Below are positions 1 to 64,000 of a DNA stretch of 64,000 nucleotides, in pieces. Every line of letters begins with the position of its first letter. The stretch's first letter is position 1. Position numbers and translations under genes: made by a program. A model generated the notes under the pieces. The model was not told where the DNA came from, made no database searches, and saw nothing but the letters and a program-made list of their open reading frames with translations. Source of the DNA: Corynebacterium felinum (lineage in GTDB: Bacteria; Actinomycetota; Actinomycetes; Mycobacteriales; Mycobacteriaceae); contig NZ_CP047209.1 of assembly GCF_030408755.1 (NCBI RefSeq), positions 1 through 64,000 on the forward strand. The letters are read 5' to 3'.

Positions 1-1788
1 GTGGCTGCTTCAAACTCCACTCACACATCGCTCGTGGGTACATGGAGTGCTGTCGTCGATGAGATTTCGCAAATCCGCGCGGAATCTCACAACGGCGCAC
101 CCCCTTTCACATCGCAGCAACGCGCGTATCTCAAGGTTGTGCGACCAATCGCATTGGTTGAGGGCGTTGCTGTGCTTGCTGTACCGCATCAGCGCGCGAA
201 AGATTTCATTGAAAGCGAACTCTCTACCGCTATTTGCCAGGCGCTGGGTGCGCGGATGGGGAGGGCTTTTTCTTTAGCTGTCACTGTTGATCCGGAAGGT
301 TCTTTACAGCCTGCTGAACAACCAGCCCCTCCTGCTCAGCAGCCTGTGCCTGTTGCCAGGGTTACAGAACACGTATCGGAACCGTCGCCTCCTGTTAAAC
401 CAGTCATTCCGGCACCAGAACCTGTCCAAACTGTCTTGGAACCGGTACCGGCAACACCGGCACCGGCTTCGGCATCAGAATATTTTACCCACCAGCACAC
501 TGCTGAATATCAGCCGCAACCTGCAGCTTCGTCACACCCTGGTTTTGCTGCGCAACAAAATACTCCAACCCCTCCTGAAACCGCTGCGAGCTTGCATCAT
601 CTTGCGCAAAGCCCTGCATTTACTACTCCTCGTGTAGAGCCCACGGGTTGGGAAACCTCACATGCGGATCAGCACCCACCTGCTGTGGTAACTCCAAAGG
701 AGCAGTCCCCAGCGTTACGTGCGCGTGAGGTTCCTGCGCATAATCCGAACCGTGAAACCAGCCTGAATAAGCGCTACACCTTTGATACTTATGTGGTGTC
801 AGATTCCAATAAACTTCCAGCCTCGGCCGCTATTGCGGTTGCTGAGAAACCTGCACGGGCCTATAACCCACTGTTTGTGTGGGGTGATTCTGGTTTGGGC
901 AAGACTCACTTGATGCATGCGATTGGCAACTACGCACAGCAGTTGCATCCAAGTTTGCGTATCAAGTATGTCTCGTCTGAAGAATTCACCAATGACTACA
1001 TCAACTCGGTGCGTGACGATAGGCAGGAATCCTTCAAACGCCGGTACCGGAACCTCGATATTTTGATGGTTGATGATATTCAGTTCCTGCAGGGTAAAGA
1101 AGGCACCCAGGAAGAGTTCTTCCACACGTTTAATGCTTTGCAGCAAAACGGTAAGCAGGTGGTTCTCAGTTCAGATCGTCCGCCAAACCAGTTGACTACG
1201 TTGGAAAATCGCTTGCGCACCCGATTCCAAGCAGGTTTGATTGCCGATATTTATCCCCCTGATCTGGAAACCCGTATTGCGATTCTTTCCAAGAAGTCTC
1301 AGGCCGATAATATTGTGGTTTCTCGTGATGTTTTGGAGCTCATTGCTTCCCAATTCAATTCTTCAATCCGTGAATTGGAAGGCGCATTTATTCGTGTTTC
1401 CGCTTTCGCTTCGCTGAATCATAAACCCATTGATCTTGCAACGGCTGAAGAGGCTTTGCGTGATATTGCGCCCGATCAACAAAGTGTTGAGATTACTGCG
1501 CCAACCATCCAAGCGGTGACTGCAGAGTTCTTCAATATTAGTGTTGAACAGCTGATTTCTACAACGAAGTCACGTCCGATTGCGCATGCTCGCCAGCTTG
1601 CTATGTATTTGTGCCGTGAGCTCACTGAGCTTTCGCTGCCGAAAATTGGCGAATATTTTGGTGGCAAGGATCACACCACTGTGATGTATGCAGAGCGTAA
1701 AATCCGGAAGGAAATTACCGAAAAGCGAGTTACTTATGATGAGATCCAAAAGCTCACCACCATGATTAAAAATTATGGGCGCAATTAA
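1..1788 (+). CDS. dnaA: Chromosomal replication initiator protein DnaA
   Basis: DnaA binds DnaA boxes at oriC, oligomerises with ATP and opens the origin. The 595-residue protein begins with GTG at base 1. It has an N-terminal domain (about 1-85), a long Pro/Ala/Gln-rich linker (about 95-255) and an AAA+ ATPase. The Walker A motif GDSGLGKT is at 295-302 and the Walker B Asp pair at 358-359. The C-terminal DNA-binding helix-turn-helix carries the GKDHTTVMYA signature near 553. The long low-complexity linker is typical of Actinomycetota. The gene ends just before a strong hairpin terminator and the DnaA-box region, so it faces oriC as in corynebacteria. The upstream promoter lies outside the window. 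Confidence 0.98.
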   Translation: MAASNSTHTSLVGTWSAVVDEISQIRAESHNGAPPFTSQQRAYLKVVRPIALVEGVAVLAVPHQRAKDFIESELSTAICQALGARMGRAFSLAVTVDPEGSLQPAEQPAPPAQQPVPVARVTEHVSEPSPPVKPVIPAPEPVQTVLEPVPATPAPASASEYFTHQHTAEYQPQPAASSHPGFAAQQNTPTPPETAASLHHLAQSPAFTTPRVEPTGWETSHADQHPPAVVTPKEQSPALRAREVPAHNPNRETSLNKRYTFDTYVVSDSNKLPASAAIAVAEKPARAYNPLFVWGDSGLGKTHLMHAIGNYAQQLHPSLRIKYVSSEEFTNDYINSVRDDRQESFKRRYRNLDILMVDDIQFLQGKEGTQEEFFHTFNALQQNGKQVVLSSDRPPNQLTTLENRLRTRFQAGLIADIYPPDLETRIAILSKKSQADNIVVSRDVLELIASQFNSSIRELEGAFIRVSAFASLNHKPIDLATAEEALRDIAPDQQSVEITAPTIQAVTAEFFNISVEQLISTTKSRPIAHARQLAMYLCRELTELSLPKIGEYFGGKDHTTVMYAERKIRKEITEKRVTYDEIQKLTTMIKNYGRN

Positions 1789-1805
1789 AAAATAAATTTT
1801 TTCCC

Positions 1806-1849
1806 ACTCCCGTTGGTGCAGCTTCTCGCTGCGACAACGGGAGTTTTTC
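1806..1849 (+). terminator. Rho-independent terminator of dnaA
   Basis: A perfect 10-bp stem (1806-1815 with 1835-1844) encloses a second short pairing and is followed by five T residues. It begins 17 bases after the dnaA stop codon, so it should end the dnaA transcript before the origin. Confidence 0.85.
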
Positions 1850-2897
1850 ATGCACAAATACGCTGAAAAAGCTTTTTCATCGACACGAGTATGTGCACCG
1901 AATTCCAGCCAGTCACGACCAAGGCTTTGTTCATTCACGTCCACCATGGGTTCATCCGGAGCATCGCGTGTGTAACCGAAGAAAACTTCACCGATGAACA
2001 GGATGCGACGAAGGCTCAAGGCAATCAGTGCGAAGAAAAGAGCAAAAGGGGATCAGAATGGATGGGAGGGGAGTAGGGATGAAGGGAATGGAGAACAAAG
2101 TAGTGATGTCCGAAAGTCAGGCGGGGGTGGTTTGTGGAGAAAAATGAAAAGAATTCCACAGGCACTTGACCTGCAGTTTTAAAATCTGTGGATAACTCAC
2201 ATGCACTCTGACCTGCGATTATTCCATCGATTTCCACAATGTCCACAAAGTTATTCACAGCTTTGTAATTCCACTCTTGTAATTTAGTGATCTCCGTCAC
2301 GCTCTTTGGGGTAAAAGCCCAAGATACGGGGGCTGTGGACAACTGCTAAAAACTTGTGGAATACCGGTGGATGGTTTTGGAACAAATGTGGATAACTCGG
2401 AACTCCAAAAGTTATCCACAAAATTTCAAAGTTATCCACAGGCAAAGCACAGGGATACGCACACTTGCGATTTCACGGACTAGCAGCGCAAAAGACCCCA
2501 TTTCCACAGTTTGCACAGCACCTACTGTTGTTACCAATGTAATTACTAAAATCTTCTATAAGAAAGAAGGGTTGGGGAAAACTTTTCTCCGACCGGCTCG
2601 AAAGAGCTCGGAGGGAAAGAAAAATTTTTGCCGTTGGAGTTTTGCCCACCGTGCTTTGCAGGTAGGTTTGTTGTTGTGCATTTGTGAGCCTGCCTGTAGC
2701 CACTTTGCTCACAAGATTGTGAAAACCATCGAGGTTCAGACATCAACTTCGAGGTTTTTATGGTTGTTGTGAGACAGGGGTTTCTGGCTTGGTTTTTCAA
2801 AGAACCATTTTTCTTGCACCCGTGAAAGGGCCGTTGAACTGCGGTTTAAGGGTGCGCATTGTACAATTTTGTAGTTTCAAAGGGAGCGAAGAAGCAC
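1850..2897. other. oriC: oriC: dnaA-dnaN intergenic replication origin with DnaA boxes
   Basis: No gene is supported in this stretch of about 1 kb. Perfect TTATCCACA boxes occur at 2412-2420 and 2432-2440 (plus) and at 2187-2195 and 2387-2395 (minus, read as TGTGGATAA). One-mismatch boxes are at 2251-2259 (TTATTCACA), 2334-2342 and 2355-2363. Box density and position between dnaA and dnaN identify the bacterial origin. AT-rich runs suited to unwinding lie near 1785-1802 and 2535-2640. The dnaN promoter must lie in the right-hand part. Which AT-rich run is the unwinding element cannot be told from sequence alone. Confidence 0.93.
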
Positions 2898-4085
2898 ATG
2901 GACGTCAACGCTGTGGCATTCCAAGTAGCAAAAGATGACTTGGCGAGCGCTGTGTCATGGGTTGCACGAAACCTGCCAGCAAAACCCACCCAGCCAGTTC
3001 TTCGCGCGATGCTCATTACCGCAGATGATGAAGGTTTAGAGTTTGCTGGTTTCGATTACGAGGTATCGACGAAAGTTCGGATTCCTGCCGAGGTAACGCA
3101 ACCAGGTCGCATTGCGGTAGCAGGTAAGCTGATCGCTGAAATTACAGCAACGTTGCCATCGAAGCCTGTCAAGGTTTTCGTGGAAGGCTCCACTGTTCAG
3201 CTGGAATGTGGTTCTTCCCGTTTCGAGCTGCCGAGCATCCCTTTGGATGATTACCCAACTTTGCCGACTCTGCCTGCGGTTACTGGTGCGATTAATCCCC
3301 GTTTGTTCATTGATGCTGTCACTCAGGTTGCTGCTGCGGCGGGTCGCGACGATACCTTGCCCATGCTTACGGGTATTCACATGGAAATCAGTGGCGAGAA
3401 CATTACGTTGACTGCGACTGACCGTTTCCGTTTGGCTTTGCGCACCCTGCAGTGGGTTCCTGCGCTTGCCGACGCCGAAGCGAAGCTGCTGATTCCTGCC
3501 AAAAACTTGGTAGAAAACGCCCGTACCTTGGACGCAAATTCTTCTGAACCGGTTGAGATTGCTGTTGGTACTGGTGAAAACATTGGTGCTGAAGGCCTGT
3601 TTGGTATTCACATTGATGATCGCCAGACCACTACTCGCATGTTGGATGCAGACTTCCCTAATGTGGCTCCGTTGCTGCCGAAGGTGCATAAGTCGATGGC
3701 AAGTATTGAGATTTCTGAGCTGCAAAATGCCATTAAGCGTGTGTCTTTGGTTGCTGATCGCAATGCTCAGATCCGTATGCAGTTTTCTAAGGGCCAGGTT
3801 ATTTTGTCCGCTGGTGGTTCGGATGCTGGACATGCTGAAGAGGCTGTTCCCTGTGCGTATTCGTCTGATGAAGAGCTGTTGATTGCGTTCAACCCTGGTT
3901 ATTTGCGTGATGGTTTGAATGTGATTCGTACTGATCGGGTTGTTTTCGGCTTCACTGAGCCGTCCCGACCTGCTATTTTGATTCCGGAACCTGAAGTTTT
4001 CCCAGAGGCAAATGAGGAGGGTATGTTCCCTACTCCAGAGACTGAGTTCACTTATTTGCTCATGCCTGTTCGCCTGCCAGGCTAA
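2898..4085 (+). CDS. dnaN: DNA polymerase III beta subunit (sliding clamp)
   Basis: DnaN forms the dimeric ring that tethers polymerase III and other enzymes to DNA. The ATG at 2898 is preferred over an in-frame upstream start at 2859 because a purine-rich Shine-Dalgarno (GGGAGCGAAGAAG) directly precedes it and MDVNAVAFQVAKDDL is the expected N-terminus. The 395-residue product has the usual length and three repeated clamp domains of about 130 residues. It closes with the conserved YLLMPVRLPG tail that forms part of the hydrophobic partner-binding pocket. recF starts 34 bases downstream, so the two are probably co-transcribed. Confidence 0.97.
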   Translation: MDVNAVAFQVAKDDLASAVSWVARNLPAKPTQPVLRAMLITADDEGLEFAGFDYEVSTKVRIPAEVTQPGRIAVAGKLIAEITATLPSKPVKVFVEGSTVQLECGSSRFELPSIPLDDYPTLPTLPAVTGAINPRLFIDAVTQVAAAAGRDDTLPMLTGIHMEISGENITLTATDRFRLALRTLQWVPALADAEAKLLIPAKNLVENARTLDANSSEPVEIAVGTGENIGAEGLFGIHIDDRQTTTRMLDADFPNVAPLLPKVHKSMASIEISELQNAIKRVSLVADRNAQIRMQFSKGQVILSAGGSDAGHAEEAVPCAYSSDEELLIAFNPGYLRDGLNVIRTDRVVFGFTEPSRPAILIPEPEVFPEANEEGMFPTPETEFTYLLMPVRLPG

Positions 4086-4118
4086 GCCGACTTTTTCTTG
4101 GGTTGATCGGTTTTCGCC

Positions 4119-5288
4119 GTGTACATTCGTGAGCTTTCATTGCGGGATTACCGCTCGTGGCCGGAGTGCGAAATTGCACTCCAGCCTGGGATAACGCTGT
4201 TTGTTGGCCGGAATGGCTTTGGTAAAACAAACATCGTTGAAGCCATTGGGTATGTGGCACATTTGAGTTCACATAGAGTCGCCCATGACGCTCCTTTGGT
4301 GCGTCAAGGTCAAAGTAACGCAAGGATTTCTGCGACCGTTGTCAATGAAGGACGGGAGCTGACAGCTCATCTGCTGATTAATCCGCATTCGGCGAATAAA
4401 GCACAGATTAATCGCACGAAATTGGCGTCCCCGCGGGAGCTTATGGGTGTAGTGCGTACGGTGCTGTTTTGTCCTGAAGACTTGAGTTTGATTCGGGGGG
4501 AGCCTGCAGAGCGTCGTCGTTATATCGACACCATTGTGTGTACCCGTAAGCCTCGTCTTTCGGGTGTTAAAGCTGATTATGACAAGGTTTTGCGCCAACG
4601 CAGCTCCTTGCTCAAAAGTGCTGGTCAGAGGCTTAAACGGGGGTATGGTGCTGATGATGGTGCGTTAGCAACCCTCGATGTGTGGGATTGCCAACTGGCT
4701 CAGTTAGGTGCTGAATTAATTCATGCCAGGTTGAAGGTTTTAGCGGAGTTGGAGCCAGTGTTGAAAAAGGCGTATCACACGATCGCTCCGGAATCGCGGC
4801 CGGCATCTATAAAATATCGTTCCACTGTTCCTTGTTGTGCGGAAGATCCGACAGCAGAGGTGGAAGTTCTAGAGGCAAGCATGCTTGCTCAGCTAGGGTA
4901 TATGCGCTCGAAAGAGATTGATCGGGGTATGTCTTTGGTTGGTCCTCATCGTGATGATCTTGATGTCATGTTGGGATCGACGTTGACGAAAGGCTTTGCT
5001 AGTCATGGCGAAACATGGTCGATGGTGTTGTCCTTGCGTTTTGCTGAGTTTGAGTTGTTGCGGATAGATGGCACTGATCCGGTGTTGATTCTTGATGATG
5101 TGTTTTCGGAATTGGATCAGCGTAGGCGGGAACGTCTTGTTGCGATGACTGAAAATGTTGAGCAGGTGTTGATTACGGCTGCTGTGGATGGCGATTTGCC
5201 GGAGAATTTGGCTGCGTCAGTGACTCATCGTTTTACTGTTGATGTTCAAGAAACCCCCGAAGGCCGCGTGTCTGTTTTTGCTTCGTAG
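4119..5288 (+). CDS. recF: DNA replication and repair protein RecF
   Basis: RecF is an SMC-like ATPase that, with RecO and RecR, loads RecA at single-strand gaps. The 389-residue product starts at GTG 4119 ([14 protein letters not shown], the standard RecF beginning). Walker [10 protein letters not shown] is at residues 30-38. The SMC-type signature is represented by the [11 protein letters not shown] stretch and the Walker B motif by [13 protein letters not shown]. It sits between dnaN and the dciA-like gene, the canonical order. Confidence 0.96.
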
Positions 5289-5343
5289 TTTTTCGTAGCA
5301 TGTACGTGCAATCTGTTATTTTTCCTGGTTGGAAGGAGAGCCT

Positions 5344-5928
5344 GTGAACCCGGATTCGCCCCGTTCTGATTCCTCGAAGGATTCTGCACCAGATGTGGAC
5401 TCTGTTCAGGCTGCTTTCGCCCGTATGCGCCAAGAAGCAGCAAAGCGTACTGGTCAGGCTCCAGATTTAAATCGGGAGCGTACCTCTACGCCTCAGCGTA
5501 GGAAGAAAAGCAACACTCCTCGGTTGCCGGGTAAACCTACGGGTAAAGATGGGCGCTACATCCCTTATGGCCAGTACAGCCTGGAGGGTTTTGGGCAGCT
5601 TTTGCGTAAAGAGATTAAGCAGAGGGGGTGGAATCACAACCTTGCTGGGGGTTGGGTTCAGGCGAATTGGGATGAGCTGGTTGGTGATCACGTTGCTGCG
5701 CATACCAAGGTGGAGATGTTGAAGGAAACATCACTGTTTATTTCTTGTGATTCCACTGCATGGGCAACAAATTTACGTATGATGCAGCGTCAGATCTTGC
5801 AAGCAATTGCGCAACAAGTCGGCCCGGATGTGGTTACTGAACTAAAGATTTTTGGTCCGCACACTCCAAGCTGGCGGCATGGTCCTTTGCATGTCAAAGG
5901 CCGTGGCCCCCGGGATACTTATGGATAA
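5344..5928 (+). CDS. dciA: DciA/DUF721 family protein, probable replicative helicase loader
   Basis: The product has 194 residues. GTG 5344 is chosen because GGAAGGAG at 5331-5338 is correctly spaced, while the alternative TTG at 5329 overlaps that site. The N-terminal 80 residues are charged and disordered-looking (basic [11 protein letters not shown] segment). The C-terminal part (about 85-180) fits DUF721, with the [19 protein letters not shown] block and the C-terminal [12 protein letters not shown]. DciA is the ancestral loader of the DnaB helicase, and the gene lies between recF and gyrB throughout Actinomycetota. Family assignment is by motif and synteny. Confidence 0.88.
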
Positions 5929-6124
5929 AAATTTTCTTAAATTTTTTCTGTGTGGGGTTGGCTGTTTGTACTGAGCCTTCCTCGCGTCGTCACGGTGCTG
6001 GGTAGGGGGAAGTAGGTGGGGGCGTCGAGACGCTAAAAAAGCGCATTCTTAAGAAAAATCTGGGTGTTGCAGGGGGCTTGTTGAGGTGATCGGAAAGACT
6101 AAATTAATGATTTCGGCCCTATTT

Positions 6125-8267
<2,143 letters not shown>

Positions 8268-8279
8268 AAAATGCAGTGA

Positions 8280-8324
8280 TGCACCTTATGTCTGGATCAA
8301 AAGCTCAGGCATAAGGTGCATTTT
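8280..8324 (+). terminator. Terminator of gyrB
   Basis: An 11-bp perfect stem (8280-8290 with 8310-8320) is followed by TTTT. It lies 12 bases after the gyrB stop codon. Confidence 0.85.
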
Positions 8325-8390
8325 GTGTTCCTTGTGCAAGCGAACGCATGTACCGCGCGGGGTGAGTGTGTTCATGTTCTAATCCAAAAA

Positions 8391-8425
8391 AGACCAGTGC
8401 TTTCTTTCAAAGAAAGCACTGGTCT
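8391..8425 (-). terminator. Terminator of the convergent small gene
   Basis: A 15-bp perfect stem (8391-8405 with 8411-8425) has a 5-base loop and, on the minus strand, a run of six T residues after it. It sits 18 bases beyond the stop codon of the gene at 8444-8887. Confidence 0.85.
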
Positions 8426-8443
8426 AAGCAGTATGTGCTGTGT

Positions 8444-8887
8444 TTAAGCTGCCTTCATGTGGCGTTCGATCACATCGCCAAGCATTGGCAGGTGTGGTTT
8501 GATGAGACCACTAGCCTTGGAACGAATGGAGTTGTATCCCTTTTGGACTGCTGGGAAGTCGACTTTTTGGGCGTTGCGGTCCAAAACTTCCAAGATGTCA
8601 TCCACGACGGCGTCGGAGTTTGCGTTGAGGAAGGTGCCGAAATCACCGGTTCCCTGTGCGTTGTATTCAGACCAGCGTGGTTGGAGAGTTTCCAGGATTT
8701 CTGGCAGTAGACGGTTGGCTGCCTTGGAGACGATATCGGAGTTGACTTTCTTTGCTGCGGCGAGCAAGCCTTTGACTGCCATTCCGGAGATTCCGGAGCT
8801 GGATTCAACGGCGTTTTCTGCAAGCCCTGCCAACTCGTGAGCGAGAGCTTCGCGTTTGTCACCGAGCAGGATAGAAAGATCGGACAT
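8444..8887 (-). CDS. Conserved small hypothetical protein of corynebacterial type
   Basis: The 147-residue product (MSDLSILLGDKREALAHELAGLAENAV) is predicted all-helical, with no signal peptide, membrane segment or catalytic motif. The AGGAGG ribosome-binding site stands a few bases upstream of the ATG. I recognise it only as a gene regularly found beside gyrB/gyrA in corynebacteria, probably a DUF6918-type family; that family number is from memory and unverified. It is transcribed convergently with gyrB, and two terminators separate them. Function unknown. Confidence 0.75.
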   Translation of the reverse strand: MSDLSILLGDKREALAHELAGLAENAVESSSGISGMAVKGLLAAAKKVNSDIVSKAANRLLPEILETLQPRWSEYNAQGTGDFGTFLNANSDAVVDDILEVLDRNAQKVDFPAVQKGYNSIRSKASGLIKPHLPMLGDVIERHMKAA

Positions 8888-9343
8888 AAGGTGGCATCCT
8901 CCTAGGAAATGCGGAAAAGGGGATTTCAGCCGAGGCTGAAGAAATTCGTAGAAAACGATTTCACTTTACTGTATATGGAAAAGCGATCGTCATGTATGAC
9001 ATCGCACAGACTCACAGGATTCTCTTACGCTGTCAACGATAACGATCGCTGTATGTTGTAATTCTTCCGCCGCAGTATGCCTCAAAGTGCGAGGAAAAGT
9101 GCCCCATTAATCACTTTAAATAACTGCAATCACAACAGTCACAAATGTTACATGGTGGTGTGTAACTAGCGCAAGACTTCGCGGCGGAAAAGTAGGCACA
9201 CGTTCAACTACATAAGAAATAAAGGTGGCAGTCATGCTGCTACTTTATTGAGGTTTTCTCACTGGGAAGGTGCATATGAAACGCTGACCTGTGGTTTTTG
9301 GGATTGATGGGCGGAACGGCGACACCAAGTGTTCAGAGGTCTG
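8888..9343. other. Non-coding gap upstream of the repeat region
   Basis: No credible gene is seen. It must contain the promoter of the minus-strand gene at 8444-8887. Short inverted segments around 8985-9055 (GCGATCGT and ACGATCGC) could form a stem or operator but are unassigned. Confidence 0.5.
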
Positions 9344-9813
9344 TAGTGGTTGTGATCATGAAAAACACGCTGATCCTAAACATGCGCGTGCTTGAGTGTT
9401 GGGCATCGCTTAAGTTTCGACCGCGAGCTACTTACAAAGATCACTAGGACACGGAAGTCGGATCGTCACTCACGAGCGTGGCATTTACCGCATCTACTTT
9501 GTGATTATGTGTGTATCGGTAGCACTGTTCTTAGTAGGGTCGTGGGGCTTTGGATATATAAGAGAAATATTGATTCGACATAGAGCAAGTGCTACCTGTA
9601 AAACCGCAGGTCAATTTTTCACTGGTGTGCTGAAAGTCGAATCAGTATTTTTGAATCAATCCCCACGTATTCATAGGTATGCTTTTCGGCAGTGGTGTGC
9701 AATGTTCTTCCTGACACATCACTTCGATCCTGCTTCGGTATCCTGTCCGCTCCCGCGCGATAACTTTGAACTTTCTTTTCACACTGCATTCTTCTGATGA
9801 GAAAAACTCAATA
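9344..9813 (+). repeat. Long intergenic repeat, copy 1 (about 460 bp)
   Basis: This stretch aligns along its length with 28343-28803, with many substitutions and small indels. Shared blocks include the GATCATG...CACGCTGATC start, GTGACCGCATCTACTTT-like and TTCTTAGTAG segments, GGCTTTGGATATATAAG, the whole 72-nt element (9572-9643), ACGTATTCATAGGTATG and the closing GATG-GAAAA-CTCAATA. No reading frame is conserved between the copies, so it is not a gene. It looks like an old duplicated non-coding or mobile-element sequence. Confidence 0.8.
9572..9643 (+). repeat. 72-nt stem-bounded element, copy A (GATTCGAC type)
   Basis: Terminal arms GATTCGAC (9572-9579) and GTCGAATC (9636-9643) pair over 8 bp. 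Inside are AGC-AAGT-GCT, a 5-bp hairpin ACCTG/CAGGT and the GTGCTGAAA tail that is near-constant in the family. Seven further copies exist in the window. Confidence 0.85.
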
Positions 9814-9827
9814 TGTGAGCTGGGAAA

Positions 9828-10109
9828 TTACTGGTGTCGGTACTCGCCGAAGGTTCGGTAGACACTAGCGGCGAATTGGGCGAAGCTGTCATTTTTTCCC
9901 GAAAGGGGCTGGAGCTTCATAATGCTTTTCTTCAGGCTTTCTTCTGCAGCGTGGCTTGTTTTATGCACGCGCACTCCAGCAATGCTGGCGGATGTGACTG
10001 CGGCGCAGGCGCAGAGCGCAGCGTAGTCGATGACATCGACGTGATAATCGGCGCAAAAAACATCGGCGATGTGGAGGAGTTGGTGGGGGCTGAAGTGGGG
10101 AAGTGACAT
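9828..10109 (-). pseudogene. Decayed Doc/Fic-type toxin, N-terminal part with altered Fic motif
   Basis: The 93-residue frame starts SLPHFSPHQLLHIADVF and resembles Doc toxins (Doc inactivates EF-Tu by phosphorylation). Where Doc has HPFxxGNKR followed by a helix, this frame reads QPLSGKNDSFAQFAASVYRTF, so the catalytic His and the Gly-Asn-Lys-Arg phosphate loop are lost. The C-terminus is also short (family about 120-130 residues). It lies 7 bases downstream of an RHH-type antitoxin gene on the same strand, the usual order for this toxin-antitoxin arrangement. The call rests on pattern similarity and context; a non-toxin small protein remains possible. Confidence 0.45.
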
Positions 10110-10116
10110 GTTTGTT

Positions 10117-10335
10117 TTAGTGCGTGGGGGTGGCGCGGCGAATGCGGTCTTCTAAAGCCTTGTGTCCAGGGAGTAGTTCGGTGGCGAGGGCGTGGATGTG
10201 GGCGTCGTCAAGCGTGCGTGTGGCAGCCGCGAGGATGGCGCGAAGTGCAGCTTCGTGTTTGCTGATGCCTTGTGCGTGGGCAAGGAGGGTGAGCGCGCGG
10301 TCGTGGTCGGGGCTGAGTCGCAGGGTCATTGCCAT
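10117..10335 (-). CDS. Ribbon-helix-helix (CopG-type) antitoxin/repressor
   Basis: The 72-residue product starts at ATG 10335 (MAMTLRLSPDHDRALTLLA), chosen because AAAGGA precedes it at correct spacing and the beta-strand of an RHH domain (MTLRLS) must lie at the N-terminus. A longer in-frame extension to 10458 crosses the operator-like palindrome and is not credible. RHH antitoxins bind operator palindromes and neutralise a partner toxin; the partner here is the degenerate Doc-like frame directly downstream. It is divergent from gyrA. Confidence 0.7.
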   Translation of the reverse strand: MAMTLRLSPDHDRALTLLAHAQGISKHEAALRAILAAATRTLDDAHIHALATELLPGHKALEDRIRRATPTH

Positions 10336-10396
10336 GTGTTTGTCCTTTCGCCGGCGGGGGACGGGGTTGCTGCATGCCCGCCATGTCCACTGAAGT

Positions 10397-10413
10397 GGTA
10401 TCACAATGATACC
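10397..10413. promoter_or_regulatory. Perfect palindrome, probable operator of the RHH antitoxin
   Basis: GGTATCA-CAA-TGATACC is a perfect 7+3+7 palindrome, 62 bases upstream of the antitoxin start and about 100 bases upstream of gyrA. Position and form fit an autoregulatory RHH operator. Confidence 0.6.
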
Positions 10414-10465
10414 GTTTTGAGTGTTGTGTGCTCCACAGAAAGCCAAAAAACGGTGCATGAGACAG

Positions 10466-10488
10466 TAGAATGGGAAAAGTTCATTCTA
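10466..10488 (+). promoter_or_regulatory. Inverted repeat over the probable gyrA -10 element
   Basis: TAGAATG (10466-10472) and CATTCTA (10482-10488) form a 7-bp inverted repeat. TAGAAT matches a -10 hexamer and is also the hexamer found upstream of gyrB. The gyrA Shine-Dalgarno-like AAGAAAGG follows, then ATG 10515. Confidence 0.5.
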
Positions 10489-10514
10489 TTTTGCTGTAAG
10501 AAAGGCGCCCATCT

Positions 10515-13088
10515 ATGAGCGACGATCTCTTCTCCGGAGATTCATACGATCGTGTACACCCGATCGACTTGAACGAGGAGATGCAGTCTTCCTACATCGA
10601 CTACGCCATGTCGGTCATCGTCGGCCGCGCATTGCCCGAGGTCCGCGACGGTTTGAAGCCGGTGCACCGCCGCATTTTGTACGCGATGTACGATTCCGGC
10701 TACCGCCCCGACCGTGGTTATGTGAAGTCCGCCCGCCCCGTGTCCGACACCATGGGTCAGTTCCACCCGCACGGCGACTCCGCAATTTATGACACCCTGG
10801 TGCGTCTGGCCCAGGACTGGAATATGCGTTACCCGCTCGTGGATGGGCAGGGTAACTTCGGTTCCCGCGGTAACGACGGCCCCGCTGCTATGCGTTACAC
10901 CGAGTGTCGTCTTACCCCGCTGGCGATGGAGATGGTGCGCGATATTCGCGAAAACACTGTTGATTTCTCCCCGAACTATGATGGTAAGACTCAGGAACCT
11001 GACATTTTGCCGTCGCGTGTTCCGAACCTGCTCATGAACGGTTCGAACGGTATTGCTGTGGGTATGGCGACGAACATTCCGCCGCACAACCTGCGTGAGC
11101 TTGCCGACGCCATCTACTGGTTGCTGGAAAACCCCGACGCTGATGAGGCTGCGGCCTTGGAAGCCTGCATGAGCTTTATCAAGGGTCCTGATTTCCCCAC
11201 TGCTGGTTTGATCGTGGGTACTCAGGGCATTAAGGATGCTTATACCACTGGTCGCGGTTCTATCCGCATGCGTGGTGTGACCTCCATTGAGGAAGAGGGT
11301 AGTCGCCAGACCATTGTGATTACGGAGCTTCCATACCAAGTTAACCCTGATAATCTGATCTCGAACATTGCGGAGCAGGTGCGCGACGGCAAGCTGGCGG
11401 GTATTTCCAAGATTGAGGATGAATCTTCCGATCGTGTGGGTATGCGCATTGTTGTGACCTTAAAGCGCGACGCGGTGCCTCGTGTGGTGCTCAATAACCT
11501 GTATAAGCATTCCCAGCTGCAAACTAATTTCGGTGCGAATATGCTCTCCATCGTTGATGGTGTGCCTCGTACCCTGCGCTTGGATCAGATGTTGCGTAAC
11601 TATGTGGCGCACCAGATCGAAGTGATTGTGCGCCGCACCCAGTACCGTTTGGATGAGGCTGAGAAGCGCGCCCACATTTTGCGTGGTTTGGTCAAAGCTT
11701 TGGACATGCTGGATGAGGTTATTGCCTTGATCCGCAGCTCCCAGACTGTCGATATTGCCCGTAGTGGTCTGATTCAGTTGCTGGATATTGATGATATTCA
11801 GGCTGATGCGATTTTGGCGATGCAGCTGCGCCGCTTGGCTGCTCTGGAGCGTCAGAAGATCATTGATGAGTTGGCCACTATTGAGGCTGAGATCGCTGAT
11901 CTGAAGGATATTTTGGCTTCGCCTTCCCGCCAGCGCTCGATTGTTCGCGATGAGTTGAAGGAAATCGTGGATAAGTACGGCGATGAGCGTCGCTCGGAGA
12001 TTATTGCCGCTACTGGTGAAGTGACCGAAGAAGATTTGATTGCCCGTGAAAACGTGGTGGTCACCATTACTTCTACCGGTTATGCCAAGCGCACCAAGGT
12101 GGATGCGTATAAGTCGCAGCGCCGTGGTGGCAAGGGTGTTCGTGGGGCGGAGTTGAAGCAGGAGGATGTGGTTCGTCACTTCTTCGTCTGCTCCACCCAT
12201 GACTGGATTTTGTTCTTCACCAACTTCGGCCGCGTGTACCGTCTCAAGGCGTACGAGCTGCCTGAGGCATCGCGTACTGCGCGTGGCCAGCATGTGGCTA
12301 ACCTGCTGGAATTCCAGCCGGAGGAGCGTATTGCTCAGGTAATTCAGATCCAAAGCTACGAGGATGCTCCTTACCTGGTTCTGGCGACCGCTCAGGGCCG
12401 CGTGAAGAAGTCTCGTTTGTCTGATTACGAGTCGAATCGTTCCGGTGGTTTGATTGCCATCAACCTGAATGAGGGCGACAAGCTGATTGGTGCCGCACTG
12501 TGCTCCAATGAGGATGATCTGTTGCTGGTCAGTGAGGAAGGCCAGTCGATTCGCTTCCGCGCCGATGATGAGCAGTTACGCCCAATGGGTCGTTCCACTG
12601 CTGGCGTGAAGGGTATGCGTTTTAGGGGCGACGACCAGCTGCTCGCCATGACTGTGGTTCGCGATGGCGAGTTCTTGCTGGTTGCTACCTCGGGTGGTTA
12701 CGGCAAGCGCACGGCTATGGAGGAGTACTCGACTCAGGGCCGTGGTGGCGTTGGTGTTGTGACCTTTAAGTACAACCCGAAGCGTGGCAAGTTGATTGGT
12801 GCGTTGGCTGTGGATGAGGATGATCAGATCTTCGCTATTACTTCCGCTGGCGGTGTGATCCGCACTGAGGTGAATCAGATTCGCCCAAGTTCTCGTGCAA
12901 CGATGGGTGTGCGCTTGGTTAACTTGGAAGATGGCGTTGAATTGTTGGCTATCGACCGCAATGTTGAGGGCGAAGGCGAGGAAGAAGCTGAAGCTGTGGC
13001 AACGGGTAAGGAAATTTCAAAGAATGCCCTCGTGAACACTCAGCAAGAGACGATCGATGAGATTTTGAACGAGGGTGAGGAGAGTTAA
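10515..13088 (+). CDS. gyrA: DNA gyrase subunit A
   Basis: GyrA cuts and rejoins the passing duplex. The 857-residue protein has the catalytic tyrosine at residue 128 ([10 protein letters not shown]). Its quinolone-resistance region reads [11 protein letters not shown] with Ser at 89 and Asp at 93, the susceptible-type residues. The C-terminal beta-propeller contains the GyrA box region (QRRGGKG) and related repeated motifs such as STQGRGG. An acidic tail follows ([10 protein letters not shown]), ending LNEGEES. The stop codon overlaps the start of the next gene by one base, so the two are translationally coupled. Confidence 0.97.
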
Positions 13089-13429
13089 TGGCTACGCGTG
13101 TGCATACGGTTACGCGGGTGTCGCCGCTGACTGTTTTCCGCACGGCGTTCACCCTTTCGCTGGTGGGTCTGGCTGCCTGGGTGTTGTGCGTGACCTTGCT
13201 GTATTTCGGCATGGATGCTGCTGGCGTGTGGGACAAGGTGAATGATGTGATTGGTGGCGTGGGCGGTTCCCAGACCATCACGTTTGGCCTTGTGTTGTCG
13301 CTTGCAAGTCTGTTGGGCGCGCTGATGACTTTGGCTGCGTCTATCTTGGCCCCGCTTATTGCGGTTGTGTATAACGCAAGCGTTGATTTGTTCGGTGGGG
13401 TGAAGGTGACGTTGCGCGAGGAGTTCTAG
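13088..13429 (+). CDS. DUF3566 transmembrane protein
   Basis: The 113-residue membrane protein has two hydrophobic segments (about 18-42 and 58-95). The N-terminal RVSPLTVFRTAFTLSLVGLA block is the DUF3566 signature. The ATG shares one base with the gyrA stop codon. In Actinomycetota a DUF3566 gene normally sits directly downstream of gyrA and before the tRNA-Ile/tRNA-Ala pair. Its function is unknown; the mycobacterial homologue CwsA-like neighbourhood suggests a link to cell division or the cell wall, but this is inference only. Confidence 0.88.
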   Translation: MATRVHTVTRVSPLTVFRTAFTLSLVGLAAWVLCVTLLYFGMDAAGVWDKVNDVIGGVGGSQTITFGLVLSLASLLGALMTLAASILAPLIAVVYNASVDLFGGVKVTLREEF

Positions 13430-13589
13430 TACTTTTTGCGCGTGTCGACGCCTAGTTCTACGCCCCCTTATTTCACCTACCTACAGTGGGTGCGATCAGG
13501 GGGCGTTGTGCATGAATTTGCCAAGACCGTGCACTGTGCTGCTAAACTGTTCACATCAGTGTTGCTGATAGCCGGAAAGAGCTGGCAAT

Positions 13590-13617
13590 TTGCCAAATAT
13601 CTGGTTCTTCGGATAGA
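13590..13617 (+). promoter_or_regulatory. Probable promoter of the first tRNA pair
   Basis: TTGCCA (13590-13595) and GATAGA (13612-13617) are separated by 16 bases and lie 20 bases upstream of tRNA-Ile. The AT-rich stretch just before the tRNA is partly conserved in front of the second tRNA copy. Confidence 0.45.
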
Positions 13618-13637
13618 GTTTCATTCTGTTCCTGAAA

Positions 13638-13711
13638 GGGCCTATAGCTCAGTCGGTTAGAGCGCATCGCTGATAACGATGAGGTCGCAAGTTCGATTCT
13701 TGCTAGGCCCA
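13638..13711 (+). tRNA. tRNA-Ile (GAT anticodon), copy 1
   Basis: A 74-nt cloverleaf has a 7-bp acceptor stem (GGGCCTA with TAGGCCC) and D-arm AGCTCAGTCGGTTAGAGC. The anticodon loop CTGATAA has anticodon GAT, and the T-arm contains TTCGATT. A genomic CCA follows at 13712-13714. It sits downstream of gyrA as in other Actinomycetota. Confidence 0.97.
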
Positions 13712-13721
13712 CCAGGAATAT

Positions 13722-13794
13722 GGGGCATTAGCTCAATTGGTAGAGCATCTGCTTTGCAAGCAGAAGGTCAGGAGTTCGATTCTCCTATGCTCCA
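13722..13794 (+). tRNA. tRNA-Ala (TGC anticodon), copy 1
   Basis: A 73-nt cloverleaf has acceptor GGGGCAT/ATGCTCC, anticodon TGC within TTTGCAA and T-loop TTCGATT. No CCA is encoded. It is 7 bases after the CCA of tRNA-Ile, and a GAAGG...CTTCTTTTTT terminator-like end follows at about 13800-13843. Confidence 0.97.
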
Positions 13795-13889
13795 CAGCTA
13801 GAAGGAAGGCTGCACGGTGAAAGCTGTGTGGTCTTCTTTTTTGTGTGTGGGTGGTTGTGGGGTGCTGTGTGGGTTCTTAGTTTGTTATT

Positions 13890-13961
13890 AGTTAGAGATA
13901 GAGCGAGTGCTACTTGTAAAACCGCAGGTCATTTTTTGGTTGGTGTGCTGAAACTCTAACT
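13890..13961 (+). repeat. 72-nt stem-bounded element, copy B (AGTTAGAG type)
   Basis: Arms AGTTAGAG (13890-13897) and CTCTAACT (13954-13961) pair over 8 bp. The inner hairpin ACTTG/CAGGT uses one G-T wobble. The length is exactly 72 nt, as in all other copies. Confidence 0.85.
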
Positions 13962-14065
13962 CTTATTTTTTGGGGAAGTCTGTGCGCTGATAGATTCGGG
14001 GTCTTTGAGGGGCGCGCCTGAAAAACTTCCGCGCCAGCACTGCCGTGCTCCACAGAGTTGGTGGG

Positions 14066-14154
14066 TGTGACATTTTGTAACTTAGTGTCACATTTTTGTA
14101 AAACTGCAGGAAATTTGTCACTTTGGGTGTGACATTTTGTAACTTAGTGTCACA
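14066..14154. promoter_or_regulatory. Tandem palindromic operators upstream of the AlbA-type regulator
   Basis: TGTGACA...TGTCACA with a 13-base spacer occurs twice, at 14066-14092 and 14128-14154, within a direct repeat of about 62 bp (14063-14124 and 14125 onward). Each is followed by a CAGGAAATTTGTCAC block. Two identical palindromes ahead of a gene with a DNA-binding domain suggest autoregulation. Confidence 0.65.
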
Positions 14155-14234
14155 TAGCTTGTAATTTTGTGTAAAATAGCAGGAAATTTGTCACATTGGT
14201 TGTAACAAAACTAGTGAGTGAAAGGAATGCTGCT

Positions 14235-15950
14235 GTGAACAATTCATCGATGCACAATTGGACTGCAGACAAGCTTCACGATCTCATCACTGAGTTTCGT
14301 CGATTTGGTGGAGACAAACGTCAAATCGAAGTGAAAAAGGGGAAGGGTGGGGTTCCTTCGGTAGGGGAGACACTTTGTGCGTTCGCTAATTCCCCTAATG
14401 GCGGTTTGATTATTATCGGATTGGATGAAAAGCAAGATTTTATAGCAACAGGTGTCGATGATGTTGCTGCCATGTACCAGGGAATTGCGAGTCAGGCACG
14501 CAACGAGCAACTTCTCAATCCTGTTGTTACAGTGCATTTTTCCGAGGTCATACTATCGGGGAAAAACGTTGTGTTATGCTCCGTTGACCCGATTCCGTTG
14601 AATGAACGTCCGTGTAGGTTCAAAGGGAAAGCATATTTACGGCAGGCTGATGGGGACTATGAGCTTTCCGCTATTGATGTCCGCATGATTGAGCATGAAA
14701 AGCTCAATGCTGAAATGGCGGCTATTCGTACGCCAAGTGATCGCATTCTTGTAGAAGATTCCTCCCTTGATGATCTTGATCCAGATATCACTGAAGTAAT
14801 CCTGAAAAATGCGCGAAGTGGTTCCCAACTTTTATCCGAGCTTACTGATGACGATGTACTGCACAAACTTGGAGTTGTTTCGAAAAGTGGAAAGCTGACC
14901 GTAGCTGGAGCTTATGTGATGAGTAAATACCCACAGCAATGGGTACCCAGCTGGGGCGCTAGTGCCGCGCAGCAGATTAGATATTCTTTAAATAATCGGC
15001 GTAATTTTAATCTCGAACACATCGAGGGGCCAGTTCCAGTCATGTTTTCACGGTTGATGAACTGGGCGGCAGAAACTCTTCCACAGTTCATCAGCTATCG
15101 CGCCGATGGACATGCTATTGACACACTATCAATTCCCGAAGTCGCTGTACGTGAGCTTATTGCGAATGCCTTGGTTCACCGTGACGTGAGCCCTTTGTCA
15201 GCTGGAAAATATGTTGATGTGCGCCTGAATAACAACGTGCTAACTATTTCGAGCCCAGGCGGGCTGCGTGGAATCACCGTCAAACAACTTGGCGACCAAT
15301 ACTGCCGAAGGCCTGTGAATGAAACCATCTATCGGTTGTGTGAAAAATATCGATTCAAAGATGGAACTCGGTTAATCGAAGCCGAAGGAAGTGGAATCAC
15401 ACATGTGCGCCACACATTGCGATCGGCTGGGCTACAGGAACCTCTATTTTTTGATTCCGGAGTTAGCTTTACCGCAAAGATATCTGCACAAAGCCTTCTC
15501 GGCGAAACTGATCTACGCTGGTTAAAGGATAATTATCATAAGCATGACCTTGACCATGAATCGCGATTAATTTTAGTTACCGCCCGGAACGAGGAAAAAA
15601 TTACAATTTCACGAGTGCGAACACTGCTCAATCTTGATGGCGATCAGGCACACCGCATTCTGGAAACTCTGGAATCAATGGGGATATTAGTACATACCTC
15701 GAAAGGTGAGTACACGCTGTCTACCAGCGGTGTTGTTTCGCAGACCGAAACTTTAGAGACCACTGATTTGCGCACGTCGGTGCTCACTTTGCTTGGGCAA
15801 TCCCCACTGACGGTGAAAGATCTGGCGGAAAAGACAGGAGCCACCCACAGGCGCGTCCGCTATTTACTCGACCAGCTAGAAGCTGACGGTAGTGTGTATG
15901 GTCGAGGGAAAAAACCCATTCAGTGGGCTGTTGTATCGACACCAGAATAA
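14235..15950 (+). CDS. AlbA_2/Schlafen-type ATP-binding transcriptional regulator
   Basis: GTG 14235 is chosen because GAAAGG at 14220-14225 is correctly spaced, giving 571 residues; TTG 14196 would lack a ribosome-binding site. The N-terminal 120 residues match the AlbA_2/Schlafen DNA-binding fold (E-KKGKGG...LCAFANSPNGGLIIIGLDE). The middle (about 290-400) has the GHKL-like motif VRELIANALVHRDVS...ISSPGGL, typical of COG2865 predicted regulators. The C-terminal 100 residues contain two winged-helix-like segments. The gene lies alone behind tandem operators in the accessory segment and looks AT-richer than the gyrase genes. Its target and effector are unknown. Confidence 0.75.
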   Translation: MNNSSMHNWTADKLHDLITEFRRFGGDKRQIEVKKGKGGVPSVGETLCAFANSPNGGLIIIGLDEKQDFIATGVDDVAAMYQGIASQARNEQLLNPVVTVHFSEVILSGKNVVLCSVDPIPLNERPCRFKGKAYLRQADGDYELSAIDVRMIEHEKLNAEMAAIRTPSDRILVEDSSLDDLDPDITEVILKNARSGSQLLSELTDDDVLHKLGVVSKSGKLTVAGAYVMSKYPQQWVPSWGASAAQQIRYSLNNRRNFNLEHIEGPVPVMFSRLMNWAAETLPQFISYRADGHAIDTLSIPEVAVRELIANALVHRDVSPLSAGKYVDVRLNNNVLTISSPGGLRGITVKQLGDQYCRRPVNETIYRLCEKYRFKDGTRLIEAEGSGITHVRHTLRSAGLQEPLFFDSGVSFTAKISAQSLLGETDLRWLKDNYHKHDLDHESRLILVTARNEEKITISRVRTLLNLDGDQAHRILETLESMGILVHTSKGEYTLSTSGVVSQTETLETTDLRTSVLTLLGQSPLTVKDLAEKTGATHRRVRYLLDQLEADGSVYGRGKKPIQWAVVSTPE

Positions 15951-15977
15951 AAAACACATGCGTTTACGTGCGTGAAT

Positions 15978-16631
15978 TTAGAAACCGCCGGCTATCTGGG
16001 AAAAATCCAACTGTGCCTGGACATTGCAATCCACGTGGGCGGGGGATTGATAATAGTATTCCAGCCCAGAAATACGCCGATCGGGAAATTCCATTTCACG
16101 TACGAAAATGCTGAGCAGGCGGTAGGCATGATCGTCGATCTTTTCTTCCCAACACAACTGGTGCTCTTTAAAAACAGTGCCGTCTTCTAGCGATTCCAGA
16201 GAAAAAGGATTCTGGATACTTGTGATCTCAGCAAACTTCATCCCTGAAATTTCAGCGGATTGATTTCTGCCATCCAATTCGGCACGCACCATCTCTAGAA
16301 GCTGTTCATAGGGGATATCCGGGTACTGGCCCATCCAGCGAAAGAAATGCGGATCATACTTTTCAATATCAGGAATCATTCCACGCACCTGCGGATCGTA
16401 CTCGTGCCCTTCCTCTTGCGATACCTCGATGGCACCATCAGGCGCAGTTAAACCGAAAATTCCAATATCACTAGCGGCACGACTCTTCGTGGAATCGGCA
16501 GAAGGTGGTGGCTGAACCTGCGATGCGAGGGTGGTAAGTACTGGGGCATTTTCCGACTGCGGGCTTGGCGCTAGGGCGCACCCTACTAGCAGAACAGCGC
16601 ATAAGCACACTGCGCATAAGTGTTTTTTCAT
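15978..16631 (-). CDS. Predicted secreted lipoprotein of unknown function
   Basis: The 217-residue product starts at ATG 16631 behind a GAGGAGGT ribosome-binding site. The signal peptide MKKHLCAVCLCAVLLVGC ends in a lipobox (LVGC), so the mature Cys would be lipidated and the protein anchored outside the membrane. A Pro/Ser-rich linker (about 19-55) is followed by an acidic, Trp/Tyr-rich domain with no motif I recognise. It is convergent with the regulator at 14235-15950 and divergent from the ABC exporter. It may be cargo of the accessory segment. Confidence 0.75.
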   Translation of the reverse strand: MKKHLCAVCLCAVLLVGCALAPSPQSENAPVLTTLASQVQPPPSADSTKSRAASDIGIFGLTAPDGAIEVSQEEGHEYDPQVRGMIPDIEKYDPHFFRWMGQYPDIPYEQLLEMVRAELDGRNQSAEISGMKFAEITSIQNPFSLESLEDGTVFKEHQLCWEEKIDDHAYRLLSIFVREMEFPDRRISGLEYYYQSPAHVDCNVQAQLDFSQIAGGF

Positions 16632-16897
16632 GGTGAAGATACCTCCTCAAGGTGCGGTGACCACCAGTAGGGGAAGGCATTCACAGCAGAATGCCTGGCA
16701 AGACACACGTCGGGTAGTGAAAATACATGTCATTTTAATTGCCCGAAAATAGTTTCAACACGCTTTTTATATAGTTTTTTCTTAAGAAAAATCCGTTATT
16801 GCATAAAAGAAACCGTGGGGGTATTGAGTAAACCGGAAGGATAGGTGTTCACCCCTTCTGATTGGGGGATACACCTGCGCCAATTAGCATAAGAAGT

Positions 16898-18601
16898 ATG
16901 CATGTTAGGCAATCCAAAGCTAAGAAGCTACCGGCGCCATATCGGCTGAGCCGGCAAGCCCGAGGCACAATCATCGCAAGCGTAATTCTCACCTGGATTT
17001 CTGTGGTGGGGATGTGCGCAACAATCATGGGCGCAGGCATGATCGTCGACAAGCAACACGCATGGATCCACATCACCGCAGGACCTGTGGTTGTCGCCCT
17101 CACACTCATTGCGCGCAGCATGATTCAAGCCCGCGGGCAGATCGCGGAAGAAAACCACATCCGCCACCGCATCATCGACGCAGTCTTCGCCGCCGGACCT
17201 GCACGCGCCACCCACACCCGCACCGGCGAAGTCGTGTCACTAGCCACGGAATCAAGCGAAAAAATGATGGCGCTGCGCGTCGGATTCATCGCCCAAATCA
17301 TCGCCTCACTCAGCGCACCGCTCCTCGTTATCGCAGCAGTAGCCTGGTCAGTCTCAGGAACAATCGCACTGATTATGCTCGCCATGATCCCCGTCGTGCC
17401 CGCAATCGTCATCGGATTTAGGAAAGTAGTCTCCACAGTCTCCTCCGAATCCCAAGACGCACGCAAAGCACTCGCTGCAGCCTACATGGATGCCCTACAA
17501 TCACTCAGCACCCTGCAACTTCTCGGGGCAGCAGGGCGCGTCGCGCGCACACTAGAAGAAACAGGGGAGCGCAACCGCGTAGCCGTGATGAAACTTCTGC
17601 GCGGCAACCAACTCATCCTCTTCGCCATGGACTCCGCCTTCAGCCTCGCACTCGTCACCACCGCAGCAGGACTCGGACTTTATGGGGTCTCCAACAACAC
17701 CCTCAGCCCAGGCCAAGCCATCACACTTTTAGGCCTCAGCATGCTTCTTCTCGAACCCATGGACCAAGTCGGAGCATTCTTCTACGTCGGCATGAGCGGA
17801 CTTGGTGGGCAACGCGGAATCTTCGGATTCCTCCGCACACGCGGAATCGACGCTGAAACTACACTCAGCATCCCCAATACCCCCACATCGACTGTGCACA
17901 GTGACACCGTAGTTGAAATACGCGACCTCCACTTCGGCTACGACGAAGAACTCTTTCACGGCGCCAACCTCACAATCCGCGCAGGCGAACGCATCGGCAT
18001 CATCGGACGCTCCGGCCAAGGAAAATCCACCCTCCTGTCACTCCTCAAAGGTGATCTTTTCCCCACCACAGGCACCATCACCGTGGCCGGTGTCGGCGAC
18101 CTCACAGACGCAGCAATCCCTGCAACCTTAACACCTGCGGGCCTCAAACGAGCAGGGATGTTGCGGGCGGCGTCGGCAAGCGTCGCCCAAACAACCTGGC
18201 TATTTAGCGGAACAATTGCCGACAACCTGCGCATCGCAGCCCCCAACGCAACCGAAAAAGACATGTGGTTGGCCCTCGAACGCGCCCACGTAGCCGACGA
18301 AATCCGGCGCCTGCCCCACGGCCTTGACACCCCACTCTGGGAACAAGGACTCGGCATTTCCGGCGGGCAAGCACAACGCCTCTCGCTCGCCCGCGCCATT
18401 ATCTCCGGGCGACGCATCGTGTTGCTCGACGAACCCACCTCGCACGTCGACCTCGCCTCCGAACGCGAAATCCTGGCAGCCATCAACGATCTCGGCACCG
18501 ACTACACCCTCATCATGGTCACACATCGCACCAGCTCACTGACCCACATGGACCGCGTGATCGAAGTATCCGACAAAAAGCTCAAGGAGCGTCAACGATG
18601 A
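16898..18601 (+). CDS. CydDC-like ABC exporter, fused permease-ATPase, first subunit
   Basis: ATG 16898 is chosen over TTG 16862 because TAAGAAG precedes it; the product is then 567 residues. Five to six membrane helices fill about 20-310. The nucleotide-binding domain has Walker A GRSGQGKST, signature ISGGQAQRLSLARA, Walker B IVLLDEPTSHVD and the H-loop VTHRT. Domain order and the four-base overlap with a partner half-transporter indicate a heterodimeric type IV exporter, closest in style to CydD (thiol export) and actinobacterial relatives. The substrate is not deducible. Codons are strongly C-ending, unlike the neighbouring gyrase genes. Confidence 0.82.
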   Translation: MHVRQSKAKKLPAPYRLSRQARGTIIASVILTWISVVGMCATIMGAGMIVDKQHAWIHITAGPVVVALTLIARSMIQARGQIAEENHIRHRIIDAVFAAGPARATHTRTGEVVSLATESSEKMMALRVGFIAQIIASLSAPLLVIAAVAWSVSGTIALIMLAMIPVVPAIVIGFRKVVSTVSSESQDARKALAAAYMDALQSLSTLQLLGAAGRVARTLEETGERNRVAVMKLLRGNQLILFAMDSAFSLALVTTAAGLGLYGVSNNTLSPGQAITLLGLSMLLLEPMDQVGAFFYVGMSGLGGQRGIFGFLRTRGIDAETTLSIPNTPTSTVHSDTVVEIRDLHFGYDEELFHGANLTIRAGERIGIIGRSGQGKSTLLSLLKGDLFPTTGTITVAGVGDLTDAAIPATLTPAGLKRAGMLRAASASVAQTTWLFSGTIADNLRIAAPNATEKDMWLALERAHVADEIRRLPHGLDTPLWEQGLGISGGQAQRLSLARAIISGRRIVLLDEPTSHVDLASEREILAAINDLGTDYTLIMVTHRTSSLTHMDRVIEVSDKKLKERQR

Positions 18602-20319
18602 GCACAACCCGCACAGCAGAACCCACCATCTATCAGCTCGCCACCTGGCTGACCTCAATCACCGCACCCGTGCTCGGCCCGCTCGGGCTTTCCACGCTGT
18701 GCCGCATTCTCAACCAAATCTTGGGAATCGTACTCTACGTCGTACCCGCCTACGCGATCATTGCCCGCACACTCAGCATGCGCGAGGTCATACTCATCAT
18801 GATCGCATCAGCGCTCGCCAAAGCCTTCCTGCGCTACTTAGAGCACTACTTCGGTCACCTCGTCGCCTTCAAAGCCCTCGAACTAATCCGCATCCGCGTA
18901 TTCCGCGACATCTACCCCCAAGCGCCAGCCATCGTCAGCCGAACCGGCCACGATGCGGTCGGGCGCGGCGACATGCTCACCCGACTGACCCGCGACATAG
19001 GACACATCGAAGTATTTTTTGCCCACACCACCGCACCAGTAATTTCCGCACTCATCGTCCCCACCGCAGTGCTGATCACAACGCTTATCCTTTCACCCAT
19101 TCAAGGCCTCATCGCCGCCGGGATCTTCCTACTCGTGATCATCATCACGATCGATACCAGCGCCTACCGCTACGCCGTCGGGGTGACCGGAATACGGGGC
19201 AGGATGGCACAACATGTCACCGATTCCGTCGGCGGAGTCAGGGAAGTCACCGGATACGGCGCGCATGAGCGTCGCCACGCCGAACTTGCCGCACACGAAA
19301 CAACCTTGACACGCGCCATTATCCGCCGCAGCGGAATCGTCGGCACCCGCGCCGGGCTAGTTGCTTGTGCCCGCATGTCGGTCGTGTTCATGCTCATCCC
19401 TGCCACCGACAACCTTGCACTCAGCGTCGCTCTCACATTCGCAGTATGGCGCTGCTGGGACATGATCAACGAAGTCAGCGACCTAGGCAACCATCTTTCC
19501 CAATCACTCGCCGCCGCCCGCCGCGTCTGGGCACTATCCAACGCTGGGCTTCAGCTTGACGACGGCGCCCACACACTCACCCCGCATGGCCCCGGTGTGC
19601 GCGTGTGCTGGAACAACGTTAGCTACAGCTACGAAGGTGCCACCGAACCCATCGTGCGCACCATCAACCTCGACGTACCCGCAGGCGCATGGGTAAATAT
19701 TGTGGGGACCACCGGTTCAGGTAAATCCACCATCGCCAAACTACTTCTCCGCTACTGGGATGTCACTGAAGGGCAGATCCTGCTCGACGGCAAAGATATT
19801 CGCGACTACACCCTCGACTCCCTGCGCGCCGCGATCGCTATTGTCACCCAAGATATTCGCGCCATCCACGACACCGTCGCCGCCAACCTTCGCCTCGCCA
19901 AGCCCACAGCCAGCGAAGAAGAACTCACACACGCCCTCTACCTCGCCTGCCTCGATGGGGAAATCTCCCTCAACGACAACGTGGGCGAAGCCGGCCACGC
20001 GCTCTCCGGTGGGCAACGCCAACGACTCGCCCTCGCCCAAGCCCTCCTGCGCGGCGGCCGCGTACTCGTGCTCGATGAATTCACCGCCCACTTAAACCCC
20101 ACCCTTGTGAAACAGGTGCGCGAACGACTTTCTCACCATCACCCCGACGTGACAGTCATTGAAATTTCGCATGTGCTTGAGCATATCGACGCCGCCGACT
20201 GGGTTGCCGTGATGGACCGCGGTGAAATTGTTGAGCAAGGAACCCCTGATCAACTCCGAGCCCAATCCGGCGCACTCAGCCACCTACTTCACCGTGATGG
20301 AAAAGTAGGTGAACAATAA
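18598..20319 (+). CDS. CydDC-like ABC exporter, fused permease-ATPase, second subunit
   Basis: The 573-residue partner begins at an ATGA overlap with the preceding gene, so the two are translationally coupled. Membrane helices occupy about 20-310. The ATPase has Walker A GTTGSGKST, Q-loop TQD, signature LSGGQRQRLALAQA, Walker B VLVLDEFTAHLN and H-loop ISHVLEH. The Walker B segment reads DEF rather than DEP. Together with the gene upstream it forms one heterodimeric exporter. The second tRNA block begins 99 bases downstream. Confidence 0.82.
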   Translation: MSTTRTAEPTIYQLATWLTSITAPVLGPLGLSTLCRILNQILGIVLYVVPAYAIIARTLSMREVILIMIASALAKAFLRYLEHYFGHLVAFKALELIRIRVFRDIYPQAPAIVSRTGHDAVGRGDMLTRLTRDIGHIEVFFAHTTAPVISALIVPTAVLITTLILSPIQGLIAAGIFLLVIIITIDTSAYRYAVGVTGIRGRMAQHVTDSVGGVREVTGYGAHERRHAELAAHETTLTRAIIRRSGIVGTRAGLVACARMSVVFMLIPATDNLALSVALTFAVWRCWDMINEVSDLGNHLSQSLAAARRVWALSNAGLQLDDGAHTLTPHGPGVRVCWNNVSYSYEGATEPIVRTINLDVPAGAWVNIVGTTGSGKSTIAKLLLRYWDVTEGQILLDGKDIRDYTLDSLRAAIAIVTQDIRAIHDTVAANLRLAKPTASEEELTHALYLACLDGEISLNDNVGEAGHALSGGQRQRLALAQALLRGGRVLVLDEFTAHLNPTLVKQVRERLSHHHPDVTVIEISHVLEHIDAADWVAVMDRGEIVEQGTPDQLRAQSGALSHLLHRDGKVGEQ

Positions 20320-20371
20320 GCGAATAAGCACCGCGAAAAACAAGGAAGGAAAAGGGGATCTACCAGCCGTT

Positions 20372-20401
20372 TTGTTAAAAGTTTAAGACGTGCGGTATAG
20401 T
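20372..20401 (+). promoter_or_regulatory. Probable promoter of the second tRNA pair
   Basis: TTGTTA (20372-20377) and TATAGT (20396-20401) are 18 bases apart and 17 bases upstream of tRNA-Ile. The match is better than at copy 1. Confidence 0.6.
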
Positions 20402-20418
20402 TTCTTTTCGTTCCTTAA

Positions 20419-20492
20419 GGGCCTATAGCTCAGTCGGTTAGAGCGCATCGCTGATAACGATGAGGTCGCAAGTTCGATTCTTGCTAGGCCCA
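20419..20492 (+). tRNA. tRNA-Ile (GAT anticodon), copy 2
   Basis: It is identical across all 74 nt to the copy at 13638-13711, including the genomic CCA at 20493-20495. The unchanged sequence and its own promoter-like hexamers suggest it is functional. Confidence 0.96.
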
Positions 20493-20502
20493 CCAGGAAT
20501 AT

Positions 20503-20575
20503 GGGGCATTAGCTCAATTGGTAGAGCATCTGCTTTGCAAGCAGAAGGTCAGGAGTTCGATTCTCCTATGCTCCA
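20503..20575 (+). tRNA. tRNA-Ala (TGC anticodon), copy 2
   Basis: It is identical to the copy at 13722-13794. The same terminator-like tail follows to about 20622. Confidence 0.96.
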
Positions 20576-20652
20576 CAGCTAGAAGGAAGGCTGCACGGTG
20601 AAAGCTGTGTGGTCTTCTTTTTTTGTGTTTGGGGTGGTTGTGGGGTGGTGTG

Positions 20653-21216
20653 GGCTTAAGGGACAAAAAGTGTGGATTTGCGGCGTGTCGCGTTAAGGGA
20701 CATTTTGTGTGGATTTAGTGTCTTCCGTCCCAGCCTTTTCTTATCCCTAAGCTGGGGTTCCATTCTGTATCGATTCCATTGTCGTATGTTGCGGGTCGAC
20801 CGCTAGGGTGGCCTTGGCGTTCATGTGGTTCTTTTGTCCACGCGTTACCGGCAGTGGCTTCACCTACTTTCCCGACCAATGAAGATCATGAAGTGTCGCG
20901 CTTGTGTGGTGTGCAGACAGGTGTTAACACTTGATGCTTTGCACGATAGGCAGATCCAACGTTGAGCACCTGCCGTAGTCGCTTTCCATTTTCACAAGCC
21001 TGCGTCCAGATAATGAACATGAAGTTCGATTCTTCGAAGTCATGCCGCTGGCTTAGCACCACCAGCAAGCAGATCCTATTACCACACTCATGGTGAGAAG
21101 TATGTACATTCCGATGAAACTAGGTTTGGAACTGATGAAAAAACGAAACCACGTACTTTCCGCAGCTAGAGACCACTAAACGAAGTAATTTATCCACACT
21201 TTTTGTCCCTTAAGCC
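20653..21216. mobile_element. IS256-type miniature element (internally deleted insertion sequence)
   Basis: Perfect 25-bp terminal inverted repeats begin GGCTTAAGGGAC at 20653 and end GTCCCTTAAGCC at 21216. The flanks are an 8-bp direct repeat GTGGTGTG at 20645-20652 and 21217-21224, as IS256-family insertions produce. A second, slightly different end copy lies inside at 20693-20714. The minus strand retains a frameshifted zinc-ribbon-like fragment near 20940-21010 (ATTAGAQRWICLSCKAS), reminiscent of the N-terminus of IS1249-type transposases. No intact transposase remains, so movement would need one in trans. Confidence 0.8.
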
Positions 21217-21244
21217 GTGGTGTGTGGGTTCTTAGTTTGTTATT

Positions 21245-21316
21245 AGTTAGAGTTAGAGCGGGTGCTACTTGTAAAACCGCAGGTCATTTTTTGGTTGGTG
21301 TGCTGAAACTCTAACT
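21245..21316 (+). repeat. 72-nt stem-bounded element, copy C (AGTTAGAG type)
   Basis: Arms AGTTAGAG (21245-21252) and CTCTAACT (21309-21316), 72 nt in all. It is the duplicate of copy B carried along with the tRNA block. Copy D lies 102 bases downstream in opposite orientation. Confidence 0.85.
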
Positions 21317-21418
21317 CTTATTTTTGGGGAAGTCTGTGCGCTGACAGATTCGGAGGCTTTGAGGGGCCGTGGGTCTTTGGGGTGGCTATTAATCTCTGAA
21401 GATTGATTGAGTAAAACT

Positions 21419-21490
21419 GATTCGACTTTCAGCACAGTAATGAAATTTCGACCTCTAGTTTCGTAGGTAGCAGTTACTCTATGTCGAATC
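21419..21490 (-). repeat. 72-nt stem-bounded element, copy D (GATTCGAC type)
   Basis: Arms GATTCGAC and GTCGAATC at 21419-21426 and 21483-21490. The core on the minus strand is more diverged than in other copies (inner hairpin ACCT/AGGT), but the GTGCTGAAA tail and the 72-nt length are kept. Confidence 0.8.
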
Positions 21491-21642
21491 ACTATTTTGC
21501 TTATATATTAAACCTGCCACTTGAAGGCTCAGAGTAGGACTGCCGACGTCTGTGACCTGTGAACCTCCTTGTTTGTTGTACACCGTCAACCACAAAGCCA
21601 GTGTGCACACTGCCACGCGGAGGCTTAATGCTATGAAAAAAT

Positions 21643-21676
21643 CCTTCATGGCAACAAGCTGCGGTTGCCATGAAGG
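21643..21676 (-). terminator. Terminator of the secreted surface protein gene
   Basis: A 13-bp perfect stem (21643-21655 with 21664-21676) is followed on the minus strand by six T residues. It stands 32 bases beyond the stop codon of the gene at 21708-22808. Confidence 0.88.
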
Positions 21677-21707
21677 AAGCACTAATCGACAGTGAAACAG
21701 ACGCTGT

Positions 21708-22808
21708 TTAGATTCCGAGTGCCATACGTACCTGCTGTGGAAGGATCTGTGCTGGAATGAGCCCAGCTTTAAAAATCCCAGCAATAGCCCCGATGAGTGT
21801 TGCCAGTCCGCCAATGGCGCCGATGACCGCCAATAACGGAGTTAACCACGAACTATTCTCAGAAGAGGAAGGGGGCACAAGTGCATTGTGAGAATTGACC
21901 TGTACAAACAAGTATGGAGAATTTGCTCCACCCAAGGGGTCGGTCATATTCCAGACTTGCGCACCTTGAGCAGTTGTGCGTGCATTCACGCGTACGGGCA
22001 CGTCCTTGCTAAGGGTAACAGCATCGTGGAAAGCTCTGGTAGTACCACGAGCAGTCACCGAGGCATCATCAATTGTGACGAGGTTATCGGCACGGATACC
22101 AAAGCTTTGCAAAGTATCGGCTGCATTCCCAACAAATCCTTGAGCAGAAACCGAACCACCGCGAAGATGAACAGCACCTGAAGCATAAATGCCATAACTA
22201 GTCTGTTCAGCGCGGTTTGCTGTTACTGTGAGGGATCCTGAATTGATGGAAATATCTTTGGTACTAAAGATGCCCGAAGCAACAAGACTATTCGCTTCAC
22301 CTGGCTTTAAAGTAAGCTCAGGGCCGTCGAAAACAATGGGGCCGTGGGAATGCAGACCACTATTTGTGCTGGTTGCTTCAGCGGTTGTGACATTCAGCTT
22401 TCCTTGGCCAGTCACTGTCAAGGGGCCAGATCCTGTGTGCATAATTGCAATGGTATTTCCGTTAAATCGAGGTAGATCAATGGAATTAGATTGATGAATG
22501 TCGAGTGTAAGTTTTTCGAGATTCGAGTAGATCGCCGATGCGTCTCGGAAATCGGATTTTACTTCACGTGCTTCATTCAACGTTGCTTTTTTGAGCGTTA
22601 ATGTGGAGGTTTCCGCATTGAAACTTACCGTTCCATCGCCCTTGACGTCATTCTTATTCTCATCGGTGACTTGAATTTTCCCAACCCAAATGGGGTATGT
22701 TTGCGCTGCTAAAGATGCTGGTGCTACCAATGTTGCGCTCAGACCCACGAGGGTTAAAGCGACAGTGGCCAAACGCCGACCTGAGGTAGATGATTCTTGA
22801 ATTCGCAT
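21708..22808 (-). CDS. Secreted, membrane-anchored surface protein with repetitive beta-rich domain
   Basis: The 366-residue product has an N-terminal signal peptide (about 1-35, ending LAAQT) and a beta-rich domain of short imperfect repeats (about 36-310) rich in Ser, Thr, Asn and Gly. Phrases such as SINSGSLTVTANRA and DNLVTIDDASVTARG suggest a parallel beta-helix or carbohydrate-binding-like fold. A Ser/Pro linker and a C-terminal hydrophobic helix (about 322-348) with a short tail follow. There is no LPxTG sorting motif, so anchoring would be by the helix. A palindrome precedes the gene and a terminator follows it. Function unknown. Confidence 0.7.
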   Translation of the reverse strand: MRIQESSTSGRRLATVALTLVGLSATLVAPASLAAQTYPIWVGKIQVTDENKNDVKGDGTVSFNAETSTLTLKKATLNEAREVKSDFRDASAIYSNLEKLTLDIHQSNSIDLPRFNGNTIAIMHTGSGPLTVTGQGKLNVTTAEATSTNSGLHSHGPIVFDGPELTLKPGEANSLVASGIFSTKDISINSGSLTVTANRAEQTSYGIYASGAVHLRGGSVSAQGFVGNAADTLQSFGIRADNLVTIDDASVTARGTTRAFHDAVTLSKDVPVRVNARTTAQGAQVWNMTDPLGGANSPYLFVQVNSHNALVPPSSSENSSWLTPLLAVIGAIGGLATLIGAIAGIFKAGLIPAQILPQQVRMALGI

Positions 22809-23236
22809 GCAGAATGTCCTCTTTCTTCGATGTTCAAAACTGTGATTTAATCACATATGATCTCGTGATTGAAGCAGATAGTAGCACTTATTAGATAGAA
22901 AGATCTGCCTACGCATTGCTTCTCATTTGCTATTGAGGGTATTGGGAAAAAACTGATGAAATTTATGCGTATGGTGGGAATAAAAGTGGAATTTTTGTAA
23001 TAAATAAAAAATGCCTTGTCCTCAACGGTGCGGGTGTGGGCACAGGGCAGCTGGTTCTCATGTGTCGGTGTTACGGGGGGATATTTTTCGACAACGAACA
23101 GTGTCAAAACTTCTGTGATTGTTATCTCACTAAAAAATTTTTCCGCCACACCCACGCCAGCTTAACAGTACTTAATCGTTAAAGTCGCAGGTCAGAATGT
23201 TTGACGCCCCTTAATTTATCGGGCACGATGGCGTGA
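22809..23236. other. Intergenic region between divergent surface-protein and ABC-importer genes
   Basis: No credible gene. It holds the palindrome TGTGATT-T-AATCACA at 22841-22855, 33 bases upstream of the minus-strand gene, and a second half-matching AATCAC...GTGATT pair at 22850-22870. A fragment resembling the 72-nt family core (GTCGCAGGTCA near 23186) may be a relic. Confidence 0.5.
22841..22855. promoter_or_regulatory. 15-bp perfect palindrome upstream of the surface protein gene
   Basis: TGTGATT-T-AATCACA lies about 33 bases upstream of ATG 22808. It resembles a cAMP-receptor type site (GlxR, TGTGA-N6-TCACA) but has only five bases between the half sites, so the regulator is uncertain. 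Confidence 0.5.
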
Positions 23237-24250
23237 GTGAAATCCTTATCAAACAGATCCATCCTTATGAAGCTGGGCGCGATTATCGGATCAGTCGCGC
23301 TGTTAAGTGCCTGCTCCTCAACGGGCGGAGCAGCAAAAACTGAAAGTTCTGCTGCAAACGTAGCCTCAGGCGGCGTCGATACCCCGAAAATGGTTGTTGC
23401 CATGGTCACCCACGGTGCACCCGGTGATACCTTCTGGGATCTCGTGCGCAAAGGCGCCGAAGACGCAGCGAAGAAAAACAACATGGAATTGCGCTATTCC
23501 TCAGACCCCCAAGCGCCTAACCAAGCCAACCTTGTCCAGGCTGCCATTGACGCAAAGGTCGACGGTATTGTGGTGACCTTGCCCAATGCTGATGCGATTG
23601 GCCCTGCAGCCAAGAAGGCCGTGGACGCAAAGATCCCCACCGTTGCCCTTAATGCAGGTATGGAGGAATACAAGAACTACAACATTTCTGGGTTCTTCGG
23701 GCAGGAAGAAAAGGTTGCTGGAACCCAAGGCGGCGTTCGTTTAGCTGAAGATGGTGCAAAGCATGTGTTGTGTGTCATTCATGAGCAGGGCAATTCCTCC
23801 CAGGAGTCGCGTTGCGCAGGTGTTGCTGAGGGGCTCGATGGCAATGGCAAGGTAGAAATCTTATATGTCAATGGTCAAGACCTCACTAGCGTGCAGTCGA
23901 CGTTGAAGGCAAAGCTGGCGCAAGAGAAGAACATTGACTGGATTATGAGCTTGCAGGCGTCGGTAGCTATGCGTGCTGTTGATGCTGTGGATGAAGCTGG
24001 CGCTGCGGCTAAGGTCGCTACGTTTGATACGAATGCTGAGCTTGTCGACGCCATCGCAGCGAATAAGATCGCGTGGGCAATTGATCAGCAGCCCTATCTT
24101 CAGGGATATATGGCCATTGACAGCCTGTGGTTAGCGAAGCGCAACGGTGCCACTGTTGGTGGTGGACGCCCTGTCTATACTGGCCCAAGCTTTGTCGACT
24201 CCAGCAATGTTGAACTGATCGCTGAAGCTGCGAAAGCTGGCTTGCGATGA
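23237..24250 (+). CDS. Ribose-type sugar ABC transporter, substrate-binding lipoprotein
   Basis: The product has 337 residues from GTG 23237, or 327 from ATG 23267 (MKLGAIIGSVALLSAC); neither start has a clear ribosome-binding site. The signal peptide ends in lipobox LSAC. The mature part is a periplasmic-binding-protein-like domain of the RbsB type: VAMVTHGAPGDTFWDLVRKGAEDAAK, the D-GIVVTLPNADAI block, and a closing segment on substrate-dependent cargo (AIDQQPYLQGYMAIDSL). It binds sugar outside and delivers it to the permease encoded next, which overlaps it by four bases. The substrate is unknown. Confidence 0.85.
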   Translation: MKSLSNRSILMKLGAIIGSVALLSACSSTGGAAKTESSAANVASGGVDTPKMVVAMVTHGAPGDTFWDLVRKGAEDAAKKNNMELRYSSDPQAPNQANLVQAAIDAKVDGIVVTLPNADAIGPAAKKAVDAKIPTVALNAGMEEYKNYNISGFFGQEEKVAGTQGGVRLAEDGAKHVLCVIHEQGNSSQESRCAGVAEGLDGNGKVEILYVNGQDLTSVQSTLKAKLAQEKNIDWIMSLQASVAMRAVDAVDEAGAAAKVATFDTNAELVDAIAANKIAWAIDQQPYLQGYMAIDSLWLAKRNGATVGGGRPVYTGPSFVDSSNVELIAEAAKAGLR

Positions 24251-25263
24251 GCGATGACCGGCTACGCTCTCGTAGTGCCTGGCAGTCTTTCATTCGCCGC
24301 CCGGAGCTGACCAGTGTCGTTGGGGCACTGGTTATTTTCACATTATTCATGGTGGTGGCACCACCATTTCGTACCCTTGACGCATTTGCCACAGTTTTGT
24401 ACGCCAGTTCCACTTTGGGAATTGTGGCGGTAGCGGTCGGCTTGCTCATGATTGGTGATGAATTTGATTTGTCTTCGGGTGTGGCGGTGACGACCGCGGC
24501 TCTCGGGGCAACAATGCTAAATTATAACCTCGGTTTAAATTCGTGGGTTGGGGCATTTATGGCTCTTATTATATCGCTCGCTATTGGTGCTTTAAATGGC
24601 TATTTAGTGACACGTACTGGCATTGCTAGTTTCTTAATTACACTCGCCGCGTTTTTAATGCTTCAGGGATTGAATTTGGCAATTACAAAGTTGGTGACCG
24701 GTCAGGTAGCCACGCCTTCAATTGCTGATATGGAAGGATTTGAATCGGCACGTAAAGTGTTTGCTGGGTCTGTTTCAATTGGTGGCATTTCTGTGCGCGT
24801 GACTGTTTTTTGGTGGATTTTCTTTGTTGCACTTGCCAGCTACATGCTGTTTAAAACGCGTTTCGGCAACTGGATTTTTGCTGTTGGTGGGGATCAGGCG
24901 GCAGCACGCGCGGTTGGAGTCCCTGTTCGCCGTGTGAAAATCATTTTGTTTATGTTTGTCGGTTTCGCTGCTTGGTTTGTTGGCATGCATACCCTGTTTG
25001 CCTTTGACTCCATTCAAGCTGGTCAAGGCATTGGCAATGAGTTTTTGTACATTATTGCTGCAGTGATTGGTGGTTGTGCTTTGACCGGTGGTCGGGGCAC
25101 TGCTGTGGGGACAGCGATTGGTGCTCTTATTTTTGGTATGACGAATCAGGGAATTGTGTATGCCGGTTGGAATCCTGACTGGTTTAAGTTTTTCTTGGGC
25201 GCGATGCTGTTGTTTGCAGTATTGACGAATTCGTCTTTTGCTAATTTCACGTCGAAACGTTAG
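24247..25263 (+). CDS. Ribose-type sugar ABC transporter, permease
   Basis: The 338-residue integral membrane protein has eight to ten hydrophobic helices. It belongs to the RbsC/XylH class (BPD_transp_2), shown by IGDEFDLSSGVAV, the NGYLVTRTGIASFLITLAAFLMLQG block and the conserved IGGCALTGGRGTAVGTAIGALIFG loop. Its ATGA start overlaps the binding-protein stop. It forms the membrane channel with the ATPase encoded 15 bases downstream. Confidence 0.87.
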   Translation: MSDDRLRSRSAWQSFIRRPELTSVVGALVIFTLFMVVAPPFRTLDAFATVLYASSTLGIVAVAVGLLMIGDEFDLSSGVAVTTAALGATMLNYNLGLNSWVGAFMALIISLAIGALNGYLVTRTGIASFLITLAAFLMLQGLNLAITKLVTGQVATPSIADMEGFESARKVFAGSVSIGGISVRVTVFWWIFFVALASYMLFKTRFGNWIFAVGGDQAAARAVGVPVRRVKIILFMFVGFAAWFVGMHTLFAFDSIQAGQGIGNEFLYIIAAVIGGCALTGGRGTAVGTAIGALIFGMTNQGIVYAGWNPDWFKFFLGAMLLFAVLTNSSFANFTSKR

Positions 25264-25278
25264 TGAGGAGGTTGTTCG

Positions 25279-26037
25279 TTGAGTGTTGTTGAACTGAAAG
25301 ATGTTTCTAAATCCTACGGCTCTTTCGCTGCGTTGCGCGATATTAATCTTCAGGTGCATGCTGGGTCGGTGACGTGCATTTTAGGTGATAATGGTGCAGG
25401 AAAGTCGACGCTGATTAAGGTGCTGTCAGGGCTGCACCCTGCAAGTTCTGGGGAAGTATTGATCGATGGCGTCCCTACCGTTTTGTCTGGGCCTCGTGAT
25501 GCCTTAAACCATGGGATCGCAACCGTGTATCAGGATTTGGCGGTCGTCGGTCAGATGAGCGTGTGGCGTAATTTCTTCTTAGGACAAGAACTCACCGGCG
25601 CTTTTGGTCGGTTGAAGACTGATGAAATGAAGCACATTACGCAGGATCAACTCAGTGCAATGGGTATTGATTTGCCTGATGTGAATGTTGATGTCAACTC
25701 TTTGTCTGGTGGTCAACGCCAGGTCGTGGCCATTGCTCGCGCCATTTATTTCGGTGCTCGTGTCCTTGTTTTGGATGAGCCCACCGCGGCATTGGGTGTA
25801 AAACAGTCCGGTATGGTGTTGCGATTTGTGGCTGCTGCACGCGACCGCGGCATTGGGGTTGTGTTGATTACCCATAATCCACATCATGCCTATTTGGTGG
25901 GGGATCATTTCACGATTCTTAAACTCGGCCGCCAGATAGTGAATGTTCCTCGTGATCAAGTCACTCTAGAGCAGCTCACGCAACACATGGCCGGCGGTAG
26001 CGAACTAGAGGCGTTAAGCCACGAGCTTCGCGGCTAA
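25279..26037 (+). CDS. Ribose-type sugar ABC transporter, ATPase
   Basis: The 252-residue single-domain ATPase has Walker A GDNGAGKST, Q-loop YQD, signature LSGGQRQVVAIARA, Walker B VLVLDEPTAAL and switch His in LITHNPHH. Typical RbsA/MglA proteins are tandem duplicates of about 500 residues; this one carries one domain and presumably dimerises. The start is GTG or TTG (SVVELKDVSKSYG) behind GAGGAGG. It is the last gene of a three-gene importer operon lacking an encoded kinase or repressor. Confidence 0.87.
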   Translation: MSVVELKDVSKSYGSFAALRDINLQVHAGSVTCILGDNGAGKSTLIKVLSGLHPASSGEVLIDGVPTVLSGPRDALNHGIATVYQDLAVVGQMSVWRNFFLGQELTGAFGRLKTDEMKHITQDQLSAMGIDLPDVNVDVNSLSGGQRQVVAIARAIYFGARVLVLDEPTAALGVKQSGMVLRFVAAARDRGIGVVLITHNPHHAYLVGDHFTILKLGRQIVNVPRDQVTLEQLTQHMAGGSELEALSHELRG

Positions 26038-26045
26038 ACATAAAA

Positions 26046-26066
26046 AATGCCCCGTCAAGGGGCATT
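26046..26066 (-). terminator. Terminator between convergent genes
   Basis: An 8-bp stem AATGCCCC/GGGGCATT (26046-26053 with 26059-26066). On the minus strand it is followed by TTTTTA, so it mainly ends the 26082-26747 transcript. It may also stop the ABC operon on the plus strand. Confidence 0.75.
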
Positions 26067-26081
26067 ATACTTTCAGCCTAA

Positions 26082-26747
26082 CTACTTATCGGCCTTCTTC
26101 TCGTCCTCAGCGAAATCTCTCTCCAAAGCCTCGAAAAGATCATCCTCCAAGTCCTGCGCGGCAGCAGCCTCATTGCCTTCAGTCGGCGTCTCGGTGGAAT
26201 AGACCAACACAGATTCCAAAGATTCAACAGTATCAGGAGTCTCGTAGTCCTCAACCTTCGGAGGTGCAGTACGAACCGGCTTACGGGACTGGCCCAAACC
26301 GAACAAGAAATACACCGCACCACCAATAACAGCCATAATCACAGCTGCCAACGAGAACGTAGCCCACTTACTACGCTTTGCGTCCTTCCGCGCAGCCTTC
26401 TTCGCTGCCTTTTCAGCTTCCTTCGCCTTCTTACGCAACACACGCTTGGAAGCCTTAGCCTTCTTCTCAACCACACCAGACAAATGAGCCACCTTCTCAG
26501 AGGCTACTTTCTCCAGCTCACCAACGTGAAGATCATCCTTCAAATCATCAATACGCTTCAACGCTTTTTCCGACAACGTCGAAAAACGCTGCGTCGAATC
26601 ATCGATGAAGCCCTTCACGTTATAGCTGTTGGCGGCGTCGATAAGCGCCTCGTATGCCTCGTTCGCCTTACGGTCGCGGTAATCTGCGTAGGAACCGTAA
26701 GCCTTCTTAGCCATGCGCGTAGCAGTAGTTAGCGCGGTGAGATTCAT
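26082..26747 (-). CDS. Membrane protein with lysine-rich coiled coil, unknown function
   Basis: The 221-residue product (MNLTALTTATRMAKKAYGSYADYRDRK) has an N-terminal helical region (about 1-90), a Lys/Ala-rich coiled-coil stretch (about 90-125), one membrane helix (about 127-150, WATFSLAAVIMAVIGGAVYFLFG) and an acidic C-terminal tail. The topology, with one central helix and charged flanks, suggests a cytoplasmic N-part and an outside acidic tail, or the reverse. It is divergent from ppiA, a neighbourhood conserved in corynebacteria. No function is known to me. Confidence 0.75.
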   Translation of the reverse strand: MNLTALTTATRMAKKAYGSYADYRDRKANEAYEALIDAANSYNVKGFIDDSTQRFSTLSEKALKRIDDLKDDLHVGELEKVASEKVAHLSGVVEKKAKASKRVLRKKAKEAEKAAKKAARKDAKRSKWATFSLAAVIMAVIGGAVYFLFGLGQSRKPVRTAPPKVEDYETPDTVESLESVLVYSTETPTEGNEAAAAQDLEDDLFEALERDFAEDEKKADK

Positions 26748-26827
26748 GTTCGCTCCTAGAGAATAGGTAGTGCTATTTGCACTCCCAGCCTAGCCATAAA
26801 AGCTTCAACGTGCTTAAGATGGCAGAC

Positions 26828-27352
26828 ATGAGTTTTAAGACTGCAACTGCAATCCTGCACACCAACAAGGGTGACATCGAAATCGAACTGTACGGAAACC
26901 ACGCACCAAAAACCGTGGAAAACTTCGTCACCCTCGCCGACGGCACCGCCGACTACACCACCAAGAACGCATCCGGCACCGACGAAGGTCCCTTCTACGA
27001 CGGCTCCACCTTCCACCGTGTCATCGCAGGCTTCATGATCCAAGGCGGCGACCCAACCGGAACCGGCCGCGGCGGCCCAGGCTACATCTTCGACAACGAA
27101 ATCCACCCTGAACTGCGCTTCGACCGCCCATTCTTGGTGGCAATGGCAAACGCCGGCCCTAACACCAACGGCTGCCAGTTCTTCATCACCGTTGACGCAC
27201 ACCCATACCTCAACAACGGCTACACCATCTTCGGTGAGGTCACCGACCAGGCATCCCAGCAGGTTGTGCTTGACATCTCTACCGTCGGCACCGACCGCAC
27301 TGACCGCCCAGTCGAGCCAGTCGTGATCGAATCCGTCGAGATCAAGAACTAA
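26828..27352 (+). CDS. ppiA: Cyclophilin-type peptidyl-prolyl cis-trans isomerase
   Basis: The enzyme speeds proline isomerisation during folding. ATG 26828 (MSFKTATAILHTNKGDIEIELYG) gives 174 residues; ATG 26819 is also possible. The cyclophilin core shows FHRVIAGFMIQGGDPTGTGRGGPGY (catalytic Arg and Gln), FDNEIHPELRFDRPFLVAMANAGPNTNGCQFFIT and the Trp-equivalent loop TIFGEVTDQA. No signal peptide is present, so it acts in the cytoplasm. Highly C-ending codons suggest strong expression. The rhomboid gene follows. Confidence 0.94.
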   Translation: MSFKTATAILHTNKGDIEIELYGNHAPKTVENFVTLADGTADYTTKNASGTDEGPFYDGSTFHRVIAGFMIQGGDPTGTGRGGPGYIFDNEIHPELRFDRPFLVAMANAGPNTNGCQFFITVDAHPYLNNGYTIFGEVTDQASQQVVLDISTVGTDRTDRPVEPVVIESVEIKN

Positions 27353-27376
27353 AAACCTTCACACGAAAGGTACATC

Positions 27377-27411
27377 AAGGAGGGGACCAACATACTTGGT
27401 TCCCTCCTTTT
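27377..27411 (+). terminator. Terminator of ppiA
   Basis: An imperfect stem of about 14 bp pairs AAGGAGGGGACCAA-like sequence (27377-27390) with its complement at 27395-27409 and runs into TTTT. It starts 25 bases after the ppiA stop codon. Confidence 0.75.
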
Positions 27412-27423
27412 CGCATGCCCACC

Positions 27424-28002
27424 ATGAACATCATTCGCACAGCCCCCGTTACCACCGCCCTTTGCGCAGTCATGCTCGTACTGTGGCCAATCACAGCCAC
27501 ACAACCTGACATCTTTGCAACCCTCCTCTTCTACGCACCCAACCCCAGCATCCACACTGCGCTCAGCTCGGCCTTCGTCCACTCGGGTGCCTCACACCTC
27601 GCCATGAACGTCTTCCTCCTTGTCCTCCTCGGTGGGGAGGTTGAACGCTACGTCGGGGCCGTACGCTACACAGCTATCTTTGGCACCGCCGCACTTGGCG
27701 CCGCCGCCTGCATCACTTACCTTGACCCGAACTCAGCCACAGTTGGTGCATCAGGTGTGCTCTACGCACTCATGGTGTTGCTCATCGGCATGAATATCGC
27801 GCGAAAGACAGACCTTCGTGGACCGATAGTGCTCGTTGTGATCAACGTGGCATTCAGCTTCATCACTCCAGGTGTCAGCATTGCTGGACACCTCGGGGGT
27901 CTGATTGCCGGAGTGGTGATGTTACCAACTGTGCTACGCGGCTGGGTTTGGCCCATCATTGTGTGTGCTGTTAGTGCAACGTATGTGCTTGTGGCACTTT
28001 AG
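27424..28002 (+). CDS. Rhomboid family intramembrane serine protease
   Basis: The 192-residue membrane protein has six hydrophobic helices. The catalytic serine motif GASG sits in TVGASGVLYAL and the catalytic His in AGHLGGLIAG near the C-terminus. SHLAMNVFLLVLLGGEVERYVG matches the conserved HxxxN loop of rhomboids. ATG 27424 (MNIIRTAPV) is chosen over 27415 for its typical N-terminus. Rhomboids cut membrane proteins within the bilayer; the substrate is unknown. Position after ppiA is conserved in corynebacteria. Confidence 0.9.
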   Translation: MNIIRTAPVTTALCAVMLVLWPITATQPDIFATLLFYAPNPSIHTALSSAFVHSGASHLAMNVFLLVLLGGEVERYVGAVRYTAIFGTAALGAAACITYLDPNSATVGASGVLYALMVLLIGMNIARKTDLRGPIVLVVINVAFSFITPGVSIAGHLGGLIAGVVMLPTVLRGWVWPIIVCAVSATYVLVAL

Positions 28003-28011
28003 ATTCCACTG

Positions 28012-28234
28012 TTCATCCACAGCAAAAGTTATCCACAAGAGTTATCCACATTGTGGAAAATTACAAGAATGTTCTTTACTTCCTTGTGTACTAACACTCA
28101 GTCGAAAATTACTGCACAACCCTGTGAAATTGTGGAATTTTCGCACACCTGTACAGATGTGAAAAAGTGGACAGAGAATTCCACAGGCTGTGTGTAAACT
28201 TCTTTTCACAGCTTTACTCACAGCCTGTGGATAA
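28012..28234. other. Second cluster of DnaA boxes, 26 kb from oriC
   Basis: Perfect TTATCCACA boxes lie at 28029-28037 and 28042-28050, an imperfect one (TTCATCCACA) at 28012-28021, and a perfect inverse one (TGTGGATAA) at 28226-28234. GAATTCCACAGGC near 28176 is also present in oriC at 2151. The cluster is in a non-coding gap after the rhomboid gene. It could titrate DnaA or be a relic of origin duplication. Confidence 0.7.
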
Positions 28235-28342
28235 CTTTGTTGGAGGGGGTGTGTACAAGCGGGATGGTGTTCAAAAATACTGCATCTTTGCTATTTTTCA
28301 AGCCAGATTGGGGCAAGTAGCAAGGATGAGAGGATTCATTCA

Positions 28343-28803
28343 GAGTGGTTTGGGATCATGGAAATCACGCTGATCTTCAACACGTGCGTGTGTGTATGTT
28401 CTGCCACATTGGGTACCCCTTTAATTTTCGACCAGGATCTATTCACGAGAGCACCAGGGTGCGGAAGTCAATAAACTGAGTGACCGCATCTACTTTATGA
28501 TCGTGTGTGTATCGGGAGCGCTGTTCTTAGTAGCGGTAGAGGGCTTTGGATATATAAGAAAAAAATATTGATTCGACATAGAGCAAGTGCTACCTGTAAA
28601 ACTGCAGGTCAATTTTTCATTTGTTTGCTGAAAGTCGAATCAGCATTTTTGAATCAATCCCCACGTATTCATAGGTATGGTTTTCGGCAGTGGTGTGTAA
28701 TGTTTTTCCTGTCTCGTCACTTCGATCATGTCTCAGGGCACCGTCGTCGCCCGAGCCTTCTTTTCACAATGCGATTTCCTGATGGGAAAACCTCAATACC
28801 TAC
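28343..28803 (+). repeat. Long intergenic repeat, copy 2 (about 460 bp)
   Basis: It aligns with 9344-9813 over its whole length at roughly four bases in five, including the embedded 72-nt element E. No reading frame is shared. Its right edge falls at the start codon of the hypothetical gene at 28804. Confidence 0.8.
28570..28641 (+). repeat. 72-nt stem-bounded element, copy E (GATTCGAC type)
   Basis: Arms GATTCGAC (28570-28577) and GTCGAATC (28634-28641). Here the inner AGCAA also pairs with TTGCT ahead of the tail, extending the fold. Confidence 0.85.
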
Positions 28804-29349
28804 ATGGAATATCCACAAGTAATTACCCGCTTTGGTTCTGCAATTCAAGGCGCATTAAATGCACGAATTTTTACGAACCCAGTTGTATTACGGGAGCTTT
28901 CCAAAAATCCAAGCAAGGAGACTTACACAACGCTGATTAAGGAAGAACTCGCACGTTTTCTGCAGCCACTTACAGATGAGATACAGCGTTTTACAGAAGA
29001 GGTAAAGCAACTATGCTCATTCGACCCATTTCCTCATTTTCACGATTTTGCTGCGACCGTGTGGGAAGGAACATGGCCAGAAAGCCTCGATGAACCTTTG
29101 GCGCAAAATATAACGCAGGATCCAACTCAGGCACTCGATAAGCTTGAGCAATTCAAGAATCTTGTCGTGGAACTCAAATCGAATTATGAGACAGGGTACG
29201 TGACCGATTGCCACTATTCCACAGTAGAAGAGCTATGGACTCTCCACGAGATCATCGAGCAGTCCACACAACCAATCACGCACTTTCGCAGCCTCAAGCT
29301 GGCAATCACTTACGCCTACAACACCCATAGCGATCACTCAATGGCATAA
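28804..29349 (+). CDS. Hypothetical protein, orphan
   Basis: The 181-residue frame (MEYPQVITRFGSAIQGALNARIFTN) is mostly helical with many acidic, Phe and Leu residues. It has no signal peptide, membrane helix or motif I recognise. There is no good ribosome-binding site before ATG 28804, which abuts the long repeat. Base composition is AT-richer than the neighbouring wall-synthesis operon. It could be an acquired gene or a remnant. Confidence 0.5.
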   Translation: MEYPQVITRFGSAIQGALNARIFTNPVVLRELSKNPSKETYTTLIKEELARFLQPLTDEIQRFTEEVKQLCSFDPFPHFHDFAATVWEGTWPESLDEPLAQNITQDPTQALDKLEQFKNLVVELKSNYETGYVTDCHYSTVEELWTLHEIIEQSTQPITHFRSLKLAITYAYNTHSDHSMA

Positions 29350-29381
29350 GGGAGGGCGCAAACATAAGGGGGTAGCAAAAA

Positions 29382-29413
29382 GCTGGCATTCCGTGAAAAG
29401 ACGGAATGCCAGC
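29382..29413 (-). terminator. Terminator of crgA
   Basis: A 13-bp perfect stem (29382-29394 with 29401-29413) has a 6-base loop and, on the minus strand, five T residues after it. It follows the crgA stop codon by 15 bases. Confidence 0.88.
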
Positions 29414-29427
29414 ACTTTGTGGTGCTT

Positions 29428-29688
29428 TTAGCGCCAACCCATGGACATCAGCAAGCCCACGAGGAAGGAGGTAAACCCAATGGCGTAGTTCCACGGGCCT
29501 AACTCATTCATGAACTGGATCTGGGGGCCGGCGAGATAGTTCACAATCAACCATCCGAGGCCGACCAGCATGAGGCCGAACATAATTATCTTGTACCACA
29601 GGGGGGTACCGGAAGAATTAATCTTCACCGGCGTACGGTTACCGGAAGAAACCGGGAGAGAACTAGTCGAAATCTTTGACTTTGGCAT
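29428..29688 (-). CDS. crgA: Cell division protein CrgA
   Basis: CrgA is a small actinobacterial membrane protein of the divisome that contacts FtsZ, FtsQ and PBPs. The 86-residue product has a polar, Lys/Ser-rich N-terminus (1-28) and two membrane helices (about 32-52 and 66-84). The conserved [23 protein letters not shown] ending is present. It is the distal gene beside the pknB-fhaA operon, the standard location, but is separated from pknB by 46 bases. Confidence 0.93.
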
Positions 29689-29734
29689 GATCTAAAACCT
29701 TCACGAGCGAGCGAAACTAAAATTATTATCAATG

Positions 29735-31696
29735 TTAGGGGGCAAGCGATGCTATGTCGAACTCCCATAGCGAAACTGCGATCGCTGAATCCTTCCTAAT
29801 GTGGGAGCCAGCAGGCTGAACCTGCACTGCCACACGACCGCCGTCGACAAGCGAACTCGTCTTCAACGGATCACCGAGCGCGATCTGGTTAGCCTGACCC
29901 TTCCAACCAGCATCATGCAACGCCTTGACAGCCGCGGTCATATTCAACCCCACCAAATCCGGCATTGTAATCATCTGACCGTTAGAAATGCGCACAGTAA
30001 TGCGGGAACGCGCATCCACTTGGGTGCCTTCACCCGCGACCTCAACCACCGTACCCTCAGGGGCGGTGTGATCAATCACCTCAACAACCGGTTCAAAACC
30101 AAGGGAAGTCAAATTACCCTCAGCCTGCGACCACAACATGCCCGTGACCACGGGAACCCGTTCCTTAGCCACACCCATGGATACCGTAATGGTCACCTTC
30201 GAGCCCTTTGACACTTGGGAGCCAGCTGAAGGGGTTTGTTCCATGATCTTGCCTTCTTCCACCTTGTCGGAAGAATCTTCGCGCACAACGGAATCCAGCT
30301 CAAGGCCGGCAGCATTCAAAATATTATTCGCCTCGGCAGTGCTCTTGCCCGTCAAATCTGGAACCTCAGTGACTTCCTTGCCAGACGATACAAACAAAGT
30401 CACCGTCGTGCCCGACTGGATTGAGGAACCAGCCGCAGGATTTGTCCTAATCACATCCCCGCGCTCAACAGTAGGGTTCGCCTCCTCACTGATCTGTACC
30501 TGCAAACCCTTTGCCGCTAGATCACTAGCAGCGGCTTCACGGGTGTAGCCAGCATAATCGGGCAATTCGATCAGTTGCTTATTCAGACCGAAGCCACTGT
30601 TTTGACCCCCAGTGAAATACTCGTAAGTAAACGCGCCAACAATACCTAAGGATGCTAACGCGAGGGTGCCGACCAGAATCTTCAAACCAAGACGACGCGG
30701 AGGCTCCGGCTCATACACTTCCTCCTGGGCTGGGGCAGCCACAGTAGCAGGGCTAAACATTTGCGTGGTAGGAGCAGCCTCAACAGCATGCTCTTCAACC
30801 TCATCCTCATAATCTGAGGGCTCAATATAATGCCGAGCCGCCATCGTGACAGCGTTTCGCTCAAGGCGCTTGAGATCCTCCGCCATATCCGTGGCAGTCT
30901 GATAGCGATCCCCAGGGTGCTTAGCCATAGCGGTGAGCACCACAGCATTCACATTCAACGCGGCAGTCGGGCTTAAATCAGGAATGAAATCAGACGGCGG
31001 GGTGGGGTCTTCCTGCACATGCTGGTAGGCCACCGCGAACGGTGTTTCCCCCTCAAAGGGCGGACGGCCTGTAATAATGTCGTACATCACGCAGCCGAGC
31101 GCGTAAATATCCGAACGACCATCCACCGCTTTACCGCGAGCCTGCTCTGGGGATAGGTACTGCGCAGTACCGATCACCGCAGATGTTTGGGTCATCGCCG
31201 AGGTGGCGTCGTCAAGCGCACGCGCAATACCGAAGTCCATGATCTTGACCACGCCAGTGTTGGTGATCATCACATTCGCCGGCTTGATATCGCGGTGCAC
31301 AATGCCCGCGTCGTGGCTTGCCTGCAGCGCCTCGCACACTGGAATCAGCGTTGTTGCCGCTTCCTCGGGGGAAAGCGGGCCGCCCTCGCGCACAATATCG
31401 CGCAGGTTTCGGCCGTTGACCAGCTCCATCACAATATATGGAGTAGAAATCCCGTCCCGCTCCGTCTCGCCGGTGTCATAGACCGCAACGATCGCGGGGT
31501 GATTCAACCGGCCCGCATTGTGGGCTTCCTTGCGGAAACGCTCGCGGAAATTCACATCCCGCGCCAAATCTTGGCGCAGAACCTTGATCGCAACTTCACG
31601 CCCCAACAGCGTATCGGTTGCTTGATACACCTCAGACATGCCCCCGGTGCCGACGACGGGACCGAGCTCGTAGCGATTGGCGATGATATCACTCAC
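29735..31696 (-). CDS. pknB: Serine/threonine protein kinase PknB with four PASTA domains
   Basis: PknB senses muropeptides/lipid II outside and phosphorylates cell-wall and division proteins inside. The 653-residue protein has a kinase domain (about 9-270): glycine loop GTGGMSEVY at 16-24, catalytic Lys38, HRDIKPANV and DFGIA, and an activation loop with Thr residues. A juxtamembrane linker, one membrane helix (about 340-362) and four extracellular PASTA repeats (about 372-645) follow. Its ATG overlaps the pknA stop codon in ATGA form, so translation is coupled. Confidence 0.97.
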   Translation of the reverse strand: MSDIIANRYELGPVVGTGGMSEVYQATDTLLGREVAIKVLRQDLARDVNFRERFRKEAHNAGRLNHPAIVAVYDTGETERDGISTPYIVMELVNGRNLRDIVREGGPLSPEEAATTLIPVCEALQASHDAGIVHRDIKPANVMITNTGVVKIMDFGIARALDDATSAMTQTSAVIGTAQYLSPEQARGKAVDGRSDIYALGCVMYDIITGRPPFEGETPFAVAYQHVQEDPTPPSDFIPDLSPTAALNVNAVVLTAMAKHPGDRYQTATDMAEDLKRLERNAVTMAARHYIEPSDYEDEVEEHAVEAAPTTQMFSPATVAAPAQEEVYEPEPPRRLGLKILVGTLALASLGIVGAFTYEYFTGGQNSGFGLNKQLIELPDYAGYTREAAASDLAAKGLQVQISEEANPTVERGDVIRTNPAAGSSIQSGTTVTLFVSSGKEVTEVPDLTGKSTAEANNILNAAGLELDSVVREDSSDKVEEGKIMEQTPSAGSQVSKGSKVTITVSMGVAKERVPVVTGMLWSQAEGNLTSLGFEPVVEVIDHTAPEGTVVEVAGEGTQVDARSRITVRISNGQMITMPDLVGLNMTAAVKALHDAGWKGQANQIALGDPLKTSSLVDGGRVAVQVQPAGSHIRKDSAIAVSLWEFDIASLAP

Positions 31697-33072
31697 TGGC
31701 TTGCTCCTGGGTTCGTTGTGGGATCAGTAGGTTCAAGGGTTACAGTTGGGACAGGCTCCGGCTCACTCGTGGGCACGATCACCTCCGAGGGTTCCACTAT
31801 CACCGATGAAATCGGGGGCAGCGTTGGTTCAGCCTCCGATGTTGTGATCACTGGCGGTGCTGAGGTTGTTGGCTCGACAGTCATCGTAATCGTCGGTATC
31901 GGTTCTGGTGTAGTCTCCGGCGTAATAGTAACGGTTTCCGGCGCGGGAGGCACACTGGGCTCCGGCTGGAACGACTGACTATTCAGATACAACACCGTAC
32001 CCGCCGCTAACGCAAAAGCAACAACAACTGCGATTAAAAAGCCCACCAAAAAGCCCGATGACGAGCGTTTTGGCTCCACAATCTGCGACTGCGGAATCGG
32101 ACGATTCGGGGTTCTAGGGTGCACAGCGGGGGCTGATGCCGAGGATGTTCCCGTCACCGCCGATGCTACTGCCGTCACCGCTGTGGGGCTGGCCTCTGCG
32201 GGCACCACACGCGCTGCACCGGAAGGCTGCGGCGGGCGCTTGCCCAACCGTGCAGCCGAAATTGCTTTCTCCAGCTCAGCGCCATCACCATAGCGGTGGG
32301 TGGGGTCTTTGCGCAGCGCAATCCCGATCAGCTCGCGCGTGGGTGCGCTTATCGACGTCGGAAGCGCAGGTGGTGCGTTATTGATGTGGGCGATCGCCAC
32401 GGACACGGAAGAATCACCACTAAAGGGGCGTTTTCCTGTGAGCAATTCGTAGCCGACCACACCCAAGGAATACACGTCGGTAGCAAAGGTGACATCAAGC
32501 CCTTGGGCTTGCTCCGGGGAGACGTATTGCGCGGTGCCCACCACCATGCCCGTGCGGGTCAAAGGAACCGATGATGCCGCCTTGGCAATACCAAAATCGG
32601 TGATTTTCACTGTCCCGTTTTGGGTAATCAAAATATTGCCCGGCTTAATGTCTCGGTGCACCAAACCCAGTTCGTGGATGCGCCGCAAACCGTGGGCGGC
32701 CTGCTCAAGAATGTCGAGAGCTTCTTCTTCGGGGATCATCCCGCGCCGTGCAATGAGGTCGGCTAAGGATTCGCCCCGAACGAATTCCATCACGATGAAG
32801 CACAAGTTTCGTCCGGAGGCGGGGTCGACTAGTTCACGGTAGTCGTAGGTGCGTACCACGTTGCGGGAGATGATATCTTCGCTGGCGAGTGCCTCGTTGC
32901 GGAAACGCGAGAGGAATTCGACGTTGTCGCTAAATTCTGGGCGTAGAACCTTGACTGCGACTTCGCGCTGGTTTCGCACATCATCGGCAAGGTACACCGT
33001 TGACATGCCACCAGTGCCGACTACCCATTGGAGTTGGTAATCCGGACCGATGAGTGATTGGATATGCTCCAT
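31693..33072 (-). CDS. pknA: Serine/threonine protein kinase PknA
   Basis: The 459-residue kinase has glycine loop GTGGMSTVYLA, VAVKVLR Lys, HRDIKPGNILI and DFGIAKA motifs in its first 270 residues, then a Pro/Ala linker and one membrane helix (about 338-360). A short extracellular tail rich in Pro, Thr, Val and Glu follows, with no PASTA repeats. PknA works with PknB on growth and division targets (Wag31/DivIVA, FtsZ, FhaA in relatives). The start at 33072 is directly adjacent to the pbpA stop codon. Confidence 0.95.
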   Translation of the reverse strand: MEHIQSLIGPDYQLQWVVGTGGMSTVYLADDVRNQREVAVKVLRPEFSDNVEFLSRFRNEALASEDIISRNVVRTYDYRELVDPASGRNLCFIVMEFVRGESLADLIARRGMIPEEEALDILEQAAHGLRRIHELGLVHRDIKPGNILITQNGTVKITDFGIAKAASSVPLTRTGMVVGTAQYVSPEQAQGLDVTFATDVYSLGVVGYELLTGKRPFSGDSSVSVAIAHINNAPPALPTSISAPTRELIGIALRKDPTHRYGDGAELEKAISAARLGKRPPQPSGAARVVPAEASPTAVTAVASAVTGTSSASAPAVHPRTPNRPIPQSQIVEPKRSSSGFLVGFLIAVVVAFALAAGTVLYLNSQSFQPEPSVPPAPETVTITPETTPEPIPTITMTVEPTTSAPPVITTSEAEPTLPPISSVIVEPSEVIVPTSEPEPVPTVTLEPTDPTTNPGASQ

Positions 33073-34512
33073 TTAGTTTTCTCCCCTCGGGGCGGTGGCC
33101 AAAATAGCGCGACCAATAGGGGCTGCCACGGAACCACCGGTGGCTGCTTGGCCACGGTCGCCGCCGTTTTTCACAACCACTGCTACAGCCACGTCTTCGC
33201 CGGGGGCGAAGGCGATGTACCACGCGTGGGGGTTGGAGTTGCGGGAGTCAACGCCGTGTTCGGCAGTGCCAGTTTTCGAGGCAATGTTGTGGCCGTTAAA
33301 CCCTGCGGTGTGACGCTCCGATGCTTGCATGAGCTCGGTGAGAGTCTGGGCGGTTTCGGGGCTAATGGAATGGGAGAGTTCTTTGGGTTTGGTTTCGCTG
33401 ATCACGCTGAGGTCGCTGGCGACGATGCGGGAGACTACATGTGGTTCCATGCGCACACCACCGTTAGCTACGGTGGCTGCTACGACCGCATTGTTGAGGA
33501 CGGTCATGGCGACGTCGCGCTGGCCGATGGAGGATTGGCCTAAGGCCGCATCGTCGGGAATATCACCAATGGTGCCCTTGGCCATGGGGATGCCGAGGTT
33601 GTAGGTTTCGTCAACACCGAAGCCTTCGGCGGCATCGCGCAGAGCGTCGGCCCCGGCATCAACAGACATTTGCACAAAAGCGGTGTTGCAGGAGAACTGG
33701 AAGGCGGTGAGCAGATTGACTTGTGGGGAACCTGCACAGGTTTGTCCGCCGTAGTTTTCCAAGGTGGTGGTGGTTCCTGGCAGGGTGATCTGTGATTCGC
33801 CGGTTAGTGGGGAATCGGGGGTATAACCCTTGCTCAGTGCTGCAGCGGTGGTGACCACTTTAAAGGTGGATCCTGGCGGCAGGATTTCTTGGGTTGCTTT
33901 GTTCAGCAGTGGTTTGCCTTCTGCGGCATTGAGTTCACCCCAGGCTTGTTGTGCTGTGTTGTTATTGGCAAGCACGGAAGGGTTGAAGGAGGGGGTTGAG
34001 GCCATGGCAAGGATTTCACCGGTGGAGGGGCGGATTGCTACTGCGGCACCTTCGAAGCCAGCGTTTGCAAGCTGGTTGTAGGCCACTTCTTGGGTGGTTG
34101 GATCGAGGGTGAGTTCCACATTGCCCACTACTTTGTTCTTGGAGACGAGGCTCTTCCACCACAGTTTGGCGGAATTCGCGGTGCCGTTGAGGGTGTCGTT
34201 GTGGCTTGATTCGATGCCACTGACCCCGTAAATGTCGGAGAGGTAGCCTTCGACCGAGCCGTAGATTTCTGGGTTGTAGGGGTAGCTGCGGTGGTAGAAG
34301 CCGTTTTCGTCGGCGTGAGATTCAGCGAGCACGATCCCACCTGCGGAGATTTGGCCACGGGGTTGGGATTTCAGTTCGATCAGACCGCGCCGGTTGTTGG
34401 GGTTGTGTGCGTATTCTTCGTCTTTGAATACGTGAATGTAGCTTAAGTTGATCAGCAGAATGATCATGAGTACGAGGCTGAAGTTGAAGGCGTTGCGGAT
34501 TGAGCGGTTCAT
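33073..34512 (-). CDS. pbpA: Penicillin-binding protein (PbpA-type transpeptidase)
   Basis: The class B enzyme cross-links peptidoglycan at the elongating pole. The 479-residue protein has one N-terminal membrane anchor (about 10-28) and a dimerisation domain. The transpeptidase domain carries SxxK at 215-218 (GSTFK), SxN as SCN near 271 and KTG as ASKTGTAEHG near 416. Its ATG overlaps the rodA stop codon by four bases, reflecting the RodA-PBP synthase pair. Confidence 0.94.
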   Translation of the reverse strand: MNRSIRNAFNFSLVLMIILLINLSYIHVFKDEEYAHNPNNRRGLIELKSQPRGQISAGGIVLAESHADENGFYHRSYPYNPEIYGSVEGYLSDIYGVSGIESSHNDTLNGTANSAKLWWKSLVSKNKVVGNVELTLDPTTQEVAYNQLANAGFEGAAVAIRPSTGEILAMASTPSFNPSVLANNNTAQQAWGELNAAEGKPLLNKATQEILPPGSTFKVVTTAAALSKGYTPDSPLTGESQITLPGTTTTLENYGGQTCAGSPQVNLLTAFQFSCNTAFVQMSVDAGADALRDAAEGFGVDETYNLGIPMAKGTIGDIPDDAALGQSSIGQRDVAMTVLNNAVVAATVANGGVRMEPHVVSRIVASDLSVISETKPKELSHSISPETAQTLTELMQASERHTAGFNGHNIASKTGTAEHGVDSRNSNPHAWYIAFAPGEDVAVAVVVKNGGDRGQAATGGSVAAPIGRAILATAPRGEN

Positions 34513-35816
34513 GCAATCGCCGCCTTCCGTGTGGAGTCAGAAATACGCAAAATTATGCCCAACAGAATGTAGTTCGCCATGAGGGAAGATCCACCTTGCG
34601 ACATAAATGGTGTGGTCAGGCCGGTCATGGGCATCAGTGCGGAGATGCCTGCGGTGACGACGAAGATTTGAATAGCAATGGTTAGTGACAGGCCGGAGGC
34701 TACGAGTTTGCCGAAAGAGTCTCGCGCCGACATTGCTGTATACATGCCGCGGGAGACAAAAATGGCAAAAAGAAGGAGAACTGCTGCCAGTCCAATGAGT
34801 CCGAGTTCTTCACCGATGGAGGACAGAATGAAGTCGCTCCACGCCACGGGCACAATGTAGGGGTGTCCTTGGCCAAGTCCGGAGCCAACAATGCCGCCGG
34901 TGGACATTCCAAACAGTGCTTGGGACAGCTGGAAGCCCGTGGAGTCGGGGTTGGCGAGTGGGTCGAGGAAGTTGGAGAAACGGGTTTGGATTTTGGTGGA
35001 GATTTGGTAGATTGCGGTGCCACCAAGGGCGACCAGGATGGTACCGATGATCAACCAGGAGACACGCCCAGTTGCGAGGTAGAGCATGCCAAGCACGGTG
35101 CTAAAGAGCAACAGTGCGGGGCCGAAGTCGTTTTCGCCAGCCATGATGACAATAGCGATACCCCATACACCCAGGATGGGGCCGAGGTCGCGCAGTCGGG
35201 GAAATTCTAGGCCTAGGATGCGGTAACCGGCCACGTTAAACAGCGCTCGTTTAGTGACGAGCAGTTGGGCGAAGAACAGCAGCAGGAAGATTTTGGAGAA
35301 TTCGCCTGGCTGGACGGAGAACGGCCCGATGGAAATCCAGATCCGAGCATCGGCAACGATGTCGGGATTGGTTGGCCACACCAGTGGTAGGGCCAGCAAG
35401 ATTAGACCTAGCAGTCCGAGCACGTAGGAATAGCGGGTGAGGCTTCGGTGATCGCGCAAAAAGGCGAGCACGAGGATCATCAAGACGATGCCTACAAGCG
35501 TCCACATCACTTGGCGCGAAGCCATTTGTGTTTCTTTGGCGATGTCGAGGCGGTACACCATGGCAAGACCGAGGCCGTTGAGTAGTGCTGCAACTGGCAG
35601 CATGACTTGGTCGGCGTGGGGCGCAAAGAAGCACAAAGCAAGGTGGGCTAGGGTGAACACCCCAATGAAACCACCGATCACCCAGAACACTTCGGTGTTG
35701 GAGGCGATATCGAGGGCGAGATTGAGGTTAAACAGGGTGACTGCGATGATGACGGTTGCTGCCAACAACAGGCCGAACTCTGTTTTTCGGGAGGTAAGTT
35801 GGGTGAAAAAGTTCAC
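34509..35816 (-). CDS. rodA: SEDS glycosyltransferase RodA (FtsW/RodA/SpoVE family)
   Basis: The 435-residue membrane protein has about ten to twelve helices. It polymerises lipid II into glycan strands with its partner PBP. Conserved SEDS segments are visible: the QPGEFSK block (with the ISIGPFSVQPGEFSKIFLL region), the AGENDFGPALLL loop with the catalytic Asp-equivalent, and GxxLPFxSxGGSS-like GLTTPFMSQGGSSLMANY near the C-terminus. It lies between pstP and pbpA in a tight operon. Confidence 0.94.
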   Translation of the reverse strand: MNFFTQLTSRKTEFGLLLAATVIIAVTLFNLNLALDIASNTEVFWVIGGFIGVFTLAHLALCFFAPHADQVMLPVAALLNGLGLAMVYRLDIAKETQMASRQVMWTLVGIVLMILVLAFLRDHRSLTRYSYVLGLLGLILLALPLVWPTNPDIVADARIWISIGPFSVQPGEFSKIFLLLFFAQLLVTKRALFNVAGYRILGLEFPRLRDLGPILGVWGIAIVIMAGENDFGPALLLFSTVLGMLYLATGRVSWLIIGTILVALGGTAIYQISTKIQTRFSNFLDPLANPDSTGFQLSQALFGMSTGGIVGSGLGQGHPYIVPVAWSDFILSSIGEELGLIGLAAVLLLFAIFVSRGMYTAMSARDSFGKLVASGLSLTIAIQIFVVTAGISALMPMTGLTTPFMSQGGSSLMANYILLGIILRISDSTRKAAIA

Positions 35817-35820
35817 GGTG

Positions 35821-37200
35821 TTATTTCACCTCCCGGCAATTAACGCCAGGTGTGTTGAGGTTTCCTGCTTCTTTTTTGGTGTGCGTGTTTGAGCTGGAGT
35901 TGCTTTCGCGAGTGACGCATACCGGCAGGATTTCTTGGCTTAGCCGCTGCATTTGTTGCAGCACGTTGTCGTAGCTTCCGCCGCTGAGTGCTTCAACGGA
36001 GTTGCGGGCGGAGCCTTTGAGATCGGTGACTTTGAAGCGGTGACATTTGTCTGTCGAGTCGATATCGATGAGCGTGAGATTGCCTTCCGCGTTCAGGCAG
36101 GAGGCTTGGTAAGGCTTGGACCAGACCCCTTCGAATCCTTGGTTGATGACGATTTGTTGCTCGTCATTAACATGCACGTAGTAGCGATCTTTGAGGGTGT
36201 TGTAGCCGACAAAGATCCCTGCGCCGATGATGCAGAGGCAGATGAGCAGGATCAGCGGGAGGAACCGGCGGCGTTTTTTAATGGTGGTGAAATCTGGGAG
36301 CACGTCGGCGTCGCCGAGTACAGGCTCAATGGTTTCGGAGGTCGCCGGGTGGGTGATGGTGGTAGTGGGTGCGGGTTGTGCCAGCGCAATGGCGGCGCGA
36401 CCGGCAGCCGTGTCAGGTCGGGGGTCTTCGGGCTGTCCCGCGTTGAGTGCCCCTGCGGTCACTGGTGTGAGCGTGTGTGCCTGTTGGCTGTCTGCTTTGA
36501 CGACGTCGGCAACAACCACAGTGACGTTGTCTGGTCCGCCGGAGCGTAGCGCGAGTTCGATAAGCCTGGTGACTGCTTCTGCTGGGGTGCCGCGACCGAG
36601 TTCGTTTTCGATGGTGGAGGCGGTGACGGGGTCAGAAAGCCCGTCGGAGCACAGTAGGATACGGTCGCCGATTTGGGCGTCGAGAAGCTTTAATGTGGGT
36701 TCGACGGGGCGCCCAGTGTACGCCTTGAGGATCATGGAGCGCTGCGGGTGCGTGGACACGTCTTCGGGGTCGAGCTCGCCCCGGTCGATGAGGGATTGCA
36801 CGTAGGTGTCGTCGACGGTGAGCTGTTCAAGGGTGCCGTTGCGTAGCCGGTAGCCGCGGGAGTCGCCGACGTGACACAGCCCAAATTCTTTGCCGTTGAA
36901 CATCAAAGAGGTCAGGGTGGTGCCCATGCCGTTGGTTTCGGGGACTTCTTTCACCCCGCGTGCAATCGCATGATTGGCGTCGTCGGCAACGGACCCGAGG
37001 ATAGCGAGCATGTCGTTGTCACCCGGGTCGGCGTCGATTTCAAGCAGGTGGTTGATCATGAGTTGGGAGGCGACTTCGCCTGCCGCATGTCCGCCCATTC
37101 CGTCAGCGAGCGCAAGCAGGTGGGGGCCTGCGTAGGCGGAGTCTTCGTTGTTTCCGCGTACCAGGCCACGATCGGATCCTATGGCGTAGTTTAATTTCAT
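35821..37200 (-). CDS. pstP: PP2C-family protein Ser/Thr phosphatase PstP
   Basis: PstP reverses PknA/PknB phosphorylation. The 459-residue protein has the PP2C catalytic domain at about 1-235 with metal-binding motifs RGxxRxxNEDS (VRGNNEDS), ADGMGGHAAGEVAS, GDSRGYRLR and a closing GGPDNVTVVVADV. A Pro/Thr-rich linker, one membrane helix (about 312-332) and a 125-residue extracellular domain follow. Its stop lies four bases upstream of rodA. Confidence 0.95.
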   Translation of the reverse strand: MKLNYAIGSDRGLVRGNNEDSAYAGPHLLALADGMGGHAAGEVASQLMINHLLEIDADPGDNDMLAILGSVADDANHAIARGVKEVPETNGMGTTLTSLMFNGKEFGLCHVGDSRGYRLRNGTLEQLTVDDTYVQSLIDRGELDPEDVSTHPQRSMILKAYTGRPVEPTLKLLDAQIGDRILLCSDGLSDPVTASTIENELGRGTPAEAVTRLIELALRSGGPDNVTVVVADVVKADSQQAHTLTPVTAGALNAGQPEDPRPDTAAGRAAIALAQPAPTTTITHPATSETIEPVLGDADVLPDFTTIKKRRRFLPLILLICLCIIGAGIFVGYNTLKDRYYVHVNDEQQIVINQGFEGVWSKPYQASCLNAEGNLTLIDIDSTDKCHRFKVTDLKGSARNSVEALSGGSYDNVLQQMQRLSQEILPVCVTRESNSSSNTHTKKEAGNLNTPGVNCREVK

Positions 37201-37634
37201 TAGCCCACCAGCCTGACTGTTGTGCGTCCTACTTTGATGTCATTTCCGGCGAGGACGCGCTCGGGGGAGTCGATGCGTAGGTCTTGGACGTAGGTGCCGT
37301 TGCGGGAGTCGAGGTCTTCGACGAACCATTCGTTGCCGCGTCTAAACAGCCGCGCATGCCTGGATGATGCGAAGTCGTCGCTGACGACAAAGGTGCAGTC
37401 AGGGGCGCGGCCGAGGGTGACTTCTGAAAGTCCGGCAAGATCCATGCGGGTGCCGGTCAGCGGTCCGTCGATGACTGCTAACTGGTGTGGGACACCGCCG
37501 ATGCTTGTCGACGCCGTTGTTTGCTTCACGACACCGTTAACGTTGCGTCGCAGCACGTTGAGGCAGAAGAAGATGAACAACCACAACAGGACAAGAAGCC
37601 CGATGCGCAGTCCAAGAAGTAACGCGTTTTCCAT
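37200..37634 (-). CDS. fhaB: FHA-domain protein FhaB (FipA-like)
   Basis: The 144-residue protein starts with a membrane helix (about 5-28) and ends in a forkhead-associated domain (about 62-144) with TLGRAPDCTFVVSDDFASSRHARLF and the LDSRNGTYV motif, which bind phosphothreonine. The mycobacterial homologue FhaB/FipA links PknA signalling to FtsZ and FtsQ. It shares one base with the pstP start, so it is coupled to it. Confidence 0.92.
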   Translation of the reverse strand: MENALLLGLRIGLLVLLWLFIFFCLNVLRRNVNGVVKQTTASTSIGGVPHQLAVIDGPLTGTRMDLAGLSEVTLGRAPDCTFVVSDDFASSRHARLFRRGNEWFVEDLDSRNGTYVQDLRIDSPERVLAGNDIKVGRTTVRLVG

Positions 37635-37654
37635 GGGGGATGTAAGTCTCCTTG

Positions 37655-38443
37655 CTAGTTGATGATGCGTACTTCGATGTGGGAGTGCCCGACGGTAATC
37701 ACGTCACCGTCGGCAAGCAACCAGTTGTCGATGGGGGTGTCGTTGACGGTGGTGCCGTTGGTCGATTGCAGATCCACGAGGATGGCATCACTGCCATTCC
37801 ACACAATTTCGGCGTGCTTGCGGGAGACACCTGTGTCAGGAAGCCGGAAATCAACATCGTTTCCACGGCCGATAATATTTGAACCTTCATGCACGTAGTA
37901 GGTGCGCGACGACCCGTCTTGCAGCAGCAGGCTAACTGCTGCGGGTGCTGCGTCAACCTCCTCGGTAAAGTATTCAGTGGGCGGGTCGACCTCGTCTTCG
38001 GCGACACTGAAGCCTGCATGAGTGGGGGGATTCACGATCAGGTCGCGCACGTCTGGCTCGCTTTCGGTCTTAATTGTTGATGATGCGTAGAGCTGCCCAG
38101 TGCGTACGGAGGGGTCTTCGACAATGTCGACGACGACCGCGCCGGGGCATACCCATCCTTGGTTTCTGAAGTAGCGTGTGAGCTGGTCTTCGAAGTCTTC
38201 CGTCAACCCTGGGTGTTCTTCTTGGAGGTTGGCGTAGTCTTTGGTGCTGACTTTGACTTCGAAGTGGTTGGGGATTTCAATGGTGCCTTCGTAGGTGTGC
38301 ACGGCATTGTCTTCCGCTTCTTGTTTGAGCAGCTCTTCAATTTCGGCGGGTACGACGCGCCCGCCGAAGACAAAGGCGAAGCTGTTGTCGAGTCCACGCT
38401 GCATTGCGCTGTCGAGCTTCGCGATTTTTCCCATGAAGGACAT
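37655..38443 (-). CDS. fhaA: FHA-domain protein FhaA with DUF3662 domain
   Basis: The 262-residue protein has an N-terminal DUF3662 domain (about 1-125), an acidic linker (about 130-170) and a C-terminal FHA domain (about 180-262; NIIGRGNDVDFRLPDTGVSRKHAEI and LQSTNGTTVND). FhaA homologues bind phosphorylated MviN/MurJ and help control lipid II supply. It is the promoter-proximal gene of fhaA-fhaB-pstP-rodA-pbpA-pknA-pknB. The upstream region is shared with the divergent tRNA-Leu. Confidence 0.93.
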   Translation of the reverse strand: MSFMGKIAKLDSAMQRGLDNSFAFVFGGRVVPAEIEELLKQEAEDNAVHTYEGTIEIPNHFEVKVSTKDYANLQEEHPGLTEDFEDQLTRYFRNQGWVCPGAVVVDIVEDPSVRTGQLYASSTIKTESEPDVRDLIVNPPTHAGFSVAEDEVDPPTEYFTEEVDAAPAAVSLLLQDGSSRTYYVHEGSNIIGRGNDVDFRLPDTGVSRKHAEIVWNGSDAILVDLQSTNGTTVNDTPIDNWLLADGDVITVGHSHIEVRIIN

Positions 38444-38558
38444 TCGCTTCGCCTCCTTATTTGAACTAGGGGGTAATGGTTAGTGATGTTCCCAGTATAA
38501 GGACTTTGGGCGCTTACGCCTATACGGCAACTTAAAAATATGCACATGAGCTGCCGAT

Positions 38559-38588
38559 TTGACGGTTTTTGTGATTCTTGTGTTATCT
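38559..38588 (+). promoter_or_regulatory. Probable promoter of tRNA-Leu
   Basis: TTGACG (38559-38564) and TTATCT (38583-38588) lie 18 bases apart and 34 bases upstream of tRNA-Leu. Confidence 0.55.
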
Positions 38589-38622
38589 TTATCAAGTCGC
38601 ACCGTGAAGGTGCACGCTACCT

Positions 38623-38706
38623 GCCCAGGTGGCGGAATTGGCAGACGCGCTGGCTTCAGGTGCCAGTGTTCGCAAGGACGTGGGGGTTCAAGTCCCCCCC
38701 TGGGCA
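38623..38706 (+). tRNA. tRNA-Leu (CAG anticodon)
   Basis: The 84-nt class II tRNA has acceptor GCCCAGG/CCTGGGC and anticodon stem CTGGC/GCCAG with loop TTCAGGT (anticodon CAG). It has the long variable arm of leucine tRNAs and a T-loop TTCAAGT. No CCA is encoded. Confidence 0.96.
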
Positions 38707-38713
38707 CAGAATA

Positions 38714-38742
38714 AAAGCCACCTACATTATGTAGGTGGCTTT
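38714..38742 (+). terminator. Terminator of tRNA-Leu
   Basis: A 12-bp perfect stem (38714-38725 with 38731-38742) has a 5-base loop; the right arm ends in CTTT, followed by ATTT. Confidence 0.85.
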
Positions 38743-38784
38743 ATTTGGTTTCACGATGCCTCTTAAGCCTCTTAAGCTACTATC

Positions 38785-38856
38785 AGTTAGAGATAGAGCG
38801 AGTGCTACCTGCAAAACCGCAGGTCAATTTTTGCCCGCCGCGCTGAAACTCTAACT
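38785..38856 (+). repeat. 72-nt stem-bounded element, copy F (AGTTAGAG type)
   Basis: Arms AGTTAGAG (38785-38792) and CTCTAACT (38849-38856). The inner AGCG pairs with CGCT just before the GAAA tail, a compensated variant of AGCA/TGCT in copy A. Confidence 0.85.
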
Positions 38857-38945
38857 CTTATTTTGCGGATCAACCCCTACGCATGTGATAGGCCCGCGCT
38901 CTTTGGAGATGTCTATCAATATGTGAAGATTGATTGAATAAAACT

Positions 38946-39017
38946 GATTCGACTTTCAGTGAACATGCGAAAAATTGACCTGCGGTTTCACAAGTAGCAG
39001 TCGCTCTATGTCGAATC
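38946..39017 (-). repeat. 72-nt stem-bounded element, copy G (GATTCGAC type)
   Basis: Arms at 38946-38953 and 39010-39017. It faces copy F across 89 bases, the same arrangement as copies C and D. Confidence 0.85.
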
Positions 39018-39111
39018 AATATTTCTCCCGTCTATCACACCACCGCCTGAAGGCTAAAAATAGGTGCCATGCGTATTTTAGGCAGGTAGGAGTCGATAAA
39101 TGGCCTGATGT

Positions 39112-39134
39112 ATCCACACGAAATGTCCCTTAAG
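39112..39134 (-). mobile_element. Solo terminal repeat of the IS256-type element
   Basis: On the minus strand this is CTTAAGGGACATTTCGTGTGG followed by AT, one base different from the internal end copy at 20693-20714. No second end or transposase is nearby, so it is a relic. Confidence 0.6.
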
Positions 39135-39176
39135 TCGGTATCGTGGGGGTTCTAGAACAACGAAAGTGAGAGCCCA

Positions 39177-39425
39177 ATGGCAGCGAAGTTTTCAGAACAG
39201 GAACGCGAAATACTAGTGGCACTCACAGGGGTGGGGCCAACGGTAATCACGCGCCTTGAGCAGATGGGCTTTAGTTCCCTTGTCGATCTGGCTACTGCCG
39301 ATGTCGAGCAAATTCTTCAGGCAGGTGCTGCTGCGACAGGATCATCCTGTTGGAAAAACAGCCCCCAGGCACGCCGTGCGATCACCGCTGTCGTGGAGTG
39401 CGCACGCAATCATGGTGGGCGGTGA
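39177..39425 (+). CDS. Small helix-hairpin-helix protein
   Basis: The 82-residue product has an LTGVGPTVITRLEQMGFSSLVDLATAD segment, matching the helix-hairpin-helix domain of the pathogenicity-locus (Cdd1-like) and TfoX C-terminal type families, which bind DNA non-specifically. The ATG at 39177 follows a purine-rich GAAAGTGAGAG stretch. It stands alone, about 200 bases before the transporter gene. Biological role unknown. Confidence 0.65.
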   Translation: MAAKFSEQEREILVALTGVGPTVITRLEQMGFSSLVDLATADVEQILQAGAAATGSSCWKNSPQARRAITAVVECARNHGGR

Positions 39426-39623
39426 TTGGGCGTCGATAAGCAGGTGTGGTCGACGTGGTGATCGCTTGCTGTGAGCTGAGACACTGTGCTGTTTTGGCGT
39501 GGTTATGCTGGCAAAAATGCAAAATAAACCACCAAGGTGTTACGTTTTAACCTTCAGACACGACTTACGAGTGGGCTTGACCAACACGAGTAGTAATTTT
39601 CAACAAGGAAAGACCACACTTTT

Positions 39624-41009
39624 ATGACAAAACGCGAGGACACACGGGTTGCGGCGGCAACCATTATCGGCACAGCCATCGAATGGTACGACTTCTTCCT
39701 GTACGCGGCAGCGGCAGGTTTGGTCTTTAACAAAACCTTCTTTAATACCGACGATGCTGCAGTAGCCACCATCTTGTCCTTCCTGACCGTCGGCTTGTCC
39801 TTCCTCTTTAGGCCCCTGGGGGCGTTTCTTGCCGGACATTTCGGCGACAGGATTGGGCGAAGAAAAGTTTTGATGATCACCCTCGTCGGCATGGGCATTG
39901 CCACCACCTTGATTGGCTTGCTGCCCACCTACGCCACCATCGGCGTGGCCGCACCATTATTGCTGATCGCACTACGCGTAATCCAAGGCATTTCCGCTGG
40001 CGGCGAATGGGGCGGTGCCGTGCTCATGGCAGTGGAGCACGCCCCCGACAAACGCCGCGGCCTTTTCGGCGCATTCCCACAAATCGGTGTGCCTATCGGC
40101 CTGCTGATGTCGTCAGGAATGATGGCGATCATGACCAAAATCGCCCCAGGCGACGCCTTCTTGGAGTGGGGTTGGCGCGTACCATTCTTGCTCAGCTTCA
40201 TCCTGATTTTCGTCGGCCACTACATCCGCCACGGTGTGGCTGAATCCCCCGTGTTTGCCGAAATCGCACAACGCAAAGAAGTAACCAAAAACCCGCTGGG
40301 CAAGATGCTGCGCTACAACTTCGTAGTAGTCTTCCTCGCTGCACTGGTTTTCGCCGGCAACGGCGCTTCCGGCTACATGACCACCGGCGGTTTCATCCAA
40401 AACTACGCCACCAACCCCGACGGCCCCATCGGCCTTGAACGCGGCCCCGTGCTTCTGGCAGTGACCGGTTCCGCCGCCACCTGGCTACTGTTTACCCTGC
40501 TTGCCGGCATTGTGTCTGACTACATTGGGCGCCGCAACACCTACATTGTGGGCTACATTGCGCAGATCATCGGCATTTGGTTGCTGTTCCCCATGGTCAG
40601 CGCCGGTAGCGTGGGCATGCTGTTTAGCGCATTGGCGATTTTGACCATCGGCCTTGGCTTTACTTATGGCCAGCAGTCTGCTTTCTACACCGAACTATTC
40701 CCCGCCTCCGTGCGCTTCTCTGGTGTGTCGGTTACCTATGCGCTCGGTGCGATTCTGGGTGGCGCATTCTCCCCAATGATTGCTGCGTACCTGATTAAGC
40801 AGACCGGCTCCACCGACGCCGTGACCTACTACCTGACCGGCATGGCAGTGCTGGGTTTGATCGCGGTACTGTGCTTTAACAGTCGCGACAACATTCCGCT
40901 TGGCCCAGACCATGAGGCGCAGCAGCGTCAAAGCCCGCTACGTTTTTCCTCTACTCCTGTAGCTTCATTGGATAATAAACCTGAAGTGGTTGCAGCGAAG
41001 GTTCAGTAA
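39624..41009 (+). CDS. MFS transporter, metabolite:H+ symporter (MHS) family
   Basis: The 461-residue protein has twelve membrane helices. The N-terminal TIIGTAIEWYDFFLYAAAA block, the RPLGAFLAGHFGDRIGRRKVL loop after helix 2 and RVIQGISAGGEWGGAVLM are hallmarks of the MHS branch (ShiA, ProP, KgtP relatives), which import small organic acids or betaines with protons. The exact substrate cannot be told. AGGAA precedes ATG 39624. A terminator lies 112 bases after the stop codon. Confidence 0.88.
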   Translation: MTKREDTRVAAATIIGTAIEWYDFFLYAAAAGLVFNKTFFNTDDAAVATILSFLTVGLSFLFRPLGAFLAGHFGDRIGRRKVLMITLVGMGIATTLIGLLPTYATIGVAAPLLLIALRVIQGISAGGEWGGAVLMAVEHAPDKRRGLFGAFPQIGVPIGLLMSSGMMAIMTKIAPGDAFLEWGWRVPFLLSFILIFVGHYIRHGVAESPVFAEIAQRKEVTKNPLGKMLRYNFVVVFLAALVFAGNGASGYMTTGGFIQNYATNPDGPIGLERGPVLLAVTGSAATWLLFTLLAGIVSDYIGRRNTYIVGYIAQIIGIWLLFPMVSAGSVGMLFSALAILTIGLGFTYGQQSAFYTELFPASVRFSGVSVTYALGAILGGAFSPMIAAYLIKQTGSTDAVTYYLTGMAVLGLIAVLCFNSRDNIPLGPDHEAQQRQSPLRFSSTPVASLDNKPEVVAAKVQ

Positions 41010-41039
41010 AGAAACCACGTTTTCTTAGCCTCATCTAGG

Positions 41040-41156
41040 TGTGTGCAGTGAAGTGCTGAGGTGGTAACTGCATGCCCTAGGCAAGCGCTTATACCTTTAC
41101 GGCGTAAACCAACCTAGGACAGCCCTAAGATTTTCTCCAAAATCTTAGGGCTGTTG
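41040..41156 (+). ncRNA. RNA-like structured unit 1 with terminator
   Basis: Upstream pairing GCAGT/ACTGC is followed by CCTAGG...CCTAGG enclosing AAGCGCTT and a TTTAC-GGC-GTAAA hairpin. Then comes a 14-bp perfect terminator stem (41121-41134 with 41139-41152) and GTTGTCAT. A paralogous unit occurs at 41670-41817. No ribosome-binding site or frame is conserved, so a small RNA or structured 3' end of the transporter mRNA is likely. Confidence 0.5.
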
Positions 41157-41160
41157 TCAT

Positions 41161-41637
41161 GTTCGCCCAGCATGGGCTTGTTCTTATGGGTATAAGTCCC
41201 TGGAAATGAAGGTGGTTTAACGTGTGTTTCTGATGCCAACGGCAACGCTGTGAGGTGTTGTGGGGGAGCAAGCTTCAAGCGAGATTTTGCCGCTGTGGTA
41301 CACGAATCGTATGAGGCGTTTCAAGGTGGGTTAGACAGCGCAAGATGTTCAAGGCCGTTCCACCTATGCATGTGTTGGGGTGTCAATACGGCGGTTGTAG
41401 GAGGTTACTGGCATCTTGCTGGCTCGTGGATTCTGACATGTTCTTTGACTAACCAGTATTGGGAAGACCAAGGTGTGAAATCCTTTATCCAACGATGGGA
41501 AACCTTCCGCAGGAAACACAGTTATTTTTATCAACATGTATGAGGAACCGCCGTATGCGATGAACCGCACGTACGGTGGTGTGAGAGGGAGGCTGAGCAA
41601 CCCCGCCCACTCCACCTCCTAGTCGATTTGTGTCAGT
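41161..41637 (+). mobile_element. Internally deleted group II intron
   Basis: The 5' end GTTCGCCCAGCATGGGC...GGGTATAAGTCCC matches the typical group II 5' start (GTGCG altered to GTTCG). At 41546-41580 a domain V hairpin is present: ACCGCCG pairs with CGGTGGT, a two-base CG bulge, TGCG/CGCA and an ATGAAC loop. A domain VI-like stretch ends in CCTAGTCGAT near 41637. Only about 477 nt remain of a normal 1.8-2.5 kb; the maturase is gone except perhaps a C-terminal trace before 41543. It begins 8 bases after a terminator stem, the preferred site of class C introns. Confidence 0.78.
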
Positions 41638-41669
41638 CTTATCCGCTTGCGAGGCGTTGAGTTGGCGTT

Positions 41670-41817
41670 ACCTGTAATTTCTATAGTGGACACGAGGGTG
41701 AAAGCACCCTTGCATGGGTGGGATTGATGACTTTATGCTGTGGGTAGGCGCTTACGCCTTTACGGTGTAAACCAACCCAGCCGCAGCCCCAAGGTTCTTC
41801 CCAGAATTGAGGGGCTG
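41670..41817 (+). ncRNA. RNA-like structured unit 2 with terminator
   Basis: It is paralogous to the unit at 41040-41156. GGGT...ACCC replaces CCTAGG...CCTAGG as the outer stem, around GGCGCTTACGCC and a TTTAC-GGT-GTAAA hairpin. A terminator-like stem CAGCCCC/GGGGCTG (41784-41790 with 41811-41817) follows. Stem sequences differ but pairing is kept. Confidence 0.5.
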
Positions 41818-42021
41818 ACGTGCGTTTCTACCAAGTTTGCGAGAATCCTCCACGTAGTAACAGATCTTTAAACTCCCAGAATTTAGTGTCTGTTTCTCGG
41901 CTCACGAGGAAAAATTCAGAACATGGTTGTGAACTAGTGACAACAAACATGTGTTTTTCGCTGAACGTGTATATGCTTGTTTTCAGAGAAGGTAAGGACA
42001 AGGTCCCTTGCCATTGCGGTG

Positions 42022-42064
42022 AACGAGGTCTACAGAACATTTTGCGTCTGTAGGCCTCTTCGTT
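42022..42064 (+). terminator. Stem-loop in the 41.8-42.2 kb gap
   Basis: Imperfect arms of 15 and 18 bases (42022-42036 with 42047-42064) form a strong hairpin and are followed by ATAGT rather than a T run. The rest of 41818-42243 holds no gene I can support. Confidence 0.4.
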
Positions 42065-42243
42065 ATAGTGGCCTCTTATTGTAGATAGCCTAAGGTTTGT
42101 TGAATCGAAGCGGACATTTCAATATTCCACTCATAGCGGGCAATGGCGTTTTTCCGGTGGTTATTACTCGCCTGGATATACGGTTCCATTCGTGGTTCGC
42201 CCAAGGCTTTGATAATGGTTTCACGTGTACTGTTTTTCATATA

Positions 42244-42675
42244 CTAATAATCACATGTCTTGCCCGCGCACGGCCTTGTTTTCCACGCCCAGATCACGGT
42301 GATGGTGAGTGCTGCAAGTGAGATGGCGGCGAGATAAGGCTGGATGGGTTGCCACACACCAAGTGCCCCGGAGGTGCCCAGAATGAGCAGCACAATCTTG
42401 TTGCAGACAGGGCAGGCGATCGCAAATAACGCGCCGGTTACTCCCAGTGCCATGGGTGTGTGTTGCTTGCTGATACTTCGTTTCGGAAGTCCCGCCCAAA
42501 TGGCTGTCAGCAGTGCTGTTGCGAGCAGAACGGGTAGTTCCCATGCGCGTACGGGCACGTCGCGCCCAAAAATGGGGTTGGGAATGATGTCGGTGGGCAC
42601 ACCTAAAATAAGAACGGTGGCGAGTGCCCACATAAGGGCGCGGGCACTGTGAAAGCGGGGTGCTAGTACATCCAT
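42244..42675 (-). CDS. Small integral membrane protein with a CPVC motif
   Basis: The 143-residue protein has four hydrophobic helices (about 12-28, 48-64, 76-100, 112-130). A Cys-Pro-Val-Cys pair stands in the third (FAIACPVCNKIVLLILGTSGALG), and Cys residues occur near the C-terminus (PCAGKTCDY). The CxxC pair suggests redox or metal activity at the membrane; this is inference. It overlaps the upstream M20 peptidase gene by 13 bases on the same strand, so the two are co-translated. Confidence 0.7.
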   Translation of the reverse strand: MDVLAPRFHSARALMWALATVLILGVPTDIIPNPIFGRDVPVRAWELPVLLATALLTAIWAGLPKRSISKQHTPMALGVTGALFAIACPVCNKIVLLILGTSGALGVWQPIQPYLAAISLAALTITVIWAWKTRPCAGKTCDY

Positions 42676-43985
42676 GCGCGTGTTAGTTCCCAGTAGGCGG
42701 TTATGGTGAGGTCGAGATCTTCTAGGTGGAGGTATTCGTCGTGGGAATGCAGTTGGGCGTGCATTTCGCCTAGTGTTCTTTCCTTCGCGTGGGCGGCAAA
42801 ACCGTAGCCGGTGCCGCCTTGTGCGCGGGCGAAGCGCAGATCGGAACCACCGGCGGCGATCATGGGGAGAACTGTTGCGTCGGGGAAAAGTCCGTGCAGT
42901 GTGTTTTCGATTGCGCGATATAAAAATGAATCGGTGGGGGAGATGGTGGCATCTTCACAGATGAGACGCTCAATGGTGACGTGTTCAGCGAGCTCGCCGA
43001 GGGCGTCGATAAGCACAGCATCAACATCGTCTTGGGTTTGGCCAGGTAGGGTGCGGATATCCAGTTCCAGCCAGGCGTGCGAGGGCAACACGTTGATTGC
43101 TTGGCCGGCGCGAAGCACAGTGGGGGAGATGGTGAGTTTGCTCACCGCATCCCCGTAGGCGGCGAGTGTGCCCAGCGCAGCATAGTTTGTGCCACTAAGT
43201 ACTTGCTGTTCGGTGGCGGGGTCGAAGCGGAAGGCGTGCACGAATCCGCGCCATATTTCTGAATCAGTGATTGTAGGTTGCGCGTGTGCGATGCGTCGGG
43301 CAACCTCAGCGATTTTCACCACGGCGTGATCTTTGGCGTAGGGTGCGCTGCCGTGGCCGGGATCGCCGGTGACGTGCAGTCGACGCTGTGCCGCACCCTT
43401 TTCGCCGACATAAACAATGACAGAATCTTCGCCGCCTGTGCCGATGATGTGAGAACCACCTGTTTCGGACAGACAGTTTTCCCAGTTCACCGCTGAAGGA
43501 TGATTGTGGGCAATCCATTTCGCGCCAAGTCCGCCGCGGGCTTCCTCATCGGCGAGAGCAACAAACTGTAGCGTCCCTTTCGGCTTGTCCCCGCGGGCTT
43601 TGCGCCGGGCAACCTCGCGCGTGACTGCCGCCATTGTGGCGGTCAGGAACAGCATGTCCACGGTGCCGCGCCCAAAAATTTTGCCGTCGTCAACCACGGC
43701 GTCGAAAGGCGGGGTTGTCCACTGTGCCACATCAACGGGGACTACGTCGGTATGCCCTAAAAAGGTCAGCGGTGGCGCTTCATCGGTGCCGGCAACGGTG
43801 ACAACGAGGCTGACCCGGCCAGGTTCGGGCTCAAAACGGCGGATGTCGACATGCGTGTCGACGTCGGCAAAAAACTCCTCGATTGTGTCAGCATTGCGTA
43901 CTTCCTGGCCGGAACCAGGGGTGAAATCGTTGACGCACGCATTCTGAACTAGCTGCTTAAGCAGGGCAAGGGTGTCGGGGTACAT
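42663..43985 (-). CDS. M20/M25/M40 family metallopeptidase
   Basis: The 440-residue zinc-dependent peptidase or deacylase has the metal-ligand blocks LTFLGHTDVVPV, GRGTVDMLFLTA (bridging Asp), DEEARGGLG (catalytic Glu pair) and a late His region. The dimerisation domain lies at about 190-310. The family includes dipeptidases, carboxypeptidases and succinyl-diaminopimelate desuccinylase; DapE itself is shorter, so a dipeptidase role is more likely. It is divergent from bioB. Confidence 0.87.
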   Translation of the reverse strand: MYPDTLALLKQLVQNACVNDFTPGSGQEVRNADTIEEFFADVDTHVDIRRFEPEPGRVSLVVTVAGTDEAPPLTFLGHTDVVPVDVAQWTTPPFDAVVDDGKIFGRGTVDMLFLTATMAAVTREVARRKARGDKPKGTLQFVALADEEARGGLGAKWIAHNHPSAVNWENCLSETGGSHIIGTGGEDSVIVYVGEKGAAQRRLHVTGDPGHGSAPYAKDHAVVKIAEVARRIAHAQPTITDSEIWRGFVHAFRFDPATEQQVLSGTNYAALGTLAAYGDAVSKLTISPTVLRAGQAINVLPSHAWLELDIRTLPGQTQDDVDAVLIDALGELAEHVTIERLICEDATISPTDSFLYRAIENTLHGLFPDATVLPMIAAGGSDLRFARAQGGTGYGFAAHAKERTLGEMHAQLHSHDEYLHLEDLDLTITAYWELTRAWMY

Positions 43986-44013
43986 GGATTCAACTGTAAA
44001 ACATTCCCCAAGT

Positions 44014-44034
44014 TAAACAATGTTCAGATACAAT
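44014..44034 (+). promoter_or_regulatory. bioB promoter with BioQ-like operator
   Basis: TAAACAATGTTCA (44014-44026) differs by two bases from the inverted BioQ consensus GTAACNNNGTTCA known in corynebacteria. It is followed by the -10-like TACAAT at 44029-44034. This would let biotin-related BioQ repress bioB. Confidence 0.45.
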
Positions 44035-44121
44035 TTTTGAACGATGGCCAATTTCCCAACGCTACCCAACGCCATCGCATGCAGCAAAAGTGCACACACA
44101 AGGAGAAAGCTAAAGACCGCC

Positions 44122-45117
44122 ATGACTGACATCCTCGAACTCGCCCGCACCAAAGTCCTCGACCAAGGCATCGGCCTAAACAAAGAAGAAGTGCTCCAGG
44201 TACTCCTTCTCGACGAAGACCGCATCCCCGAACTGCTCGACCTCGCACACCAAGTACGCCTGAAATGGTGCGGCGAAGAAGTTGAAGTCGAAGGCATTGT
44301 GTCGCTGAAAACCGGTGGCTGCCCCGAAGACTGCCACTTCTGTTCCCAGTCCGGCCTGTTTGAATCCCCTGTGCGCTCCGCATGGCTCGACATCGCAGGA
44401 CTTGTTGAGGCAGCGAAGCAGACCCAAAAGTCCGGCGCTACTGAATTCTGCATCGTCGCCGCCGTCAAAGGCCCCGACGAGCGCTTGATGACCCAGCTTG
44501 AGCAAGCAGTAGCCGCCATCAAGGCTGAGGTTGATATCGAAGTCGCCGCCTCGATCGGTATTCTCACCCAAGAGCAGGTCGATAGGCTGCGCGCTGCCGG
44601 TGTGCACCGCTATAACCACAACTTGGAAACCGCGCGCTCCTTCTTCCCTAATGTGGTCACCACCCACAGCTGGGAATCCCGCCGCGAAACCCTGCGCATG
44701 GTCGCTGAATCCGGCATGGAAGTCTGCTCCGGCGGCATCCTCGGCATGGGCGAAACCCTCGAACAACGCGCCGAATTCGCCTGTGATCTCGCCGAACTCG
44801 ACCCCACCGAGGTTCCCATGAACTTCCTCGACCCACGTCCCGGCACTCCTTTTGCCGACAAGGAAGTCATGTCCACCCCTGATGCGCTCCGCGCCGTCGG
44901 CGCGTTCCGTCTCGCCCTGCCGAAGACCATGCTGCGTTTTGCTGGTGGACGCGAACTCACCCTTGGTGACCTCGGCACCGAACAAGGCCTCCTTGGCGGC
45001 ATCAACGCTGTGATCGTGGGCAACTACCTCACCACCCTCGGTCGCCCCATGGAGCAAGACCTCGACATGCTGGGCAAACTGCGCCTGCCCATTAAGGCGC
45101 TGAACGCGAGCTGCTAA
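44122..45117 (+). CDS. bioB: Biotin synthase
   Basis: BioB inserts sulfur into dethiobiotin by radical SAM chemistry. From ATG 44122 ([13 protein letters not shown]) the protein has 331 residues; an upstream in-frame ATG at 44044 is possible and lies where a leaderless transcript from TACAAT would begin. The radical-SAM cluster Cys67-x3-Cys71-x2-Cys74 ([13 protein letters not shown]) is present, as are the [15 protein letters not shown] and [10 protein letters not shown] motifs. The stop codon overlaps the start of bsaP. Confidence 0.95.
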
Positions 45118-45362
45118 TGAGCAACGAACTACTTTCAGCCTTACTCGCCGGGGACGCACCCATCTACCACCCCAATACCGGCCAAGAGATCGCCAAAGGT
45201 GAAGAAATCAAACTCTCGCCTTCTGCACGCGCCGGATTAGAAGCACCCCGCTTCTGTCAGCTGTGCGGGCGTCGCATGGTGGTGCAGGTGCGCCCCGACG
45301 GGTGGGACGCCACGTGTTCCCGCCACGGCGACGTCGACTCCGTCTACCTCGGGCGACGCTAA
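45117..45362 (+). CDS. bsaP: Biotin synthase auxiliary protein BsaP
   Basis: The 81-residue protein is encoded directly after bioB with an overlapping TAATGA. It carries CxxC and a further Cys (FCQLCGRRM and ATCSRHGD), suggesting an iron-sulfur or zinc site. In actinobacteria a protein of this type (BsaP) is needed for biotin synthase activity, probably by supplying or repairing the auxiliary cluster; the name is by synteny and motif. Confidence 0.85.
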
Positions 45363-45921
45363 AGAGTTGAAAACTGTGCAGCGAAGACTGCGGCAACGAG
45401 AAAAGAGGCTCACTGTCGCGTAGCGCTTCGTGTCGTACATACCTTCTGCCCCCTTCTCGAACAACTGCCTCGGTGCCTAACCGAAGCATTGCTCAAGGAG
45501 GGGGCTTTCGCAACCACGAGAATCCGCCTCCGCCTTTGAGGCGTTGAAAGTGCGGACACTGGCTCAAATATGACGTTGATTTTTAATAAGGATGTCTGTG
45601 GGTGGCTGAGGGAAAAGTGAGGAAGGGGCAGGAGGGCGGGAAGAAAAGCTAATATTTTCTCAAATTTAAAAGGGTCCCCTTATCTCATAGGTTGACCCAA
45701 GATAAAGCACTATGACCTGCGCGTTAATTTCTTCACCCCCGTTAGATAACCCCACGCAATCATTTGTGCAGCTAAGAAAATTTTATGGGGGTAGTTGGGC
45801 GAAACTTAAGTTGGGACAGGCTCCACGTTTGGGATACTTCCTATAGGTTTCCTTGAATCACTTTCATTATCAGGGAATGAAGACACCGGAATTCAACGCC
45901 AGTTTTTGAGGATGAACGTAG
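45363..45921. other. Intergenic region upstream of the giant surface protein gene
   Basis: No supported gene. Open frames here show no ribosome-binding site or family match. The part after 45600 is AT-rich with runs of A and T (for example near 45640-45680 and 45770-45790) and should hold the promoter of the giant gene. GAGG at 45908-45911 is its likely ribosome-binding site. Confidence 0.45.
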
Positions 45922-48900
45922 ATGAGCGCAGCACGCACACGACGGGGCATTTCGATTGCCGCAATGGTTTCTTTAACCGCAACTCTAGGCATCGTTCCTC
46001 AAACCCTTAACCCCGTGACGGTCAAAGCTCAGGAGCAGGAATACACCGAAGAACTCAGCAATGAAACCAACCAGCCTGCCGCACCAACGACCCTTGAAAT
46101 CCCACCTGCGGAATTACCCACCCCGCACACTGTGCCTGCGACACAAACGCATTCCCACCTGCCGGCTGAACCCGATCATGGGCACAACGGCGAACCCACA
46201 GCAGAAACAGACCTGGAACCTCAGTTCGGCCCCTTTGCTGAGCACGTAGAACTCGACACCGCACCCATTGAAGGGTTTGTTTATGATTTTCACCCTGAAG
46301 GCGTCGGCGACATTCGTTTTCTTAACCAGCACACGCACCACGAAGACCCAGAATTAATCCAGCGTGCCCGCCCGAGAGTGCAACTGAAGAAACACGCCGA
46401 TATTTTTCACCTCCGCTGGCACAACGAGCGGTGGATGCTGTTCCTGAACGAACAGTCAATCACCCTCGACTTACCGGCACGGTTCGATGTGGAACTTTTG
46501 GTTAGCTATGGTGATGGTTCTCAAGAAACAGCCACGATCCCTGTTGGTATTCACGATTTCGGGGAACTGAATGTACATTTTGCGCCCCGACGCGGCGCAG
46601 CTGGCTCTTTAGTCCCACTGGTGCTCCAAGGCTTTACGGATGCCCAAGGGCGCGCCCTGTCGCAATGGTTCAAAGATCGTACATTCGTGGAAGGAATCGT
46701 CGGTAATTCACGGCGCAATTACGTGGGTACGTATCTATTAGGGCAGATGCGCGAAGGCTACGAGTCGGACCTATCGGTGCGCATCCCCGATGATGCCGCG
46801 GTGGGCCAAGAGCTCAGCATCCCGGTCACAGTCAAGGCGGGCAATCGCATGATCGAAAGCTTCGTTTCGGTTACTGTCACCGAAGCCGTCGATTTTAAGC
46901 CACAGCTCAAGCGCAGCGATTTCGTTTTAAGTCCAGGGAAAAACGCGTACCTAGACATTGAATGGCCAGAAGGTGTGGACTTATCGCGTCTGCGCGATCT
47001 CCGAGTGTATACAGATAGCCGCGTTCAGCGTTCTTACGTGTCCATTGAGCAGGAAGCAGAAAGCGGAAAACATCAGCAGGTCACTGCCGAAAATTCCCGC
47101 TTCTTGCTGCGGTTAAGCACGAGGCCACCAGAAGTATTTGAACAGCCCATTATTGTGGGCTATTCTGTGGGAAATCAGTATGAAGAACATCAATTCACGC
47201 TGCGCGTGCATGTGGATACCGATGGGGATACTCAGCCCGATATCGATGATCACGATGATGATAACGACGGTATTCACGACGATATCGAATTAAGCCAAGG
47301 CACCGACCCGAAGACTCAACACGGCAAAGCGCTTTCGGCAGTACTCCAGCCTGAAAACCACCATTTTTTTGTGCGCCCAGGCACAAAGTTCCACACCGCA
47401 CCGATTCGGTTCCGCCACGATCCCGATTACACTCCCACCCCAGCCCTAGGAGAAGATCCGGTGTTCTACACCTGGGATCAGGATCAGCCACAGGTGCGTA
47501 GTTTTGCCAAGCCTGCCTCAGCCACCGGTGATTATGAAGTGGAGCAATCTACTGGTGCTATTAGTGCCACGCTGCCGTTAACAGCCACTGAGCGTAGCGA
47601 ATACCCCGTGGAGGTAACTTTTAGCGACGGCAGCGTTGGCATTGTCAACATTGTTGTACATGCAGAAGAAACGGCGCTGTATAAGCTTTCGCTTCGAAAC
47701 CGCCAGATCCTTCTACGACCCAACCAACCACAGCGGGTACCTATCTTCTACGAAGGTTCAGTACCAGATGAAGTGACCTATCAGGTACGTAGTGGCTGCT
47801 TAGAACGATACAAGGATCTGTGGTCGGTCACCATCAACGATGAGGGGTACCTTGAGGTTCTTCACCGGGGCTACCCGCAAGATTTCACCATGCACGACTT
47901 GCGCACTTTTGGCAGCTGCACGATCACTCTTACAGCATCTATTCCTGGTGGGCAGGCTGAGCCGATCGATTTCTACGCCGTCGTGGATACGGATGGCGAT
48001 GGTGTAGACGACCAACGCGATGGCGATCTCGACGGTGATGGTGTCGATAATGATACTGAGCAGTTGAGCGGGCGCGACCCCTTCGTTGATGACAATCACC
48101 TACACGCAGCCATCTATTCTTTCAGCTATCCAACGCATCTGAATTTTGTTCGCGCTGGTGCCACCACCACATTTACACCCCGATTGGGCAAGCAGAATCA
48201 GCATGGGCCTGCGGGATTTGTGTCTGGTGATTTTTCTTCGTCGGCACGCTTTAGTCTCGTGCCCAACGAGCGGCAGGCATTCACAGAGGCGTTTTCTGCC
48301 AGCATTGATGAACACAGCGGTGTGGTCACCGTACAAGCGCACCCCTTCGTTGGTGAAAGAAACGGACTACTCACCGTGGAAGTAACCTACGAGGATGGTA
48401 GCCGTTCGCGCAGGAACATTTATTTCACCGGCATTGGTCTGCCCCGGTATCTTTCCTACGATTCCAGCGTGGTTGTGCCAAGGCAGGAGTACACAGTTGT
48501 TCCTGAGAGCCGGAATGCGCTGGAATCTGATATGCGCATGACGTGGAAAGCGCCAGACGATGCGCACGGATGGTCTTTTGATTTCAACCCCCACACCGGT
48601 GCGATTACAGCTCGTGTCGATGATCCCACCACCGCCACTGAGCAGGTAGAAGGAACTGTTTTTCTGAGCTATCCTGAGCGTTTCGGGGCAGTTGTTGTTC
48701 CCCTTCCTGTGGAATTTAGCCTCGATACTGATGGTGACGGTCGCCCAGATTTTTGGGATGAGGATGATGATAACGACACCCTCCTTGATGAACAAGACCA
48801 ACAGCCGAAGGTGTATAACACCCCTGAGATGGCGAAACAGTACCGGATTTACTATCGGCATCAGCATCTCGATGGCGAGGATACTCCGGCATTAAGGCCA

Positions 48901-51900
48901 GAAATTATCAAGATTAACGGTGGTGATCATTCCCTTCCACCCGCCACGGTTTTTTATGCCCATGATCCACGCCAGGGTGAAGATCCCAACCCGAACCGTG
49001 GCTACCATGTTGATCCGCACACAGGTGAGATACAGGTAGTTTTGCTGGAGCCTTCCTTCCACCAGTTGCCGATTTTCGTGCAATTTTCCGATGGTAGTGT
49101 TTTACCCACCTTTGCTGAGGTGACAGTGGATCGCATCAGCATGCGCTTAGACTACGAGCGGCATGAACTCGTGGTTCCGGCAGGGGGAGAAACCGTTGTT
49201 GCCCATCCCCGAGGCAGTATGGCTACACCAAGGGTGCGTTACCAGCTGGCACCGACCACCCAGATTCCTCACGGTTGGATTGTGGAGGTGGATCCCGACA
49301 CCGCACAGGTGCAGGTTTCGGCACCAGCCTTTGTTCCTGGTGCGCAGTGGTTAGAGTCCTTTGTGGTGGAAATTCAGGGCGTGAATGCGCATGATGGTCG
49401 GCGTCTTGTGAGCACGATGATCCAGGTGGAGATCGACACTGACGGTGACGGTATCAGCGACTATCACGATCACGATGATGATAATGATGGCGTTGATGAC
49501 TACCACGAGCACAGTGGTGCTACGGATCCGAAAGACCCGAATTCTTTCCGCCTTAATCACGTATTCATCCCTTCCTATCAGCCTGCTGCTTTCGTGCGTG
49601 GAAAAACTGTGCACAGTTTCCGCCCCACCTTTGATATTTCGGGCACCCCAGATAAAGAAGCTGGAGAAATTCCGCAGAATACCCGCTTTGAACTTGTGGG
49701 TTACAAAAATTATGTGGGGCCTGTGACTTCGGCCAGCATTGATCAGCACACCGGTGTTATTACCGTGAGGGATTTCCCAGGGCGCAATGCCGCCCCGGAG
49801 TTCATTGTGAAGGTGATCTACCAGGACGGAACCGAAACCTTGGTGGATGCTGAGTTTGTGTTAAGCGATAGCGCTGTGTTTGAACCGCGGTGGACTATTC
49901 CTGCGATTGTGCCTGGGCAAGGCGAAGTGACAGTGCGTCCGGAATATTCTGTTCCTTTTGTACCTGAACTTCGCTTTGCTCTAGGGCCTATGGATGCTCA
50001 TGTGGGCTGGGATGTACGCATCGATCCGCAGTCAGGTGAGCTGAGTATTACTGTGGATAATCCGCTCCCGCGAGGGATTGCAGATGTGCTGGAGATTCCC
50101 GTGCAGACCACCGTGGTCGATGCTGATCGGGAGCAGGTGCTGCATACTCAGCTGCGTGCGCATTTGGATACGGACCAGGATGGTGAGGTTGATGCGCATG
50201 ACATCGATGATGATAACGATGCCTACAGCGATATTGAGGAGCAGGCGGCTGGCACGAGTACGAAGGACGCAACCGACAAGCCTGAGTGGGGGCTTGAGCC
50301 TGTGACGTTGCCTGTGGCGATTGATGGGCAGGATTATCACAGCGGTTCTCCGCTTGCTCTCACTGCGCCGCTTGAGGTGAGTGTAAGTGTTGATCCGGCG
50401 CAGTTGCCTGCGGGTATTCGTTTTGAGAACGGTGTTTTTCTGGGCACGCCGCGTCTGGAATGGTCACGTGAGGCGGAAAGCCAGGTGTTTGCGATCACGG
50501 TTGTAGCCCGCCACGAGTTGTCGGGGGATCAGGCGCAGCGTCGTGTGACGTTGCGGGTGCTGCGTGATGTGGATGCTGATGGCGAGCCTGACACTGTTGA
50601 CAGTGATGATGATAAGGATTTGTTTACCGACGTCGAGGAGCAGCAATCCCAGACTGATCCGAAGGATGCTCAGGATAAGCCGGACATTGCGATTGTGCCC
50701 TTAGCACCGCTGCGGGTCAGGGAAGGTGAGCGTATCAGCCAGGCTGTGGCGTTGACGAAGCCGATTCATGCGCTGATTGAGGTTCAGGGTGATCTGCCCG
50801 ATGGGTTGGAGTTTGCTGGCGATGTTCTCAGCGGCATCCCTTCTCTTGAGCCTTGGGGTGAGCGGGAGTCGCAGGAGCTGAAGGTGCAGTTTGTGGCTGT
50901 TCACCCGGCGGGTCGTTCTGCGGTTGCGGAGTTGAGTATGACGGTGTTGCGGGATACTGACCGCGATCAGATTCCTGATATTGAGGATGAGGATGATGAT
51001 AATGACCGCTTCGTTGATGTTGAGGAGCGCGCTGCCTTCCATGATCCGAAGGATGCGCAGGATAAACCTGTTGTGGCTTTTGCTAAGGTGCCAGTCAGTG
51101 AAGTCCGGGAGGGCGTGGCGCTTGATATACCTGTGCGCTTGTCGACGCCGTTGCTGCACGCAGATATTGTTGCGGATCACCTGCCTGAAGGTTTAAGCTT
51201 TGTCGACGGCGCCATCGTGGGTATTCCCGCAGTTGAGTGGGAAGGCGAGGAGGAGCATAAACAGCTGACTGCTTCTTTCCGTGCGACCCATCGTGGGCAT
51301 GATGATGCTGTGTGGATGACTGTGGAGATCACGGTTGTGCGCGATACTGATGGGGATGGCATTCCTGATCTGCGCGATGAGGATGATGATCATGATGGTT
51401 ATAGTGATCAAGAAGAACGTGCTTTTGGTTCGGATACGAAGAATAAGAATCTCAAACCCACCCTTGCTTTTGTGCAGGTGGATCCGATTGAGGTGGTAGA
51501 AAAGACCGGCAGGATTGAGCGGGAGATTCGTCTCGCTGGCGTGGTTGATGCTCTTATTGAGGCGGTTGAGCTTCCCGATGGTCTGCGCTTTGAGCACGGT
51601 GTGCTTCACGGTACTCCCGTGATTTCCCAGTGGGATAAGCAGGAGGAGTCTCGGGTGCTTCGGGCTCGGTTTGTGGCTGTGCACCAAGGCAGTGGGGATC
51701 GTGCGGAGTTAGAGTGTGCGATTACGGTTGCGCGCAATTCGGATTCGGATGATCTGCCTGATTATGACGATCACGATGATGATAATGATTTGTTTAGCGA
51801 CGCGCAGGAACAGGCAGCCTTGACTGATCCGAAGGACCCGGCCAACACCCCGACGGTTGCGTTGCGTGCGCTGGCACCTCTTACGGTGGTCGAGCACCAC

Positions 51901-54826
51901 GCCATTGAGGAACAAAGCCCAACATTGCTGCACCCAGTAGATGCCCGGATTGTGGTGCACGGAAAGCTGCCTGCTGGTCTCAAGTTTGACAACGGGCGGT
52001 TGTTGGGCAGCCCTGTGATCACTGATTGGGGTGATGATGATACCCGCACAGTGACCATCAGCTTTGTTGCGCAGCATCCCGCTGGGGATTCTGAGCCAGT
52101 GACTCTCAGCATTACCGTGCAGCGGGATCACGATCATGATCGCACCCCAGATATGCGTGATGCGGACGATGACAACGATGGCTTTAGTGATGCTGAAGAG
52201 CGCGAAGCGGGCACTGATCCCAAAGATAAGGATGATGCGCCGAGGGTAGCACTGGCCGAAATCGGTGCAGTGACTATCACGCAGCATCAGCCGATGCCAC
52301 CAATCACACCGACACTTGTCCAGCCAGTTGCTGCCACCATTGAGGTGGTTGGCGAGCTGCCTTTAGGTGTGCGCTTTGTTGATGGGCAACTCACAGGCAC
52401 CCCAACGATAAGTGAGTGGGGTATGGAAGAGTCCCGTGACCTGCAGGTGACTTTCATAGCTAAGCACCCTACTGGGGATTCTGCACCAATAACCCTCACT
52501 ATCACCGTGGAACGCGATACCGATCAGGACGGTATCTCTGATCTGCGCGATGGGGATGACGATGGGGATCAGTACACCGATGCGGAAGAAACCCACGCAG
52601 GCACCAACCCCAAGGATGCTGCCCAGAAGCCCGTACTGCAGTTTGCCCCACTGAAGCCAATCACTGTGGTCGAACACCAACCCATCGAAGCAATCACCCC
52701 TTCTGTGCAGCCTGAGCTGCGCGCCACCATTGGGGTTGACAATCTTCCCGCAGGGCTTCTGTTTGATAATGGGCAGCTAACCGGCAGCCCAGAAATCACC
52801 GACTGGGCGCGTGGTGAAAACAGCCGCACACTCATCGTTGTCTTCGAAGCAGTACACCCCGCCAGCGGTGAGAGGGCTAGTCAGCAGCTTGCGGTCGTCG
52901 TCACGCGTGACACCGACAAAGACACCACGCCGGATCTCACCGACATCGACGCGGACAACGACGGCTTTAGCAACGATGAAGAACACGCCGTCGGAACCGA
53001 CTATCAAGACAGCGAAAGCACACCAGACTTTGCTTTCAAACAAGTCGAAGACCAGCGCATCATCGAGGCACAAGCCATCAACGACGTGCTGATCGCCCTC
53101 ATTCACCCAGTATCGGGGCGGTTCATGGCCGAAAAACTCGCGCCTGGCACCACCTTCAACCCCGACACCAGCCGTATCAGCGGCACCCCAGAAATCACCG
53201 ACTGGGCCGAGGAAGAAACCAGCCGCAGCATCGAATTCCGCCTCAAAGCCGAACGCGACGGCATCGATAATGTGCCAGGACGCAGCACCATGCTCACCTT
53301 CACCGTCACCGTGCTGCGCGATCTTGACAAAGATGGCACCCCAGACATCCTCGATGAGGATATCGACGGCGACGGCTACACCAACGCCGAAGAAGAACGA
53401 GCAGGCAGCAACCCCCGCCTGCACAGCAGCACCCGTGCGACGGGAGACCATGCGAAAGATCATTCGCAGCAACCCCCGCCTGCACAGCAGCACCCCCACC
53501 TGGGCCATCGCTGCACTCAGCAACCAAGACGTAGTGGAATACCAGCCACTCGACCCGATTAACCTCACCATCGAAGGAGCACAGGAACTTGCCCTCAACT
53601 ACCGCTTAAGCAACCCACCAGTGCGCGGACTGCACTTTAACCCCGAAACCGCACAACTGCACGGAACCCCAGAAATCACCGACTGGGCCGAAGCGGAAAC
53701 CAGCCGCGAACTTATCTCCACATTCCACGCAGAACACGCAGGTAGCGGGCAGACAAACCAGCAAGAAGTACGCATTAAGGTGCTGCGTGATCTTGACAAA
53801 GATGGCATCCCAGACATCCTCGATGAGGATATCGACGGCGACGGCTACACCAACGCCGAAGAAGAACGAGCTGGCAGCAACCCCCGCCTGCACAGCAGCG
53901 CCCCCACCTGGACGATCACAGCAACTCCTGCCCACCAAGAAATCATCGAAGGCCAAGCCATTAACCCAATCACCCTAAGCAACAGCGCTGAACTAAACCT
54001 CAGCTATCACGCCGAGCTGCCCACAGGCTTTAGCCTCGACGGCAACCAGTTGCAGGGCACCCCCGATTTTGGCTGGCTCGATGGTGTTGAAACCACTGAG
54101 ATCACCATCCCCATTACAGCCACCCACAGCAGCAAGGACACCGCCGAAACGCAAACCACACTGCGCATTCTCAGGGACACTGACTCCGATAGCGCCCCCG
54201 ATATCCTCGATAGTGACGACGACAACGACAACTTCAGCGACGAGGAAGAAATCCGTGCCGGAAGCAACCCGAAAGACCCACGCAGCGTGCCCGCCACCCC
54301 ACGACTCGGCTCGCTCACACCACTGACTGTGTCGAACAATCAGCCCATCCAACCACTCACCATCCCCGCAACAAGCGCACTACCAGCAGAAATTGCGGTC
54401 ACTGGGCTTCCTGAGGGGCTCAGCGCCACCGGTGGTGTGATTAGCGGAACCCCACAGGTGGCGTGGGAAGGGCGTGAAACCATCCGACACTTCACCGTCA
54501 CCGTCACTCTCACCGACAGTGCGCAACGGGTTGATACCGCCACCTTCACGCTGACGGTCACCCGCGTCGGGGAAAAGAAACCACCAGTAGGAACAACCGT
54601 TGTCAACGTGCTCAAAACCCCAGGGTTTTATGCACTCCCACTGGGATTCCTCCTACTGATCCCCAACCCCGCCATCACTGGATTTATCCATGGGCTTGGC
54701 GCACAATCGCCACTGCTTTATGCAGCTCCTGGTGAAGTCAGCCTCCCGCAGCTGATCATCGGTCTTATCGGCGTGGTTGCCGGTGCATTTACTGTGGTGT
54801 GGAAATTCCTCTGGCAGCAACGTTAA
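45922..54826 (+). pseudogene. Giant secreted protein with calcium-binding TSP3-like repeats, frameshifted
   Basis: Starting at ATG 45922 the frame encodes a signal peptide (about 1-36, ending VKAQE), a Pro/His-rich region (about 50-90) and repeated beta-sandwich-like modules separated by aspartate-rich loops such as DTDGDGIPDLRDEDDDHDGYSD. Thirteen such loops occur before the stop at 53560-53562. A 61-bp insertion (53435-53495) shifts frame; removing it joins the frame that runs to 54826. That frame adds two more loops, a last Ig-like module and C-terminal hydrophobic segments (ILLLIPNP-like, then IIGLIGVVAGAF) ending KFLWQQR. Intact, it would be about 2,950 residues and membrane-anchored. 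Shifted, the product is 2,546 residues and unanchored. Confidence 0.8.
53405..53495 (+). repeat. 30-bp direct repeat and 61-bp insertion causing the frameshift
   Basis: The same 30 bases occur at 53405-53434 and 53466-53495, separated by 31 bases. Compared with the sister repeat near 53875-53910, one unit of 61 bp is extra. Sixty-one is not a multiple of three, which breaks the frame. Confidence 0.85.
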
Positions 54827-54850
54827 AAACACACTGTGCCACACCGCCCC

Positions 54851-54892
54851 AACACCAAAGCTTCCTCTTCGCTGTGAGGAAGCTTTGGTGTT
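54851..54892 (+). terminator. Terminator of the giant gene
   Basis: A 17-bp perfect stem (54851-54867 with 54876-54892) has an 8-base loop and lies 25 bases after the stop codon. The following T run is weak. Confidence 0.75.
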
Positions 54893-55000
54893 GAGCGGGT
54901 GTGCTTTTCGTGTGGATACCCACTGGGAACAGTGTCTTCTTGTGGTGGCGGTGCACAGAATTTTTGCAAGGCGGGAAAAATTCATACTTAAGGAAATATC

Positions 55001-55072
55001 AGTTAGAGATAGAGCAAGTGCTACCAATAAAACCGCAGGTCAATTTTGGGTGTCGGCGCTGAAACTCTAACT
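55001..55072 (+). repeat. 72-nt stem-bounded element, copy H (AGTTAGAG type)
   Basis: Arms AGTTAGAG (55001-55008) and CTCTAACT (55065-55072). The left arm of the inner hairpin has drifted (ACCAA), but the AAAACCGCAGGTCAATTTT core and GCTGAAA tail are kept. Confidence 0.82.
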
Positions 55073-55272
55073 ATTAAATCTGAATCAATCAGCGCACATT
55101 AATAGGTATGTGATTCTTAAGGACATTCACCCCACAGATCACAGTGAAACGACCCCCTTCCTCAGCGCAGCTGTAGACAGCAATGGGGAATAAAGCACAG
55201 CATAACCACATACCGATTTGCTAAGGCTAACAATCCTAGAAAACCCACAAAAGCCCACCTAGAGTGGGCACC

Positions 55273-55962
55273 ATGACCCATGTTAAGGAATACCACACCG
55301 ACACAGCCAGCCGACTCAACTGGCTGCGCGCCGGGGTGCTTGGCGCTAATGATGGCATCGTGAGTATTTCCTGCATGCTCCTTGGGGTTGTGGCAGCGGG
55401 CGCAAGTTCTGGCAGCACTATTTTCCTCATCGGTATGGCCGCAACTCTTGCCGGTGCAGTGAGTATGGCACTGGGGGAGTATGTGTCTGTTTCCGCGCAG
55501 CGCGACACCGAACGCCGCCTGATTGCATTGGAGGAAAAAGAACTCGCCGAACTTCCTCACGAAGAATTCGCGGAAATGGTTGGCATTCTCACCAGCTACG
55601 GCATTGATGAACACACTGCTGCTCAAGCAACGCAACAAATGCACAATGCTAATCCTTTGCACGCGCACGTGCGTCTTGAGCTTGGCATCGACCCGCAGGA
55701 TCTGACTAATCCGTGGGTAGCGGCGTTTTCTTCTGCGCTCGCTTTTATTGCTGGGGCAAGTCTTCCGTTGCTGGCGGCGGTGCGCTTCGGCCCTGGTGTG
55801 GTGACTGTTATCACCCTTGTTGCCCTTGCTATTACTGGTGTTATTTCAGCCAAGCTTTCCGACACCACACCGTTACGCCCTGTTGCTCGACTTGTGATCG
55901 GCGGTGCGCTGGGCTTGGCTATTACTTTTAGTCTCGGCTTTTTCTTCGGCATCGAAGCCTAA
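55273..55962 (+). CDS. VIT1/CCC1-family iron/manganese transporter
   Basis: From ATG 55273 (MTHVKEYHTDTASRLNWLRAGVLGANDGIVS) the protein has 229 residues; GTG 55264 is less likely. Five membrane helices are predicted, with a cytoplasmic charged loop (about 75-125). The first-helix ANDGIVSISCMLLGV and the GEYVSVSAQRDTERR sequence are signatures of the VIT/nodulin-21-like family, which exports or sequesters iron and manganese. It is alone between the giant gene and the sirtuin gene. Transport direction and metal are inferred. Confidence 0.85.
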   Translation: MTHVKEYHTDTASRLNWLRAGVLGANDGIVSISCMLLGVVAAGASSGSTIFLIGMAATLAGAVSMALGEYVSVSAQRDTERRLIALEEKELAELPHEEFAEMVGILTSYGIDEHTAAQATQQMHNANPLHAHVRLELGIDPQDLTNPWVAAFSSALAFIAGASLPLLAAVRFGPGVVTVITLVALAITGVISAKLSDTTPLRPVARLVIGGALGLAITFSLGFFFGIEA

Positions 55963-56616
55963 TACGATCAACGGTTGTGCATTCGAACATCCCTGGCGCC
56001 CCCGCGGCGGTTAATTTTGCTCATCAATCAGCGTTGCGCAGCCTTAGCCGCGTGCTGGAAGAAACGACGACCCCAACTCCCGCCGATGTGGCGTGCGTGC
56101 GTATCCGCAGCCAACTCGACGCCGGGAAAGTGCTGGTTGTTACGGGTGCTGGGGTGTCGACCGGTTCCGGCATTCCGGATTATCGCGGCCCCAACGGCAG
56201 TCTGATGAGGCATCGCCCCATGACCTATCAGGAGTTCATGCACGATGCTCATGCTTTACGACGCTACTGGGCCCGCTCGTTTCTGGGGTGGCGCTATATT
56301 GAGCAAGCCCGCCCGAACACCATCCATAGCACCATTACCTGTTGGCAACAGCGGGGCTTTCTCAGTGGCGTGATTACTCAAAATGTTGATGGCCTGCACC
56401 AACGTGCTGGTACCACCAATGTACTTAACCTGCATGGGGATTTCGCCACCGTGGTGTGTCTGGATTGTGGGCGCACCGAGGCGCGTTTCGAGTTCGATAT
56501 GCGCATGGAGAAAATTAACCCGTTTTTCCGAATCACGCACCTGATTGATCCTGCTGAGGTTAATCCTGATGGTGACGTGGAATTAGAAGAGCAGTGGGTG
56601 GATGATTTTCATCTTG

Positions 56617-58473
56617 CCCGGATTTTTCATGGGGTGGGGCTTAAAAGGTGTGTAAAAAGTAAAGAAAGTGCTTCTTGACCTGCTAGAATAGAGATGTTGT
56701 TAAGCCTTTATTCCAAGCAGAAAAGGAGCACTTTCATGGTGAAGACTACTACATACACCCCTATGATGGCCAGCTGCACCCGTCTTGTTTCCCGCGCGGG
56801 GGTGTTACCCTTTGCTCATGTAGCTCAATTAGTCGGGATTGGTGCCAGCCTTGATCGTGTTTTCTCACGGCAACGGTTAACACATACTTTTGGTGATGCG
56901 TGTACTGGGTTAGCGTTATCGTTAATTGCTGGTGGTGACGATGTTAAAGACATCAACTTGTTAGATTCTGTTTCGACAGCATTATCGTCTCAGCCATTGC
57001 CGTCGGTATCAACCCTGTGGCGGCGACTGACAGAGCATAAAGACACCAGCGATAAAATACGTGAAGAATTCCTTCACGCGATCAAATACGCCCGTAGCAC
57101 ACTATGGAACCTGCTGGGCGATCAAGCCCCACATAAGCTCGCTACAGTAGACAAACCCCTGATAGTAGATATTGATGCGACACTGATCTGTGCGCATTCT
57201 GGCAAGGAAAAAGCCGCACCTACCTATAAGAAGGGGTTTGGTTTCCACCCATTATGTGCTTTTATCGACTACACCAGCGTAGGGTTAACTGGTGGGGAAT
57301 TTTTAACCTGTCTGCTTCGCCCAGGTAACGCGGGAGCAAACACCGCTAATGATCATTGCCAGCTTGTCAAAGAAATCCTGACCGCTCTCCCCGATCACAG
57401 CGATGGCAAACCTTGGGGCAAACGACTTGTTATCCGTGCTGACAGTGCTGGTGGGACAAAACAATTCCTTAGCTCCTTAGACGACCATGACCTCGGTTAT
57501 GTTGTTGGCTTTTCACCCTCACCTACAGCAAGTATCCTCCTCAATGAGCACATCAGATCCGGTAACGAAGCAACTAGTCACACAGATTATCGATCATTAC
57601 GTAACACCCGTGTGCCAATTGTGCGTGGCAATGGGGATATCAGCTTTGATGACCAACACTTCCTTGAAGACATCACCGGACTACTACAAACCGCACACCT
57701 AGAAGATGACAAACCACTGGTGAACCTTCTTACTGATTACCCCACCACGATGCGCGTGATCGCACGGATAGAATCCCCCCCACGCAGGGTGCCAACACAG
57801 CATTTTCAATCAACTCGGCATACGCACCCAATTATGCGCAACAAACCTCAACTGCAATATTCAACGCATTGACCAGTACTATCGCCAAAGATCACTATGC
57901 GAACAACACATCAAAGACGCCAAAGATCAAGGCCTTGCAAAACTACCGTTTTGCCAGTTCAAAGCTAACCAAATCTGGTGTCTCATCATAACCTTAGCCC
58001 ACCAACTTCTCACCTGGACAAAACTACTCGACCATCACTACAACAACCACAACAGCGGCAACAACAAGAAACGAAATCAATCCGACAACCCGTGGTGGAC
58101 ATGGGCACCAAAAACCATTCGAGCAAGGTTTATTGCAATCTCTGCAAAAATCACGACAAGCAGCAGGCGCATATACCTCCACCTCGATCAACAAAGCACA
58201 CACACCCCCACACTGGTGACACTTATGGAATACACCCAAAACCTCCTACGCCCCCTTAAAAAACGAAAAACCTAACCCCCTCAACCACAACACGCAGCAG
58301 ACCCCACCACCGGCAGCCAACCGCAGGCACCCCACCACAAAACCCCACCACAAAAACACGGACGTACACCTTGCCATTGAAAACCACAACCAAAGGCGAA
58401 GGTGCCCCAACCAACCCCACAAACACACCACCCCAACCCACCACCACCAAACCCACCCCATGAAAAATCTGGG
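56617..58473 (+). mobile_element. IS1380-family insertion sequence, 1,857 bp
   Basis: The 23-bp ends begin CCCGGATTTTTCATGGGG at 56617 and, on the other strand, CCCAGATTTTTCATGGGG at 58473 (one mismatch). The target duplication is CTTG at 56613-56616 and 58474-58477, four bases as expected for this family. The element carries one transposase gene and a C-rich, non-coding right side (58276-58455). No other copy is in the window. Confidence 0.92.
56736..58275 (+). pseudogene. IS1380-family transposase, frameshifted at a seven-C run
   Basis: ATG 56736 stands behind AAAAGGAG. The first frame shows the IS1380-type DDE core: DIDATLICAHSGKEKAAPTYKKGFGFHP with the first Asp and RADSAGG with the second. 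At the run of seven C (57775-57781) the frame breaks. With six C it would read on through GCQHSIFNQLG and CEQHIKDAKDQGLAKLP, which carries the third catalytic residue (Glu), to TAA 58273-58275, about 512 residues. The product as read ends at 57872 and lacks that Glu. Sequencing error in the homopolymer or slippage are alternatives to true inactivation. Confidence 0.85.
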
Positions 58474-58770
58474 CTTGCCGGTTGTGTGCACTGCGATTCG
58501 CCCCGCATGAAACCCAACGTGGTGTATTTTGGCGAACCGGTACCCGTCCTTCATAAACAGCGCGTGAGTGAGCTTATTGAATCTTCGCAGTCGGTGCTTG
58601 TCCTCGGCTCGTCGCTTGCTGTGATGAGTGGGATGCGGATCGTGATCGACGCTAAGAAGCAGCAGAAGATGGTGTCCACCATTTGTGCAGGCCCTGGCCG
58701 TGCTGACGCAAAAATGGATGTGGTGTGGCGTAGCGGTTTGGATGAAGCGCTACGTATGCTCGCGATTTAA

Positions 58771-59144
58771 AAGCACTGAGTCATTGTTGGTTATGCTCGC
58801 GTACTAAAAGCAATGAGGACCATTAGCTGGAGCTTGTGTGAAGCGTGCTATCAGTCCACTTATTGGCCGCAATTGAAACAAAATTAGCTTTCTTGTTGTG
58901 CGTGCGTGAGATTCAGGGTCCGAGCGGTAGTGAGTTATTGGTCTATTCTGCTCGAAACCACGTATTTAATTGTGTGCAATATTTATGTCGGACTAGGTGT
59001 GTGATGAATGGGGTTCGGTGGGGCGTCGATAAGCATAGGGTAGTGGTGGGACTGTGGTTATCGGGTGCACACAGTTAAACAAAAACGCAGCAGCCGACTA
59101 CACTTTGCAACAAACCCTGATCAAGGGTGGAAAAATTTCACAAT
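58771..59144. other. Intergenic region between the sirtuin remnant and the thiC leader
   Basis: No supported gene. It should contain the thiC promoter. A copy of the 13-base motif GGCGTCGATAAGC lies at 59022-59034. Confidence 0.5.
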
Positions 59145-60974
<1,830 letters not shown>

Positions 60975-60976
60975 AA

Positions 60977-61021
60977 AACACCACCTCCCTGCGAACATGC
61001 AGCGCGCAGGGAGGTGGTGTT
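60977..61021. terminator. Bidirectional terminator between thiC and the symporter gene
   Basis: A 17-bp perfect stem (60977-60993 with 61005-61021) lies just after the thiC stop. On the minus strand it is followed by a T run (AAAAAA at 60973-60978 on the plus strand), so it can end both converging transcripts. Confidence 0.85.
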
Positions 61022-61064
61022 CACCCTTCATCACAGTCTCAGACGATGAGTCTTAGGCTACCTT

Positions 61065-62345
61065 TTAAGCCTTGACTGGGCTTTTGTCGGCGTCGATAAG
61101 CTCCGTGTGTGCAGACTCGACATCTTTCAAAATGCCCTCACGTTTAGCCACAATCAGTGCGGACAAATTCTGTCCCGTCACATTCACCGCAGTACGACCC
61201 ATATCCACAATCGGCTCGGTCGCAAGCAACAAACCAACACCAGCCAAAGGCAAGCCCAAAGTCGACAGCGTCAAGGTCAACATCACCGTGGCACCTGTAG
61301 TGCCAGCAGTAGCAGCAGAACCAATCACCGATACGAAGATGATGAGCAAGTAATGCGACAAGCTGAGCTCAATCCCGTAGAACTGGGCGACGAAAATCGC
61401 AGCCACAGCAGGGAACACGGCGGCGCAACCATCCATCTTCGTGGTAGCGCCCAGCGGGATTGCGAAGGAGGCATACTCGCGGGGAACACCCATTTTTTGC
61501 TCGGCAATCTGCTGATTTACGGGCATGACACCCATCGAGGAGCGGGTAACGAAACCAAGCGAAGTAACCGGCCATACCTTCTTGTAAAAATCAACCACCG
61601 AAATCTTGTGTGCAGCAAGAACGGCAGGATAGATCACAAACATGACGATGGCAAGACCCACGTATACCGCAAGCACAAACTTGCCCAGGGAACCGATCGC
61701 ATCCCACCCATAGGTAGCCACAGCCCGACCAATCAAAGCGGCGGTACCAATCGGCGCGAGGCGAATAATCCACCACAGCACCACCTGGATAACAGCGAGT
61801 AGGGATTCGGAGAATTTAATAAATGGCTCCGCAGCCTTACCGGCCTTAATCGCGGCGATACCCAAAGCCATGGAAATAACAATCAGCTGCAGTGCGCTAA
61901 AGCTCAAGGACACGCCACTATCGTTAGCGGAGGCCTGCAAGCCGAAAATATTGCCAGGCACAATGGACTCAATAAAGCCTAGCCATGATCCTGTCTTGGA
62001 AGGCTCGGCAGCGGTGCTGGGGTCGATGGAGGAATTAATACCTGGCTTGAGCACCAACGCAACCACAATGCCGGCGATCACGGAGAAGAAAGAAGTAATA
62101 GCAAACCAGAGCAAGGTTTGGCCAGCTAAACGCGCAGCATTAGTCACCTTGCGCAAGTTGGCGACAGAGGTGACAACGGCGGTAACGATCAAGGGGGCGA
62201 TCATTACTTTCAAAAGCTGGACATAGGTGGAGCCCACCCAGCTTAAGGTTCCAGCAAGCCACGCAACATCCTTAGCGACTAAACCTAAAATGATGCCGAC
62301 GATCAGGCCAATGGTGACCTGAACGCCAAAGCTGTTCAACTTCAT
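61065..62345 (-). CDS. Dicarboxylate/amino acid:cation symporter (DAACS family)
   Basis: The 426-residue membrane protein belongs to the GltP/GltT/DctA/SstT superfamily. It has the SSMG serine stretch in hairpin 1 (FVTRSSMGVMPVN), the PLGATTKMDGCA helix-7 motif (NMDG-type), and the helix-8 substrate/cation site DMGRTAVNVTGQ. About eight helices and two re-entrant hairpins are expected. The substrate could be glutamate, serine or C4-dicarboxylate; I cannot choose. The upstream gap holds a palindromic operator. Confidence 0.9.
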   Translation of the reverse strand: MKLNSFGVQVTIGLIVGIILGLVAKDVAWLAGTLSWVGSTYVQLLKVMIAPLIVTAVVTSVANLRKVTNAARLAGQTLLWFAITSFFSVIAGIVVALVLKPGINSSIDPSTAAEPSKTGSWLGFIESIVPGNIFGLQASANDSGVSLSFSALQLIVISMALGIAAIKAGKAAEPFIKFSESLLAVIQVVLWWIIRLAPIGTAALIGRAVATYGWDAIGSLGKFVLAVYVGLAIVMFVIYPAVLAAHKISVVDFYKKVWPVTSLGFVTRSSMGVMPVNQQIAEQKMGVPREYASFAIPLGATTKMDGCAAVFPAVAAIFVAQFYGIELSLSHYLLIIFVSVIGSAATAGTTGATVMLTLTLSTLGLPLAGVGLLLATEPIVDMGRTAVNVTGQNLSALIVAKREGILKDVESAHTELIDADKSPVKA

Positions 62346-62440
62346 TTTTTACAACCCTTCTGAACAAAGCTGTCTATTTTTTAGAATAAGGAGATGTTAC
62401 TACTAAAGCACAAGTAGTACCAAAAATCCATATACCAAGC

Positions 62441-62456
62441 TAGACAGTGCTGTCTA
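62441..62456. promoter_or_regulatory. 16-bp perfect palindrome upstream of the symporter gene
   Basis: TAGACAG-TG-CTGTCTA lies about 95 bases upstream of ATG 62345. A half site (GCTGTCTA) recurs at about 62369-62376, closer to the start. This fits a repressor operator. No gene is seen elsewhere in 62346-62680. Confidence 0.55.
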
Positions 62457-62680
62457 TTTAGGTAGTGGTCAATCTTTTCAACGCTTGATGAGATGGGGAA
62501 TGTTTTCATCATGAGGTGGGCATGGGGGCGTGAAAAGCTTTGGGCTACTAAAAGTTGAGGGTGTGAAAAAACTGAGCTCATGCAAGGGGCGAGGAGGCTG
62601 TCGTCAATTGGGGAGGGCGCGTCTGCACCAGTGATGTCATTTCACGGCTAAGGTTGGCGTGATGGCGACGTGAAGGGGCG

Positions 62681-63247
62681 TTATTGGGTGCGGTGAGGTG
62701 TTTTTCGTCGAGAGACGGTGGGGTGGTTGGGAATCCAAAATCGCAATGGGGCGTCGGTATTTTTGCTAATCCCGATCCGTGGTCCGCTGGTGATCTCCGG
62801 CGCGGTTGCCCTAGGCGTGAATAGAAGCTCGGGTCCGAAAATTGAGGCGCGGTTGAGCTCGAGGGTGAAATCGAGAGCTTTGCCGAGGTTGCCTGGTCCT
62901 TGGGCGAGTTTGTGGAAGGGGATTTTGCCGCGTCGCTGTAGGGCGAGGGGGAGGCCATCAATAATTTCACCAGCGCGCAGGAGGACGGCGTGTCCGATTC
63001 CTTCTTCTGCGCAGACGATGTTTCCAGCGAGGTGGATCCCGTAGGAGCGGTAAACGTAGAAGTGTGCCGGGGGTCCGAACATGGGGAGGTTTCTGCGGGT
63101 CATGCCGTTATGGGAGTGGCTGGCTGGGTCGGTTGTGCCGAGATAGGCTTCGACTTCGGTGATGCGCAGGGTGACGCCGGCGTGGCTGAGTGTGGCCCCG
63201 AGGAGTTGGGGGGCGACGATGTTGGCGGGAGCGGCGAAGTCGAGCAT
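62681..63247 (-). CDS. 3-methyladenine DNA glycosylase (AAG/MPG family)
   Basis: The enzyme removes alkylated purines. From ATG 63247 (MLDFAAPANIVAPQLLGATL) it has 188 residues; the longer frame to 63298 would cross the shared operator region. Motifs include ITEVEAYLGTTDPASHS (catalytic Glu), RNLPMFGPPAHFYVYRSYGIH and AQGPGNLGKALDF. TACAGT stands at a -10 position just ahead of the ATG with no ribosome-binding site, suggesting a leaderless transcript. It is divergent from the nitroreductase gene. Confidence 0.88.
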   Translation of the reverse strand: MLDFAAPANIVAPQLLGATLSHAGVTLRITEVEAYLGTTDPASHSHNGMTRRNLPMFGPPAHFYVYRSYGIHLAGNIVCAEEGIGHAVLLRAGEIIDGLPLALQRRGKIPFHKLAQGPGNLGKALDFTLELNRASIFGPELLFTPRATAPEITSGPRIGISKNTDAPLRFWIPNHPTVSRRKTPHRTQ

Positions 63248-63250
63248 GGT

Positions 63251-63294
63251 AGTTACACTGTAACTGATCGCCTGATACAATAGGTGATGTATCA
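63251..63294. promoter_or_regulatory. Two palindromes in the glycosylase-nitroreductase divergent promoter
   Basis: AGTTACA-C-TGTAACT (63251-63265) is a perfect 15-bp palindrome covering the glycosylase -10. TGATAC...GTATCA (63273-63278 with 63289-63294) lies nearer the nitroreductase. Both suggest control by dimeric repressors. Confidence 0.55.
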
Positions 63295-63316
63295 ACAACT
63301 ATTGAAGGAGTTCCTT

Positions 63317-63892
63317 ATGCCAATGACTGTTTCCGAGGCCATTACCTCACGCCGCGCAACCCGCATCTACGCCGACACTCCCGTGAGCGAGGAGACGGCG
63401 CTGCGGGTGGCAAAGCTTGCTCTTGAAGCCCCAACTGCCTTCAACGCGCAGCGCGCCGATCTGGTCGTGGTGCGCGACCAGGCTGTTAAGGATGGTCTGT
63501 TTGCCGCATCCGGCCAGGCGCAACTGCGCAATGCGCCCGTTGTTTTCGTCGCTGTTGCACGCACCGGTGTACCAACGGATTTGGAAGAAATTTTCGGCGC
63601 CGAGCGCGCAGCAGGTATCGCACAGTGGATCGGAACGGATCCTGCACGCCTGCGCGAATCCGCAATGAAGGACGCTATGCTCGTGGGCAGCTTCGCACTG
63701 CTCGCAGCCCAGGGTGAGGGTCTTGCAACCTCCCCAACCACCGGCTGGGATGAGGCGAAGGTCTTGGAGGCAATCGGCTTGGGCGAGTCGACCGAGCACG
63801 GTGTTGCGCTGGTGATTGCAGCAGGTTATCCCGCTGAGCAGCCTGAGCACCCAGGTCGTTTGGCTAATCGCCTGATTATCGACCGCTACTAA
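63317..63892 (+). CDS. Nitroreductase family protein
   Basis: ATG 63317 (MPMTVSEAITSRRATRIYADTPVSEE) is chosen because AAGGAG at 63304-63309 precedes it; the product has 191 residues. The SRRATRIYADTPVSEETALRVAKLALEAPTAFNAQ beginning is the FMN-binding nitroreductase signature, and the AAQGEGLATSPTTGWDE segment and VIAAGYPAE complete the fold. Such flavoenzymes reduce nitro compounds or quinones with NAD(P)H. The natural substrate is unknown. Confidence 0.88.
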   Translation: MPMTVSEAITSRRATRIYADTPVSEETALRVAKLALEAPTAFNAQRADLVVVRDQAVKDGLFAASGQAQLRNAPVVFVAVARTGVPTDLEEIFGAERAAGIAQWIGTDPARLRESAMKDAMLVGSFALLAAQGEGLATSPTTGWDEAKVLEAIGLGESTEHGVALVIAAGYPAEQPEHPGRLANRLIIDRY

Positions 63893-63908
63893 TGCGATAA
63901 TGGGGAGC

Positions 63909-64000
63909 ATGTCTGCTCCTCTTATTCTGCCCTTTAACGGAAAAGTTCCCCGTATCCACGCTAGTGCATTTATTGCGCCGAACGCGACCATTATTGGGGA
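63909..64000 (+). CDS. Gamma-carbonic-anhydrase-like hexapeptide protein, 5' part
   Basis: ATG 63909 sits behind GGGGAG. The first 30 residues (PFNGKVPRIHASAFIAPNATIIG) match the N-terminus of left-handed beta-helix proteins of the gamma carbonic anhydrase/YrdA/PaaY group. The gene continues beyond the window. It starts 17 bases after the nitroreductase stop codon, so the two may be co-transcribed. Confidence 0.75.
   Translation, partial: MSAPLILPFNGKVPRIHASAFIAPNATIIG

Follow-up and report, generated by a model that had tools for sequence, protein, structure and literature searches.

The genome of Corynebacterium felinum carries a family of 72-bp palindromic elements that is best read, with a probability of roughly one half, as a REP/BIME-like dispersed family of DNA sites, putatively read by a protein and confined, among the genomes searched, to this species. 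A genome-wide search gave 69 matches at E ≤ 0.001, far beyond chance, with 150 of 661 first-look candidates scored, and a laxer search at E ≤ 0.5 gave 71. All but one of the 69 copies are intact, and the 68 intact copies align without a gap across the 72 columns.

Copies, arms and genomic setting

Eight copies lie in the window, the 64,000-nt stretch of contig NZ_CP047209.1 that was analysed. Their coordinates, strands and uniform 72-nt length were reproduced as given in the preliminary description, as was the exact complementarity of the 8-nt arms in all eight, four copies bearing each of two arm types, here termed A and B. A motif scan recovered seven of them, the copy at 21419 being missed because its core reads AGAGT. 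The features in the window are as follows.

9250..9809, plus strand: MITE-like element of 560 bp containing the first copy; terminal inverted repeats at 9250-9265 and 9794-9809
9559..9677, plus strand: complete conserved unit (-13 to +105) at the first copy; tail TATTTTTGAATCAATC-n6-TATTnATAGG
9572..9643, plus strand: 72-bp element, arm type A; within the IS5-type MITE
13890..13961, plus strand: 72-bp element, arm type B; downstream of tRNA-Ile/tRNA-Ala
21245..21316, plus strand: 72-bp element, arm type B; second tRNA-Ile/Ala region; tail to tail with the 21419 copy
21419..21490, minus strand: 72-bp element, arm type A; tail to tail with the 21245 copy
28570..28641, plus strand: 72-bp element, arm type A
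28779..28794, minus strand: right terminal repeat of an IS5-type MITE adjoining the 28570 copy; left repeat not recognised
38785..38856, plus strand: 72-bp element, arm type B; downstream of tRNA-Leu; tail to tail with the 38946 copy
38946..39017, minus strand: 72-bp element, arm type A; tail to tail with the 38785 copy
55001..55072, plus strand: 72-bp element, arm type B

Across the family, 36 copies are of type A and 32 of type B. Assignment of both ends gave 36 A/A copies, 31 B/B copies and no mixed copy, with two not assignable. Between the types, four arm positions change together with their partners, as they would in a stem of RNA or single-stranded DNA. Relative to the pairs of the respective type, the 544 arm pair cells comprise 517 without change, 26 with a broken pair, one with a compensated double change and none with a wobble pair. 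Sliding the partner arm out of register reduces pairing from 89% to 20–32%. Neither the pairing nor the covariation score was reached by any of 500 shuffles (paired cells, 89.0% observed vs 81.1% shuffled; double-change cells, 117 vs 58), and neither double-changed pairs nor additional pair types were more numerous than in shuffles. Arm pairing in the 72-bp element is supported, and the covarying arms originally claimed are real in that respect, although the covariation is essentially a single A/B switch. The arm centres are 64 bp, or about six helical turns, apart.

All 69 copies lie outside genes predicted with the gene caller used in the analysis, and the flanking genes are convergent at 23 copies, tandem at 33 and divergent at 11 (2 undetermined). 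Tail-to-tail A/B pairs occur at three loci, most copies being single, and no recurrent neighbour gene was seen, the commonest family being present at only seven loci when frames over the repeat itself are excluded. A mild leading-strand bias was observed (45 of 69; p = 0.015, with the origin assumed at the contig start and the terminus at its midpoint).

Conservation and folding

Conservation reaches beyond the 72 nt, from about -13 to +105, giving a conserved unit of about 120 bp. Among type B copies, pairwise identity is 0.87–0.95 in the arms and blocks, as opposed to 0.40–0.45 in the spacers and 0.25 in the flanks; the corresponding type A values are 0.90–0.97 for arms and blocks and 0.53–0.54 for spacers. 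Eight long type A copies are 92.5% identical in the core and 71.5% in the body, and 14% of body positions are gapped, compared with no gap in the 72-bp core. Because conserved blocks alternate with near-saturated spacers, purifying selection is clear, and its action on the 72-bp element is strongly supported. The constancy of the palindrome probably means that some component of the cell reads it.

Protein coding was rejected. Frame +1 of type A is open through the core in 32 of 36 copies and from -30 to +102 in 21 of 36, and listed open reading frames of about 100 aa span three of the window copies; the four-fold degenerate third positions in the open frame are mostly 94–100% conserved, the exceptions being position 24 in type A (67%) and position 15 in type B (69%). 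Entropy at frame +1 third positions is slightly higher in type A (0.41 vs 0.35 and 0.32 bits) and flat in type B, where any given frame is open in at most one of the 30 copies examined (of 32). A very short peptide from the 72-bp element is at most a slight possibility.

Selection on a fold, proposed initially from the window copies, is supported in so far as the element is constrained and its arms pair; for a fold beyond the arms there is no support, the interior being near the shuffle level. Whole 72-mers fold with mean z values of -2.8 (type A) and -2.0 (type B) against shuffles, and shuffles of the interior only fold almost equally well (mean z -0.8, types A and B alike); no interior helix emerged convincingly when the arm types were scanned separately for mutual information. 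The inner ACCTG/CAGGT hairpin, described earlier as shared by the copies, proved not to be general: of 66 distinct copies, 37 form its fourth pair and 38 its fifth. Searches of Rfam returned no family at or above the gathering threshold at the element in the window, and a single sub-threshold match, outside the element, at three further loci, while no sigma-70-like promoter was found at the two copies scanned.

These data bear on two readings at the RNA level. That each copy is a structured RNA, either a small RNA or an RNA hairpin bound by protein, is favoured by the pairing of both arm types with four compensated positions, by the folding of the 72-mers, and by counts of double-change and paired cells that exceed those of all 500 shuffles. 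Moreover, invariant blocks are also possible in a structured RNA or an RNA–protein site, which counts against a DNA-site reading. However, the signal is limited to the arms, more than 40% of copies break two pairs of the inner hairpin, the arms lack wobble pairs, the 68 copies lack gaps, and neither the Rfam search at the element nor the promoter scan of two copies yielded a match, so that a multicopy structured RNA appears decidedly unlikely. A transcription terminator or attenuator module can draw on a short stem of terminator-like form within the first copy, with CAATTTTT after it, and on TATTTTT directly after the 72-mer, but is scarcely credible for the family, given that the stem loses two pairs in over 40% of copies, that a scan of the 55001 copy reported no such site inside, and that the relation to flanking genes is not fixed.

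Mobile elements and mobility

The terminal repeat GAGGTTTTCTCAYCAG, which occurs 65 times in the genome as opposed to twice in a reversed control, lies on either side of five type A copies, delimiting elements that measure 560, 667, 693, 709 and 1033 bp and end in terminal repeats of 16 bp; at least eight further type A copies have one recognisable IS5-type end. The same repeat bounds a resident insertion sequence, represented by 10 genome matches, nine with an open 299-aa frame. Its transposase matches DDE_Tnp_4 and also an IS5 NCBIfam model, the latter below its cut-off, and its best plasmid match is annotated as the IS5-like ISRhosp9 (51% identity over 89%). The copy examined, at 191509-192455, has no 72-bp element, and at the ends compared it has the terminal repeats alone in common with the MITE-like element. 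The resident IS5-like insertion sequence is the likely supplier of transposase for the type A MITE, and the shared terminal repeats would explain the spread of those copies. No type B copy is enclosed by a pair of IS ends in a listing that allowed up to four mismatches; a whole IS adjoins the type B copy at 192471.

Among the five two-ended elements, a 3-bp match resembling a target-site repeat was found solely at 2173289 (AAT); the IS at 191509 is flanked by a repeat of AGT, and 14 of 18 flanking triplets read ANT. A self-transposing 120-bp unit with target duplication was rejected, there being no consistent duplication: the best type B boundary pair, selected from thousands of combinations, matched over 3 bp at five of the 32 copies, with 0.67 expected. 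A plasmid, phage or viral origin was likewise rejected, with no match. The Y1 (RAYT-type) transposase domain PF01797 and the TnpB-type domain PF07282 had no match in the genome, their positive controls matching in 5 and 6 of 14 genomes, respectively; Y2_Tnp also had none, in a search that was uninformative since its control matched nowhere.

Two readings would attribute the conservation to mobility. In one, the palindrome is an ordinary internal part of a MITE, devoid of function and conserved through recent spread; the IS5-type ends, both at five type A copies and one at eight or more others, fit this, as does the greater proximity to consensus of copies hand-classed as bearing terminal repeats (4.1 vs 8.4 mismatches). 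Against it, the bodies of the eight long copies are much less alike than their cores, and type B copies keep their arms and blocks despite unshared flanks and spacers near saturation, which makes this account very improbable. In the other, a single-strand transposase copies the element as a REPIN-like mobile hairpin, the blocks being kept since only recognised copies multiply. Matched inverted arms with no consistent target duplication, A/B tail-to-tail pairs at three loci, the scarcity of degenerate copies among the family matches and the mild leading-strand bias, subject to its assumed origin and terminus, are consistent with this; the genome lacks PF01797 and PF07282 matches, however, and the column profiles show no GTAG-type head, and this reading is considered unlikely.

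Interpretation and comparison with known systems

Among the three options first put forward, namely a small RNA, a protein-bound hairpin at a mobile-element end and a REP-like element, the REP-like element together with an association with mobile elements fits best. Under the preferred reading, that of a protein-read DNA-site family, the unit of some 120 bp is built around a nested 72-bp palindrome whose blocks may be double-stranded DNA contacts of a sequence-specific protein complex bridging the two inverted arms. The arm types could represent two specificities or two founder lineages, and the putative reader might belong to the host, as a chromosomal or regulatory protein, or be a transposase by which the element is copied. 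Counting against this reading are the lack of a consistent target duplication and of a recurrent neighbour family, the compensated A/B switch with one further compensated change in a single copy, and pairing and covariation scores above those of all 500 shuffles. A more ambitious proposal, which we regard as possible but on balance doubtful, is an undescribed chromosomal DNA-site system of about 70 copies, in which a helically phased palindrome of two specificities would serve a protein genome-wide and partly hitchhike on IS5-type MITEs; if true, this would imply a role in chromosome organisation, or else a replicator made mobile by a novel type of transposase. Repeats in bacteria are usually credited to a transposase or written off as debris. 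In this family, near-invariant blocks, near-saturated spacers and a spacing that is fixed across 68 copies suggest that the element is still read, and no transposase of the expected RAYT type was found. Identification of the reader would reveal either a new means of upkeep of palindromic repeats or a DNA site that a MITE has delivered across the chromosome.

A genus-wide search, as proposed in the preliminary description, did not find the family outside C. felinum among the genomes searched. Covariance-model searches gave no match in 241 other Corynebacterium genomes under strict filters, with 14 candidates scored in each (a setting at which the genome of origin gave 14 of its 69), none in 14 chosen genomes under laxer filters, run without a positive control, and none in 40 other genomes, where the genome of origin gave 71. 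When 84,980 species representatives were scanned for an exact pattern, the single match, in Shuttleworthella, was rejected for lack of the arms and the rest of the core; such scans of public collections may omit records near the source genome. Among the papers listed by a literature search, no title or opening of an abstract describes this repeat family.

The termini of integron attC sites, 5' RYYYAAC and 3' GTTRRRY, are not matched by the element: by inspection, type B arms stand in the reverse order, with GTTAGAG first, and type A lacks both motifs.

According to PMC2817692 and PMC3116915, REP, BIME and REPIN sequences are imperfect palindromes scattered through extragenic DNA, with dozens of copies and more than one sequence type, which form close pairs in opposite orientation and are restricted to species; REPs have a GTAG/TGTG-type head beside a short palindrome (PMC2817692). 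The 72-bp family is similar in being extragenic, multicopy, species-restricted and of more than one sequence type, with close inverted pairs, and differs in lacking a Y1 (RAYT-type) transposase match and a GTAG head, in having conserved blocks at gap-free spacing within the palindrome, and in being carried in part by IS5-type MITEs. Compared with IS-derived MITEs, as portrayed in PMC10969869, the 72-bp core differs in being constrained where the MITE body is not, and type B in having no end pair, whereas the five two-ended type A copies resemble them in their 16-bp terminal repeats, which are like those of the resident IS.

Distribution and conservation of the element

The preliminary description placed eight copies of a dispersed element with covarying terminal stems in the window, and these were recovered at the coordinates claimed; each is 72 nt long with exactly complementary 8-nt arms, four copies carrying each of two arm sequences (types A and B).

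9572, plus strand, type A copy
13890, plus strand, type B copy
21245, plus strand, type B copy
21419, minus strand, type A copy
28570, plus strand, type A copy
38785, plus strand, type B copy
38946, minus strand, type A copy
55001, plus strand, type B copy

A motif scan of the window returned seven of these, missing the 21419 copy, the core of which reads AGAGT; the other matches of the scan are devoid of the element core. A covariance model built from 28 copies identified 69 matches at E ≤ 0.001 in the 3,236,025-bp genome (150 of 661 first-look candidates were scored) and 71 at E ≤ 0.5. Of the 69, one (3045935) is truncated; the remaining 68 are intact, 36 of them type A and 32 type B. All 69 lie outside genes predicted with a simple codon-usage caller of our own making, in mixed contexts (23 convergent, 33 tandem, 11 divergent, two undetermined). 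One of the two weaker matches, at genome 173664-173816, is reduced to the 3' arm region and the tail; its arm reads ACCGAATC and may pair with TTCGGT approximately 100 nt upstream, and the match may be an instance of a third arm type whose interior differs. Head-to-tail tandem arrays with a period of ∼196-209 bp were observed at genome 2383498-2383822 (two type B copies) and 2633311-2633831 (three type A copies).

The covariance model, with strict filters, detected no element in 241 further genomes of the genus, and there was no match in 14 chosen genomes, in 40 others, or in viral, plasmid and phage collections; 84,980 species representatives yielded a single exact-pattern match, without arms or context. 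Since the nearest of 60 sampled other genus members is 80% identical in the gyrA region, the family's restricted distribution holds at this depth.

Relative to the 72-nt element, column conservation spans approximately -13 to +105, describing a unit of ∼120 bp:

5' part: AAATAT[T/C], arm, ATAGAGC-nn-GTGCTAC, 4-nt spacer, AAAACCGCAGGTCAATTTT, 10-nt spacer
3' part, after the 10-nt spacer: GCTGAAA, arm, TATTTTTGAATCAATC, spacer, TATTnATAGG

The 68 intact copies align over 72 columns with zero gaps. Pairwise identity among type B copies averages 0.94 for the arms, 0.87, 0.93 and 0.95 for the conserved blocks, 0.40 and 0.45 for the two spacers and 0.25 for distant flanks; the type A values are 0.97, then 0.94, 0.90 and 0.96, then 0.53 and 0.54, with flanks at 0.26-0.28. 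Near-saturated spacers beside near-invariant blocks mean that the element has been under long-lasting purifying selection, in keeping with the selection proposed originally. No coding constraint was seen in the element.

Arm pairing and the nature of the element

Selection had been ascribed more specifically to a fold, which is supported as regards pairing of the arms but not for the interior. Wherever both arms of a copy could be assigned, they are of the same type (36 A/A, 31 B/B, none mixed; two copies not assignable). The arms do covary between types, at four compensated positions as described, yet these amount to a single switch; of the 544 arm cells compared within types, 517 show no change, 26 are broken, one is compensated and none is wobble. 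Paired cells (89.0% versus 81.1%), covariation score (0.259 versus 0.140) and cells with double changes (117 versus 58) all exceeded the values in 500 of 500 shuffles, although relatedness among copies can beat shuffles without structure. Sliding the partner along reduced pairing to 20-32%. However, pairs with double changes stood at 6 versus 5.7 in shuffles and further pair types at 11 versus 13.8. The inner hairpin is not common to all copies, its fourth and fifth pairs forming in 37 and 38, respectively, of 66 distinct copies. Whole 72-mers had a folding advantage over shuffles (mean z -2.8 and -2.0) that shrank to z -0.8 in both types when the arms were kept and the interior alone was shuffled; the evidence for a fold is thus the arms, plus, in type A, an outer A/T extension. 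At gathering thresholds, Rfam yielded no family at the element; the one match from a permissive search of three loci was sub-threshold and lay outside the element.

Fixed spacing across variable spacers, near-constant inner arm positions within each type and weak interior folding suggest that the element, read as double-stranded DNA, may serve as a nucleoprotein site, in which the inverted arms, 64 bp apart (∼six turns), would lie on one face. In its distribution and its three A/B tail-to-tail pairs the family resembles REP, BIME and REPIN sequences, but two of their defining features, a RAYT (Y1) transposase and the GTAG head, were not found. The main rival reading is a REPIN-like replicator; neither its usual enzyme, the Y1 transposase, nor a TnpB-type domain was found in the genome. 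A Y2 transposase search was uninformative, its control having registered nowhere. The leading-strand preference of copies is mild (45 of 69, nominal p = 0.015, origin and terminus positions being assumed).

Longer elements carrying type A copies

Alignment of eight loci revealed, in part of the type A lineage, a longer non-coding element of ∼690 bp ending in GAGGTTTTCTCAYCAG. With ≤2 mismatches this end occurs 65 times in the genome, versus 2 for the reversed control. It lies on both sides of five type A copies, giving elements of 560, 667, 693, 709 and 1033 bp, and on one side of others, such as the window 28570 copy.

Window 9250-9809: 560-bp element with GAGGTTTTCTCAYCAG at both ends, holding a type A copy

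The same sequence bounds 947-bp elements, the 298-aa product of which matches DDE_Tnp_4 and an IS5 model, the latter below its cut-off; a 299-aa frame is open in nine of ten genome matches. The best plasmid match is annotated as IS5-like ISRhosp9 (51%). Only one of the five elements with both ends has a matching 3-bp duplication (AAT). Fourteen of 18 triplets flanking GAGGTTTTCTCAYCAG ends read ANT, a pattern characteristic of one subgroup of IS5, and AGT stands on both sides of the IS at 191509. We class the carrier of these type A copies as an IS5-type MITE. Identity among the eight long copies is 92.5% in the 72-bp core versus 71.5% in the body, indicating constraint on the core and not on the body. 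No type B copy is surrounded by a pair of GAGGTTTTCTCAYCAG ends, and type B copies show no consistent target duplication.

Neighbouring features of the window

13614-13869 and 20396-20652: a duplicated tRNA-Ile/tRNA-Ala pair, the two copies of which, flanks included, share 96% identity over ∼256 bp and are each followed by a type B element
20653-21216: distinct 564-bp element bounded by perfect terminal inverted repeats of 25 bp (GGCTTAAGGGACAAAAAGTGTGGAT), with a target duplication of 8 bp, GTGGTGTG
41244-41615: two matches to group II introns (RF02001, RF00029), together spanning 372 bp
56661-57872: gene, probably multicopy and mobile
59139-59256: TPP riboswitch

The 564-bp element sits between the second tRNA pair and the 21245 copy, and its unoccupied site appears to be the first tRNA copy, at about 13.85 kb. 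Among ORFs of ≥90 aa listed, only one of 97 aa falls at the intron matches, so no normal-size intron-encoded reverse transcriptase lies between them. The reading frame at 56661-57872 has relatives beside other elements, and the 17-mer directly upstream of it, AAAGAAAGTGCTTCTTG, occurs in at least 14 places. The riboswitch is directly upstream of a 573-aa ORF at 59253.
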